DNA of 64,000 nt, from the NCBI RefSeq assembly GCF_025698545.1, contig NC_068569.1, forward strand, positions 6,448,001 through 6,512,000, given 5' to 3'. Each line of letters begins with the position of its first letter. Within the stretch, counting starts at the first letter, position 1. The notes under the pieces were generated by a model. That model saw nothing but the letters and a program-made list of their open reading frames with translations. It ran no database searches and was not told the DNA's origin. This DNA comes from Gossypium raimondii. Taxonomy: Eukaryota; Streptophyta; Magnoliopsida; Malvales; Malvaceae. Shown piece by piece: positions 1-64,000 of the stretch. A program made the position numbers and the translations under genes.

Positions 1-129
1 CATATCTATCTATAAGTAAAACAAATCTCATCAGGGTCGGGAGATATCACACTATCACAGGTTATATAATGGCATGTATTTCCAAACTTCACATATGCTA
101 CGTTCGGTTTAAAAATCGACTAAACCGTA

Positions 130-141
130 GCTCTGATACCA
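130..141 (-). other. Primer-binding site of a gypsy-type element (body off window)
   Basis: The plus strand reads GCTCTGATACCA, the complement of TGGTATCAGAGC, which matches the 3' end of initiator-methionine tRNA. It lies five bases left of an LTR, so the element runs on the minus strand and its body continues left of base 1. Confidence 0.75.
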
Positions 142-146
142 ATAAA

Positions 147-2392
147 TGTAACACCCCTAACTCGTATCCATCACCAGAATAGGGTTATAGAGTATTACCA
201 GAGTTTACAAATTAATTTGCAGATATTTCATTTCATCAAGCATTCATATTTATAACCAATCAAAATCAAAACATTAATGAGCTAATGTTGGCCAATTTAA
301 CTTATACATGCCATTACAACCAGAATCAAATCATGCAAAATTACCGATAGTACCAATGGATAGTGTGATATATCTTCGACAAGCTTCCAATAATCATTTC
401 AATGCATCTAATAATTATACATATTACCAATAATATTTCAATTCCAATAATAAAACACATATTTATATAATATTCATCACCAAATAACATCCACTTTAAT
501 TAAAATTATACATAATATAATTCATATGAACTTACCAGGCTAAATTGCGAAATACCATAATTCAGGACATTTTGGTAATTTTCTATTTTCTTCAATTTCC
601 ACCCAATCTTGATCTAAATTAATATTTCATTCAATTTAATAATTTAAATAATAAAACAATTCATTTCATGCAATTTGGTCACTTTATGACTTTTTTACAA
701 AATTACCTTTAAAATTTTACTTTTATTAAATTTAGTCCCTGAACCTAAAACATGCAAAGTAGCCATTTTTAATGAAAACACATGCTAGTTGAATAATCAT
801 ATGTTTTCCTCATCCTCCTCTCCATTCCACATCCTTAATGTATATAACATGCTTATATGTAACATTATCTATAATTTCACTATTTATTTATATGTTCATT
901 CAAAGTTGTCCATTTGAGTTACGGTCACTAAATTATTTATATATTGAGCTACAGAACCCCGAATTAAGATCCGCTAAATTTCTATGAAACTAGACTCACA
1001 TATCTTCTTACCATAAAATTTTTAGAATTTATGGTTTAGCCAATAAGTACAGTTTATTCTTTAAATTCATCCATGTTCTGCTGTCTTACAGTTTCGACCC
1101 TTCTTCACTAAAAATTAATTATCTCCTCGTATGAGATTCAGATGATGTTACCGTTTATTTCTATTGAAAATATACCCATTAAGGATTTAAAAATATAAAT
1201 TTAAGCCCCTAATTATTTTTATACAATTCTTAAATATTTTCCAAAGTCAGAACAGGGGAACCCGAATTCATTCTGACTTTGTCTCACAAAATTTATTATA
1301 TCTCATGATTTACAACTTCATTGCTTACACCGTTTCTTCTACGAGAAACTAGACTCATTATGATTTAATTTTATCTTTTATTCATCTTCTAATTTGATCC
1401 CCACAATTTTTGATATTTTTTTAAATTTAGACTACTGCTGCTGTCCAAAACTGTTTTAATGCAAGATGTTGATTACTAAGTTTATAACTCCCTTATTCCC
1501 TTTCTCTATAATATTTCCCATCACTTTCACTTATTTACCTTCACTAATATATCAAAAACATAAGACCTTATATAAGAAAACTCTACTATAACATCATTTC
1601 CATGCTTTTTCAATAATATCAAACTTAAAATATATTGAAATCTTGATGTTCTTACCTTGTCCTATTAGTTTCAAACTTTAACTTAATATTTTCTCTCCTC
1701 CAGCTTCTATTTCTTGAATCTAACTTGATATTTTAGCTCCCCATAGTCTCCTTGTTATCATTCTCTCTTGTTGGATATGTAAATTATTTTGATTTCTAAG
1801 TGAAAATGGTGAGTATTTGGTGAAAGGACCAAATTGTAAATAAAGCAAAACTTTCTTTCTTTCTCTCTTCTTCTCACGTTGATGCATGGGAAAAATGGTG
1901 GGATGGTGGCTTTTCATCTTTCTTTCCACACATATATACTAAATAAAATATAAAATATCATTAAAAAAATCAAATCAAAATATTATAAACAAATATTTAT
2001 TTAATTAATCTAAAATATCTCCAACATCATTATTATCTTCTAGATTTCTCTCTCTTCTAATTGACCATTTTTCCCTTTATAATCTTTAAAAATTACATTA
2101 TTGAGTCATCACTTAATTTGGTAAAATTGTGATTTAGTCCCTCAAAATTCTTCACCTTTTCAATTTGGTCCTAATTCATCCATTTTCCTTAGTTTCTAGA
2201 TTATTCCACCCTTAAAATATTTGCACTATTGGTCCTTCAACTTTTTCATATTTACACTTTACCCCCTCAAATTTTGAGTATTTACTCTTGATCAACAAAA
2301 ATTTTCTCACTTTTTGGCACTTTATTTCCTTATTTTACTATATCAAGGATATTATCTTACTTTCTTACTGTAGTAATTTTCGAGGTATTACA
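147..2392 (-). mobile_element. 5' LTR of a Ty3/gypsy-type retrotransposon
   Basis: A 2,246-bp block that begins TGTAACACCCC and ends GGTATTACA, i.e. TG...CA borders in the minus-strand reading. A tRNA-Met primer site sits just inside it at 130-141, so this is the 5' LTR of a minus-strand element whose internal part lies beyond the left edge. The five bases after the LTR (TACAT, 2393-2397) would be one copy of the target duplication. A stretch around 810-1080 closely resembles 28490-28750 in the solo LTR at 27.9-30.8 kb, so the two belong to one family. Ty3/gypsy assignment is inferred from LTR style and length. No coding part of the element is visible here. Confidence 0.75.
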
Positions 2393-2397
2393 TACAT

Positions 2398-3660
2398 CGA
2401 TTGACGAGATTAGCCTATCCCTTAAATCATGAGATTTACAAGATATACAATAACAAATATAATATAATCTTTACAAGATATGATTCCTATCAATCTTCTA
2501 ATATTAGTTCTCATATTTACTAAGGTAGCCTATGTTGGCTTCAATCTGACAGGCTTCTCAAACAGTTCTTTGAATCGAGTTAGTTATCGTGGGCCAAATG
2601 ATTCTCATCTAATCAATAGACCTCCATAGGATGCATTTTGTGCTATGGTCACGGACTTTGAACTGCGACCTATGACACTTGCGTGGTACCATATCTTTTT
2701 TAAATCAATAGAAAAGAAAAAGTACAAGAAAAACCTTTATTTATACATAAATCATGCACAATTTTTTCATTGTAAAAATTAACAAGTCCTCAAATTAAAG
2801 TCTAAATACATTTGACACTTTTAGGATTTGTTGTAAGTATCAGAATGGACGCGAAACGTTTCGTGAATAATAATTTTGAGATTAATATATACTTTTCATT
2901 AATAGTACAAATCCTTTATTTACAGATGGTAAATTTTAAATTTTAACTCATAAAATCATTATTAAAACAAACTCATTTTTTTCTTATATATATATATAAA
3001 CTGGTATTTTTTAGATGTAAAATTAAAAAAATCATTATAAATGTTTCAAATAATTACTGAAATTTATATTTATTTAGGCATTAAATTAAATTAAATTGCC
3101 TCCTTCAAGTTAATTCAATTTATATTTAATTTGTTTTAATATATATGTTTTATCGTTATATTAATTTTTATAGGATAAATCAATATTTAACTTTTAAATT
3201 TGATAATTTTTAAACTTAAATTTTATACATGGCACAATATGGCACTTTAAGATTGTATCGCACTATTATGTATGAACGAAATTTAAATTTAATAAATAAA
3301 TTTAAAAAAGTCAAATTCGAAAGAGAGAAGATAAAATATTCTTCTTATAATTATTAAAAACATATATAATATGAATAGTAGTAAAATTTGAAATTTAGCT
3401 GGATGATAATATTTGCCGCCTTATTCTTACAAGACACGAATTTGCACTCTACAGTATAGTAAATTTAAACGTAGTCGCACTAAATTGTGACTTGGAAAAT
3501 TTCAGATGAAAAGGATTTTGTATATTTAAATATAAAAACATTGACTATATTTTAAAAGAAAAATAGTATCAAATCAACAGGGGTCAACTTCTTTCCAATA
3601 GATTAGATGGAGTATGTTTAAAAAAGATGCAGTACAGATCCATTGAACTGCTTCCCTCGT
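2398..3660. other. Intergenic, AT-rich, no gene seen
   Basis: Unique-looking AT-rich DNA between the gypsy LTR and the DREB1 promoter. No reading frame or repeat border could be supported. Confidence 0.5.
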
Positions 3661-3667
3661 ACTAGGA

Positions 3668-3673
3668 CACGTG
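3668..3673 (+). promoter_or_regulatory. G-box / ABRE-type element, distal
   Basis: CACGTG in the context ACACGTGT, about 220 bp upstream of the DREB1 TATA box. bZIP and bHLH factors are known to bind this core; use here is inferred. Confidence 0.4.
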
Positions 3674-3800
3674 TTTCTGCCGTCGTAAAGTTGGACCCGA
3701 TAATATTCCAATTATTAGAATTTCTACAGAAGGATAATTTTCCGACATTTCACATTCGTGTTTTCTCATGAATTTCTCGGAATCCTGTATTTTCCTTTTT

Positions 3801-3806
3801 CACGTG
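3801..3806 (+). promoter_or_regulatory. G-box / ABRE-type element, proximal
   Basis: A second CACGTG followed by TCC (CACGTGTCC), about 85 bp upstream of the TATA box. Two G-boxes in one short promoter suggest stress or light control of the DREB1 gene, which is inference. Confidence 0.45.
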
Positions 3807-3889
3807 TCCGAAACTCAAACCATGCCGCTCCGTGTCCAACTCCATGTCCAAATCGCGGAATTCATTTTCTTTCCTAATCCTATTCCCTG

Positions 3890-3898
3890 TATATATAA
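3890..3898 (+). promoter_or_regulatory. TATA box of the DREB1-type gene
   Basis: TATATATAA lies 138 bp before the chosen ATG. A start site near 3920-3930 would give a 5' leader of about 110 bases. Confidence 0.55.
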
Positions 3899-4035
3899 TT
3901 TTACTTTTTCTAAGATTTTTCCATCACTCTCTTCACTTACACTTGTCTGGCTTTTCTTCACTACTAAATCTGATACTAATATTTTCAAATTTACTTCCAA
4001 GTTATCGTTCCGGGTATTCAGATCCAGAGCTAAAA

Positions 4036-4791
4036 ATGGAGTATTTGGAGATTGATTCTTCTTCATGCAAGCCATGCAGCCCTGACTCAGAGTTATCCTC
4101 CTTCTCATCTACCTCATCAGCTTATGATCTGCCATTAATGGTTGTTTCGAGTTCCCATAAGCGAAAAGCTGGTCGAAAGAAGTTTAAAGAGACTCGTCAT
4201 CCGGTATTTAGAGGTGTACGGCAAAGGAGAGGGAGTAAATGGGTGTCTGAAATTCGTGAACCTTACAAGAAATCAAGGATTTGGTTGGGCACTTTCCTTA
4301 GCCCTGAAATGGCAGCTAGGGCTTACGACGTTGCCGTCTTAGCGCTTAGGGGCAAATCCGCCGCTCTTAATTTTCCAGACTCGGCTTCTGTTCTCCCCAG
4401 GGCTAAGTCTTCTTCGCCAAAAGACATACAAATCGCTGCGTTTGCCGCTGCCGAGGCTTTTAAACCAATAACTTCAACGGATATTGATCCTCAACCAGTG
4501 GGATGCTCATCATCAACCTCAGTTTCCACTGAGAACGACGAAGAAAAGAGCCTTTTAGATGATGGCTCGATGTGGGATCGTAGTTGGAGCTTGGAGGCCA
4601 CCAACACTAATGATAATGAGTGGAATTATGGTTTCATGGACGAGGAGGCATTGTTTAATATGCCAGGCTTACTCGATAGCATGGCTGAGGGTTTGCTCCT
4701 TTCTTCACCTGCTGCTTTGCAGGCACAAGTTTATGATTGCGACGATGACGTAGCTTCCACCTTTAACATTGATTTATGGCGACATTACTAA
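4036..4791 (+). CDS. DREB1: CBF/DREB1-type AP2/ERF transcription factor
   Basis: Intronless, 251 aa. It is a nuclear activator expected to bind the CRT/DRE motif (core CCGAC) in cold, drought and salt-response promoters. The AP2 domain spans about residues 57-114 and holds [19 protein letters not shown]70 and E75 correspond to the V14/E19 pair typical of DREBs. [15 protein letters not shown] (42-56) is the CBF signature next to the domain and serves as a nuclear signal. After the domain the usual DSAW reads DSAS (115-118). The acidic C-terminus contains [19 protein letters not shown] and ends DLWRHY, resembling the LWSY end of CBFs. The ATG at 4036 was chosen because the open frame upstream of it crosses the TATA box and does not look like protein. 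No tandem CBF copies are seen. The member within DREB1 is uncertain. Confidence 0.92.
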
Positions 4792-5104
4792 TTACAAGCC
4801 GGCCTTTGCTATGTTGTGTTTTTTCTAGTTTCTTTGTTTTCGCTTCATTTTTCCAGTTTCCTTTAAAAAAAATTAGTAGAAAAAGTATACCAATTAACCA
4901 ACTGGTCATACGGTGTTAGGATTTACATCAACCTCATATTACTTTTAAATCCATAGTCTATGATTTGGATTAGGTTTGACGTCACTGGTATACATCATTC
5001 TATTTGTCTTATTTTTCATATCTCTTTTGTTATTTATATTCAAAGTTTAAAGTTATCTCTTAACAATATTTTATTTAAAATTTAAATCTCTTTTTTCTCT
5101 AAGA
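4792..5104. other. 3' flank of DREB1 gene
   Basis: T-rich sequence that should hold the 3' UTR. No clear polyadenylation signal or other element was identified. Confidence 0.4.
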
Positions 5105-5343
5105 GTAAATTTACCGGGCAAATTACACATAAAAGCTTTTTTTTAAAATATTTACTGAAATGGGCCCGGTAAATAATTATTTACCGGAATGAGCTCTTTT
5201 CCCCGAAAACGCGTCTACGTCAGCGCAATGTCAGGGTACGTGACAGGAAAACGCATCCCTGAGGAAGCATTTTGCCTGCACTTTTAGGGTTTAGGGTTTT
5301 AGGGTTAAAAATTAAAGTATAAAGGATTATAGTTTAGGGTTTA

Positions 5344-5591
5344 AGGGTGTTCATGGGGCTAGGCTGGGCCAGGCTGGGTTCGGGCTAGGCCGAGGGAAAA
5401 ATATTTGTCCCGATTCCTAGGGCTGGCCAGGGCCCGGGCCAAAAAAGTGGTGCCCGATGCCCGGCCCGTTTTCTAAACGGGCCTGGCTTTTTTACCCAAA
5501 CCCATAATTCGGGCCTATATTATTATCCGAACCCTCCCATATTTCTGGCGGGCCGTCGGGCCGTGGCAAGCCGCCCACCCCATGAACACCT
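5344..5591. mobile_element. Small MITE nested in the TIR element
   Basis: A 248-bp GC-rich unit that starts AGGGTGTTCATGGGG and ends in the near-inverse CCCCATGAACACCT. The interior is rich in GGCC/GGGCC runs, which is common for this plant repeat type. The target duplication is obscured by flanking GTTTAGGGTTT on both sides. Confidence 0.5.
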
Positions 5592-5703
5592 GTAAGTTTA
5601 GGGTTTGCCAATTAAATTAATTATAATTTTTTTAAAATTGGATTAGTTTTCGTGTTAATTATTTTTTAAGAAAAAATAAATTAAATTAGGGTTTAGGTCG
5701 TAG

Positions 5704-5830
5704 AGGTGTCCATGGGCCGGGCCGGGCGCAAAAAAAAGTTTTCAGCCCGGGGCGGGAATATGGGCATGAGATTTTGTCCAGGCTCGGCCCGGGGAAAAAA
5801 TACGGAACCTGGGCCCGGGTTATTAAAATT
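5704..5830. repeat. Partial second copy of the GGGCC-rich MITE
   Basis: Starts AGGTGTCCATGGGCCGGG, like the end of the MITE at 5344-5591, and continues with CCCGGG/GGCCCG runs. The matching far end is missing. Confidence 0.4.
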
Positions 5831-5904
5831 ATATTTTTATTAAAATTAAAACTAATTGTTAGTAAAATTAATTGTTATTAAAATTATATCAAATTATATT
5901 TTTT

Positions 5905-6115
5905 TTGTACCAATCAAAACATTTTGTAAAATCTAACATTTTGTTAGTAAAATTATTAATTGTTAATTGTAATAATTGTTAGTAAAATTATCAAATTATA
6001 TCAAATTATTAATTGTTAGTACTAGTCAAAACATTTTGTAAAATCTAACATTTTGTTAGTCAAATTATTAATTGTTAATTGTATTAATTGTTAGTAAAAT
6101 TATCAAATTATATCA
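5905..6115. repeat. Direct repeat of about 105 bp, A/T-rich
   Basis: AAAACATTTTGTAAAATC followed by TAACATTTTGTTAGT and a run of ATTGTTA motifs appears twice, first near 5917 and again near 6022, with few differences. Confidence 0.6.
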
Positions 6116-6117
6116 GA

Positions 6118-6460
6118 TTAGGGTTAGGGTTAGGGTTTTTGTTAGCATTAGGGTTTTAGTGTTTTTAAGTTAAGGGTTAGGGTTATGGTTAGGGGTTTTA
6201 AGTTAAGGATTAAGGTTAGGGCTAAGGTTTTTGTTAGGGTTTTGGTATTTTTAAGTTAAGGGTTTTTAAGTTTAGGGTTAGGGTTAGGGTTAGGGTTAGG
6301 ATTTTTAAGTTAAGGGTTAGAGTTTTTAAGTTAAGGGTTAGGGTTTTTATGTTAAGGGTTAGGGTTAGGGCTAGGGTTTTTGTTAGGGTTTTGGTGTTAT
6401 TAAGTTAAGGGTTTTTAAGTTAAGGGTTAGGGTTAGGGTTTTTAAGTTAAGGGTTAGGTT
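6118..6460. repeat. Degenerate telomere-like repeats (interstitial)
   Basis: Many TTAGGG, TTTAGGG and GGGTTTTTAAGTTAAGGG units. Four perfect TTAGGG units occur near 6265-6300, while the plant type TTTAGGG is mixed in; a short block also lies near 5285-5345. They sit inside the long-TIR element rather than at a chromosome end. Confidence 0.7.
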
Positions 6461-6828
6461 ATGGCACTGTTCACACGCGGGGAAAACGCGTCCCCTGGGA
6501 CGCGCTGACGTGGCAACAAAACGCGTCCACGTCAGCGCGCTTTCTGTCCACGTGGACAAAGCGCGCCATTGAGGAGGCGTTTTCCTGTCACGTACCCTGA
6601 CATCGCGCTGACGTTGACGCTTTTTCGGGAAAAAGGGCCCATTCCGGTAAATAATTATTTACTGGGCCCATTTCGGTAAAAATTTGAAAAAAAGGGCTTT
6701 TAATTGTATTTTGCCCAAATTTACCGGTAATGCAAATGAAAAATAAGATATTAAAAAAATATTTAAAGATAAAAATACAATTAATAAAGGTTGGAGGTAA
6801 TAATAAGGCACATTGTACTCTTAAGCAG

Positions 6829-7085
6829 GGGTGAAGTTAGGCGCACGGTCCCTTAAAATGGAAAATTTTTCATTTAAGCTCTTTACAAATTATAAAATTT
6901 TAAATTAATAATGGTAAAATTGTACTCTGGTCCTCCCAAAAATAATAAAAATTTAATTTAATCTTTTAAAAATGTTAAAGATATAAGCTATTAAAATGGT
7001 GAAGTTGCATTTTTATTATTGTAAAAATATACAATTTAATTCCGGTCCCTCCAAAAATAACTTTTTGACATCGCCGCTGCTCTTA
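6829..7085. repeat. MITE-like repeat of the GGGGCGAAGCCA type (degenerate)
   Basis: Starts near GGGGTGAAGTTAGGCGCACG and ends near GACATCGCCGCTGCTCTT, with internal AAATTTTAAA and 'GGTCCCTCCAAAAATAA' text. It resembles the block at 49491-49695 in style. Exact borders are uncertain. Confidence 0.35.
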
Positions 7086-7720
7086 AGGAGAGAATATAAG
7101 TTTGAATTTCGGAGACAATCTTATTGGAGGAGTAATCACGAACTCAGAATATGAAGTGTAAAATTGAAAAGATAAAGAAAGACCAAATTCAAAATTTTTT
7201 TATACAAATAAACAATTATTTTATAATGAGAAAGAAGTTTACAAATACAAAATTAAACCTCAAGTCTTATAAAAATCAATTTAAAAGGCACACAAAATTA
7301 CCATTCAACTAGAAATTTAAAGCTTACTATGTAAAGCTTTTTTACTGGAAAAGAAAAAGGTTCACCGTTGACGAACCCAGTTCTGATTTTTCAACTTCCC
7401 CTAGTTTCCTCATTTCTTCAAACAAGTGAGCGAGGATTTGATTTTCTAACGGAAAATACTGCTTAGCTGCGCTTTGAAATTTCAGTTACTTGAAAAAAGA
7501 ATTACATATAACAAATTAGAATTTCAGCTACGTTTAATATAATACACGTGCCACATTTTGCATTAAACAAAGAAAAGAAAGAGAAAAATATTATAAAAAA
7601 AAGGACACACTTCAAGTAGTAGATTAATTTATTGGTTCCATCATATAAATATATAGTAAAGACATTAATAACAAGTAAATGTTGGTATAGTTTAAGTAGA
7701 TACATCAACATTGAAGTTGT
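7086..7720. other. Intergenic, 3' side of the RALF copy
   Basis: AT-rich, no supported gene. It should include the 3' flank of the minus-strand RALF copy ending at 7721. Confidence 0.4.
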
Positions 7721-7909
7721 TCAATTCAAGGATGGTATTGATCGGCATTTGTTGGATTTTTCACAGCCTCTATCATAAGGATTAGAAGGTGGTAGGCAAT
7801 TTCCTCCTTTGCATTCAGATGGATGATCTCCTCTTCCAATTGCCGGATACCCAATTGTTGGTGTCGATCTTGCTTTTGCATTTCCAATCCACAATGAGCA
7901 AACTATTTT
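7721..7909 (-). pseudogene. RALF-like signalling peptide gene, start codon not found
   Basis: An open minus-strand frame of 62 codons ending in TGA with all hallmarks of a mature RALF peptide. RALFs are secreted cysteine-rich hormones that raise apoplastic pH through FERONIA-type receptor kinases. Visible are a YPAI motif (21-24, equivalent to YISY), GRGDHPSEC, and four cysteines (33, 38, 49, 55) in the RALF spacing with NPYDRGCEKSNKCR. It resembles short Arabidopsis RALFs such as RALFL8. The frame opens inside the end of the signal peptide (SLWIGNA) right after an in-frame TAG, and no ATG or hydrophobic start is found in the next few hundred bases. It is probably an N-terminally broken copy; a missed upstream exon joined at the AG near 7910 is possible, although RALF genes are normally intronless. 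Confidence 0.72.
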
Positions 7910-7981
7910 CTATATATGTTAGATATGTACAAAATCAATTTTTTATATGCTAGATGTGTGTCAAGATCTATACAAGTTTGT

Positions 7982-7992
7982 GTTATATATAC
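7982..7992 (-). promoter_or_regulatory. TATA-like box upstream of the RALF copy
   Basis: The minus strand reads GTATATATAAC about 75 bp before the open RALF frame. It looks like a core promoter, but no start codon follows it in frame. Confidence 0.35.
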
Positions 7993-8029
7993 ACCAACGT
8001 TTGCACCACTAATATCGTAATTGTAATCT

Positions 8030-8100
8030 ATATTATATGATATTATCATTACTTATCCCATGCTTATCTAATATGTATTAGAGATAAGTATACGTAAGCT
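8030..8100 (-). repeat. Upstream block shared with the second RALF gene
   Basis: On the minus strand this reads CTTATCTCTAATACATATTAG then ATAAGCATGGGATAAG and AATGATAATATCA. Bases 22074-22138 on the plus strand carry almost the same order of words, with a 5-base insertion and a few changes. In both places the block lies upstream of a RALF-like frame, so it marks a duplicated promoter region. Confidence 0.6.
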
Positions 8101-9199
8101 TACCCAATGACTTTCCAAATTGAGAATTGAACCATCTCTCGAGATATTCAATTTGTAATTTTGAAGACCTTAGCATCTGTTTTGATTAAAATTTTAGTAT
8201 ATATTTAACCTCATATATATTAGTGATAAGTATACGGTAATTAAACTTGACATAATAGATACAATGATTCAATTCCTAATTAAATAAATCTTGAATTAAG
8301 ATTGATTCGTCAAAATAAATTATGCAATATATAAGATAAATCTAAACACGACATAAGTATAATATAAAAATAATTAAAATATGATACTGATTATAAATGG
8401 TGGATTGTGATAATATCAAATTTATATCATTTTTGAGTTGGATTTAATTAAGTTAAAATTTTGAGAAAAATGATTGTTAAACTAAGATTGTTATGAACTT
8501 AAGTTGGATCAAATGTTTCAAATTCAAAATACCTGAAGTTTTAATTCTTGATCTCATCTCTTCTCCCATACTTAATAGTGGTGGAAAATGTTGTATGATA
8601 ATTCTTCAAACTAACACAACCTTGATAATTAAAATAGGATGATAAAATTGAAGCGATCAAGTCTTTCTTGAAGAAATTGCACACTCTTGAATCTTGATGA
8701 TAAACTAGTAATAAACAACAAAGAAATTTTATCACACCTTATCCTCAAAATATAATAAACTTAATCACCCACCATACACATTACTAATTCAGAGACATTA
8801 GAAGGTACAAGTTCTACCTAAATGTCACTTTTTTACCCAATTAATCAAATTCTTAAAAGGACTTGATAATTTTTTATTTTTTTGAAGTGAGATGAAATCA
8901 CTATTTATAATAAAATTTTGAGAGAAAACGGCCTTACGCATTTACAACTTGAACAATAAACACATTTAAATTGTTTATAACTTTCACTTCCGTAGTAAAT
9001 ATGAGTTAAAATTAATTAAATAAAAAAAGCGTTTTCCATGGTAAACAGTGACATATTTTGGTTTAAATGGAACTGTTTTCCACATCCGAAAGAAAAAAAA
9101 AAACGAGAAGCATTCAGCACTACTGCGGGCCAGAAATTGGATAAGTGTTGGGCTAATCCCGCCAGCCCACTACCGAAGTTTAATTGAACAAGGAAATTA
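8101..9199. other. Intergenic, no gene seen
   Basis: AT-rich DNA with short fragmented frames only. Confidence 0.4.
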
Positions 9200-9618
9200 G
9201 AGTTAATTCCACCATTCATCCCAAACTATAACCTTCATTCTAAACTGGTCCTCAAACTTTAAGACATTCTACTTAAATCCAAAAACTATCGAGGCTATAT
9301 CAATAAGGTCCTCTTATTACTATGAGATGTTAGAGTTTATGCGGCATATTTTAAAATGTAAAAATCAAGAAAAATGAATATTGTAAAAATCTTGATTTTG
9401 AGGCTTTCAAATATTTTAAAAAACCTTTATCATTCACTCTCTCTTTTCATTTTAAATTATGTCTTATAAGATTTGACATGCCATTTAATGATTTTAATAA
9501 TAAAAGGGCCTAATTGATATAATATAAATAGTTTAAGGATGTAATTAGAATGTTTTAAATTTTAAGAAATAGTTTAAAATAAAAATAATAATTTAAGGAT
9601 ATTTACTGCAATTAACTC
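9200..9618. mobile_element. Candidate MITE with short inverted ends
   Basis: GAGTTAATT at 9200-9208 and its inverse AATTAACTC at 9610-9618 frame a 419-bp AT-rich unit with repeat-like phrases ('CCTCAAACTTTAAG', 'TTTAAGGATAT'). The target duplication is not clear. Confidence 0.35.
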
Positions 9619-10927
9619 AAGGAATCAATACATGCCAAATATATTGATATTCCAAAAAACATATATCTTTTATAAAAAAAACATTAGAGTATATAATTAC
9701 AACAACTACATATATGAAGCACGTATATTTGGAATCAAGAATTATAGAATGCAATTAGATTAATAATCAGAATTGATCAAAGTCAAACTAAGATTTATAC
9801 ATAGTAGGAATTAAGTTATAATAACTCATAAATAATTTAGATAAGGTTAAATTATATTAATAGTCACTTAATAATGGTTTTTTGTTAATTATTTTAAATT
9901 TTTAAATATTTTTATTTTTATAAAAAAAACAAAATTGATTGGATTAAGAATGTGTGGACATAAAAAAAGCAAGAATGGTGATTCCCTAGAAAAGTAAACA
10001 ATTAGCATAGTATATAAAAATGATAAGGAATCAGTCAATAGATTCAAATTCACTTCACTTGAAAAGTCAAATTCGGAATGAATTATATGAAAGCTTGCTT
10101 CTTCCACACTTTTATGTGGGAATTTCGACCCATTAACCATATGTTTTGACTCACCTTCAGATTCATGACTTTATGGATCTCTCATTCTCTCCATTTCGTG
10201 TTCTTTTCTTTTCTTTTTCTTTCTGAATTCCCTAAATTTAGCTTTCTTATCAATTTGGTTTTTTTAAGCTAAATTCATCATTAATCTTAAAAAAAAAAAA
10301 AGTAGAATTATGTTTTAACAAAACATCAAATAAAATATTAATTTTAACAATATTAGTGCAATAAACCTTATCACATTCAATGTGTAATTTATGTTAGCAT
10401 GACATTATTTATCTTATATACCGTCTCAATAAATAATTTAAAATTATAAAATACTCTAAAAAAGAAAAAAATAGTATGAAGTACATATGGTCTACGGGCT
10501 TCCCTATTTAAAATTTTAATGTTTTAGTTAAAGAAACAATAAATTGATTTTTTAATGTTTATTAATCAAATTAAACTTTTTTAAGTTAAATTAAGGGTCA
10601 AATCAACTTTAAAATAAATAATGATGAAAGATGTATACATTAAAAGTTATATTTCACCCTTAAATATGAAATCTTCATAAAAGGAGAAGAAAAACCCTTA
10701 AATGAAGTTCAACTTGTGCTAATTAATTAATTTAAGAATGTTGACCTAAGTTAGCTTGATTTTGTTACGTTAAATGATTAGTACAAATGCAATAAATATA
10801 ATAACCAAAAAAATCGAAATCATCATTAAATAAAGATAGTCTCAGTACTTATGCTTAGCTATATAGTTGCAGCTCTTAAGCATAAAATTATTGAGTTCAC
10901 AGCTGATGAAATAAGAGCTTCCCCATA
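9619..10927. other. Intergenic, no gene seen
   Basis: AT-rich, with long runs of A and short frames that do not look like protein. Confidence 0.4.
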
Positions 10928-11419
10928 ATGTCGAATCCTTGGTGCAATGATGGCAAATCTCCCCAAAATCCCTGCAATAGTAATACGGTGTTTGAAAACA
11001 GCCCGGACCTCCTTCTGGGTTGGTTCAAGAACCTGAATGCTCAACACAAACAAGAGCTTATCATAGAATTGTCGACCAAAGTGCAAGGCCTTTCAATGGA
11101 GAAACAACTCCCAACCGAAAGGGCCGAGGTAGATGATGATCTCAAGGCAAGGCATTTCCAGCAACTCCTGCAGCGACTTTCTTCCAAGAAAAACAATGTC
11201 GGGTCCAAAATCCACAAGGCATATCTCGGAGTTCAACGTCGTTATATTATTGAACATGAAGATCAACATTTGTTGAAACCTGACAAGTTGAGCAATTTGA
11301 AATCAATAGATTCAAGAGCAGGATCGCCTGTTGTGAGGAAGGAAGGTGCCATTTCTGAGGTGGGGAGTTCGCTCAATCCAGAGCTATTCAAGATTAAAAA
11401 ATTTTCCACCACAAAGTGA
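10928..11419 (+). CDS. Unassigned hydrophilic protein, 163 aa
   Basis: A single open frame starting at an ATG whose composition (many K, E, Q, S, few hydrophobic runs) is more protein-like than chance frames in this AT-rich DNA. The middle part (about residues 40-120) is likely helical and charged, with HKQELIIELSTKVQ and HFQQLLQRLSSKK. No signal peptide or membrane segment is seen, and I do not recognise a family. No clear TATA box or intron was found. It could be a real small gene, an exon of a larger one, or a decayed fragment. Confidence 0.4.
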   Translation: MSNPWCNDGKSPQNPCNSNTVFENSPDLLLGWFKNLNAQHKQELIIELSTKVQGLSMEKQLPTERAEVDDDLKARHFQQLLQRLSSKKNNVGSKIHKAYLGVQRRYIIEHEDQHLLKPDKLSNLKSIDSRAGSPVVRKEGAISEVGSSLNPELFKIKKFSTTK

Positions 11420-12626
11420 ACAAGGTGGCGCTACTCATGAATCCAGAGCTAATTAATTCAGCTGCTTATTGTTGAATTTCAATATTTCAAATTATGATTA
11501 AATATTGGAAACAAAGCTAGTTAATGCATGGTGGAAATTTGGTTCTTATATTTATGGGTTTTTTTTTAAATTAATACCTAAATTTTCATTTCGTCAAGGA
11601 AAAAAATTGTCAAATTTAAGGCTAAATGAGTATTTAAGAAAAAAAAACATACATGCAATTTTAGTATTACTATTTCTTGTTGAACATATGTTCGTGCTGC
11701 TTATTCAATAAGGAGCAATTGAATTTTAGCTATAGTGACTTTTTTTCTTTTTAAATACATGTCATGAAGTTTGACAGATGTTTCAAATTTTAGCGAGAAT
11801 TTCAATTTATGCTAATAGATAATATAAGATAAAAATCGGTGCAAATAATTTTTCTCCAAACCCTAAAAGCCACCTACTCTTTCTCTGGTTTGGTTTGTCA
11901 TTGGAGTTTAATGCTGGTAAACTAACTCCAACTTGTTGAACTTTGACCAATCGAATATTACTTTGGTTAAAATAGGTTATAAATCTTCTTTATAAATTTA
12001 AATTTTAGTTTTTTTTCTTTTTAATTTTCAGATCTTAAAGTTTAGGTCTAATTTTTAATAATGTTAAAAAATTTTAGTTAAATTTATTGATGTGACATTT
12101 CAAATAAAAAAAACTCATTTGGTAGCAATGTAACTAAAAAATGTAATAAATTGAATTTGAATTTAATAAAAATAATAATGTTAATAGTTGGACCTAAATT
12201 TTGAAATCTAGAAAATAGATGGACTAAATTTTTAGAAATAAAAATACAAAGACCAAATTTTAAATTTGTGAAAAATGTAGGAACTTACGGCATATTATAA
12301 CTAATTAATTTTCTTGTTTTTGAAAAGGGATTGCTTTTTTAGGTGAATGTACCTAAGATTAGACATGTCCAAGACTCTAGTAGCCCACTTGGCCCGACCC
12401 GATTAGGGTCGGGTTTGGACAATGATTTTTGCACCTTAATCTGACTCGGCTCAGTCTGAAATCAATTTGGATGATAAAAGATATTTATAAAATTTAAATT
12501 TGATTATAAAAGTATATAATATATCAATTACAAATATAGTTTTTTGAATAGTGAATTGGACTTTTTGGGTGGGTTGAGCCGAATTGAAAACGGGCTTGGG
12601 TTCGGAATTTTTTAAACAAAGCTTTA
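11420..12626. other. Intergenic; GGGTC-rich repeat fragment
   Basis: Mostly AT-rich. Around 12363-12615 the GC rises, with a CCCGACCCGATTAGGGTCGGG hairpin (split here as CCCGACCC / GGGTCGGG) and GGGTTGAGCC...CGGGCTTGGG text. This looks like a decayed small repeat related in style to the GGGCC-rich MITE at 5.3 kb. Confidence 0.4.
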
Positions 12627-12786
12627 GGCTCCCTTTGGAAGCAACTGCATCTCAGTGCGTTGGCTGTTTTAGGCTAAAAAAAATTGCAACTGAAACGTTA
12701 GTAAACGCAAGGCTGTTTGGAAAGCATTCTTCAGTGCGATGAGAATGCATTTCACCTCACCGGAGGCTTAATTTCAGACTGGAGCC
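12627..12786. mobile_element. Candidate small MITE with GGCTCC ends
   Basis: GGCTCC at 12627 and GGAGCC at 12781-12786 frame 160 bp that includes an internal hairpin (GCATTCT...AGAATGC) and repeated TTTGGAA words. No certain target duplication. Confidence 0.35.
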
Positions 12787-13911
12787 TTTTGTTCCAGTGA
12801 AAATTGGGTAACTTCAATTGCTTTTTTTTCCCTCTTTTACCCATATATTCTTCCGTTGCATTCTTCTTCAGGCTTTTCTGATGTTTGGTTACCCTTCTTC
12901 TCCCCTTTCCCCTTCCCCTTGGGTTGCAAATCAGTGTTCTTGGATTTTCTGTGTTTCTCTTTTTTTCTAATTGAAATTTTCATTTTTTTCCTTATTTGGT
13001 TTTGCATTTTTTTTTTAAATTTTGTGTTCTTGGATTGACAGGAGCAAAAGTTTTTGATCGGAAGTTCAATAATAAAACTGTCTTGCTTCATTTCCATTAT
13101 TTATTGCTTGGTTAACATTCTGTAAGGCCTTTGTAATTATGCTTCAATATCGTGTTTCAGTTTTTTTTTTGTTGATTATTTTCTAATCTTGAGTTTCCCC
13201 TATTCTGCATCAGATATGCATGTACTATGAGTCCATAATCCATATTATTTCAGTGATAACATGAGGGGTGTACTAAGGACATTGTTATTTGATCCCTCTT
13301 TTTTCTTTTTCTCTTATTTAAGGGACTTACATTTGTTATGCTCAGGTGTAAACCTTGATGGAATCTGTTTTCACTTTTCTTTCTCAGAGAGTTTTTACAT
13401 AGCTTTATGGCTCTGTAATGATGGTCATTGGAGTATATCCGTCCTATGGATTTTTGATCTAGCATTCTCGTCTCCCAAAAATATTTTAAGTTTTACATTT
13501 TTCCTTTTATTTTCACTGGGCTTTGGGAGAGGTTGTTAAAACTTTTGCAAAACCAGTAAACTTTTGTGGTATCTACCAGATTGGTTCAATGCCATTTGCT
13601 TATTTTCTTGGCATATGGTGGAAGTCGTGACTCGTGAAAAGCATTAAAAAATAGCTCGTTTTAGTATGTATAACCTAAGTTGTCGGATTTTGGATCAGTT
13701 AATATCCAGAATCAAAGAATCACTGCAAACGTGATATATTGTTCTTATGGTTCCTTGCTATTCTGTAGAATCGGTGAGTTTATTTGCTATTCTGTAGAAT
13801 CGGAGTTGTTCTTATGATCAATGTTGCAAACTTTTGCTTCTAAAGATGCTTGCAGTGGGAATTTTTATTGTTAGACTCCTGTGACTTCTTTTATGACTCT
13901 TCAATAGTCTG

Positions 13912-13971
13912 ATCAATAAAGTCTTTGTTTTGAATGGTTTTCTTTTGTTGCAAAGGATGGTGCGCAGGATG
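13912..13971 (+). repeat. Direct repeat, copy 1 (partner 15004-15062)
   Basis: AGTCTTTGTTTTGAATGG followed by TTTTCTTTTGTTGCAAAGGA and TGGTGCGCAGGATG; the second copy differs by one base in the last 52. The copies lie on either side of the BLISTER-like exons. Confidence 0.8.
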
Positions 13972-14165
13972 AATTCAGTTTTATGCTGTATTTTAAAATG
14001 TTATGCTGTCTGTATGCTGATCTGTATTTTATTCTCTTGTGTTCTTTGTCTGGTGATGTTCAAATTGTTAGGGAGCTTGTTACAAATTTGTTAACGGTTT
14101 TGTTTATTAATGTTTTCTCTGTTCATTGTCTTGGCTTTTCTAATCTATTCATCCTTATTCTGCAG

Positions 14166-14529
14166 CATATTGAAGACTTGACTCAGGAAAAGTTTTCACT
14201 GCAACGAGCTCTTGAGGCCTCATGTACATTAGCAGAATCTTTGGTTGCTGAAAACTCATCTTTGACTGATAGTTATAACCAACAGGTTTGTTTCCAAATA
14301 TTAGATTAGCAGCATTACCGGCTGTCATGGTCATGATATGTTTTTTTTATCAGTTCATCGTGCTTCTCCATTGCAGCACTTTCTGTCATTTCATTATCCT
14401 AATTTGTATTCTCAATCCTTCTTAAAAATCTCTTAATTATCTTATATTTACTTTTCTCCCCAGAGAAGCATTGTCAACCGGCTAAAATCTGACATGGAGA
14501 GCTTACAAGAAGAAATCAAGGCCCAACTG
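14166..14529 (+). pseudogene. BLI: Fragment of a BLISTER-like coiled-coil gene (two exons)
   Basis: Two consecutive coding exons with good splice borders: 14166-14285 (40 codons, HIEDLTQEKFSLQRALEAS ... SSLTDSYNQQ) and 14464-14529 (22 codons, RSIVNRLKSDMESLQEEIKA). Both keep phase 0. The text closely matches the coiled-coil part of Arabidopsis BLISTER, a Polycomb-associated nuclear protein needed for cell identity and stress responses, as I recall it. The long 5' exons and the 3' half of the gene are not found in the flanks, and the next sequence is repeat-like, so this is a displaced piece with its introns, arising by genomic duplication and not retroposition. About 12.8-13.1 kb has pyrimidine-rich, 5'-leader-like text that may belong to the same piece. 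Confidence 0.6.
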
Positions 14530-15003
14530 GTTAGTATTTACTATATTTAGGTACTGTAGTCACTTCAAATTGTTAGAAATAATTGAATCTCATATAAATA
14601 CATACCACTTTATGTCATATGGTTAATGCAATGGTGTTTGTATGGCATGTGTCATGTGTGCACATATGCACATTGGTTTAGATTTGTTTGTGCTTAGATA
14701 AAGTTCTATCTAAAAATTGAGATACCTACTGCTGTCTATTGCATCTCTGGTGGTACCCATTAACCAAAAAATGCAGTACAAGGAACCCTCTTGAGGTTGT
14801 CCATGTCTATGCCCTTTGATCTACACTTGAAGGGGCCTTAAGTAGTGCTATCCCAAAGTTATTAAATATTGGGTTTGTTTCGATTTTATATTCAGGTTGG
14901 GCCTCTCAACCTATTGCCTATTGGTTTTAGGTTAGATGCTTAATAACTTTTTATATATAAAAATGATCCTAAGGCTGGAGCTTGTCCATTTTTCCTGGAT
15001 TCA

Positions 15004-15062
15004 ATCAATAAGTCTTTGTTTTGAATGGTTTTCTTTTGTTGCAAAGGATGGTGCACAGGATG
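15004..15062 (+). repeat. Direct repeat, copy 2 (partner 13912-13971)
   Basis: Near-identical to the first copy up to GGATG at 15058-15062, after which the sequences part company. The break point marks a rearrangement junction. Confidence 0.8.
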
Positions 15063-15194
15063 TTGTTGAACTTTGGCCTGCAATGCAATAGGAAACCAGC
15101 AGCAAACCAGCGTGCAGACCAGCATCCAAGCTGAACCAGATAAGCAGCAGCATTTTGTTTATTTTGTTCATTTGTAACTTGATTTAGTTGCAAT

Positions 15195-15405
15195 GTAATT
15201 TATACTTAAAGTTAGTAGGAGTAGTTGTTGATTTATGTTTTATGTTATAGCTGGTATGTCAGCTACATTTTGTTTGTAATTCTATCTAGGCTTTAGTCAT
15301 GTATCTTATACTTGACTCGTTCAAGCTTTTGATGGTTTTTGAACCATGAACAATAAGAAATGAATCAGATATGTTGATGAAGAATTGAACATGTGGTTTC
15401 TATTG
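15195..15405 (+). repeat. 211-bp tandem duplication, unit 1
   Basis: Begins GTAATTTATACTTAAAGTTA and ends GTGGTTTCTATTG. It is followed directly by a second unit of the same length with one base difference by eye. It carries no recognisable coding sequence; AACAATAAGAAATG near its end is polyadenylation-like. Confidence 0.9.
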
Positions 15406-15616
15406 GTAATTTATACTTAAAGTTAGTAGGAGTAGTTGTTGATTTATGTTTGATGTTATAGCTGGTATGTCAGCTACATTTTGTTTGTAATTCTATCTAG
15501 GCTTTAGTCATGTATCTTATACTTGACTCGTTCAAGCTTTTGATGGTTTTTGAACCATGAACAATAAGAAATGAATCAGATATGTTGATGAAGAATTGAA
15601 CATGTGGTTTCTATTG
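15406..15616 (+). repeat. 211-bp tandem duplication, unit 2
   Basis: Same sequence as unit 1 except TTTGATG for TTTTATG. Such identity implies a very recent event, or an assembly artefact. Confidence 0.9.
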
Positions 15617-16410
15617 GATTTCTTCTGAAATTAAGAAATGAATCATTTTTCATTCATCATTGCATTGCTTCATCTTTAGCTCAAATGTGAATCATTTTGC
15701 ATTTTCTCTTCTGATGAATATTCCAATCTATTGGACAAATACACTAGTGTGATGTTGGAAACATGGATCTAGATTTGAATTGTATGCCTTGGGTTTCAAT
15801 ATAAATGAAGCAGAAATTATATATTTAAATTTGATTTATTATATAAATAGTAAGAATGAAATGAAAAGTATAAAAATATTTTGAAAATATGAATGTTACA
15901 TTTTAAAAATATTTTATCCAATTTCTGTTGAAATAATGTTTTGATTGATTGTAGGCTAAACATGGATTTAACAATGCTAATGTTATAAAGTCATATTTTG
16001 ACGTCTTTAATCTTATATTATAACTCCAATGTTAAACTAAATCAAACTTAAAGTTTAAGTTAATTTTATCACCCCAATGTCTTATAATATTGTATTAGTA
16101 AAACATTTTAAAGGATTTGGTATGTAGGCAAAATTTCATACAAACATAGATAACGAAATTAGTTCAATTGAGTAACACTGTTAAACCTTCTTGTTAAACT
16201 GAGCTGTTCAGTAACTTATGTGCTAGGAATTAGTAAAAACCAACAGTAGCATATTTATGTTATTGTAATAATTCATTTTTAATTATTTATTATTGAAAAT
16301 AAATATAATTGTAATAATTTTTAATCATTTATTAAATTTATAATTGTTAAATAATTTTAAAAATTTATATTATATATCATTTTTAATCTAATGTCCTTAA
16401 AAGTCATTTT
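15617..16410. other. Intergenic, AT-rich
   Basis: No gene supported. The first 150 bp continue the LTR-like or 3'-flank-like text of the duplication; the rest is AT-rich. Confidence 0.4.
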
Positions 16411-16419
16411 CTATTTTTA

Positions 16420-16580
16420 CCTCACCGCTACAGCTGCGTTTGAATCCAAACACACACTCCACCGCTGTTTCTAATCTTACTGCTACAGTACCCAATCTCA
16501 CTGCTACAGTAACTAATCTCACCGCCACCGCTGTTTTTAACCTCACCGGAGCTAAACACACCGCCCATCCAAACTAAGCC
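16420..16580. repeat. MITE-like end with ACCGCTACAG subrepeats
   Basis: Repeated CTCACCGCTACAGC / CTCACTGCTACAGTA words close with CCATCCAAACTAAGCC. This is the terminal style of a common plant non-autonomous DNA transposon; the partner end is not certain. Confidence 0.45.
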
Positions 16581-19500
16581 GTAGTCCAACTTGACCCATG
16601 GACTCCTCTACTTGAGATGTCCCTCTATTATAGGGATATGATTAAATTAATCTCTCTACTATTAAATAGATTAATTTAGTCCCTGTACTATTAAAAAAAT
16701 TAAATAAGGCCAATTTGTAATAGAGCTAATCTTAATATTTAATGAGGTATTATTTTAAAGTTTTTATAATTCAGTAAATGAAATTTTTATTTGGAATTGA
16801 AATTTTTTAATATATTTATATAATAAATTTAAATTTTATCACAACTTGAGCTTATTCAATTTTTAATAGTATATAAAATAAATTGATACATTTAATAATA
16901 ATAGAATGACTAATTAAATCCAATCACTCTAATATTGAGTACACCTAAGTCGCTTAACCTTTTTTTTTTTTTATATTTCCATTCAACTTTACTTCTTATT
17001 ATTATTATTTACAAGAGAAGGTATTGTATGAAACTGTGATTCCACGTTATCCTTATTCCTTTCCAATAGAAGAATGACAAATCAATTTTTTACTCCTGAT
17101 TTTCAGTTTTTTCCTCCTTACAAAATTTAAATCCAACTAAAAATGCTAAAAATCAGGAGAAAAAGTTTGATTTGTCATCATCTTATTGAAAAAGATAAAG
17201 ATAACGTTGAATCACAATTTTATACAATTCTTTCTCTGTTTACAAATGTGATTTTATTAAATTTTTTATTTACAAGCGAAGGCAATTCTAAATAATATTT
17301 AATTGTTCCTTTAGATATTTATTGAAATATATATTTTAATTTTAATTAGTTTAATATTAAAAATAGTAAAATATAGAGTATTAAGTAAAATTTCAGAAAG
17401 AGGCAACTCAATAAATCATAATGTCTGTCATTTAAATATTAAATAAGATTGTAAAAAATTAAAAATCAAATTCCAACCTTAACTTTTAATTTAATGGTAC
17501 TACGTGTTCATCTTAAAATTAACTTTATAAGTCCAATCACCTAGTATATAATTATATTTATTAAATATATAAATCTTTAAACCTGTCTAATATCTATATC
17601 ATATTGATATAAAATATTGTATATTGAATGATTAAATTTTTATATAAAATAAATAATTAAAAATTTAAACTTATATTAAATTTAATATATATAATTTATA
17701 TGAAAAAATATAAAAAATTATGATTAAATTGTTAAAATATTAATAGAGGAAAGGATGTAAAATTATTTTAATATAATCTTTCCCATGATTTAAAACTTTT
17801 TTCTTCAAAAAAGAAAAGAAAGTGGGCATATGGGGTGACCATGGGAAGCGGGCACCTAATGTCGCTAATGGACCAACTATCGCTTTCAAACCTCAGATGG
17901 GTGCAGTGGGGATGAACGGCTGATGATGTAGGATGCTTTTGAATTGAATCTGACAGAGTTTGACTGTACCAGGCTTTTAGTAATAATAATACTGGGTTTT
18001 TTAGGCCCACACTTCTGCTGGTACTCAAATACTTATTCCTTGCACGAGGGCAGGCCGCTTCCCCATTATGTCGGTTCATAAACCCATATTTAAATTTGAT
18101 TTGAGTTAAAATTTTATGATCGTTGAATTCATCTCCCGGAAGAGGATTTCTGTTCACCAAAGGTCTGCAGTAAAGTTTTTGATGGTTGTTCCGGAAAAAG
18201 ATGTTGAATCTTTGGTTTCATGAGATAAGTTTCTCTCCTATATTAGACTTTGAATAACCAAAAATCAACAAAGTTGTGAGTTCATCATAGAAGCAAGTTT
18301 TGAGTTCCTTCATTTTATTAGATGATTAACGTGCAAGGTTGATCGATATCATGGGATTTTGACTTGGTAAGATCAATCATTGATGGGAAACATAATTGCA
18401 GGTCCATATATATGACTCCTCAATTATTGCCCTACCTTCCCTTTCACTATTTCAATTCATAGTATTTTAGAAAAAATAATCCCAAGAATATAATTTATTA
18501 ATATACACTTCCATATTCATATTTGAATGTCTCACATATAAATATATATATTTTTAAATTAGATGAAATATTTATATAACCTTTCATTGTACGAGAGCTT
18601 CAAATTTTGGCCACAAAATTTAAGAAATCCAATAAATTCATGCAATTTCTGATTTCATTTTATAAAGGAAAACATAAGCTTAAAACGTTTGATATAAAAG
18701 TTTGAAAGAAATTAACCTTACAGCTTGGCTGGTAATTTGAATAAAAGAGCTGGATATCAAAATTATGGTATCTAATGTCGGTAGCAGTGATTAATATTCT
18801 AATCACAAGTGCTTTTAAGGAAGAAAATGCCTGGTCATAAAATACACTGTAATATTATTTATCAAATATAATTAATAGAAAGGCTGAGGCTGACCCACAT
18901 ATTTCTTCCACAGTGGATTTTGTAGATTATAATAATGCATGTAGACTAAATCATGCAAGCAAACAAAAGAACATATCATCCTCAATCAGTGTTCAAAATT
19001 ATAAAAGCTTAGGCAAATTTTGCAGAAACTTGTTTAATTTCTTGCATTTACTTTAATACAAATCTGAAACAAATCCTTTTGGTTTGACTAATCAAATAAT
19101 CCCAAAGAAAAAGGTATTTAACAAAATCAAAATGAATCAACGTGGAGCAAAGTGTATGCCTAATAAATCATCGATGTTTTCTTGATATAGCTGATATGAC
19201 CCGAATTTGCTTTCATGGTGCTTCACACTCTGTAAGAAAAAGAAGAAACTAAAGATTCCTTAAAGATAAGTATGGTGAAATGTCATCCATGAACTGCAGC
19301 TTGAACAAATTTGAACCTTGGAGCCACATGGGAAGGACATGGACAAAAGTCTAACAATAAGCATTGTGTTCTAAATTTCTCATAGAAAAGGAAAGAAACA
19401 AAAGAGTTCAATCAATTTCACTCCCCAGCTCCCCCATATTGAAAAGACGCAAATTAGACCATGTGTTTAAACTTATATTATAATTCGGATTTAAGTGACT

Positions 19501-19990
19501 ATGAATATTCAACATAATTATTGAAAAATATCAGGGTACATGTTTTCAGAGATCTGTTCCAATAGTTTTAAAAAAGAAAAGAATTATGTAATAATTGGAG
19601 GATATGAGAGAATAATAATAAAAGAGAGAAAGGAGGGTGTGTAGTGTGATACCAATGGCTTAGAAAATCAGGTGACATGATATCTCAAGTTTCAAGAAAA
19701 AAAGATGAAATGGAACTATTATGAGTGATGACGAACATTTCATGTGCAAAAGCAAAAGGGAAAGGGACAATGAGCTGAGGACAATATTCACAGTGAAATG
19801 GCTGAGCAGTGGGTCTCACCGCCCATGCAAATCTGTACCTCTCCATATATTGAAATACAGATCTTGTCTAACAAAGGAGAGACTAATGAGTCTGATCCCT
19901 TTAGGTCATGGTTGGTAATTACAAACGGTGAATTATTATTTTTGGGGGCACCTTCACACTGTTTAAGTTGACACCAAAATAACTTTGGGT
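16581..19990. other. Intergenic, no gene supported
   Basis: Long AT-rich stretch. An open minus-strand frame at 17768-18160 was considered and not accepted. GC-richer text around 17.8-18.2 kb and 19.1-19.9 kb may include distal promoter or untranscribed repeats. Confidence 0.4.
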
Positions 19991-19997
19991 TTTTGTG

Positions 19998-20005
19998 TAT
20001 AAATT
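19998..20005 (+). promoter_or_regulatory. TATA box of the A/B-barrel gene
   Basis: TATAAATT lies about 110 bp before the ATG at 20111, the usual plant distance. Confidence 0.55.
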
Positions 20006-20110
20006 TGTCTAGTTATTTTCATTGGTTAGCTGCTTCAAACTTTTTTTTAAACCCTCAAAGCTTCACAAGGTTTTTCTTTCTTTCTTTTATTTTCCTTTTA
20101 GGGATAAATA

Positions 20111-20789
20111 ATGGGAGGGTTCAAGCATCTTGTTGTTGTGAAGTTCAAGGAAGATGTGGTGGTGGAGGGGATTTTGAAAGGTATGGAAAAGCTGGTTTCT
20201 GAGGTTGATGCTGTCAAGTCCTTTGAGTGGTGAGCTTCTTCTTCTTCTTCTTCTTCTTAATCTTTTAGATCATTTTGCATGCTTGTATTTGCTGCTCTTT
20301 CATTGACTTGGTCAAAAGAAAATGAAGTAAATAAACAAATAGCTCTGTTGGTTTCAAAAAACCGAAAGAATAATGGGTTCAAAATCAGTCACAGAATTGA
20401 AACTCAAGTACACAGTAATAAGGCCAAAGAAAGTGAGAAAACAACTCAACACTTGGGGGTTTCTTCATATTTTTGATGTTATTGCAAATCCCAGAGTTGC
20501 CATTACTTTGTGGTTTAAAAGGTTTTTGTACTTTAAATTGGATTTGAACAAAAATCAATAGAAAAACATGAAGTGAATGTGTTGAAACAGGGGACAGGAC
20601 ATAGAAAGCCCAGAGATGCTTAGACAAGGATACACTCATGCCTTCTTGATGACGTTCGAAAAGAAAGAAGATTACACTGCATTTACCAGCCATCCCAGTC
20701 ACATTGAATTCTCCGCCACTTTTGTTACTGCCATTGACAAGTTTGTGGTGCTTGATTTCCCTTCGGTTCTTGCAAAATCTCCGGCTTGA
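20111..20789 (+). CDS. Stress-response A/B-barrel (Dabb) domain protein, 105 aa
   Basis: Two exons, 20111-20229 and 20591-20789, joined across a GT-AG intron (GTGAGC...AAACAG) that splits the Trp40 codon. The protein is one dimeric alpha+beta barrel domain. It starts MGGFKHLVVVKFKEDV, continues with GMEKLVSEVDAVKSFEWGQD and YTHAFLMTFEKKEDYTAF, and ends with SHPSHIEFSATFVTAIDKFV and VLDFPS. This order is that of HS1/POP3-type plant proteins and it most resembles Arabidopsis At5g22580 as I recall it. Members are small soluble proteins; some are antifungal or salt-responsive and one relative (olivetolic acid cyclase) is an enzyme. No signal peptide is seen, so it is probably cytosolic. The substrate is unknown. 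The length is complete for the family. Confidence 0.92.
20233..20258 (+). repeat. CTT microsatellite in the intron
   Basis: About eight CTT units just after the 5' splice site of the A/B-barrel gene. Confidence 0.8.
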
Positions 20790-22138
20790 TCTGCAAGAAA
20801 GAAAAAAGCTACCCAGGAATTTAAGTGCTTGAGTATTTGTTATGTTTAATCTTTCTGTTGTTTGCATCTCTATGTTTTCTGCTTATGTGTTATGGCTTTC
20901 TGCCATTGCTGTCAATTCCCCAATAATCACAATTTGTATTATTGATATGCAAAAATTCACATGCATTTTGCTTCTTTTTCTCTGAACTCTGAGCTTAACA
21001 TATTACGATTCCGACATAAGCTACGTGTTGTGGATGCATGATGTAAAAAAGGAGGAGTAAATGATGCAGTTCACTTGAAATGAGAGTGGAATATTAATTA
21101 TTGCAATTTATTTTCATACAAAAGTTAGATTTTAATCTGATGAAGCATGCAGTTGAATACACATACTCATTGGTTATTAAAATGAAAATGTTATTACAAA
21201 TTATAAAAAAATTCAAAAGCTTCAACAATAAAAACTTATTTACATTTTATAAAAGTATAAATATATAAAATAAATAATTTATTTAAAATTTTATATCTTG
21301 ATTTATATGAAGTGGTAGTTAAAATTTTATTTTTGTTCAAATTAAAACCTGTCACCTCATCCCACCTCAAATATTGTATAAAATTACTTAATTAAAATTT
21401 TATAAAATCACAAAAAATATAAAATCTTCTATAAATTTTAAAATTTTAAAAACAAATAAAAAGTGAAAAATAATTGAAACTTACAGCAAATATATATACA
21501 TATATATATATATATATATTTGATCGTGATTAGCATTGATCGACAACGAATTTTAATTGTTGGTTAATACTAATCAAACAGATCAAAGTTGGTAATTTTT
21601 TAAGTTTAATTTATTATTATTTTTAAGTTTAAATAAATTCTTTTACTTTCTTTTTACTTGTTTTGGATTTTCTAAAATTTTAGCTAAATATTTTAAATAT
21701 TTTGAATATTTTGTGGTTTTATAAAATTTAATTTTTTTGAATTTTATTATTTAAAATCAAACAAATGATTTTTATTGTTTTTTTTATTGGTTGCTGAAGG
21801 GGTCTGTTTTATTGTTGATTTTGTTTGTCTGTTGTGGTATTGTGGGCAGATTTTATGTTGCTATTTTTTTTATTGGTTTGGGTAGATCATGGAAGTTACT
21901 TTGTTTTGTTTCTTCTTCTGTTGTTTTAATGAATATATATTCTCCTTGTTGAGGAAAAAAAACAAAGTAGAGAATGAATGGAAAATTTATTTTGTAATTA
22001 ATTGAAGGAGGTGTTGAGGTCTCCATATTCACAAATTAAATACGTGGAGAGGTAAGCCAAATTTCCAACCTTACTTTATATTTATCTCTAATACATATGA
22101 GATAAGCATCAAGCATGGGACAAGTCATGATAATATTG
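20790..22138. other. 3' flank and intergenic; left flank of Copia
   Basis: AT-rich, with a TA microsatellite near 21495-21525. Its last 65 bp (22074-22138) are the block shared with the RALF copy at 8030-8100. Confidence 0.5.
22074..22138 (+). promoter_or_regulatory. Displaced upstream block of the second RALF gene
   Basis: TTTATCTCTAATACATATGA, ATAAGCATC, AGCATGGGACAAG and CATGATAATATT line up with the block upstream of the RALF copy at 7.7 kb. The RALF-like gene this block should serve now starts 10.1 kb away at 32264, because the Copia element sits between them. Confidence 0.55.
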
Positions 22139-22143
22139 CTATT

Positions 22144-22300
22144 TGGTAACAATTCAGCAATAAAGAAGTAGTGAATTATTCTCAATTGATTTCTCAATCC
22201 AATGTCATGTATTTAATACACGTAAAACAACTAACTGAAGTTATTAACAACTTGCTAACTAACATTAACTAATAGTAACTGTAAACAGTTATTCCTAACA
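22144..22300 (-). repeat. 3' LTR of the Copia element
   Basis: 157 bp, ending CCTAACA on the plus strand, about 96% identical to the 5' LTR. Confidence 0.93.
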
Positions 22301-22364
22301 TGCCCCGTACTTGTCAACTTTTCTTTTCGTAAAAGACTTCCTGATTCATGACAACAACTCGAAG

Positions 22365-23555
22365 CTAATCCCGAAACTTGGTGAACATTGCTATTGACAG
22401 TGGTTTTGTCAATATATCCCCAATTTGGTCAGAACCAGGTACATGACCTACTTGGACCATCCCATCTGCAACCTTTTCTCTGACAAAGAACAGGTCTAAC
22501 TCGACATGCTTAAACTTTGAGTGCATAACAGGATTCCCTGTTACCGCAACCACAGCTGAGCTATCACACCATATCAAAGCCTTATTCGGAACTGGAACAC
22601 ATAACTCAGTCAATAAGGAACGGATCCACACCATTTCTACAGTAACATAAGCAACATTCTTGTATCCTGCTTTTGTTGTAGACCTAGAGACTACTTGCTC
22701 ATTCGTTGAGCTCCAGGAGATTGGATTCCCCCCAAGAAACACACCAAAACCTGAGGTTGACCTGCGATCATCCACATCTGACCCCCAACTGGCATCGGAG
22801 TATCCTTCAAGCAAGAAATTTGAGGCTCGGGTGAACTTTAACCCATAGTTCAGTGTTCCTCGTAAATACCTTAATATCCTTTTCACAGTCTTGAAATGCA
22901 AGTCCAAAGGTTTATGCATGAACTGGTAAACCTTGTTTACGGAGTAAGCAATGTCTGGCCTAGTGATTACCACGTATTGTAAGGCACCAACAATGCTCCT
23001 GTAATGATGCTCATCCTCAACAGGACTGTCTGTATTAACTGACAGATGACATGTGGTGACCATCGGTATTGGCAAGCCATTTGATCTATCCACGGAGGCT
23101 CTTTGAAGTAGATCTAGAATATATTTTTTCTGAGTAAGGAACAATCCTTGTGAAGTGTAGTCAACTTTGATGCCAAGAAAATAGCTCAACTTCCCCAGGT
23201 CTTTCAAAGAAAACTTATCATTAAGTTGAGTAACAAACTTGTCTATAGCCTGAGAATCGTTCCCAGTGATGATAATGTCATCAACATAGACTAAAATATA
23301 TGAAACCAAAAACTCTTTCAACGTATGAAACCAATCCCGAGGTGCTTGTTTGAGACCATACAAGGCCTTTCTTAGTTTACAGACGAGTTGCTCACCATTT
23401 GGCCCTTGTTGCTCGAACCCTGGAGGCTGCATCATGTAAATTTCCTCACTCAAATCCCCATTCAAAAATGCATTATTAATGTCAACTTGTTTAAGTGGCC
23501 AGTTTAAAGATATTGCCAAAGTAATGACCACTCTAATTGTAGTTGGCTTAACCAT
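22365..23555 (-). pseudogene. Copia fossil: reverse transcriptase and RNase H region
   Basis: The recognisable RT motif YVDDIIITGN and the downstream Copia text (KDLGKLSYFLGIKV, GYSDASWGSD, STSGFGVFLG, HVELDLFFVREKV) identify the 3' part of a Copia polyprotein. The rest of the RT region continues to about 24282. The element is broken. Confidence 0.92.
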
Positions 23556-24287
23556 AGGGCTGAAAGTTTCCTGGAAGTCAATGCCAGCTTCCTACAGGTA
23601 GCCCTTGACAACTAGTCTGCCCTTGTACCGAGCAATTGAGCCATCTGCATGTTTTTTGATCTTAAAAATCCACTTGCAGCCTACAGTGCGATGACCTTCA
23701 GGTAAGGGCATAAGATCCCAAGTACGATTAGCGGGCAAAGCACTGTATTAAACTGTGCAGCTATTGTCCAAGCAATACTCTGAAAAGCTTCGATTATGGT
23801 CATAGGCTCCTTCTCAGCCAGAATAGAAGCAAAGACTTTGGGCTTAAAAATACCACTTTTGGAGCGAGTCTGCATGGGGTGAATATTCACACTCGAAGGA
23901 GCTCCTGTAGTACACTTAGTCTGACCACAGGACGTAGGCACATCAGCTGCTACTGGGAAGTCAGTAGAAGAGCTGGAAGGAGATTGATTACTAGGAGAAT
24001 GTACTAGGGAATGTGCCACAAGAGAGACCCTGGCTGGTCTTGTGACTGTCCGTGTGAAGGTGCGTCCAGGAGAATCATTAGCCATAATCAGAGGAAGCAC
24101 AGTCTGCTAATGAAGATCATTTGTAGAGCTAACTTGAGATTGTGAACAGAAACCATCATGAAATGGAAACTGAGCCTCATAAAATCGAACATGTCGAGAT
24201 AGGAAAACCAGACCATCTTCAGGAAGACACCTATAACCCTTTGTATTAGGAGCACTACTAAGAAATACACACATTTGAGATCGAAAC

Positions 24288-26789
24288 TGTAATGACCCAA
24301 AAATTCACGGACATTGGAAAAGTACATTATCGGGCCTCCGTCTTAGTAAATTGAGTTCGAAAATAATTATTAGAAATATTTACTAGACTAGTTGTGTGTT
24401 TAATTAGGTTTTAGATAGATGAATTTAGCTTAATTAAGAGTAATTAGTAAAAAAGATTAAATTACAATAGAAGTGAAAGTTTAATTATAGATTAAAATAA
24501 AATAAGAGGGACTAAATAGGTAAATAAGCCAATGGCTTAAGATTAGGCAACAAAACATGAAAAATCTTAGATTTTTCTTGATTTATATTATAAAAATATT
24601 ATTAAATTAAAATATTATAAATTATATTAATTAAAATTAAGATAATATATTATAGGAAACAAATAAGATAAAGACAATTGTGTTGTGATAAAATAATACA
24701 TGTGTAAAATATATAAAACACACTTGTAATAAAATAAAACATTTTCTTATAATTTAAGTAAAAGATATTTATGAATAAAATATTATTATATGATTATAAT
24801 ATATGATTATTATTATTATTATTAACTAATGCATAAAAGAAATAAAGTAAGTAAGTAAAACAAAAAGAAAAAGAAACAAAAGAAGAACAGAAAAGAAACA
24901 GAGAAAGAGACGAAAACAGGGGAAGAAAAAGGGAAAGAAAAGAAAGAGGGAAAATTGAGATTTTGAAGCTTGAAGTTTAATAGGTAAGCTAAATCAAGTC
25001 CTTTTCTCATAAATTTGATGTTTTTTGGAACCCTAGAGTGAAATACTCTTGGATTTAAGTTGAAAATTTGAAAGTTAATAGATTTTTGAGTAGGGTTTAT
25101 GTTGAATAAATGATGGAATTGAGGTTTTATTTGATAGAATTTCTAGTTAGAGTTGATAAAAGGATTAAATATGCTGAAACTTTGGTAGTTAAATTTGAGT
25201 TTAGAAGAAATTTGAATAGAAATAGAGTGTGAATTAAATTAGAAAAGTAAATAAATTTAGTTAGGATTAAATTGGAATTAAAGTATAAATTAGATAGAAA
25301 TTTTATTATTATTATAAATTAATGTTGTAATTGATGGTGTAAATTATTATCATTTTCGTAGCTAACAAGGAACTCGAGGCATCGGCACACAAAGGAAAGG
25401 AGAAGGTTATTAAGGAATAATCGAGCAAAATTCGGGTTTGTATTACTATAATTCAAATTATTTATTATTTGATGATAAATTTAAATTATGTGTATGGTAA
25501 GCATATGATAAGGTAAGTGACTTTATTGAATTGAATTTGGAAAAAAAAATTAAATTGAATGAGAAAAGTATGTGTTGGTATTGAACTGTGTTTAATTAGT
25601 GAATGGAAAAAGTATAATTGATATTGAAAATGAATTTTTTGAAATAAAAGTGAAAATTAGATTGTGAAATTTATATACCCTATTAACTAGTCGGGCTGAG
25701 TCGGATATAATTGGCATGCCATAGGATTTAGAAGAGTACGGGATTTATCGGCTTTGCCGATCAGGCACTTTATGTGTCGTATCTCAGGCACTTTATGTGT
25801 CGTATCAGACACCTCGTGTGTCGTTTCAGGCACTTATGTGTCGTATACTGATCATGTACTATGTACCGTTTTAGGCACAATGTGCCGTATTGGTGTGTTT
25901 GGGTTGGAATCCGTGTATCCGTCAAAGTCCAAATTGTTAATAGGGTGAATAATTGAAATAAGAAAATTTAAAATTGTGGATTGAAATTTGAGATTGAAAA
26001 TGAAAGGCATGAATTTAATGTTTATGTAGTGATTGAAATTATTACATGTGATATGTGATTGAAATTGAAGAATAGCTAAAAATTGTATTGTTATTGTTAG
26101 TTAATGAAAGTTTATAAATTAATTGATATTTAAGAAATCGGATAGTTACATGCTTGGTAATTATAATTCTTTGTTGTTATTATAATTTGAATTATGGTAA
26201 TACCACTGAGTATACAAAACTCAGCGTACGGTTGTTTCCGTGCGCAGGTTGAAAAGGGATCAGAGTCTCGGTTCAGCATCCAGGACAATCCCGACTCCGA
26301 CATAAAGATTTTGGTGATGTTTTCTTCCTTTAAGAGAAAGTGGTATGTACATAAGAATTATAATAGTTATTTTGGTATGTTATATAGTTTTATTGTAAAG
26401 TAAGATATTATGTATTTTGATGATTATATTAGCAAATTGGTAGAAGTCCTTTATGGCATTGGTATCGAATTGAAATGACTTGATTAGTTTTATGTGTTAA
26501 TTAGAAAAGATAATAGGATTTTTATTAAATAAGTTGTTATGTCAATATGTCAAGTAAGATTTAAGTATATAAATGCCTTGGTTGAAATACTGGAATTGGG
26601 TTGGTTATGTTTGAAATTTTGCAGGGGGTTGTATGTAAAAATAAGCAGAAATGCTGCCGAAATTTTTATAAAAAAAATGAATGAAGTCAATTAGTAAAAT
26701 TTATATGAATTATTTGTAAATAGCTTGATATGTCATGAAATGTCTTGTAACCCTGTTTCGACGACGGTTTGGGGTTAGGGGGTGTTACA
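24288..26789 (+). mobile_element. Solo gypsy-type LTR inserted in the Copia element
   Basis: A 2,502-bp block from TGTAATGACCC to GGTGTTACA, flanked by the target duplication GAAAC at 24283-24287 and 26790-26794. It has no internal coding region, so it is what remains after recombination between the two LTRs of a full element. Its style (TGTAA...TTACA, length) matches the other gypsy LTRs here, but it lies in the opposite orientation. It is younger than the Copia insertion that it interrupts. Confidence 0.9.
25760..25885 (+). repeat. Short tandem motif inside the solo LTR
   Basis: About five degenerate units of roughly 22 bp built on CAGGCACTTTATGTGTCGTAT. Variable-number blocks of this kind are typical of LTR promoter regions. 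Confidence 0.7.
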
Positions 26790-26794
26790 GAAAC

Positions 26795-27868
26795 TATAAC
26801 TTATGCTATTGGAATGGCCTCAGATCAGGAAAGCAAGCACAGCCAAACATCCGAAGCAGACCATAGTCAGGTTTAAGTTTGTGAAGTGCTTTATAAGGAC
26901 TAACTTGATGCAGAACAGGAGTAGGTAGTCTATTGGTCAAGTAAACAGCATGGGCAAAGGCATAAAATTAAAATTTCAAAGGCATACCAGACTGAGCTAG
27001 AAGAGACAAGCCCATATAAACTATTTGTCTGTGCTTTCTTTCAGCAACCCTATTCTGCTCTGAGGTGTAGGGACAAGTGACCCTGTGTTGTAGACTAAGT
27101 CGAGAGAGCTTCTTTGACAAGACACGATATTCTCCCCTCCAGTCAGTTTGTAGCATTTTAACAGAATGACCAAATTGAACTTTAACCATCTGATAAAAAT
27201 TTAAAAAACACTGCACCACCTCAGACTTGTTTTTGAGAAAATAAATCCAAGCGTATCTGCTATACATGTCAACAAAAGAAACGTAATAAGAGAAACCATT
27301 TGAAGTCATATGAGCTGGTCCTCATATGTCAGATACCACAAGTTCAAAAAGGAAAGAGTACATTGTATGTAAAGAAGGAAAAAGTAGCTTGTGAGCCTTG
27401 CCTAACTGATAAGCTGTACATATTCGAGGCAAACTACTTTGTTTGAAAAGAATTTTTCAAGATTTTAACACATGAGCAAATGCGATATGGCAAGGATGGC
27501 CAAGCTTGTTGTGCCACAAAGAAACAGATGAAATCTGAGCATTGTTCAGCAAAAATGAGCTAGGCTTTGAAGTAGAACTGGCAGTGTTGGGAGCAGACTT
27601 TGAAAACTAAAATCTGTATAAGCCCTTATGCATGTGGCCCTCTAGCAGAGTCATCCCTGTCTAAATGTCATTCACAAAACATAGAAACATGTGAAATTTA
27701 AAATAGACACTATTATCTTTAGCAAACTGACCCACTGAAATCAGATTCTTGCAAACTGTAGGAACATTTAAAACATTTTGAAGACGCGGGAGTCTGGAGC
27801 CAGCCAAGATAGTAGATGATCCTACATTAGCTATGGAAACCGACTCACCATTTCCCATAGTGACACGA
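26795..27868 (-). pseudogene. Copia fossil: integrase and pre-integrase region
   Basis: MTSNGFSYYVSFVDMYSRY and the following text is the start of a retroviral-type integrase core (rve); near 27661-27858 the GAG-pre-integrase part is seen (GNGESVSIANVGSS, LQNVLNVPTVCKNLISVGQ). Broken copy. Confidence 0.88.
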
Positions 27869-27873
27869 CTTGT

Positions 27874-30809
27874 TGTAACACCCCTTACCCGTATTCAACT
27901 CTGGAATAGGGTATGAGGCATTACTAGAACACTTACACATGTAAACGTATTAAACTGAGTTACAAAATTTCATTCAAATTTAAACTCTTCAAATTTTTAG
28001 CATGCTTTTATAATTCTTTATAACATATCCTCAAAATATTATATTCATAACAAATAGGGCCTACGAGACCCGATACTTACTTATGTAATTCAAAGCTCCA
28101 TTTCCATTTTATTCAATTCACAATATTTCATGTTCACAATTCAAATTAATTTCTCAATCCAATATATATATTTCAATACCACACTCTCATACTATGAAAC
28201 TTTATTTTCCCATATGAGCTTAAACCATGATCATCACATATCAAAGACAAATGTTCTTGACATTTCCATGACATAAACCGAATTAATCAATGCAACTCAA
28301 TGATATAATCATCCATATATCATTATTATCATATATATATATCAAGACTAAATTTCTTATACATTTGGTCAATTGCTTTTCAAAACCGCAATAGTTCCTT
28401 CGGTACCAATACGTATTTACCATTCAATTTAACATTTACCGATTATAATCGGGCATATGACAATTATACACAATTATTTCCTACATTTTATTGTCCTCCT
28501 CCTCCTCTCCATTCCACATCCTTTATGTGTATATCACATTTAAACAACATTAACTATAATTTCTCTATTCACTAACATGTATATTCAAAGCTGTCTATTC
28601 GAGTCATAGTCACTAAATTATTTTTACCCGGAGCTACAGAACTCCAAATTAAGATCCATAAATTTTATCCGAAACTAGATTCACATATATTCTTACCATA
28701 AAATTTTCATAATTTTTGGTTTAGCCAAATAGTACAGTTTATTCTTTAAAGTTTCCCCTGTTTCACTGTTTGACAGTTCTGACCTCTCTTCACTAAAAAT
28801 TAATTATCTCACTGTACAGAATTCGGATATAGTTTCCGTTTGTTTCTCATAAAAATAGATTCACTGATAATTCTAAACATATAAACTTTATCCCGTAATT
28901 ATTTTTGTACAATTTTTTTTACAATTTTCCAAAGTCAAAACAGGGGATTCCAAACTCATTCTGACTCTATCTAATTAAACTTCAAATATCTCAAAATATA
29001 TAACTCTTTTGCTTTTTCTATTTCTTTTATGTGAAAATAGACTCATTAAGCTTCAATTTCATATATTATTCAGCCTCTAATTAAATTTCCACCATTTTGG
29101 TGATTTTCAAAGTCACACAACTGTTGCTGTCTAAACTGTTTTGTTGCTAAATGTACTCTTTCATAATTTCATTTTTCACTTTCAATCACAATTCAATTCA
29201 AAATTCACTTTTCCATTTCTAAGTCGATATTCAATTCAGTTCCACACCTATATTCATTATTCAATTACACTTAGTCAATTTCCGTTGAACACTCGGAATA
29301 TACATAGATACGTAGAGAATTAGCACATAAGTGCCACAATCGATATGTAGCCGGTTACCATCGATCGTGTAGAAGGTTACCATCGATACGTGGCCGGCTT
29401 ACCACGATACGTGGCCGGTTACCACGATACGTGTCGGCTACCATCGATCGTAGCCGAAGCTTACCATCGATACGTGGCCGGAAGCTACCACCGATCAATA
29501 ACACCGGAAATGTCCACGGGCTGCTCACACAAGCCGTCGTGTCTGCGCAACACATGCTAGATCACCCAGCACCGGGACTCACTGTAACACTGTAACATCG
29601 ATCTCTAGTGACATGTCACTTGTATCCACTTCTATTCCTAAGTTCAACCGAATTTACACTTAACACTTTATTTTAAACACTTTATCACTTGAATAATTCA
29701 TGAACAATTTTCCTTCCACATTCAATATTAATTCACATATCAAATATAATTCACAATTTATAAAAATATAACTATTATTTACACGTAACTTACTTTGATG
29801 CAATAATATAAAAATTTAGCAATTTAGTCTTTAACCTTTCCTTTTCTCCGGTCAAGGTCGATTCCACTTCTTTCTTGATCTATAATAACACATTTGACTT
29901 ATTTAGTACTCACATTTATCAAAACAGTCCTTGACTCAAACTTTGGTAAAATTATAATTTTGCCCTAAACTTTTACATATTTACACTTTTGCCCCAAAGC
30001 TCGTAAATTAAACTTTATCCCTTATTCTTATGTATTATGACATGTTGAACATTTTTCCCTTCTATAGAAACATCAAATTCCAACTCTAACACTTACTTAT
30101 GAACATTTAGTATTTTTATCGATTATGTCGTTTTACTCGTTTTCACTCAAAATCGCTTAGCAAAAGTTGCTTAACATAATTCTAAGCTTCATATTCTATC
30201 ATGAAACATCAAAATTCACACTTTTCATCTATGGGTAATTTTTCGACATAAATTCTAGCTCGAATTAATGGTAGAGATAGCTTAAGCAAGTTATCGGGAT
30301 GCTAAAAATACAAAGAACAAGAAAAGCGGGCTAGAACGGACTTACCATGAAGCTTGGAAGATGAACAAACCCTAGCCATGGTGTTCCCTTGCTACATACG
30401 GCCATGAAGAAAAGAATTGAAGAAGATGATAATTTATTTCATGCTATTTTGTCTTTATTCATTAATTAAGGCATTTTACCAAAATGCCCTTAAATAGCTT
30501 ACTTACTAACCATGTCTATTTTTGTCCATAAATAACCAATGGTCTAATTACCATTTAAGGACCTCCAATTTAAAATTTCATAATAATTAGACACCTCTAA
30601 CTTGTAGAACTCAACTTTTGCACTTTTTACAATTTAGTCCTTTTGACTAAATTGAGTGCCCAAACGTCGAAATTTTCGAACAAAATTTTTACAAAATAAT
30701 TCCGTGAAATCGTAGACCATAAAAATATGAGAAAAATAATTTTTTTTCCTTGTCAGATTTGTGGTCCCGAAACCACTGTTCCGACTAGGCCCAAAATCGG
30801 GCTGTTACA
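27874..30809 (-). mobile_element. Second solo gypsy-type LTR inserted in the Copia element
   Basis: A 2,936-bp block from TGTAACACCCC to GGGCTGTTACA, flanked by the target duplication CTTGT at 27869-27873 and 30810-30814. It contains no internal coding region. It shares long stretches with the 5' LTR at 147-2392, including the CCTCCTCTCCATTCCACATC word and the region after it, so both belong to one family and have the same orientation. Confidence 0.9.
29338..29495. repeat. Tandem motif inside the second solo LTR
   Basis: About seven degenerate units of roughly 22 bp built on ACCATCGATACGTGGCCGG. It takes the same place within the LTR as the GCACTT...GTGTCGT block of the other solo LTR, but has a different core sequence. 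Confidence 0.7.
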
Positions 30810-30814
30810 CTTGT

Positions 30815-31990
30815 ACCTGTGTAAGGAGAAGCATTTGTGAGATTGGACATTTCACATGTAACATGATTCATTGCACCAGAATCAGGATACCAGGTCTGAC
30901 CAGAGAGGAAGGGAGCAGGAGCTCGGGTAGGTGGTGGATGAGAAAACGAGCCACAACAATGAACCATGGATGAGCATGCGGTAGGAGAAGATGAAAAATC
31001 AGCATTGTGAACCTGATGATAGTTGACTGAAGGGTTTTGACTAACATCAGAAAAATTCTCATTAAACCTATGATAATAGGTCTGAACAACATGGCCGATC
31101 TTCCTACATAACTGACACTGTGGCCTAAAGTGAGGCCAGCCCTGACCAGTACCTCGAGTTCTCCCACGAGACCAGCCTCGGCCTAACCCACTTTGCCCTT
31201 GCTTAGAAGTCTGAGAATAAGCAAGTTTCGAACCGTCTGTGCTATCTTGATGTTTAGTAACCAAATTTGCTTGCAAAGGAACTTTTGCCAATAGAGCTAG
31301 TTGTCTTGCCTCACAGTCAATAAGCATATTAGTGAGCAAGTCCAGAGATATTGGAGTTGCAGAAGCAGGGACTCGGATAGAATCATACTCAACAGATAGT
31401 CCAGCCAAGGTAGCACTGATTTGTTCTCTCTCAGTTACCAAACTACCAACTGCCGTTAAGCTATCAGTGAGAGTCTTTACCTTGGCCAAATATTCTTTAA
31501 TGGTGAGGTTAGCCTTCTTGATTGAGTACAAAGTATGATGCATACTCAAAATCTTGATACTAGATGTGGTACCAAACCTTCTTTCAATAGTGGTCCAGAT
31601 ATCAAAACTTGTCTTAGCTTTCGTTAGATGAACCAAGACTTCATCAGTAACAGTCGACAGAAGCCAAGAAGTTAGAAATTTATCCTATTTCCTATGAACA
31701 AGAAAAGCGGGATTCTCAACAAGTTGACCATCAACCCCTGCAAGAAAAGAAGGAGGGACAGAAACCATGCCCAGCACAAACCCTTCAAGACTATAGCCTT
31801 CAAGAATCAACATAAGTTGATGCTTCCACAACAAAAAAATATGCTCAGCAAGTTTGATCATATCATGTTTGGCAAAGTAATAAACTGTTGATGAACCACC
31901 ACTGCCAAGGCCCTGCGAATGGACTGCTTCGCCAGTATTGGAAGAGTGACGCGGTGTATCAAACCCTGGTACTGCCTCAGTGGCCATGAA
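30815..31990 (-). pseudogene. Copia fossil: gag and zinc-knuckle/protease start
   Basis: TKAKTSFDIWTTIERRFG and the following 200 residues are a Copia gag (UBN2 type). A zinc-knuckle-like CQLCRKIGH and a YPDSGAMNHVT protease-type DSG follow. The N-terminal part continues toward 31990. Broken copy. Confidence 0.88.
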
Positions 31991-32034
31991 CAGAGAAGAA
32001 AATAAGGAAAAAAAAGCGTTATATAAAAAAAATT

Positions 32035-32048
32035 GGCTCTTGATACCA
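32035..32048 (-). other. Copia primer-binding site
   Basis: The minus strand reads TGGTATCAAGAGCC directly after the 5' LTR, matching the 3' end of initiator-methionine tRNA. Confidence 0.8.
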
Positions 32049-32205
32049 TGTTAACAATTCAACAATAAAGAAGTAGTGAATTATTCTCAATTAATTTCTC
32101 AAACCAATGTCATGTATTTAATACACGTAAAACAACTAACTGAAGTTATTAACAACTTGCTAACTAACATTAACTAACAGTAATTGTAAACAGTTATTCC
32201 TAACA
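32049..32205 (-). repeat. 5' LTR of the Copia element
   Basis: 157 bp from TGTTAACAATTC to CCTAACA on the plus strand, next to the target duplication CTATT at 32206-32210. Its outer edge lies 58 bp before the ATG of the RALF-like gene. Confidence 0.93.
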
Positions 32206-32207
32206 CT

Positions 32208-32216
32208 ATTATATGT
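32208..32216 (+). promoter_or_regulatory. Possible TATA box of the RALF-like gene
   Basis: ATTATATGT follows the Copia target duplication and lies about 50 bp before the ATG. The insertion seems to have landed just upstream of the core promoter. Confidence 0.35.
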
Positions 32217-32263
32217 ACGAAACTATAACTTGGTAGTCTATCTTTGAAATTGCATGCAGAAAT

Positions 32264-32488
32264 ATGGCGATTTCTATGGAAAAGAAAATCGTGGCATTAT
32301 GCATTTGTGCAATGGTGGTGAGCTCATTCTTGATTGGAAATGCAACATCAACACCAACAACAACACCAACATTTGAAGAGGAAAAACATGCAGTTGCATG
32401 CAGTCGAGGACATCGCCTACCACCTCCCAATCCTTCTTCTGATAGAGGTTGCGAAGCATCCAACAGATGCCGAACCACACCACCCTAG
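32264..32488 (+). CDS. RALF-like secreted peptide, divergent, 74 aa
   Basis: Intronless. The N-terminus MAISMEKKIVALCICAMVVS to IGNA (about residue 27) is a clear signal peptide; a short T/P-rich stretch follows, then KHAVACSRGH and NPSSDRGCEASNRCR. The end fits the RALF pattern NPxxRGCxxxxxCR and the KHAVAC word fits RALFs like Arabidopsis RALFL8 (DHAVHC). It would be an apoplastic signal for FERONIA-type receptors. Oddities: only three mature cysteines remain (46, 63, 69), the second of the usual four being absent, and there is no YISY/YPAI motif, so one disulfide and the receptor-contact motif are lost. AATAAA at 32562-32567 could serve as poly(A) signal. It may be a divergent family member or a decaying gene; either way it keeps an open frame. 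Confidence 0.75.
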   Translation: MAISMEKKIVALCICAMVVSSFLIGNATSTPTTTPTFEEEKHAVACSRGHRLPPPNPSSDRGCEASNRCRTTPP

Positions 32489-32570
32489 AAATGAACAACT
32501 TTATTCCTTATCATTGTCTTTACTATCTATTTGCCTATGTTTATTTTTATTTATATCATGGAATAAATAA

Positions 32571-35500
32571 TATGAATAAACTAATTTACTATTTGAAGTG
32601 CGTCTTTTTATAAGGATTTTTTTCTTCTTTTTTCTTTCTTTTATGCAAAGTGTGGACTTAAATTCAAATTTATTAAATTATTTTTCAAAGATATTAAAGA
32701 ATCTAAAATTTCAAATTTTAAAATTCTGTTAACCAATTTCTTTTATTTGAAAATTCAGATCTGGAGTCCATTAATACGTTGCTAGTGAAAATTGCAACGG
32801 TTTGGCGCTTGGGCAGCGTTTTTATAGTGTTTTACCTTGTTTTTTACTTGGGCCTAAGCAATGGGTTTTGGGTAGTGGCCTCCAGGCAGGTTTGGCGTCC
32901 TAAAACCTGCCGAGAAAATGCACACATACCTCGTATATAATATATTTTAGGTTGTTTTTCGTGCAATACATGGATTGATTGTTTCAATTAATTAGAAGAG
33001 AATTTAATTTTAATTTAATACTGATGAATTATAATAACAGAACAAAGTCTAAACAACAAATGCAACAAGTACAACTTGAACCTAGGCCACATCTAGAGCG
33101 ATGAATACCCTGAACCATCAAGCCATCATATGGGTTCAATTCAAATACTATTATTTTAGTACATATAATAAATAATGAAATATGTGACCTGAATCTAATT
33201 AATAATATATGAAATATGTACGATATTTAAATTTTTAAAAATAGATTAAATTGTTTATCATTGTGTTTTCATCAATCTTGAGTCAATATCGAGTTAACTT
33301 GTGACATCACCTCAATCAAATATATTATCAAATATATACAATTGATGGAGGTGATAAAGCATACACAATAAAATTAAAATGAAAAAAATTCAAAATAAAG
33401 CTTTAATAGTAAGTTAAAGGTTTTACTACTATATAATTGATGCGGATTTGAATATCATCATATGCATATTTTTATTTATTTATTTTTAAATAGAAAGACT
33501 AAAGTATGTAGAATAATGTAACTTATTTTAATCACAAATAAATATTTTTGTAATTTTCTTAATCGAGTTAAGAATCGATTGATGGGTGATACCAACTCAA
33601 TAAAAACTTAATAGATAATAAAATGATTAAACGACTTCTTCTCGATAACTAAAAACAAAATAAAATCAAATCTAAACTTAAAGGAATTCATTAATTATCT
33701 CAAACAATTAATTTTTATTTTGAAGTGAAATTCATTAATTAGAAGAAGAAAGCGGCTAGATAAAACAATTTTCTTTTTAATCTCCAAACAATTAATTAAA
33801 CATTAGTAGTGAAAAAAAATCCATGAAAATCAATAAAAAAGGGTTAAAGATAATCTTTTTCCATAAATTGTTGTAAGTTTATAATAAATTTCTAAATAGG
33901 GTTTCGAAAGTTCAAAATTTTCTTCATTGCGGTGGCAGAATGTAATAGGAGCTCGTGGGCCTTCATACCAGAAATTTGAAAAATTATAATTAATTATGCT
34001 TTCAAAACTTTAAAATTTAATTTAAACTTATAAAAATTTGAAAAAGTTTTTTTAAAACTTTAATTAGAAGTGCAAAATTTTTAAAATTTTAATTTATCTC
34101 TTCGAATTTAATGATACGTTTCACTATTGCTTTGTTATTATTGTTATGCTAATTTATGGTTTTGTAAAGTTTTAATTTAATGATAAAATGGGAGTCTTAA
34201 AACTTTTGAAAGTTGCATCACTAGACTTTTATCATTTACCGATTTGACTTAATTTTAGTTTGGATTTAATTCAATTATGTGTTGTTTGTCTATATGAAAT
34301 GAATGTATATAGTTTAGTAATTTGTCAAACATAGATGCAAATTTTGTAAGAGGTGGTGAACTCCCCACTAAGGAAGGACTTGTTGGGCGAAGTGTTGGAG
34401 ATGTAACCAATTGATGTGAAAGGAAAGGAGTTGAAGTTTTAGAGTTTGATTGGCAAATTGCCGACTAAATTGAAGAAGGGAAAAAAAGAAGTGTAGAAGT
34501 TGAAAAGATTGCTTCCAATTTGGTTTTTTTAGATCTTTACTTTTAAATCACAATCATTTCCAAATGGATATTATATATAGTTAGATCAATTTTCATATTT
34601 TTTTTACAACTTCTATGATGGTGATTTTATCGTTTTACCAAATTCCATGCTTATTGATTTTGCAACGTAATCTTTTTCACCATATCATTTATGGTCATTT
34701 TTTTTAAATTTTTAATGATAATTGAACAAGTTTTTTTCATTTTATTGACACATAGTTTTGATAACTTTTTTTACCTTGAATCTTGAATTCAGAACCTTAA
34801 ATTTTAAACCCTGAATCTCGAACCCCAAACTTAAAATTTCTCATTAGCTTTGATGATATTTTTGCCCGATGTTAATTTTAAAAACTTAAAATAGGTTAAA
34901 ATGAAATAAAATTCTTTGAACTTCGTTTTTAGCAACTAAAATGACACGGATTCAAATATATTTGAATGTATTTTTTATTTGAAGGTCGAGAAAAATTATA
35001 CTTAGAGTAATTACTAATTCTTACATTTTTATACAAAATAAAAGCATACAATACACAATGTTAAACTTAAGATCTAATTTAAGGAATAATAGTTTCATAG
35101 CTACATAAAACCAATATTAATTTATGAATATGAATTATTCAGGTATAAAAAAATATACAAATATAAAATCTTTTAAATATGATTATATCATATACAAATG
35201 AACAAGGGTAAAATGATGTTTGAACCGTTAAACAAAAGAATTTGCGGAGGAAAAGCAAAGGGTTTTTTTTTCTGTGTGTGTAAAATTTAACCAAAAAGCA
35301 TGCTAATATGACCATTCTTTGTCTTTAATCCAGGGATTGGTTCAGAAGTTGAAGTTCATTGCCATCTAGAAATTCAACATGACTGACTTGAATCATAAGA
35401 ACATTCAGAGACGGTAGAATTGACATTAATCTACTCCCCACAACTAAAGCAATACCAATATTTGAATACAAACCATAACTCGGTCCATTTATGCTATCTT

Positions 35501-36843
35501 TAATAGGTTTATATTCGAATTTATTTTACTTCAAAATAAAATAATAATAGTAATATTCCCAATTTTAGTGCCAGTTTGAGTTTGAAAACAACCTTTTAAT
35601 CCATATATTCATAACAAATGACAAAAGAATGTGAGCTAGCACAACCCCAATAATTGACATTGGACATCTGTGTTCATCCTCTGCAGTTTTGTGGTTGGCT
35701 GTTAATTAAAGACTCCCACTTTCCTCTCAACATTCTCTTTTAAGTTCCATAAATCAAGTTTTGTCTTTATTTTGGAGCATTGATCATTGATGTGGTGGCC
35801 ACCTCATTTTAAGCATTGCCTAATGGTTACAATAAATGCTCATACAACAGACTTCTACTCTATCCGTCTAATTCTGAGTAAAAACGTAACATATATACAC
35901 AAGGGTAGTGCCAACGTTACTCTTTACCCATTGGATGCCATTTAGTACTTCCTTAGCTTCGCCTGATGATGCCTAAAATATTCTTGCCATTTCTAGTTAA
36001 ACTGAACCGTAAAGTGTCCTTGGCAAAAAGTTTTGCTTCTTGCTTGTGGACCAAGTATTTATTCCAAAGGATGTAGGGGACCATGGTTATTGCTAAAGAG
36101 GGGCAGGGGTCCTACGGAATAGTGGACTACTATCTTTTGATGACAAGACGGTATCAAAGATACTAAATCCAAGCTTTGCTCAAAGCACTTGTTAGGATGT
36201 TTATATGGATGGAACAAAGCATGCGCATATTCACGATTATATTTTCATAATTGCTCGCTAATCAAATATGACTTACAATATATCTCGCAATCCATATGGT
36301 ATTAACCCAACTTCAGAAAATTACCCAACAAAAAAACAAACGATGGTCATTATCTTGAGAGTGATGTGGCTAATAAACCATGAGATTTATATAATTTCCT
36401 TCATGGAAATGGAAAAATACTTGTATATGGTCAAATTGTTACTGATCATTATCAGGAGATTCCCAACTTTATTTTGTCGCAATCTTCCTTGATATATCCA
36501 AATGCAAATCTTCACGGGTGTCCTTAAAATCCAGAAAATAAAGAGCTTGTTTGCGCTGCCCTTTAGTTTACTACCTTTTCAGTTATTTGAACCTCACAAT
36601 AATGTCTTACATTCACTTTTTTTTCCTGGCATCAATACCACAGTCCTATAATTAATTGGACCAATTTTTTCACTGTCCTGAATCTTGTGGAAGGAGATAA
36701 GAAAGAAGAAAACGAATGAAATTTATTATGTTTTCTAGATTTTTTTATTTTTGATGTTCGAACATTGGTACAGCTAAATCCTTTAAAAAAAATTGAAAAA
36801 TTAAAGCAAATAAACAAACATAAAGAAAAGGTCGGTTTTTTTT
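32571..36843. other. Intergenic, no gene supported
   Basis: Mostly AT-rich. Around 32.80-32.93 kb a GC-richer patch (GGGCAGCG, CAGGCAGGTTTGGCG) looks like a repeat end. Around 35.6-36.2 kb the composition is more gene-like, but no exon chain could be built. Confidence 0.4.
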
Positions 36844-37746
36844 TTATGTGTTCTTCCAGGCATAAATCAACAACGAGAATTCAACCTTATCTTCATCTTT
36901 GTGCACCCACTTCTCCTCCAACCAAAGCCGGCTATCCAATCCACTTCTTGTCCTAAACATGAAAACGGCTGAACCGGCGGCAGGATTGAAGAACCAGTCA
37001 TGCACATCCCACATCAAATCAACCAGCAATCCATCAACAAATATCGTCTGGTTTCCTCTAAAATTCCATTGCAGTCTCTTGACCCGAATCACCGTCTTGT
37101 TATCGATACAAACCGACAGAACCGGATGCTTTAGGTCTCCGTGTTCTCCGCTACATCTTATCAAAATATCATGTGAAATGCCTGTATCACAAAACTGAGC
37201 CTTGGTGGAATAAAGGGTATTGCCTGAACAATGTTCTTGTCGAGAAACTAGGGAGGATTTTGCTACTGGGATTGTGCTTGTGAACCTCTTGTTGATTTCT
37301 TCTTCGGCCGTATCACCTAAAATGAGGCCTATCTCTGAATCAACCGTGACTATGACATAGAACCCATTAACCGGTTCAGGCCCTGCATTATACTTAGCGG
37401 CTGAAAGATCCCAAAAGATTTCTATATTTGAATGGTCGGATTCGATCGCTTTGCTGCCTTTCATTTTCCTGAAAAACCTCAAATTGGTGTTGAGCTTGAA
37501 ACAGGGCCAAGGGTCGTGGTTGAAGTTGATGCTTAGGCCTTGACCCGTTTGATTCTTGCACCAACTGACTTTGATCAAGTACTGCTTATTCTGGGATGAT
37601 AGAAAGACTTTGTAAGTGGCGGCGACTGCGTTCTGGACTGAAGGGACAAGGCTTGGAGTGATACAAGCATTGGTTGAATAGCTAGAACATGAAGGATGAG
37701 AAACATTTACTGCGGTTTCGTTGAAACAAGATATGATGTTTCTCAT
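36844..37746 (-). CDS. DUF868 family protein, 300 aa
   Basis: A single uninterrupted exon with family-typical length. The order of motifs is that of the plant DUF868 family: an N-terminal CxxE-like cap, then VPSVQNAVAATYKVFLSSQN, LIKVSWCKNQTGQGLSI, a K/FFRKMKGSK patch, IEIFWDLSAAKY (about 110-121), GPEPVNGFYVIVTVDSEIGL (about 122-141), DILIRCSG, then LQWNFRGNQTIFVDGLLVDL and VHDWFF, and a C-terminal SLLIYAWKN. The biochemical role of DUF868 proteins is unknown; there is no signal peptide or membrane span. The start is the first ATG and lies just before the conserved N-terminal text. No truncation is seen. Confidence 0.9.
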   Translation of the reverse strand: MRNIISCFNETAVNVSHPSCSSYSTNACITPSLVPSVQNAVAATYKVFLSSQNKQYLIKVSWCKNQTGQGLSINFNHDPWPCFKLNTNLRFFRKMKGSKAIESDHSNIEIFWDLSAAKYNAGPEPVNGFYVIVTVDSEIGLILGDTAEEEINKRFTSTIPVAKSSLVSRQEHCSGNTLYSTKAQFCDTGISHDILIRCSGEHGDLKHPVLSVCIDNKTVIRVKRLQWNFRGNQTIFVDGLLVDLMWDVHDWFFNPAAGSAVFMFRTRSGLDSRLWLEEKWVHKDEDKVEFSLLIYAWKNT

Positions 37747-40700
37747 GCTGCCGCTTAATAATACAGTATTAAAGATTGATATATCAAATCAAAAGCTTGT
37801 TTCTTCTTGGGGATTCGTGAGAGAGAAAGCAAGATCCGAAGGTTTGGAGAGATGGGTCTTTCTCTTTTGGCTTGTCCTAAGCAAATATGAAAATGTTAGA
37901 AAACTGGACAAGGTTGGTACTTTTTTGAACTGTCTCTCCCTGCTTTCGATTTTTCTAAAGAAGAAGTTTATGTCAATGGAAATACAAAATAACAGGAAGA
38001 CAGGCAACAGCAGGGAATTCAGGTTATCTGACAAATCTGTAATAAATATGAATCTACTGTATGGCACGAATGCAAGTAAAGAAAAATAATTACAACACAA
38101 TCCGATATGAAATAATAATTTAAATATAAAATTTTCTATAAAAACAATTATTAAAAATTATGTAAATATGATATTTTAAATACAATTATAACCCTTTAAA
38201 AAAATAAGAACATGACATGAGTCGAATCGAGTTTTAGCTGATTGAATACCAGCACTTAATTTTGTGACGTGATCATGGATGCTTTTAATTCCTTAACTAT
38301 GCTTTTTGTTAATATATATATATATATATAAATCTGCACCCATTTATGTAACATGAGAAACTCGATATATATATATATATATATAAGTACTTTTATTAAT
38401 TAAATAATTGTGAGAGTGAATATTTGACCCCACCAAATGAATTTATAGCCTCTACGGCTGCTTGTAACACATCTATGATTAAAAGCAACTAAAACTTTTC
38501 TTCTAATTTCCTCTTAATTATTTGAATGTATTTTGCCCATTTTATTTAGTTTCGTGGTCTGATCAACTAAAGATTTTTAGTTTCTTATTAACTCTTAACT
38601 TGATAGCTTATTTTATTATTTGCAACTATCATTTTATATTAATATTTATATCTTTTATAATTAAATATTTTTCAACTCTTTTAAGAGAATTATTTTATCG
38701 TTTGCTTAAGAGGTAGAGTTTGGAGAAAAATTATATGAAAAATATTAGTCATAAATATACAATTTTCTTAAACTAAAGCTGACACCCAAGCTGGCATTAT
38801 ATATTTTCTACCTAAAATCTTAGTAAAAGAAAACTCTTTACAAAAAGTGAAACGTCATACAGGAATTGGGTTTAATCTAATTAAATCATGATTTCATTTT
38901 TCAAAAAATTAATTCCAATTTAATATTTACTTCATGACTTTTTATACTAAAAAAACCCTATTAATTACTATAATTTCTGATCCTCATAACATTTTATGAT
39001 CGTTTGTTTCATCGGTCCGTTATATCATCATTCACTTACAATAATCCATGCTCATTAATTGGGCACTTAATTTATTATGTTTTCCCTTTTTTTTTTGGTT
39101 TAATCTTCCAGTTTTGAGAGATACAGTTCAAGGCATAACTTTAATCTTCGTTTGGCTTCTAGAACAGTATAAATCCAAACCATTTTATATATATATATAT
39201 ATATTTATTATTTGCTACATGAAGCAATTGTTAAGCTAAAGCTGTAATTTTCACGTAAAACGCAAAGCACTGAGTACCTAATTCACAAATTTAACAAACG
39301 TAAGAGCACCAAAGCAGAAAAAGAAAAAAGGAGCAATGGAATCCACATTAATAAGTGAAAATGGAACAAATGATCGGTCCAATTAGTATTCATTTTTCAC
39401 AATCATCAACATCTAGGGTTAATTGAAATTACTGCTTACAGTTTTTTCTCTTTAAAAAAGAGTATTTTCCTTGATGAATTTTTACGTAATCTCTTATTAA
39501 TTTCAACCTATAATCCGACAAAATATTGAACCAATCAAAACTGAAATATATGATAACTTCAACCGGACCATTTAATCACAAATCGGTAGTTGTTGTAAGC
39601 AATGTTTACAGAATCGCTGTCCTTTGTTTCGAATGTCCAGAGTTGACTATTGTTAGAATGTTAGTTTGAGACAGCTCCAGCACATGAATATTAATAGAGG
39701 AGCTACCTAGATTCTAAAATTTACTGATTGCATGCATGGTTAGAAAACTTGGAAGAAATTACAAAACACACCTGGTTTAAAATGCCACCTCATTTGTTAA
39801 ATATATACTATATGGTAGCTTCTTGGCAGTACATATTTCCTTGTTGATGGAAATAAAATAAAATAAAGTATTGAGCAATGACTACACTGTTAATATTATA
39901 TGCCCATTTCTTGCCTACTTTGTGAAAAGATTTATCTACTTGCTCACGTTTCCTACATGTTCTTGTACCAAAATCCACATTCTTATACATCCCCAGATTT
40001 TCATACGTATACACTCAATGTTGCAAATCTTCTTTCATCTCACCTACATATATACATGTATTGAGTACATAAATTCATATCCAACACACACTTACAAATC
40101 CAAATAACATAAATTATAATGCATTTTAAGTGAAGAAATTCATTCCAAAAATTAAGATGCAATACAGACATTATATATATATATATAGCTAGTTATTGAT
40201 CAAAAGTAACTTTAATAATTAGGTATAAGTTTCATGTTTTATGTACAATTTCTGCCATATATAAATGATAATGCTGAACGTGTTAAGCGGGATCTCAATT
40301 CGTAATCATCCTTAGTTCAATGGTGGGGAAGTGTTGTCGAAGATATTGTTGTACATTTTAAGCCCACAAAAATGTTAAAATAAGTTTTACATAAGAAGAT
40401 TGCAAAAAGTCGTTATTACATGCTTGTATATAAAGCGAAATTATACTTACTGTCATATCCATCGAAATCCTTCAAATCTCCCCTCCATATCTCATTATGG
40501 CTGTCCCTTTTCCTTTAAAATGATTTTATATTTGCTAGATTTCGACTTCCCATTAGGTAAATCATCAGATAAATACGAGTCATTCAGTTAAATTATTATG
40601 CATAATGAATGTTGCAACATCATTGTAAATTTACAGTGATCAATGGTATAGACAACTGGATAAGAACTTTGCACATAATGAAATTATTTTGAAAGAGAGT

Positions 40701-43189
40701 GCGGGAGGAAGTGAGACTACATAGAAAGATTCAACAAAAAAATCCCATTTTTAATGGCTATGGATCATAAATGAGGCGATGGAAACAAGTATGATAGCGA
40801 GACAAAGAAGCTTTTCATTCAATGTACGCGTGAGAGTGAAATGTGTGCACGGCTTTGCCTAAACACAAATTCAAGGGATTAAAAGGACCTTCAAATGCGA
40901 GATGATTCATCATCCACTTAACCCTTAAGGTAACTTTCTTCGTATTTTTTCCCTTATTGAGTTCTGCTCGTCGCAATATGTATCAACTTATGCAGTTAGG
41001 TAGCACAAGTATATGATTCAGTACTGACATGTGGTTAAAGTCCTTTACTTTTGCAACTATCATTATAATGGGCAAAACCCTTTCTGTTTCTTTCCTCCGC
41101 CCCCAAGCTCTACCAGCCTACTAGACAATGACGCAAGGAAATAAACACAAACACGACATGAATTGTCCAGTCTAGTACCAGGTAAGCCATTGCTTTTGTA
41201 TGCCTGTCTAGCACTTAAGGTGAACCAGCAAGAAAGATCGTCTCAACTGGCTCTCTCTATATCCTATTCATTTTTTTTGTTTAAACATCTACGATCATGT
41301 ATATTTCCCTAAACACTAGCTTTTTTTTTGTTTAAACATCCACGATCATGTATATTTCCCTAAACACTAGCTTATTAAGGCGGTGAAACGTAAAAAGGTT
41401 ATAACTGATTCTCAAAAACCACCCCAAGGCTATTTTTTTTTTTTGTCTCATTTCTCAAATTCAACCACATTGATTGACATAAAATGACACGAGGTTAGAC
41501 CCTGTTCTTCATTTTAGAAAATAATCAGCCACAGCAACCAGCAGATAAATCAGGGAACTGAATCCCATGTGCTACAAAAGACAACATATCCAGAAGTGAA
41601 CTCTCACAATGAATAACATCCAATACTTTCCTCTAATTGTTTTTCACGGTTTTACCTATCCTCCATGATAGGGTTTCTAAAAAGTTTCTAATATCTCAAG
41701 CTCAATGCTACTTAGAGATTCTAACAAATTGTTAGTCAATAATCATTTTTAAAGTTATCAAGTTTTAAGCAGAAAATGGATTTTGAATGTGTGAAAGCCT
41801 TCTCTTTTGCCCTACCACCAAGGAAAAGCAGGTGAATTACATCTATCAACCCCCCTCCCCCCCAAAAAAAGAGAAAATACTACATCCAGATTATTCATCT
41901 ATCATCTTACAATGCAATCTGCCATAACTAATACTGGAAGCACAAAAACAAGCACAGCTAACAAAACTTACCTAACAATCACCAATACTTATTTGATAGA
42001 ACTCCATGTACAGCATTCCTAACTAGCAACATTGAAACATATTAAGAAAAACAGTATGAACGACCAAATGGGTATCCTGACCTCTTTTCTTTGTAATGCT
42101 AATCATATTAATGAAAATTTCAATTTTTAGCTACATCATATTCCCTCAAGGACAAACCTTAAATGCCTAGGCAATGAAAATTGGGATGCCAAGAAATTTG
42201 CAAGGAATCTTTCACGATGTAGTCAAATTACCAGACCACAATCACAAGAATCGTGTATAAGGTAATACTGAGCATGTATGTAGCAGCAATAAAATGATAA
42301 ATAGATCAACAATATTGGGCTGAAGAGAAGAATTCAAATGTAATTTGGATTCAATATCACTACACCAAAGGTAAATAATTTACTATAAGATTTTGAAAAA
42401 GAAAAAAAAAACAACCGGATGAAAAGGTGATTCCAGAAACAATTCTATTTAGATTCAACCAACTAGAAGACAACTTAGTATTTGCTCTATTACACTGTTT
42501 AGATGCAGCCATGATTTACAACCAAGGAGAATTCCTTTTAGGCCCAAGGTTGAGCAACTTACAAAATAAAAAGACTAAGTATTGGAATAACTCAGAATTT
42601 TTTTAAACCCCCCACATAGGATTAAAATTTCCCAAATGCAAAATACAAGTTTTTTAGTGCCTCATGACCTTTTATTGTTCCATGGTCAACTCAAACTTCC
42701 AAACAAATGACTAAGCTTTAAAATCAAGTATACCATCCTCATTTCACAAAGACAAACATCTATATTACAGCATTTGCCAACTTCAAGCCAATAAAAATAA
42801 AAATTCTTAAAATATGAGGACAATAATGTCGGCAACACCAACATTTATTTCATTTTTATAGATCAATTTGAAGCACTATCCACTACTCATCAACATAAAC
42901 ATAACAAGAAGGTCAAAATTGGATGCCATGATGGATTTATTTTGTATTCAGATGATTAGTAGTACACTAGTACTTTAAGCAAAGAAACCATCCATTGAAT
43001 GTAAATTAAAATCATTAAAAACAGAGAAGATTACAAGAGTCACTTACACCCACCAACTAATTAAATGTAGGTCAATAAAACACATTCAGCCAATTGATTC
43101 CCTGAAAAGCTGAGTTCTGAATTATAGAATGAAGTAAGCAGCACTGCCACTCTGAAAGAAGTAAACTCAACCTCTACAAGCGCTTGCTA
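37747..43189. other. Intergenic; microsatellites and a 51-bp tandem repeat
   Basis: No gene supported in over 5 kb. TA/AT microsatellites occur near 38310-38330, 38364-38386, 39186-39204 and 40170-40190. The last kilobase may hold the 3' UTR of the gene ending at 43190. Confidence 0.45.
41272..41372 (+). repeat. Tandem duplication, 51-bp unit
   Basis: TTTGTTTAAACATCTACG to CCCTAAACACTAGC is repeated at once with one base change (TCTACG versus TCCACG). Confidence 0.85.
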
Positions 43190-44309
43190 CTAGATGGGAC
43201 TGATATAGTTAGCAAATCGACCTGTCATCCGCAAAAAGACATATCATAGATAAAAGTCGTGCATATTTATACATATAACAAAGAGTGAGTTCATTACCTG
43301 CCAAGTGATTTTAAAATGATGACAATATCTATTAACCAGACAGTAAAAGCATACATTATCCCACATTTTACCTTTATGCTTCTAAGAAATGCTGGTTGTC
43401 TACCTATGACAACAGATACCAGACAGAAAATTTCCATTTCCCTCACCACATTAGCAACTTTAGGAGTGAAATGTCCCCCAATTACACCGAAAGTACTGAA
43501 TAAACTGATTAAGTATCTTCCACTAAAACAATAATTATACACAAAGCTTAATCCAAAGAACAAATTCTTGAATGCACTGCCTCATTGCTTCTAAAGTGCT
43601 AATAAGCTGAGCTTTGAATATATGACCCATTGGTTAAAATTTAACAGGGTTCCCAACGAGGATAACTGTTGGCGACTGCTGAGTGGCTTAAAGGTACATA
43701 AGCATGTAAGCAAAAACTGCAGCTAAACTCTAGTTGAAATTGTGGGATTTTCAGCAAGTACTAGCTCCATAGAATGAGGAATGAACAGCGGTTGAACCAG
43801 ATATCAAAGCTTGAAGTTTTTGGATTAAAATATCTAATCAAATCATGATCTCTGAGCAAGCACGATGCGTAAAAACAGAGTGCCTAAACCGAAAATTGTA
43901 AGAAAATTGTAAGAAAAAACAAAAACTGGAAATACCTTCAGCACAACTATTAGCATCGGAAGGAAGCTTGGAAACAAGGCAAGCCGATGCAACCGCACTG
44001 TGAAGTGGTTGAAGAGTGCTTAGTTCTCGTCGAACGAACCTTAAAGAGATAACTCAAAAGAAACCAAAATTAAACAACGAGCACGTAAAGAAAAACCCAT
44101 CATTCTAGTAGCAAAGAAGCATAAAGGGAATAAAAAAAGTACCGAGAAAGAGAGGGAGGAGAAATCCGGGTCTGATGAAGACTGAAATTGGATCGAAGTG
44201 AAGAACTTGGAACTGAAAATGGGATTTTGGTTCTTGCTTTTGTCGATGTTGTTGCTGTTCGGAGAATTGGACGAAGAAAAGAAGATCTCGATGCAATTGT
44301 AGCTGCCAT
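43190..44309 (-). CDS. NFD6/NOXY2-like small mitochondrial or plastid protein, 100 aa
   Basis: Three exons on the minus strand, 44143-44309, 43936-44039 and 43190-43221, with GT-AG borders and consistent phases. The N-terminus MAATIASRSSFLRPILRTAT is rich in R, S and T without acidic residues, i.e. an organelle transit peptide. Then comes the family core RRELSTLQPLHSAVASACLV and the end GRFANYISPI. This is the layout of the NUCLEAR FUSION DEFECTIVE 6 / NONRESPONDING TO OXYLIPINS 2 family, whose members act in mitochondria (NFD6 for karyogamy, NOXY2 for oxylipin response), as known from Arabidopsis. Biochemical activity is unknown. The last coding exon is only 32 nt. An upstream in-frame extension is open but the MAAT start gives a proper transit peptide. 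Confidence 0.82.
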
Positions 44310-47300
44310 TTCTTTGTTGTTTGGAACCCAGATAACAGTGAAAAGCCTCTGCAAAACCCTGCCTCCTAGTAAACCACTAAACCAGTGAATTTGGTCGTCT
44401 CTTTTTCTGGCTCATGTGGCTAGGTTTAACCCACTGGATCTTAAAGTCCACCAAAGCAAGCCCATTTGCTTCTCACATAATAATTTTCCAGACTCCATAC
44501 ATAAGCGAAATAAATTCTTGTATTATGCCAAAAAGTTGATTTAATTGATTTTTTTATTTTTTATGTTTATTTTTTTAACATTATTATTTTTAAAGTTGTA
44601 CTGGTGTCTTCAACAATTCCATTAAAATCACGAAAAGAAGAGGAAAAGAAATGGATAAATCGTTTTACAAGAGGATCCATCCATAGTGTCCATATGCATG
44701 TTAAAATAAAATTTTCCATTCAAACTCAAAAGGTCAAAGGAATGGTTCAACGGAGGAATAATACTCATGCACAAGCTTAAGGTTGATTGTTAGTCTTGGT
44801 ATGGTTTGCATGACAATCAACACCAAGCTCTCGTGGCTTTTAGATTTATTAATCTTTTTCGTCAAGGGCGAAGTTAGAATGGGCAAAAGTATTATATAAG
44901 CTATTATATTAGAAGTTAGATTGTATTTTGACTTTTTTTATTTAAAAAAGAGCAAATTAATCATTGTTTGTAAGATTAAAAAGCAATGTGGTCTTTTATG
45001 TTAAAATTTTCCTTTATTTTTACTACTAAAATTGGATGCGGCTAACATAATAATTAGATAGTTGCACGTGATGTGCCATGTATACTTTATTTTGACATAC
45101 AAAAACCAGTTTTTAATCGTAGAAATGAATGAAAATTTTATCAAAATGACTAGTTCATTCTTTGATATATTGCATAGGGATAAATTTGTCCATTTGTTGA
45201 GTATAGAAGGCAAAATGCTATCTGATTCCTAGTTAAGGGCTTTCATGGTACATTTATCACCAGAAACTTTTTATGGAAGAATCGAGATTGAATTTTAAAA
45301 TTTTGAGGGACTAAAATAATATTTATGTAAATATAACAAATTGATATACAATATATTAAATTTTAAAAATAATATAATTTAATTTTGCAAATTTAATAAC
45401 CATTCCTCATCCAAAAACTAAAAATTTAAAGTTTAAAAAGTATAAACTAACTCGAATAGACTACATTATCCATTGGTAGATAAAAATGCTTAGTAAATAT
45501 TTAATCCAATTAATTATTCCCGTCTAGTCTAATCAGCTACTTGGAAATCTGGAATTTTATAGCAGCAGCTAACTAACGGATTTTGCAAAGTGGGTTTTGT
45601 TTATATTTTAATTAACAAGGTGATTTTGACATGTTTTCGCTTTGTTCTTTACCTAAATTTTCACATTAATGCATTGCCTAGTAAAACTGCAAGGACCCTT
45701 GAGACAGAGAAGGAGAGAGAAAATGCATAGAAGGGTCAAATTTCCGACGATTTCTAGATGATAATATCCCTTCCCTTCCGGAACGAGTAATCTAAAATAT
45801 ACAAAGCTTAATACAAAATTAAATTTAATGTTGGTTAAAAAAACAAATTGTTCAATCCATGCCTTGATGGCGTTTGACATGGATTTTAGTCATTATGATA
45901 AATAGAAATTACAAAGATACGAAGGAAGTCAAGAGTTTAAAATATAATTTTATTATTCTAATAATTTTTTAAAATACTAACTAAATCATTCATTTTATGG
46001 TCACCTTTTAAATTAAAAAGTAGAGTAATTGTGGTATGAATGTGGAAAACGGATGCCACATTGCGACGTACGGTTTTTGGTTTGCCGTCGTTTGGTATCT
46101 CTTCCCCCCTCCCTTCGTTGAAGATAATCCCATGATGATGATGGTTAGGGATTTTATGGATGTTGATAACGAAACCTGGAATATGTGACCTTACTTCGCT
46201 CACGCTTTAACCATGACCAGTGTAAAAAAGTCATTGTTAAGATTCCAATAAGACTACCTTCGGCTCAACATAAACTGATCTGGCACTTCTTCCACCATGC
46301 CACTTTCAACGGTTCTGTATGGGTATCAACTCTTCTTTTCTCGTTTCCTATTTCTTGTTTAAGTGGCTCTACCCACACTGGCACTTTTTTTTCTTTCTTT
46401 CTTTTCTTGTCGCCTTTTTGTAATTTCACTCGTTTTAAACACACGTGGGATAACATTGTGGCCCCTTTTCCAATTTTTGATTCGTTCATTTTTCCATATG
46501 TCTTGTTAGCATATTTATTTTTGAAGGCATTTATGGCAACTAAATTATGCCATAAATGAAAGGCAAGGGTTCCTGCACAATGGTTTATACATCATTGCTG
46601 TGGTTTGTCGTTCCGGCAAAGGTTTACTTTGTTGATAGTTTATATAAGATGGTTGTTGCTACTTCAGTGGAGGTCAGTATGGGCGGCTAGGGAAGCCTGT
46701 TTTTTCTGGGTTCGAGATGGAGACAGACAGACAGCATGTTATCTTCGAACCCAATTGCAAGAATTTGATCTTCCCGTTTAAGCTCGATTGGTCAATTGGA
46801 ATGGTCTGGCAATTCAACATGATATTCCAACCTTTTGTTTTCTTTTTCTAATGCTTCTTTTCTCCTTTCTTATAAAGAAAGCTAACCGAGTGGCTTATTG
46901 GATTACTAAATGGACGTGTGTAAGATATTGAGCTCATGATTGGGTGGTTAATCCACCCCCATTATTTATATATTCCCTGTTGTTACTGTTACTCTTTGGC
47001 TTTTTTAGCCCTTTTATGAAAGGGAAAAAAAAATCAGTTATCCCATTATTGAATATTTGAAATTAAGGACAGACTATTCATAAAAAGAAGTAAAAAATTT
47101 TATATGGTTAACAATAGAAAGGATAATCTTTCTTCTAAAACTAAAAATTCGACTTTATGGAATGAAAGCGAACAAAAAAGATCACACAAAAGAAGCTTTC
47201 AAGTGAAAAGGACACCATTTCTATTTACAAAACAAGACACGAGAAACGTCTCTCAGGCTAAGGCCGTAAATCCAGTGACGAGTTTTAGTCTCATTGGTTA

Positions 47301-47450
47301 CGTACGTGGCAAAACCACTCTTTCTATCCAATCATTACTCGCCACGTATGCAACAAACTGCCAAGGAACTTGCCACGTCACTAAAGCACCGTTGGTATCC
47401 ATTTCATTCTCTTGATTTTCATTTTCCTTTTTTCATTTTCATTATTTCGT
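44310..47450. other. Intergenic and promoter sequence, no gene supported
   Basis: AT-rich to 46 kb, then mixed composition. The segment 46.5-47.0 kb has gene-like composition, but no consistent exon was found. Confidence 0.4.
47304..47380 (+). promoter_or_regulatory. Cluster of three ACGT-core elements
   Basis: ACGTGGC at 47304-47310, GCCACGT at 47341-47347 and GCCACGT at 47372-47378, one in one orientation and two inverted, all within 80 bp and 75-150 bp before the TATA box. ACGTGGC is the ABRE core known from ABA-regulated promoters. Confidence 0.6.
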
Positions 47451-47453
47451 AGG

Positions 47454-47461
47454 TATAAATA
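47454..47461 (+). promoter_or_regulatory. TATA box of the EAR-motif gene
   Basis: TATAAATA 207 bp before the ATG, leaving a pyrimidine-rich 5' leader of about 175 bases. Confidence 0.65.
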
Positions 47462-47667
47462 CAAAAATACTACTATTAAATACCGAAAGATAATCGGTCG
47501 TGCTTTAGCTTCTTCTTTTTTTCCCCCTTTGGCGTGTCTCTTTCTTTCTCCCTCCTCTACTTACTATTCATTTTTCTCTCTTGAGTTTTCTCGAAAAATT
47601 TTGGCAAAAGCCTTGTGAGATGTGAAAGGAAAGGGAAGTCTGGGTGTTGTTTTGTCTGACTTCAAAA

Positions 47668-48405
47668 ATGGCTTCTTTGTACTGCAATAATCAGGTAAGA
47701 GATTCTTGTTTTACCAACGCACGCCATGGGAGATCATGTTCCAAAGCTCAAGCTTGTCTCGAAAAGATTCTTCATTTAATTTCAAGCATCCCACCACCAT
47801 GTGAAATTAACCCAAACCCTTTCAAGAAGAGAGGGTTCGATATTGATTTAAACTTGAGATTAGGCTCTTTTGTCGACGATGATGACGAGAGCGAAGAAAA
47901 ATCCGATTGTTTTGCTGAGAATAGTTTCAATGAAGAGAAAACAGGTACAGGTGAAGCTACAGCGACGGATGTTTCTTCCGATGTTACAGATATTCAAAAA
48001 AGCGAAGAGTTTAAGAGCGGCACTGAGGGTGAAGTTAAAGCTTCGGCGGCGTTTTTTCATGATTCATTGGATTTGCTAATAGAAGCGGCAGAGATGATCT
48101 CAGCCAGGGATATTTACCTGAATGAAAAGAAAAAGGAAGTCGAAGAGGTTGAAAAGAGTGGCGTCGGCGACGGTAGGGAGTCAATGGAAAGGGTTAAAGA
48201 CGACTCGGTTAACGTTGTGGAAGAAGGGTTGGAGGAATTTGAGGATATAGCGTCGCCGGTGGTTCGATCAAAGAGAGGGCGGAGTCAGGTTTTGCCACTC
48301 AGGTTTAGAGACTCGGTTTTGGAGCCATGGAAGAAGCGACCACAGAGATCAACAGCGACAACAGCTGCAGTAGCGGTTTCGAAGAAGAAACGAAACTGGA
48401 GGTAA
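47668..48405 (+). CDS. EAR-motif protein of unknown function, 245 aa
   Basis: Intronless. DIDLNLRLG at residues 58-66 is an LxLxL/DLNxxL EAR repression motif that recruits TOPLESS-type corepressors. The remainder is acidic (DDDDESEEK and several E-rich stretches, about 67-200), with a short helical FFHDSLDLLIEAAEMISARD near 128-147. The C-terminus is strongly basic, SKRGRSQVLPLRFRDSVLEP (about 208-227) followed by KKR and ending KKKRNWR, which suggests nuclear localisation. No DNA-binding domain is recognised, so it may act as an adaptor. The C-terminal SKRGR-(S/N)QVLP-(x)RDSVLEPW block feels familiar from plant proteins without names. The ATG at 47668 has AAAA before it; the TATA box, leader and ABRE-type cluster upstream support a real gene, perhaps ABA- or stress-responsive. 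Confidence 0.75.
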   Translation: MASLYCNNQVRDSCFTNARHGRSCSKAQACLEKILHLISSIPPPCEINPNPFKKRGFDIDLNLRLGSFVDDDDESEEKSDCFAENSFNEEKTGTGEATATDVSSDVTDIQKSEEFKSGTEGEVKASAAFFHDSLDLLIEAAEMISARDIYLNEKKKEVEEVEKSGVGDGRESMERVKDDSVNVVEEGLEEFEDIASPVVRSKRGRSQVLPLRFRDSVLEPWKKRPQRSTATTAAVAVSKKKRNWR

Positions 48406-49490
48406 AAAAAAAAAAAAAACACTAAAAGTGAAATTTCTTTTTACTGTTTACGTGCTAGAACTTTTAAAAGGGCTTTTTTATGAGAGTTACTGAGAAGTAG
48501 CAAAAATAGCGGGCATTTGGTAAAATGAGAGGGACCGGGAGACACTATGGTCTGGTGTTTATGTAAATTGTCGACAGTAAATTAAGAATGTTAAAGTTTG
48601 GTTACCGCTTTATTATTATTAATTTAGTAATATTAATTGGTAACACATTAACTTTAGAATCCAAGAATATTGCCATTTTGAAAATGAAATTTATTCAAAT
48701 TAAATATAACCAGGATGAAGGTAGTAGCTAATATGAAAATTAATGGCAATTTTAATTAAAATATACTAAAATAGAAGGCAACTATAAAGTCAGATTAGAG
48801 CTTCTGGTTAGGAAACAGTTTGACATATTCAAAATTAGGCCCCAGATTTAGAGAGACCAAACTATTTTTTAGTGCATTCTCTTTTTTTTCCCGAATGCGT
48901 CTTTCATAATACCTTGGTTTACACAAACAACCATATTTTTTTGTTGGTTAAGGCAGTCAGGTCAAACAACTTTTTATTTTTAATTGTTGATCACTGTAAT
49001 AAAAAAAAAACATGCAAAATTGAGAACATGTTAACAGTACTTGTTTGGATGCTAAAGCTTGGGAAGTAATTGGTTACTGCTTTACGCGTAAAATGTTCAT
49101 TGTTTTCAAATATCAAGATTTAGTCTGCGAAAGGTCAAAGGCGCTGAAGATAAAATGGAGGTAACAATCTAAATGCCCAGAATTCAAACGGCGTCGTAGT
49201 AAGCTCAACCCAGTATGGTGATTCCGTCTGTCCAGACGATTTGGTTGACCTTGTTCATTATAAGAGCTAACCTTAATTGAAAGATAAACATCATCATACC
49301 TAATTCATCTTAACACTTAGCGTTTATTCTTATTACCTTAACATTTTGTAGCATTATCATATAATATGTATGATAGGCATCCTATAAAACTTCCCTTCAA
49401 CCTCAAAAGAGTATATTGCAATCACACACACAAAAAAAGAAGAAGCAAACTTTGCACTTGTTTAATTATGCCATTCAACTTTGACTTATC
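48406..49490. other. 3' flank and intergenic
   Basis: An A-run follows the stop codon directly. No further gene seen. Confidence 0.4.
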
Positions 49491-49695
49491 TAGGGGCGAA
49501 GCCAGCACAACTTTTTAGGAGCCAAATGAAATTTTATTTTTTTATAGTCTATATCTTTATAATTTTTAAAAGATTAAATCGAATTTTTATAATTTTAAGG
49601 GGTCAAAGTGTAATTTTATTTTTACTAATTTAAAATTTTAAAAATTCTTAAAGAGCTTAGATAGCAATTTTTCATTTTAGGAGGGCCGGGCTCAT
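49491..49695. repeat. MITE-like repeat of the GGGGCGAAGCCA type
   Basis: Begins AGGGGCGAAGCCAGCACAAC and ends near GGAGGGCCGGGCTCATCC, with A/T-rich body text (AAAATTTTAAAAATTC, GGGGTCAAAG). It resembles 6829-7085 and is a common plant repeat style. Confidence 0.45.
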
Positions 49696-50950
49696 CCATC
49701 AATCTTTATCATCTTGAGTTGACATATTCATAGATACTTATAACAATTAACCATCGAATGCGAGATTTTTTTTTTCTTTTACCAAAACATATCATTAACA
49801 TGTTAACTTTAAAAAAATTGATATATTAATGAATAATCAACCAATTGAGCCTACCCACATTAACTTTTTCTTTTTTTTAATTTTAATTAAACTTATTAAA
49901 TGGTCAAACTACTTAATTAAATCAGAAAACTTGTTCGGAAGTTAAAAATCTAGATCAAAATATTAGACATAAAAATAAATTTAGATGAAAAATTAGACTT
50001 ATTTAAAAATATGAATTAAGCTTGAATTTAATATTTAAAGCTCATGTCCCACCTAATCTGACTAACTTTTAGGTTTATAAATTTTCATTTATTTTACATA
50101 ATAGGTAATTTATATCATAAGAAAATTATATGTACTATATGTAAACATAAAATACATATTAAGTTGTTTATATTTAATTTAAAATATACATATGATAGTA
50201 TAAAATTAATAAATATTATATACAAATAATTATATTTTAAAATAAAAAATAAACAAGTTTAAACAAGCTTTTATTAGTCATTTATAAATATAAATAAGTT
50301 TAGATAAAATTTGAGCATATTAGCACTAAACACTATTCATAAATCCGATCCAAACCTAATGTGACTTAACTTACTAGCATCATTTAACTTTTAATACAAC
50401 TTTATTTGTGAATAACATTCACAAAGGTATTTCATCTTTGACTGTATGTGGTCATTTCATATTTAATATGGTATATATGTACACTATTATTTAGATTTTT
50501 GGTTAAGTTAATATCATGAGTCAATCATGTACTAATTAAATTGATAATTTATTAAAAATATGTTTTATGAAAGCAAATTATACTATTACGAAGGTGTTTT
50601 TATTTTCTATTTTGATATAAAACTAACAGATTGAAAGATTTGAACTTAGACATTATAGTTTTTAAACTTTAAAATTTTCCAATTTTATATTAACTTTTAC
50701 TATAAATATTTTTACATAATTTTTCACCAATATATATTATTCACATATAATTGTATCTCTATTATATAAATTTAGATGTTTCCATACAAAATTATGAATA
50801 CTTAATTATCAATAAATAAAATTTGCGCATTTAATGTAAAATATATCATATTAGCAAAAAAATCTATTTGTCGGTAAGGTGTACATTAATCAAGATTTTC
50901 ATCAATACTAGAATTATTCCCTTGCATACAATGATTCCAAGAATAAATGG
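49696..50950. other. Intergenic, AT-rich
   Basis: No gene or repeat border supported. Confidence 0.4.
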
Positions 50951-50959
50951 ATGGGGATG

Positions 50960-51320
50960 ACTGCATCTTCACTTTCCTCTTGTCAGATCGACACTCAAAC
51001 TATTCCTCGGTCACCTTCTCCGAATCATGTCCTCAAAATCAATTATGACGTCTCCTATTTCAACCATTACAAGTCTGTAGGAATTGTCCCCGTCGCCTAA
51101 GACTCTGAAAAAGTGGTTGTCGATGGAATCAACGCACAAGTATGCTCTACGATTGCATTCCCTTGCTATTAGACTTGATTCACCCCCCATCCAACGATAC
51201 GGATGAAAAACTCAAGTTGCTTGGGAAGCTAACTCTGTAATTTCTAACATCTTGGCCTTTGTTTTTAAGGTTCATGATGTAGATTTAGCAATAGAGATGT
51301 CGACTGGGTCGCAAAGATAC
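50960..51320 (+). pseudogene. Degenerate RNase H-like (RVT_3) fragment
   Basis: Broken translation such as SPNHVLKINYDVSYFNHYKS followed by VGIVPVA and KVVVDG resembles the start of the plant RNase H-like domain (KINFDGA...GIGVVARD...G), which is common in non-LTR retroelement tails and free-standing gene families. The fragment is short and interrupted by several stops, so it is a relic of a LINE or such a gene. GC content is locally higher than in its AT-rich surroundings. Confidence 0.4.
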
Positions 51321-51786
51321 GGATTCTAAATATACTTATAGTGTTTTAGTCTCACTTTTCATTTCCAATAAATGTAGTAAAAATTATTAATTATAAAATA
51401 AAATTGATATAATTTGGTAAACTAAAATTAGTAAATATCCAAACTTTACATTAATTACAAAAATTAAACATGCATTATTTAATAAATTAAAAAACAAATG
51501 CATAAAAGCAATCCATAACAATTAAATTAAAATTAGGTAAAACACTGAAAATAATAGTTAAAACAGAAAAACAATAAACTGTTTTAAATACTCACCACGT
51601 GTCTATCAAGGATCAAAATACATGTCGACTGTCGAATAAATTGTTTTAAATACCTACTACGTGCCAATCAAGGAACTAAATACATGTCGTTTTTAATATA
51701 TGGTATAGATTTAATATACATTATAAATATTACTAATGCATACTTTATTTACAAAAATCAAAAAATATTTTATAATTTATAAGATA

Positions 51787-54700
51787 TTACTTTTTATAAC
51801 TTAACAATTTCGTTTTGGGTTTAGATTCCTTTTTTACTTTCTCTATCTTACTTGGTGCACAGTGAAATCTGCTTGCAAGAGGTCTAGGGACACCTTGACT
51901 CCTTTCAAATCCTCTATTACAAATAATACCTGAATTTTTTTAAGAAAATAAATTATTAAATAACTTAATTCACCTTATAAAGGAAAAAAAATTAATCGTA
52001 CCTGTCCAAAAACATTTCTGAATATTGTACATTGATTCACCTGTTTTAGAAAAAAAATTTTAAAAAAATAATATTTTATGAAAAAATAATTTTATTCACT
52101 TGCTTGAAAAAACAACAAAACAAGTTTTATAAGCAGAAATTATAAATTTTACAAACAAATTATGTTAATTTTTTATATAAATATTATTTATCTCAAATTT
52201 TATAAACAAAATTATTATTTTTACGAACAAATTATTTTAATTTTTATTATATAATTATTATTTACCTCTCAATATTGCTGATATTGATGTTCCAAAATAC
52301 GCTGTCCTAGTTCGGAGATTATATATCAACTCCTTGAAACTTTAATTGGCCGATAACTAGTTTCATGATCAGCAAACACCTACAAAAACAAATAATATAT
52401 AATAAAATTATATAAATATATTTTAAAATTTAATTAAATATAAATATATTTATATTAAATACAAAATAAAATATATTTTTACCTCATTTACTTGAAAGTA
52501 TGTTCCATTCAGTGGAAAGCTACCTTTGTTAGCTACTCGATATGGTATCTAAAATTTAAACCATAATTATGTAAGATTTTAAACTTAATATTTATTATTA
52601 TTTTCATATTTTGAGATTTAATCTGTAAAAATACATATATTTTAAGAATTAATTGAAATAAATTTGAGTCGATATGGTATTTAAAAATTAATAGAATAAA
52701 TATCTACCATATCTATTTCTATTTCGAAATTAAATATAAAAAATATATATAATTTAAAAATTAATTAAAATATTTTTTTATCTCACCAAAAGAGTGCCAC
52801 GAACTATATTAGCATTAATTTCCCGAATATTGTTGCATGAGAAACATGTTTCTTCGTTACAAAGATCAGGCCCCGTAGAATTACATCTTTTCTTTGGTGG
52901 TTCTGATGACTCTGCAATTTCACCTAAAACCAATACCAATACATATATATACACGCAATAAACCACTTATATAAATAAAATATTTGTATTTATATCTTAA
53001 CAAAACATTAAATAATACCTGATCTCCATATTGCAAGATGATATTGTAGATCATTATCAGATTCTGTTTGTTCTAACTGTAATAAATAATTAATATGTAA
53101 AATAATACAAATAAAACTTTATATTTATTTAAATTTATATCTTAAAAGAGATATCTGATTAAACTAACCTACCCCTTCAAGTAGAACATGATTTCGTGGA
53201 AGTTCATAACTGCACAAAAAAAAAGAAAACTAAAAATAATAATCCTGCTGAAAAAAAATATTAATAATAAAACTATAAATAATATGAAATATAATTGCTT
53301 ACACAAGATGCTCAGTTCTTAGCCGTCTATTCTGCTTCAATTTAGGAGCAGAAGTTGCATTCGGATCCAAAGTAACTAATGAATTTGAAACCTCACCATC
53401 TCTAAACATGAAATTGTTTTTCATTATAGAAATTCTGAATATTGGAATTCCATCGGAATCATATTCAATCTCAGGTTCTTGAGACTCTGGAACTTTATAT
53501 TTTGAGGATAATTCGAGAGGTTCCTCAATTATAGGCTCGATATCAGCCTGTTGATACTCCGGCTCTTCGATGATAGGCTCAATCTCAGGTTCTTGATACT
53601 CCAGTTCCAGAGACTCTGGAACTTTATATTTTGAGGGAGATTTGAAATGTTCCTCAATGATAGCCTCGTAAATCTTAGTTTGGCTTTCACTATTCAAAAG
53701 GTATTGTGGTGGTTCATAAATCTTGGTTTGACTTTCACTATTCAAAAACTGTGGTGGTTCAAAAGGTTCTTCAATAATAGACTCATGAATTTTGGTTTGA
53801 CTTTTACTATCCAAAATGTGTATAGCCTCTTTTAATGCTCGAGGGCTTGAATTTGAAGCCGTACTTGATTTCATTTTATCAGACGGGAGGGCTTTCTTTG
53901 AACTGTATCAACAATTTAATATTGATATTAAAATTAAAAATATTAATATTATAATTACAAAGAATGCTTGAAAATTTTATTGTTCATATGATAGAAAACC
54001 TGGCATATTCACTTTGGAAGTGTTTGCAATTATCTCTCATCGGACAAGCATTGCAGTTTGGCTTACTCTTGGTACAAGTAACCTGGTATGTGGAAATAAA
54101 ATTAAAATGAATGAGAATTGAAAACGTGAACCAATGAAAAGAAAAATGAAAAGTACCTTTCCAAAGGTTATCATATGAAAATGAAGTTTGTACCTATATC
54201 ATACAATATGTCAAAACTCAAAGATTAATTAACAAGTTTAGTTAAATCAGAAAAAAAATGGTGTTATTTAATGTGGTGACTTTACAGTATTCTTTGAGGC
54301 AAGTTGCACAGTCGCGGCCATAGGTATATCTGAATGTTATCCATGATGGGGTACCTGCAAAAAAAAAAAGAGAAGATTTCCATCAGTGTTCTTTTTTTTA
54401 TTTGCTTCTTAGCATATGATGCTTACTGTTCAAGGAGATGCAACTGAAGTTGTTCAGGAAGTGGTTGGAGAGGAACCCATCCAAGACGAACAGCAATTCG
54501 AGCAACATTTACGTCAACCTTGTCAAAAAAGGATGAAACCTTTTAAGAATGCAGATAAATTTCATTGACAAAGAAGTTACCATAATTTGGTTAGATTAAA
54601 TATCTTACAGGGAAAGCAACTTGTTCTAGTGATAAAAGCCGAATGCACTCAACACTCTTCAACCCCAGCCCGTTCACCTCTAACAGGTATCGCCTGTAAT

Positions 54701-57700
54701 TACAGAATAAACATATAAGTACATGCATATTTATGTCAGAAGATTCAACTAATATGTTGGCTTACTTAGCCAAATCTGGTGGGGTGTCTCGTAGCCATTC
54801 AAGGTCAAGGCAATTGTGTAAACTAACGACTCGGTTAAGTAAGTTCTGCAAAAAAAAAATTATGATCAAATGAAAAGATTTGCAAAAGAACCATGCTAAA
54901 TATGTTATTCTGCTATGTAGTTTTTCTTACTTGGATTGTTTCTGAAATTCTGTTCTGCTGGCCCCGTTCTTTGATGCAATCAGCTAAGTCCTTAACATCT
55001 GCAATCCTGACTGCCTCCCAGTCCACAGTATCCATTTGATCACCGCTTCTTTCACCAGTGGAATATTTTAACCTTATGCTTTCCCAATCAACCTCTTCTT
55101 CCTTCGAAGCACTTTCCCCCGAAGCACTTTCCTTCTTCTCTGAAGTAGATTTTCTCTTACCAAAACCCATACTCAAGTACTCACGTTCCTTTAATTTCGG
55201 TATTTTTGACAGAACACGTTTTTGCATTTTCGCGTATTGTCTTTGCACTATGGATCCACAACTACCATTGAGGTTTGCAATCGAATTTTCTGGCAAGTTG
55301 GTGTCACTGACGACCTGTAAACAACCTTTTTGTCCAGCATTCATGCTTGTTTCCTCTAACTCACCAACCAAGCCACCATTGAGGTCTGCTTCTGGAATTG
55401 TTGGCAAGTTGGTGTTACTGATCACCCGTAAACAACCTTCACAACCAGTATTGATACTTGTTTCTTGGAACTCACCAATCAAGCCATCTGTTGGTTCCTT
55501 GAATTCTTTGTTTCTTTCTGGTTCAGGTTCGATTACAAAATATTGGTTACCTTCTGCATCATATTCTGCTGTGTTACTCCCAACTGACTCTTGACTAAGA
55601 CAAGGATCACTCTCGCTTGCCGCTTGTTTTGGAGGGAACTTTGCAGCTAGACACATAAAAGCATTGCTATCAAGAAAGCATTGAATTAGTTTTCTACCAT
55701 TTTCAATCAATGGAAACACATAAAGCTACATAACTTGTTGTTTTACCTTGAACAGTGATCTGTTACATTCTGTGTTAAGAGAACTCCAATCGCCGAATCC
55801 AAAACTGAACCTTTCCATTTCCTGAAACCTCTGTCCCCTATTCACAAGGTACATATTCATTAGAATTTTTATAGCTAATGTAGAGATAAGCTGTTTATCA
55901 GCAGAGATTTACCTTGTATTTGCTGCATACGTGCGATAAATGAGGCCACTCGTCCAGCAAAAACTTCTCTTTCCTTTTGCCACCATTTCTCCTTTTCTTC
56001 ACTTGCTTCGTTCTTTATCCTCTCGACGTCTATTCCCATCAGCAAGTTCCAAACCCTCACGGTCTCTGGATCTAAAACAACTAATGGTCTTATTTTCTTA
56101 AGAGGTTGAAATGGCCCTTGGTACGGAACCAATGTGTTATCACTGATATGAAAAGACTGCAGTTTCTGAATAATGAAATTAATATACTTTTTGCTCAAGA
56201 GTCCACTTTGACCTGCATCAAAAAAACAATATGCATTTTACTGTTTTCAATCTCAAAGATAAAGAAAAACACTGTTTCTCTGTTGTTACCTCTTTGTTTG
56301 ACAATGGCTCCTGGTGTGCTTGCTTTACGCTTTCTCTTGCCAGTAATAAGGATATCAGTTTCCAATACTTTGATCTCCCTCATTGCTGATAGATCCATCT
56401 TTCCAGTGACACAAAGGTTATCAGTGCCAGTAATCGGAGTATCAGTTTCCAATACTTCAATCTCTCTCATTGCTGATATATCCATCTTATCAGTGACACA
56501 AAGGTTATCTGTGCCAGTAATCAGAGCATCAGTTTCCCATTCTTCGATCTCCCCCACTGCTTTATCAGTGACACAAAGATTATCAGTGCCAGTAATTGGG
56601 GCATAAGTTTCTAATACTTTGATCTCCCTCATTGCTGACAGATCCATATCCATCTTATCAGTGACATAAAGGTCACCAGTGCCAGCAACCGGAGTATCAC
56701 TTTCCAATCCTTCGATCTCCATCACTGCTGAGAGATCCTTATCAGTGACAGTGAGATTACCAACAACAAGGTTATCAATATATAAAGCAGCATTACTTTT
56801 TCCCTCTACCTCAGTTACCTGTACAATATATCAATGAATAAAGAAACTTATAAGCTTCAGTGTGGTAACTTATATAATAAAACTGGAGTTTGAGTGAATT
56901 CTAATTCTTACCTTCCTTGGCCTCTTCCTTGGTGTCCTTTTTCTTCTCGGTAACCATTTAGCAGTAAATAGCTTCTTCTTGCTGTTCTTGACACTTTTTG
57001 TCACACTCATAACAGGTAAACTAAAGAAACTCAATATCCTTCTCCTTCTGGACCTTCTTTTCTTGTTTGTAACACTATGAGAAGCAGACTCCACAGGTTC
57101 CGATTGAAAACACAAAGTCCTAGTAAAGGCAGCTTTGGTTTCATTGATCTCTATGATCATTTTGCTTTTGTTCAATGTCCATCTCCTTTCGGACCTTCTT
57201 TTCTTTGGAAAACTATGAAACGCAAACTCCACAGGTTTAGCATCCAAACTTTCTAATGGAAAATCCAAAGCCCTTGCATAATCCACACGTTCAGCATCCA
57301 AACTTTCTGATTGAAAATCCAAAGCCCTGGCAACAGCTGCTTGGGTTTCATTGATCTCTATGATCATGTTGCTTTTAATGTCTGATAGATTCTTGTTCTC
57401 AATTATGGCTTCCTGCAAACCAGGACTTGCTTGCTTCCTTACATTCTCAGACTTCTTTCGCTTAGCCCGCTTCGCAGCTACAAGCTTTGGTTTCTTTTCC
57501 TTGACTAGCTTTGGAGTTGCAAGCCTTGGTTTCTTTTCCCTTACTTGATTTGGAGTTGCAAGCTTCAGTGTGTTTGGTTTGCCATCGAATGCAACTTTTG
57601 GCCGGTGTATCTTCCTTTTCGGCTTCTGTCTACTTTGCTTCAGGTCCAAGCAATCATTGACCAGAATTTGATCAAAAGTTACAGTTTCCCGCATAAATCC

Positions 57701-58796
57701 ATTATCTAAACTCAAAATTAACTATATTAGTTCGTGAATACTAATAATAAAAAAGCAGTGATGCAACATAAATAATTAACTATATTAGTTCATGAATACT
57801 AACTTAAGTACAGAATCTGTAAGCAGCACCTTGTGACAATGCATAAGGCTGAGAAACTTTAGGCTCGAGCAAACATGGGAGTTCCATGAAATGATTATCA
57901 CTCAATACCGAATCCCAATCTTTTTCCAAAATATTTGAACCATCAATGGCCCCAGCAGAAGCTAAACTAGTTGAGTCGAGTTCATCAGTTTGGTGATTAA
58001 AACCACCACTGTTTTCCAAAGTGTAAGTACTTTTATCCAAATCAATGGAGCCTCCATGACCCGAAAACGTACCTTCAATCCCATTGAAACCATCTTCTTT
58101 TTGCTTGCTTGTGACGGTGCAGACTGTGGACTCCAAGCATAAGTCTTCGATTCCATCAAAATTTCTGCCTGGACAAAAGTTCTGTTCCTTGCCTTCACCA
58201 GCACTCAACAAATCCGCCGTGCCTAGAGAATCCAAGCTCATCTTCAAATCTAATTTGCCTACAAATCCCAAACTTATGCACTCTGTTCTGTTGGAACTTT
58301 GCTCCATTTCTTTTTGCTTGCTTGTGACGGTGCAGACTGTGGACTCCAAGCATAAGTCTTCGATTCCATCAAAATTTCTGCCTGGACAAAAATTCTGTTC
58401 CTTGCTTTCACCAGCACTCAACAAATCCCCCATGCCTAGAGAATCCAAGCTCATCTTCAAATCTATTTTGCCTACCGGTCCCAAACTTATGCTGTCTGTT
58501 CTGTTGGAACTTTGCTCCTTTTCTTTGTCTGACAATGCCATGCAAGAATCAAACACAGCATCCTTTTCGGCCAAAGGAACCAAATTAAAAAAACTGTCGA
58601 ATGTTTTGTCACAATCAATTTTCTTTTCACTTGAACAACTCTCAGAAACCTTTTCTTCAAGCTTCATTCTGGACCGCCTTGCATAAACTTCCTTTATCTC
58701 TGGTATTCCTGGAGTAGGCTTTTCTGGGGTTCGAGGAACCGAACCACATTGTTCTTTTCTTTTATGTTTTCTCTCGTAAACTCTATACCCGGACAT
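51787..58796 (-). CDS. DML3: DEMETER-like 5-methylcytosine DNA glycosylase (DML3-like)
   Basis: Twenty exons on the minus strand, all GT-AG: 57830-58796, 56912-57705, 56290-56818, 55913-56212, 55747-55837, 54931-55666, 54766-54845, 54609-54693, 54427-54518, 54286-54354, 54157-54193, 54000-54082, 53303-53902, 53173-53209, 53019-53076, 52787-52923, 52483-52548, 52266-52379, 52002-52040, 51787-51929. The family excises 5-methylcytosine in the nucleus, causing active DNA demethylation. Residues 774-893 hold LDPETVRVWNLLMG and GSVLDSAIGVLLTQNVTD; the helix-hairpin-helix GLGLKSVEC carries catalytic Lys1178, and VDVNVARIAVRLGW has Asp1196. Cys1263, 1270, 1273, 1279 form the [4Fe-4S] cluster. Domain B has GSFPLNGTYFQVNEVFADHE. 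A one-base loss in exon 18 gives TGA at 52326-52328, so translation stops at 1604 aa instead of about 1685. The DML3 assignment rests on the linker and domain-B text. Confidence 0.9.
53440..53810 (-). repeat. Coding repeats in demethylase exon 13
   Basis: Acidic, proline-rich repeats: LNSESQTKIYE (three times), EPIIEEP (several times) and SKYKVPES (twice), in the linker between the iron-sulfur motif and domain B. Confidence 0.85.
55330..55500 (-). repeat. Coding direct repeat in demethylase exon 6
   Basis: Two units of about 36 codons, GEFQETSINTGCEGCLRVIS + NTNLP and GELEETSMNAGQKGCLQVVS + DTNLP, in the linker between the two halves of the glycosylase domain. Confidence 0.85.
56330..56770 (-). 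repeat. Coding tandem repeats in demethylase exon 3
   Basis: About five units of 26-32 codons built on MREIKVLETDxPITGTDNLC and VTDKMD. Units differ at several positions and keep the frame. Confidence 0.85.
58101..58526 (-). repeat. Coding tandem repeat (2 x 213 bp) in demethylase exon 1
   Basis: Two adjacent units of 71 codons (residues 91-161 and 162-232) with SSNRT(D/E)(S/C)ISLG, LKMSLDSLG and EQNFCPGRNFDGIEDLCLES. The DNA copies are nearly identical, so the duplication is recent and in frame. Confidence 0.9.
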
Positions 58797-59891
58797 GATT
58801 CAAGCAATGGGAACAACCTAAAACGACAAGAATTCTTACTAAGAGAAAGCAATGAAACAGTCTAAAACGACACGAATTCTACTGAGAAAAAAGACAAAAC
58901 CCTGAGAGGAAAACGAACAAAATGGAGGAATAAAGGGAAAAGAGTGAGAGTTAGGTGGTAATTGAGTTCAATACAGAGTCTGATTAGAGAGTTTGATTAT
59001 GTTTCAAAGTCTGCAAGATATCTTCAGCAGTTTTTTAAACAATGAATGAAGATAGTATATTCGTTCCCGATTCTAGGCCTAGGGTTGGGTTTTGTGTTTC
59101 GCCTTTGGTTTGGGTTTTTTTGTTCTATTGGGTATTGAACTAACAAAATCATCATTTTTTTTAATTTTTAATATTATGCTGCGAAAATATTATGATACGA
59201 TTATGTTATGTGAATTTATATAAATTGTTATGATTTTTTTTAATTTTAACTTAATTGATATTAATATTATTGTTAGTATATATAAATTTAGATTTAATTA
59301 TGTTAAGTGCATTATACTCCTATTTAAAAGATGGAGAGAGTCATAATTAATGAATAAATTAATTTAATTAAGATTTTAAATTTAAAAATACAAAATTAGA
59401 ATTAAGTTATTGGAATCCATAATTTAATTATAAAATTATCTAAAATCATTTTTTTAAGTAATAAATATTATTTTAAAAATATTTATGTATTTTTATATTT
59501 TATTAAATTAAAAAAATAGATAATAAGATTTAAGCCGGATGTGCATTTTTGATTTAGTAATTCATCCATAAAAATAAAGAATCCCGTGCTTCAAGAACAA
59601 AAGTAAAAATAAAAACTCCCGTGTTTACTAACATAAGGCTGCACTGCACTCCTACGAGCCTTCCACGTGCTCAAATCATTTTATTCAAGTACGGCCAGTA
59701 GCTGCACTCGCGAGTACACTTTAATCCTGCCCTTATTAAATGTTGCACTGTAAAGGTGTCGTCGCTTCTATTTTCCACATATATACAGACAAAGACATTC
59801 TCTCCCATTTCTCACCATGTCCAATTAGCTTCTCTCTCTTCCTTTGTCACGTTCGGCATTCAAAAATAACGAAACACCGGCGTTGTTTCAA
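58797..59891. promoter_or_regulatory. Divergent intergenic region of demethylase and AXS genes
   Basis: About 1.1 kb between two start codons that point away from each other. It is AT-rich in the middle (59.15-59.55 kb). A TATA-like TATATA lies at 59780-59785 on the AXS side, 107 bp before its ATG. Whether the two promoters share control elements cannot be told. Confidence 0.5.
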
Positions 59892-62800
59892 ATGGCGACT
59901 AGAATGGATCTGGATGGAAGGCCTATAAAGCCGATGACGATATGCATGATTGGAGCCGGCGGCTTCATTGGTTCTCACCTTTGTGAGAAACTGATGGCGG
60001 AGACGCCGCACAAGGTGCTTGCCTTGGATGTTTACAGTGACAAGATCAAGCACCTTCTTGAGCCTGACTCTCTTCCTTGGGCTGGCCGTATTGTGTTCCA
60101 CCGACTTAACATCAAGCACGATTCTAGGCTCGAAGGCCTTATCAAGATGGCAGATCTCGTAATTTCTTGCTCTCTCTTTTCCTATCATTGCAGTTCCTTT
60201 CGTTTTTTTTCTTCTGAACCAGGAGATGGCGTGTCGTTGATATTTCTCTTTGTTACACGTCAAAATACTTTATTGTTATTGTTCTTTTTTGTTTTGAATA
60301 TGTTAGATCAGGCTGAATGCGTTTTTTTCTTTAGCTAATTCACTCTTATTGCTGTTTAAAGGATAATTATCTGATTTTTTTTCGAATAGTTCTTGCTGGA
60401 TTTAGATTTGGTTTTTACTATTTTTGTGGCAATGTAGACGATAAATCTTGCGGCGATCTGTACTCCAGCAGACTATAATACTCGTCCACTTGACACGATT
60501 TACAGCAATTTTATTGATGCACTTCCGGTGGTAAGCATCTCTGTTATAGCAGTTTCATTTTTGTGTCATTTGTTTAGTTTCTATAATTAGTTTGTTTGAT
60601 ATTGATGTGAGTGAGGACAGATCTGATTATTAGTTTGTTACTGCTCATATTTCTGATAGAAGTTGAAATTGAAGTTGCGGTTGTTTTGACGTTGATTTGT
60701 GGTTTGGTAGGTAAAGTACTGCTCAGAGAACAACAAGCGTCTTATTCACTTCTCTACTTGCGAAGTGTATGGCAAAACAATTGGAAGCTTTCTTCCTAAA
60801 GATTCTCCTCTCCGGAAGGTAACCTTTCACTTTCCATTTTTTAATTACTTAACTGAGAATCATTTGAGATAGAGAATTTATATCTATGAACTATGCTTCC
60901 CTTTTAATAGGGTGACATGTACTGGTACTCAATTTTCACAGATTATGTCAGTGTCTAAATCCACTATTGACCGAACTATAAGAATGGGTTCTTCAATTTG
61001 ACCATCATTCTTTGATATGGATATTATTATCTATGAAGAAAGAATTTTTAAAGCTGGTATTGGATAGAAAAGGCAAGATATGTGGATTTAAATGGCTAAA
61101 TCTAGATCATTTGATGTTGGTTAGTTGATTTATGTATGCTTCTTACTTACCAAATGTCTTTGAATTTTTTCAGTTTTCTGGGTTTTTTTTCTTCCTATAG
61201 TCAGCTAACATTGGTCAACCGCCTTCAGAAACATGGAAGGGTTGGAGAGTGGAGTGGTTATGTTCTTGTTGGTTCATGTAATGACAATTTACTGTGTTAT
61301 TAGAATGGATTATTAAGTCTTAGTCAGTCTAGCATGGTTGTATCCTTGATTGGGTTATATCTTTAAAAATTAGCCATTTTTATCAACTGGATTTTACTTG
61401 TTCAAAAGTTTTTGTTATTCAATGCCTTGCTGTTAAACCTGCTAATTGATAAACCTGAGGTTAAATTGGCCTCAGGCCTTGCAAGATACGGTTTTTGTGC
61501 TGATCATTGATATGCTCTTTTCTGGTTTATAAGTTTTGTTGAAGTTCATTTGTTGCTCTTGTTTGTTTGTCATTTTTAGGATACAATACCGACTGTAAGA
61601 TCTTTTTTTTTGGTTTATTTGTACTTATGGCCCTTGGAAAAATATTTTTTTCCATTCAAAATAGGCCCCTTTTTGTGATTTTGCCTCTTTAAGTTAGCTG
61701 TTTCTTTTCTCTTTGGTGCCTGGTTTAAACATCACTAAATCCATGGTGGTATTGAAAGTTATCTAATACACTATTCTTTTCACCTTAAAACTTCCAACTT
61801 TCCCTTTATGCTATTTTTCCATTCCCTCTTATTTCTAGGAGACCTTAATGTGTTGTTTGTTTCATTGCATAGTTAAGTTGGCTTATACTTTTCTGATTAA
61901 TGTGACAGGATCCTGCCTACTATGTCCTTAAGGAAGATACCTCCCCCTGCATTTTTGGTTCAATCGAAAAGCAAAGGTGGTCATATGCATGTGCTAAGCA
62001 ATTGATTGAGAGGCTTATTTATGGTTAGCATCTTGTCTAATGATTTGGCTCCTATTGAGATTCTTCAAACATAATTTTATGGACTTATTTTCTTATCCAT
62101 TGCAGCTGAGGGGGCAGAGAATGGCCTTGATTTCACCATTGTGAGACCTTTTAACTGGATTGGACCTAGGATGGATTTCATCCCTGGTATTGATGGTCCA
62201 AGTGAGGGTGTTCCAAGAGTTCTGGCATGCTTTAGTAATGTTAGTTGAGAATTATTTTCACAGCTCTGGAGAATGACCTAGAACGGCTTCTAATTTCTCT
62301 ATTCAAATAAGATGGTCTTAGTTTTAATGACTCTTCATTTTCCTGGTCAGAATCTCTTACGCCGTGAGCCACTAAAGCTTGTGGATGGTGGTGAATCTCA
62401 GAGAACTTTTGTTTACATTAAGGATGCTATTGAAGCTGTTCTCTTGATGATTGTGTGTACTGACACTCTTCTCCACCTCTTCCTCACCTCACCTCACCTC
62501 ACCCTCTTCCCCATCTCCACATCTGGCCAGCTGCATAAACTAACTAAATTAGTTGTCTTCTATACAGGAAAATCCCGACAGGGCCAATGGTCATATTTTC
62601 AATGTCGGCAACCCAAATAATGAAGTCACAGTGAGGCAACTTGCTGAAATGATGACTAAGGTGAAGCTCATGATTGATGATATTAGTTGCTATTACTGGT
62701 ATCTATGTTATTTTATAACTGTATGCTGTCGGACTCTTCAGGTCTATGCAAAGGTAAGTGGAGAACCTTCACTGGAGTCACCAACAATTGATGTCAGTTC

Positions 62801-63090
62801 CAAGGAATTTTACGGGGAGGGATATGATGATAGTGACAAGAGAATTCCAGACATGACCATAATAAATAGACAACTTGGTAGGTCTTACTTCTTTGATTGT
62901 TCTCAAGATCTTTTGTTTATGGTGCATATGAGAACTTGAGTAACCATGTCTCGTTATGGTTTTTGTCACTGCATTAGGTTGGAACCCCAAGACAACGCTT
63001 TGGGACTTGCTTGAATCGACCCTTACCTACCAACACAGGACTTATGCTGAGGCTATCAAGAAATCCATGGTAAAACCTATTGCATCCTAA
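59892..63090 (+). CDS. AXS1: UDP-D-apiose/UDP-D-xylose synthase, 386 aa
   Basis: Nine exons, all GT-AG and in consistent phase: 59892-60158, 60438-60530, 60711-60818, 61909-62023, 62106-62239, 62351-62452, 62568-62660, 62742-62877, 62978-63090. The enzyme converts UDP-glucuronate with NAD+ into UDP-apiose and UDP-xylose in the cytosol; apiose is needed for pectic rhamnogalacturonan II. It is a short-chain dehydrogenase/reductase: GAGGFIGSHL (residues 20-29) is the NAD-binding glycine motif, FSTCEVYG holds the Ser/Thr region, and YACAKQLIERL is the YxxxK catalytic pair. FNWIGPRMDFIPG, DGGESQRTFVYIKDAIEAVL and HIFNVGNPNNEVTVRQLAEM follow. Length and order equal Arabidopsis AXS1/AXS2 (389 aa). 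The fourth exon is preceded by a long intron (about 1.1 kb). AXS1 versus AXS2 orthology cannot be decided. Confidence 0.95.
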
Positions 63091-64000
63091 ATAGGTAAAG
63101 ATGTTCAGACCATGCCTAAGGAAGGATGCATGTAAAATTTACTTGTTCGAAAAATGTTCCAATTCTTTTTTTCTTTTTAAGGAGTCCTATATATATCTGA
63201 ATTGTTGATTTTACTTGTATGCTACATTTTGGGTCATCCCTTGTGTCAATAGTTAATAGCTCACATTAGCTCAGGCAGTTATGTTCCCTTTGTGGTCCTA
63301 TGTGTAGATTATTAAATTTCTTACTGATCTGAACCGATATTGTGTTCGTATTATATATGTTTTGAGTTTTAAGCTACAGCATGGAGTATATAAATTATAC
63401 TAGGAAAGGAAAGGGAAGCTGTGATTTGTTTCTTACGGTCTCTCTTGGCCTGAGCTGTGTTGTACTTATAAAATTTGTTTGAACCACTCAAGCTCATATT
63501 GCATAAATTTATTATTTTATTATTTTTATGCAAGTTGAAGACTTTTTTTTTTGGCCATCCAAGTTAAAGTTCAGAAGAGCTGCTTTTTGTTTTGATTTTG
63601 ATTTTTATATATTTTTTAATTAATATTTTTCATTCGATGATTTGCCACGACATGAAAATTCGATAGGAAACCATGCAACACTTTAGTATATTTATTGTTG
63701 TAGAATTTGGGTTACGTAAGTATTTTTTGGTAAACTACCTCACAGGTCATCTAATTATTGTCTAAATAATAGAGATTAATTTTTTTGTCCATTTCCATTA
63801 AATGTGACGGTAGGGTGACGTGGTGATAAGAAGCAGGCAGTGGAATAAAATTGCAAGTTTGTGTAAGTTGCAGATTTAACTTATAATTCTAGATGACCGC
63901 AACATGAAATACAAACAAGTTCAAATCTGATCTATAAATTTTAAAAAAAAAAAAACAGCAATTGAAATAAACAATTAAGATAAAGAACAATTAACTAAAT
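63091..64000. other. 3' flank of AXS gene, no gene seen
   Basis: T-rich 3' UTR-like text followed by AT-rich DNA to the window edge. Confidence 0.45.

Follow-up and report, generated by a model that had tools for sequence, protein, structure and literature searches.

The window (the whole 64,000-nucleotide stretch analysed) contains two RALF-related sequences in inverted orientation, P7 on the minus strand and P32 on the plus strand, and a Copia-type retroelement that ends just upstream of P32.

Two RALF-related copies and their flanks

P7 is an open frame of 62 codons (7724..7909, minus strand) encoding a RALF-related mature region with all four conserved cysteines and the motif YPAIGRGDH. 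Its stop codon occupies 7721-7723, and an in-frame TAG directly upstream (7910-7912) closes the mature frame. The Pfam RALF profile (PF05498) matches P7 with 23.9 bits against a cut-off of 22, and with 22.4 bits in the genome search. The mature region resembles RALF8 in keeping YPAI..GRGDH, and RALF8 is also the nearest solved structure (6NU4, E 0.00092); the translated sequence contains neither RRXL nor YISY and, like RALF8, has YPAI instead. The coordinates, strand and residues agree with the earlier note, which had described this copy as keeping four cysteines, YPAI and the RALF end.

The signal peptide, start codon and 5' leader of P7 were traced by alignment to 7910..8049 (minus strand), a stretch with 57.5% identity to P32 over 106 aligned bases. 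The aligned start, within 7952-7955, reads TCT, or ATC with a one-base shift, rather than ATG. The loss of the start proposed earlier is therefore real, whereas the signal peptide, instead of being cleanly absent, has been worn down by substitutions and indels; among the features that define a RALF or RALF-related gene, P7 lacks the N-terminal signal peptide and the start codon. An unrecognised upstream exon could in principle supply the signal peptide through splicing to the AG that precedes 7909, because the sequence directly before the open frame is TATATAG (7910-7912 being the TAG), a possible acceptor, and 7 of 54 ATGs in the 3.1 kb scanned upstream open a short ORF that includes a hydrophobic segment. 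However, the intact relatives carry the ATG and the mature region in one exon, and the aligned start of P7 is not an ATG; expression of P7 through such an exon, named in the earlier note as a finding that would count against decay, is thus highly improbable.

P32 is an ORF of 74 amino acids (32264..32488, plus strand) with three cysteines in the mature region and no YPAI. As the earlier note had it, the start codon, a hydrophobic signal-peptide-like N-terminus (identified by inspection and by alignment with relatives) and the open frame are all present, while the codon at 32414..32416 (plus strand), which encodes cysteine 2 in P7 and the intact relatives, is CGC (Arg). RRXL and YISY are absent from the translated sequence. 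The Pfam RALF profile and RALF8 each gave no match to P32 at E values up to 10, and P32 is missing from the 101 RALF-profile matches in the genome. Its descent is shown instead by pairwise matches and the tree, since the similarity to intact relatives is beyond chance (best E 4.2e-8, 42% identity, query residues 4-71). One gapped alignment suggested a compensated frameshift behind the loss of YPAI in P32, which is not claimed here.

The two loci share approximately 170-270 nt of 3' flank in addition to a 5' block. On the P7 side, the 5' block spans 8040..8206 (minus strand; 65% identity over 8206-8040 and 80% over the core 8101-8040), and the shared 3' flank spans 7435..7720 (minus strand) by local comparison, with a shorter extent in the genome DNA search. 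The P32 3' flank spans 32489..32761 (plus strand) by local comparison and reaches 32655 in the genome DNA search. The P32 counterpart of the 5' flank is displaced to 21983..22138 (plus strand), now approximately 10 kb upstream of P32, and matches P7 up to 22136.

A Copia element at the P32 promoter

The sequence between P32 and its displaced flank is a Copia-type LTR retroelement of approximately 10 kb with broken coding frames (22144..32205, minus strand). Read leftward, its domain pieces run gag, Pol_BBD, integrase, reverse transcriptase, the integrase piece being just below the Pfam cut-off (30.9 versus 32.6 bits). The LTRs are 157 bp long, bounded by TG..CA and 96.2% identical; as the element reads leftward, the left one (22144..22300, minus strand) is the 3' LTR and the right one (32049..32205, minus strand) is the 5' LTR. 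The target-site duplication CTATT is present at 22139..22143 and 32206..32210 (plus strand), and the right copy coincides with the family's TATA position in the alignment. At the inner edge of the right LTR, TGGTATCAAGAGCC (on the other strand) was picked out by eye and is presumably the primer-binding site. The LTRs, the target-site duplication, this putative primer-binding site and the gag - integrase - reverse transcriptase order together identify the element as a Copia-type LTR retrotransposon.

Only 58 nt separate the end of the element from the P32 start codon. We infer from this arrangement that the insertion disconnected P32's core promoter from the sequence formerly upstream of it. 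The upstream block reported in the earlier note is common to both loci, although the copy belonging to P32 is cut off from its gene by the Copia element. A TATA-like CTATTATATG is still present between the LTR and the P32 ATG.

Relatives, common origin and class

At least 16 relatives of P7 and P32 are present in the genome, in an array on contig 11 (12.89-13.15 Mb) with one further copy on contig 10. The protein search gave 18 matches, two of which were P32 and P7; the alignment omitted the partial L047 as well as L048 (E 2.19) and gained L062 and L063 from a second search to reach 16, the five weakest matches there (L067-L071, other RALFs) being left out. From the 101 profile matches, 30 were excised and 18 more fetched, along with L090 (the contig-10 copy again) and L091 (unused); ORFs were read from seven of eight named loci, and six were compared. 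An NCBIfam search returned nothing useful.

Nine of the 16 relatives appear intact, with an ATG, an open frame and four mature cysteines, and the other seven are decayed in the same ways as P7 and P32. In-frame stops occur in five (L033, L036, L040, L044, and L062, whose signal peptide is also out of frame), L042 has lost cysteine 2, and L063 has a truncated signal peptide. In the partial L047, the signal-peptide region is out of frame and another residue stands in place of cysteine 2. A separate large array, located on contigs 7, 2 and 193, comprises cysteine-poor RALF-like genes (25 near-full-length, stop-free matches), reduced to the region of the C-terminal disulfide and in many cases with open frames.

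Judged from their sequences, P7 and P32 descend from a common ancestor and have undergone opposite losses. The common origin proposed earlier is borne out by the protein match between them (E 2.5e-7, 50% identity), by the shared flanks and by their position as sister copies with support of 100/98 in a tree of 18 rows. A whole-genome DNA search with a 921-base query, in which very common words were skipped, recovered the P7 and P32 loci alone, in three pieces, and no further copies of the pair. A larger inverted duplication was considered and rejected, as strong homology is confined to the gene and near flanks (approximately 770 bp at the P7 locus); the weaker AT-rich matches between the loci were not counted as homology.

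The pair resembles the contig-11 array and the contig-10 copy in its single exon, the signal-peptide core EKKI..L.IC..., the LPPP..DRGC.....CR end and an alignable core promoter. It differs in having its own outer flanks on contig 5 and the end NP..DRGCE.SN.CR, whereas most contig-11 copies have NGYDRGCSH.KRCR. Neither copy has the RRXL dibasic cleavage site and YISY of true RALFs (clades I-III), and the traits of both are those of clade IV (RALF-related) peptides, with the P7 precursor no longer whole. The clade is described as having a short precursor, no RRXL, a variable YISY region and, often, no cysteine 2 (PMC5258720). P7 is similar to Arabidopsis RALF8 (RALF-related, clade IV; PDB 6NU4) in YPAI.RGDH, NPY.RGC and the four-cysteine layout. 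Compared to RALF8, P7 is without the start codon and signal peptide, and P32 is without cysteine 2 and YPAI. RALF8 is reported to be mostly disordered, with disulfides joining C1-C2 and C3-C4 (PMC6511734).

Campbell and Turner (2017, PMC5258720) had already described clade IV members that lack cysteine 2 and YISY, and P32 is like those members in being short, without RRXL or YISY and missing cysteine 2. In contrast to them, P32 additionally has a retroelement at the TATA position and no detected constraint. A literature search on RALFs with a retrotransposon or pseudogene, or on two-cysteine/YISY forms, found no title on this topic.

Selection and turnover

Codon models were fitted with five of the 16 relatives, and the test was repeated on 28 codons because the alignment is poor at the short N-terminal stretch of P7. 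The branch dN/dS of the pair is 0.91 (44 codons) or 1.70 (28 codons), compared to 0.36-0.38 in the remaining tree, and for the pair dN/dS = 1 is not rejected (p 0.41, 28 codons). Relaxation relative to the background is suggested by weak tests (p 0.036 with 28 codons; 2dlnL ~3.1 with 44 codons). One 28-codon fit with separate branches gave a background-like 0.40 for P7 and 4.32 for P32; the P32 branch has 1.01 with 44 codons, and neither of its values differs significantly from 1. Pairwise dN/dS of P7 or P32 against five relatives ranges from 0.37 to 0.96. These codon models, which have low power, detected no purifying selection on either branch, including the P32 frame for which the earlier note had suggested a dN/dS estimate. 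Tajima tests with five outgroups (p 0.49, 0.30, 0.38, 0.29, and 0.02) are mixed and thus give no consistent rate difference between P7 and P32, that is, no unequal decay. In a substitution-only neutral simulation at 0.2 substitutions per site, the open four-cysteine mature region of P7 survived in ~5% of runs, compared to ~16% for the P32 ORF including its ATG. Given this low survival, at least one of the two copies was probably under constraint for some of its history.

P32 could also be a working, diverged RALF-related peptide, with P7 alone dead. Its retained ATG, signal-peptide-like N-terminus and open frame favor this reading, as do the TATA-like sequence between the LTR and the ATG and the record of clade IV, in which cysteine 2 is often missing and YISY occurs in 3 of 264 members (PMC5258720). 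However, the P32 branch dN/dS of about 1 or more, the Copia element that pushed the upstream sequence 10 kb away and the absence of a Pfam RALF match make a working P32 unlikely. The same counterpoints weigh on the decoy suggested in the earlier note, a reading in which a secreted P32 would act as a decoy or antagonist in RALF signalling. Sequence logic alone speaks for a decoy, as P32 looks secreted and is without the receptor-contact motif, and PMC5258720 mentions that clade IV peptides might act as antagonists. The altered form of P32 has no sign of constraint (at low power), Copia lies at the TATA position, and decay is recurrent among the relatives, so that a decoy has very little probability.

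The most likely explanation, held with fairly high confidence, is that ordinary birth-and-death turnover accounts for both decayed copies, that Copia cut P32 from its upstream sequence, and that there is no division of labor. P7 and P32 are sister copies of one RALF-related gene, apparently of the clade IV type and an outlier of the contig-11 tandem family, and would have drifted without effective constraint, at least recently. The P7 peptide would no longer be able to leave the cell, and the P32 peptide, supposing that it is made, would be secreted with cysteine 1 unpaired and the C-terminal disulfide alone left, from a core promoter that the insertion would have separated from its upstream sequence. 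DNA identity between the copies is no higher in the mature region (72.3%) than in the 5' block (72.5%), which favors turnover, although the mature region is better kept than the near (63.4%) and far (48.6%) 3' flank, which speaks against it. The complementary decay described earlier is real as a pair of opposite losses, but since both kinds of decay recur among the relatives, no special complementarity is needed, and the complementary look most likely reflects chance, two draws from birth-and-death evolution.

As a finding, P7 and P32 are ordinary, an instance of RALF-related birth-and-death turnover at base-pair detail, with a retroelement at the P32 core promoter that is datable. A bolder reading, which we consider improbable, would make P32 a retained, secreted three-cysteine RALF-related antagonist whose control was rewired by Copia exactly at the TATA box, in a genome that also has the cysteine-poor array; if true, this genome would have arrived at new signals repeatedly through the loss of disulfides. 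Of wider use are the RALF-profile matches as a whole, which include the cysteine-poor array and would provide a natural test of which disulfide is dispensable in RALF-related peptides.

Sequence and shared origin of the two RALF-related copies

The RALF-related copy P7 lies on the minus strand, with a mature frame at 7724-7909 that reads KIVCSLWIGNAKARSTPTIGYPAIGRGDHPSECKGGNCLPPSNPYDRGCEKSNKCRSIPSLN. It narrowly passed the Pfam RALF cut-off in a profile search (23.9 vs 22 bits). Of the solved structures, Arabidopsis RALF8 (6NU4) matches it best (E 0.00092), and both have YPAI.RGDH and NPY.RGC. An in-frame TAG at 7910-7912 closes the mature frame. At the start codon as aligned with the relatives, P7 has TCT instead of ATG (or ATC if shifted by one base), and downstream of it substitutions and indels have eroded the signal-peptide stretch. 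P7 and the second copy, P32, are 57.5% identical over 7910-8049; their mature regions (72.3%) and 5' blocks (72.5%) are more alike. Intact relatives have their ATG and mature peptide on a single exon, so P7 has lost its ancestral start; a substitute exon, though conceivable, is unlikely.

P32 is encoded on the plus strand by an ORF at 32264-32488, which reads MAISMEKKIVALCICAMVVSSFLIGNATSTPTTTPTFEEEKHAVACSRGHRLPPPNPSSDRGCEASNRCRTTPP. The profile search gave no Pfam RALF match for P32, and its closest matches include an intact relative (E 4.2e-8) and P7 (E 2.5e-7). The codon for cysteine 2 is CGC (Arg) in P32 vs TGC in P7, and a threonine/proline-rich run stands in place of YPAI. In RALF8, disulfides are described between cysteines 1-2 and 3-4 (PMC6511734); with the same pairing, P32 would retain the 3-4 bridge, and its cysteine 1 would have no partner. 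The earlier note had described P7 as a four-cysteine copy with YPAI but no start, and P32 as an open frame that has lost cysteine 2 and YPAI, and this description is correct. Its proposal of a common origin agrees with the P32-P7 match and with a tree (18 rows, 168 columns) in which the two are sisters (support 100/98). A whole-genome DNA search with a 921-base query covering P7 and flanking sequence matched only P7 itself and the P32 locus, the latter in two separate parts. Strong homology is limited to the gene and near flanks, and the pair looks like the product of a small duplication rather than of a large inverted segment.

Decay and constraint within the family

The assembly searched comprises 750.8 Mb in 281 contigs, with the window at 6448001-6512000 of contig 5. 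The RALF profile gave 101 matches (11 marked as under the cut-off), many of them clustered on contigs 7, 11, 12, and 193; P7 is among the matches and P32 is not. Genome searches with either copy converged on one group of relatives, consisting of an array on contig 11 (12.89-12.96 Mb), three more copies at 13.08-13.15 Mb, and a single copy on contig 10. Among the 16 relatives from this group aligned with P7 and P32, nine combine an ATG and an open frame with four mature cysteines (L032, L034, L037, L038, L039, L041, L043, L045, and L046). The other seven are decayed, by in-frame stops (L033, L036, L040, L044, and L062), replacement of cysteine 2 (L042), or truncation of the signal peptide (L063). 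L062 and the fragment L047, which was left out of the alignment, have a recognisable mature region with the signal-peptide region out of frame, and L047 also lacks cysteine 2. The decay modes of both P7 and P32 therefore recur in the family. A further RALF-related cluster lies on contig 12 (20965080-20998184), with a mature region of the type YIHPGVLDPC..NTYNRGCSRHHRCRQ; in one copy, L088, tyrosine apparently takes the place of cysteine 2.

Compared with each other, P7 and P32 gave a dN/dS of 1.38 (59 codons), while nine control pairs of array relatives gave 0.21 to 0.98, and P7 or P32 paired with five relatives gave 0.37 to 0.96. A branch model on 44 codons estimated dN/dS at 0.70 on the P7 branch and 1.01 on the P32 branch against a background of 0.36, with dN/dS = 1 not rejected for either copy. 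When only the 28 least ambiguous codons were used, dN/dS was 1.70 for the pair vs 0.38 for the background (p 0.036), and dN/dS = 1 was not rejected for the pair (p 0.41); separate fits to these codons gave 0.40 for P7 and 4.32 for P32, again rejecting dN/dS = 1 for neither. Identity between the copies decreases from the mature region to the near (63.4%) and far (48.6%) 3' flank. In substitution-only simulations at 0.2 substitutions/site, the P7 mature region stayed open with its four cysteines under neutral drift in ~5% of runs, and the P32 ORF stayed open with its ATG in ~16%. The better-kept mature region and these simulations speak against a purely neutral history, and at least one copy was therefore probably under some constraint in the past.

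A Copia element at the TATA-like position of P32

A Copia element occupies 22144-32205, bounded by LTRs of 157 bp (22144-22300 and 32049-32205) that start with TG and finish with CA, with CTATT flanking the element on both sides. A sequence resembling a primer-binding site borders the right LTR on its inner side. The interior of the element, read leftward, holds Copia-type pieces of gag, Pol_BBD, integrase, and reverse transcriptase with broken frames, the integrase piece scoring just below its cut-off (30.9 bits). The LTRs differ at 6 of 157 bases (K80 0.039), which dates the insertion to 1.5, 2.8, or 9.8 million years ago at rates of 1.3e-8, 7e-9, or 2e-9 substitutions per site per year, respectively. 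The target site is the TATA-like position of the family (TATA assigned by eye), where four of seven relatives have CTATATA or CTATAAA and three have GATAAAAAAC; P32 has CTATTATATG. The element, which reads away from P32, ends 58 nt upstream of the P32 ATG, and the sequence matching the P7 5' flank now lies to its left (21983-22136). A TATA-like core is still beside P32 and could permit some transcription.

A repeat with 77% identity occurs at 804-1469, outside the element, and at 28491-29154, within it; the Copia element may thus hold a nested insertion that partly explains its 10-kb length. Elsewhere in the window, a minisatellite-like block of degenerate TTAGGG-like repeats (5819-6457) is enclosed by inverted repeat arms (5053-5258 and 6573-6772, 82% alike), and ordinary-looking plant genes encode an AP2-domain protein (3772-4791), a DUF868 protein (36844-37788), and part of an NAD-dependent epimerase-like protein (59829-60338).

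Relation to cysteine-poor RALF-like peptides

A large clustered family of ~67-aa secreted-looking ORFs occurs on contigs 7 (21.8-23.5 Mb), 193, and 2 (24.7-24.8 Mb) (loci L076-L084 and L087); its matches to the RALF profile are confined to the C-terminal part (..VNPWNRGCSRLTRCRS). Seven ORFs were read: of the mature cysteines, three ORFs have just the final two, three have one extra cysteine (SYCR), and one combines SYCR with loss of the RGC cysteine. With an E limit of 0.001, a search gave 40 matches, comprising 38 rows on these three contigs, with some loci divided over two rows, and two weak matches on contig 8; 25 of the 38 rows are near full length and stop-free. The pooled pN/pS of 0.56 among six copies hints at mild constraint. 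The sequence of contig 193 is possibly an alternative copy of part of contig 7.

Clade IV RALF-related peptides, which include AtRALF8, are described as short, with RRXL almost absent and YISY in 3 of 264 members (Campbell and Turner, PMC5258720). The same source reports that many lack the second cysteine and that expression in Arabidopsis and maize is mainly in inflorescence tissue, and cites earlier work attributing many RALFs to tandem duplication. AtRALF8 is reported to inhibit root growth in a FER-dependent manner (PMC6511734). As these clade IV traits have already been described, a RALF-related peptide with three cysteines and no YISY does not represent a new type of molecule. The observation of the pair in the earlier note is real and well read, and its suggestion that P32 acts as a decoy is unsupported and unlikely. 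P7 and P32 are most likely an ordinary case within a fast-turning family, in which both copies are relics or one is a relic and the other a gene that survives weakly; what is specific to this locus is the history of the pair and the Copia element at the TATA position.
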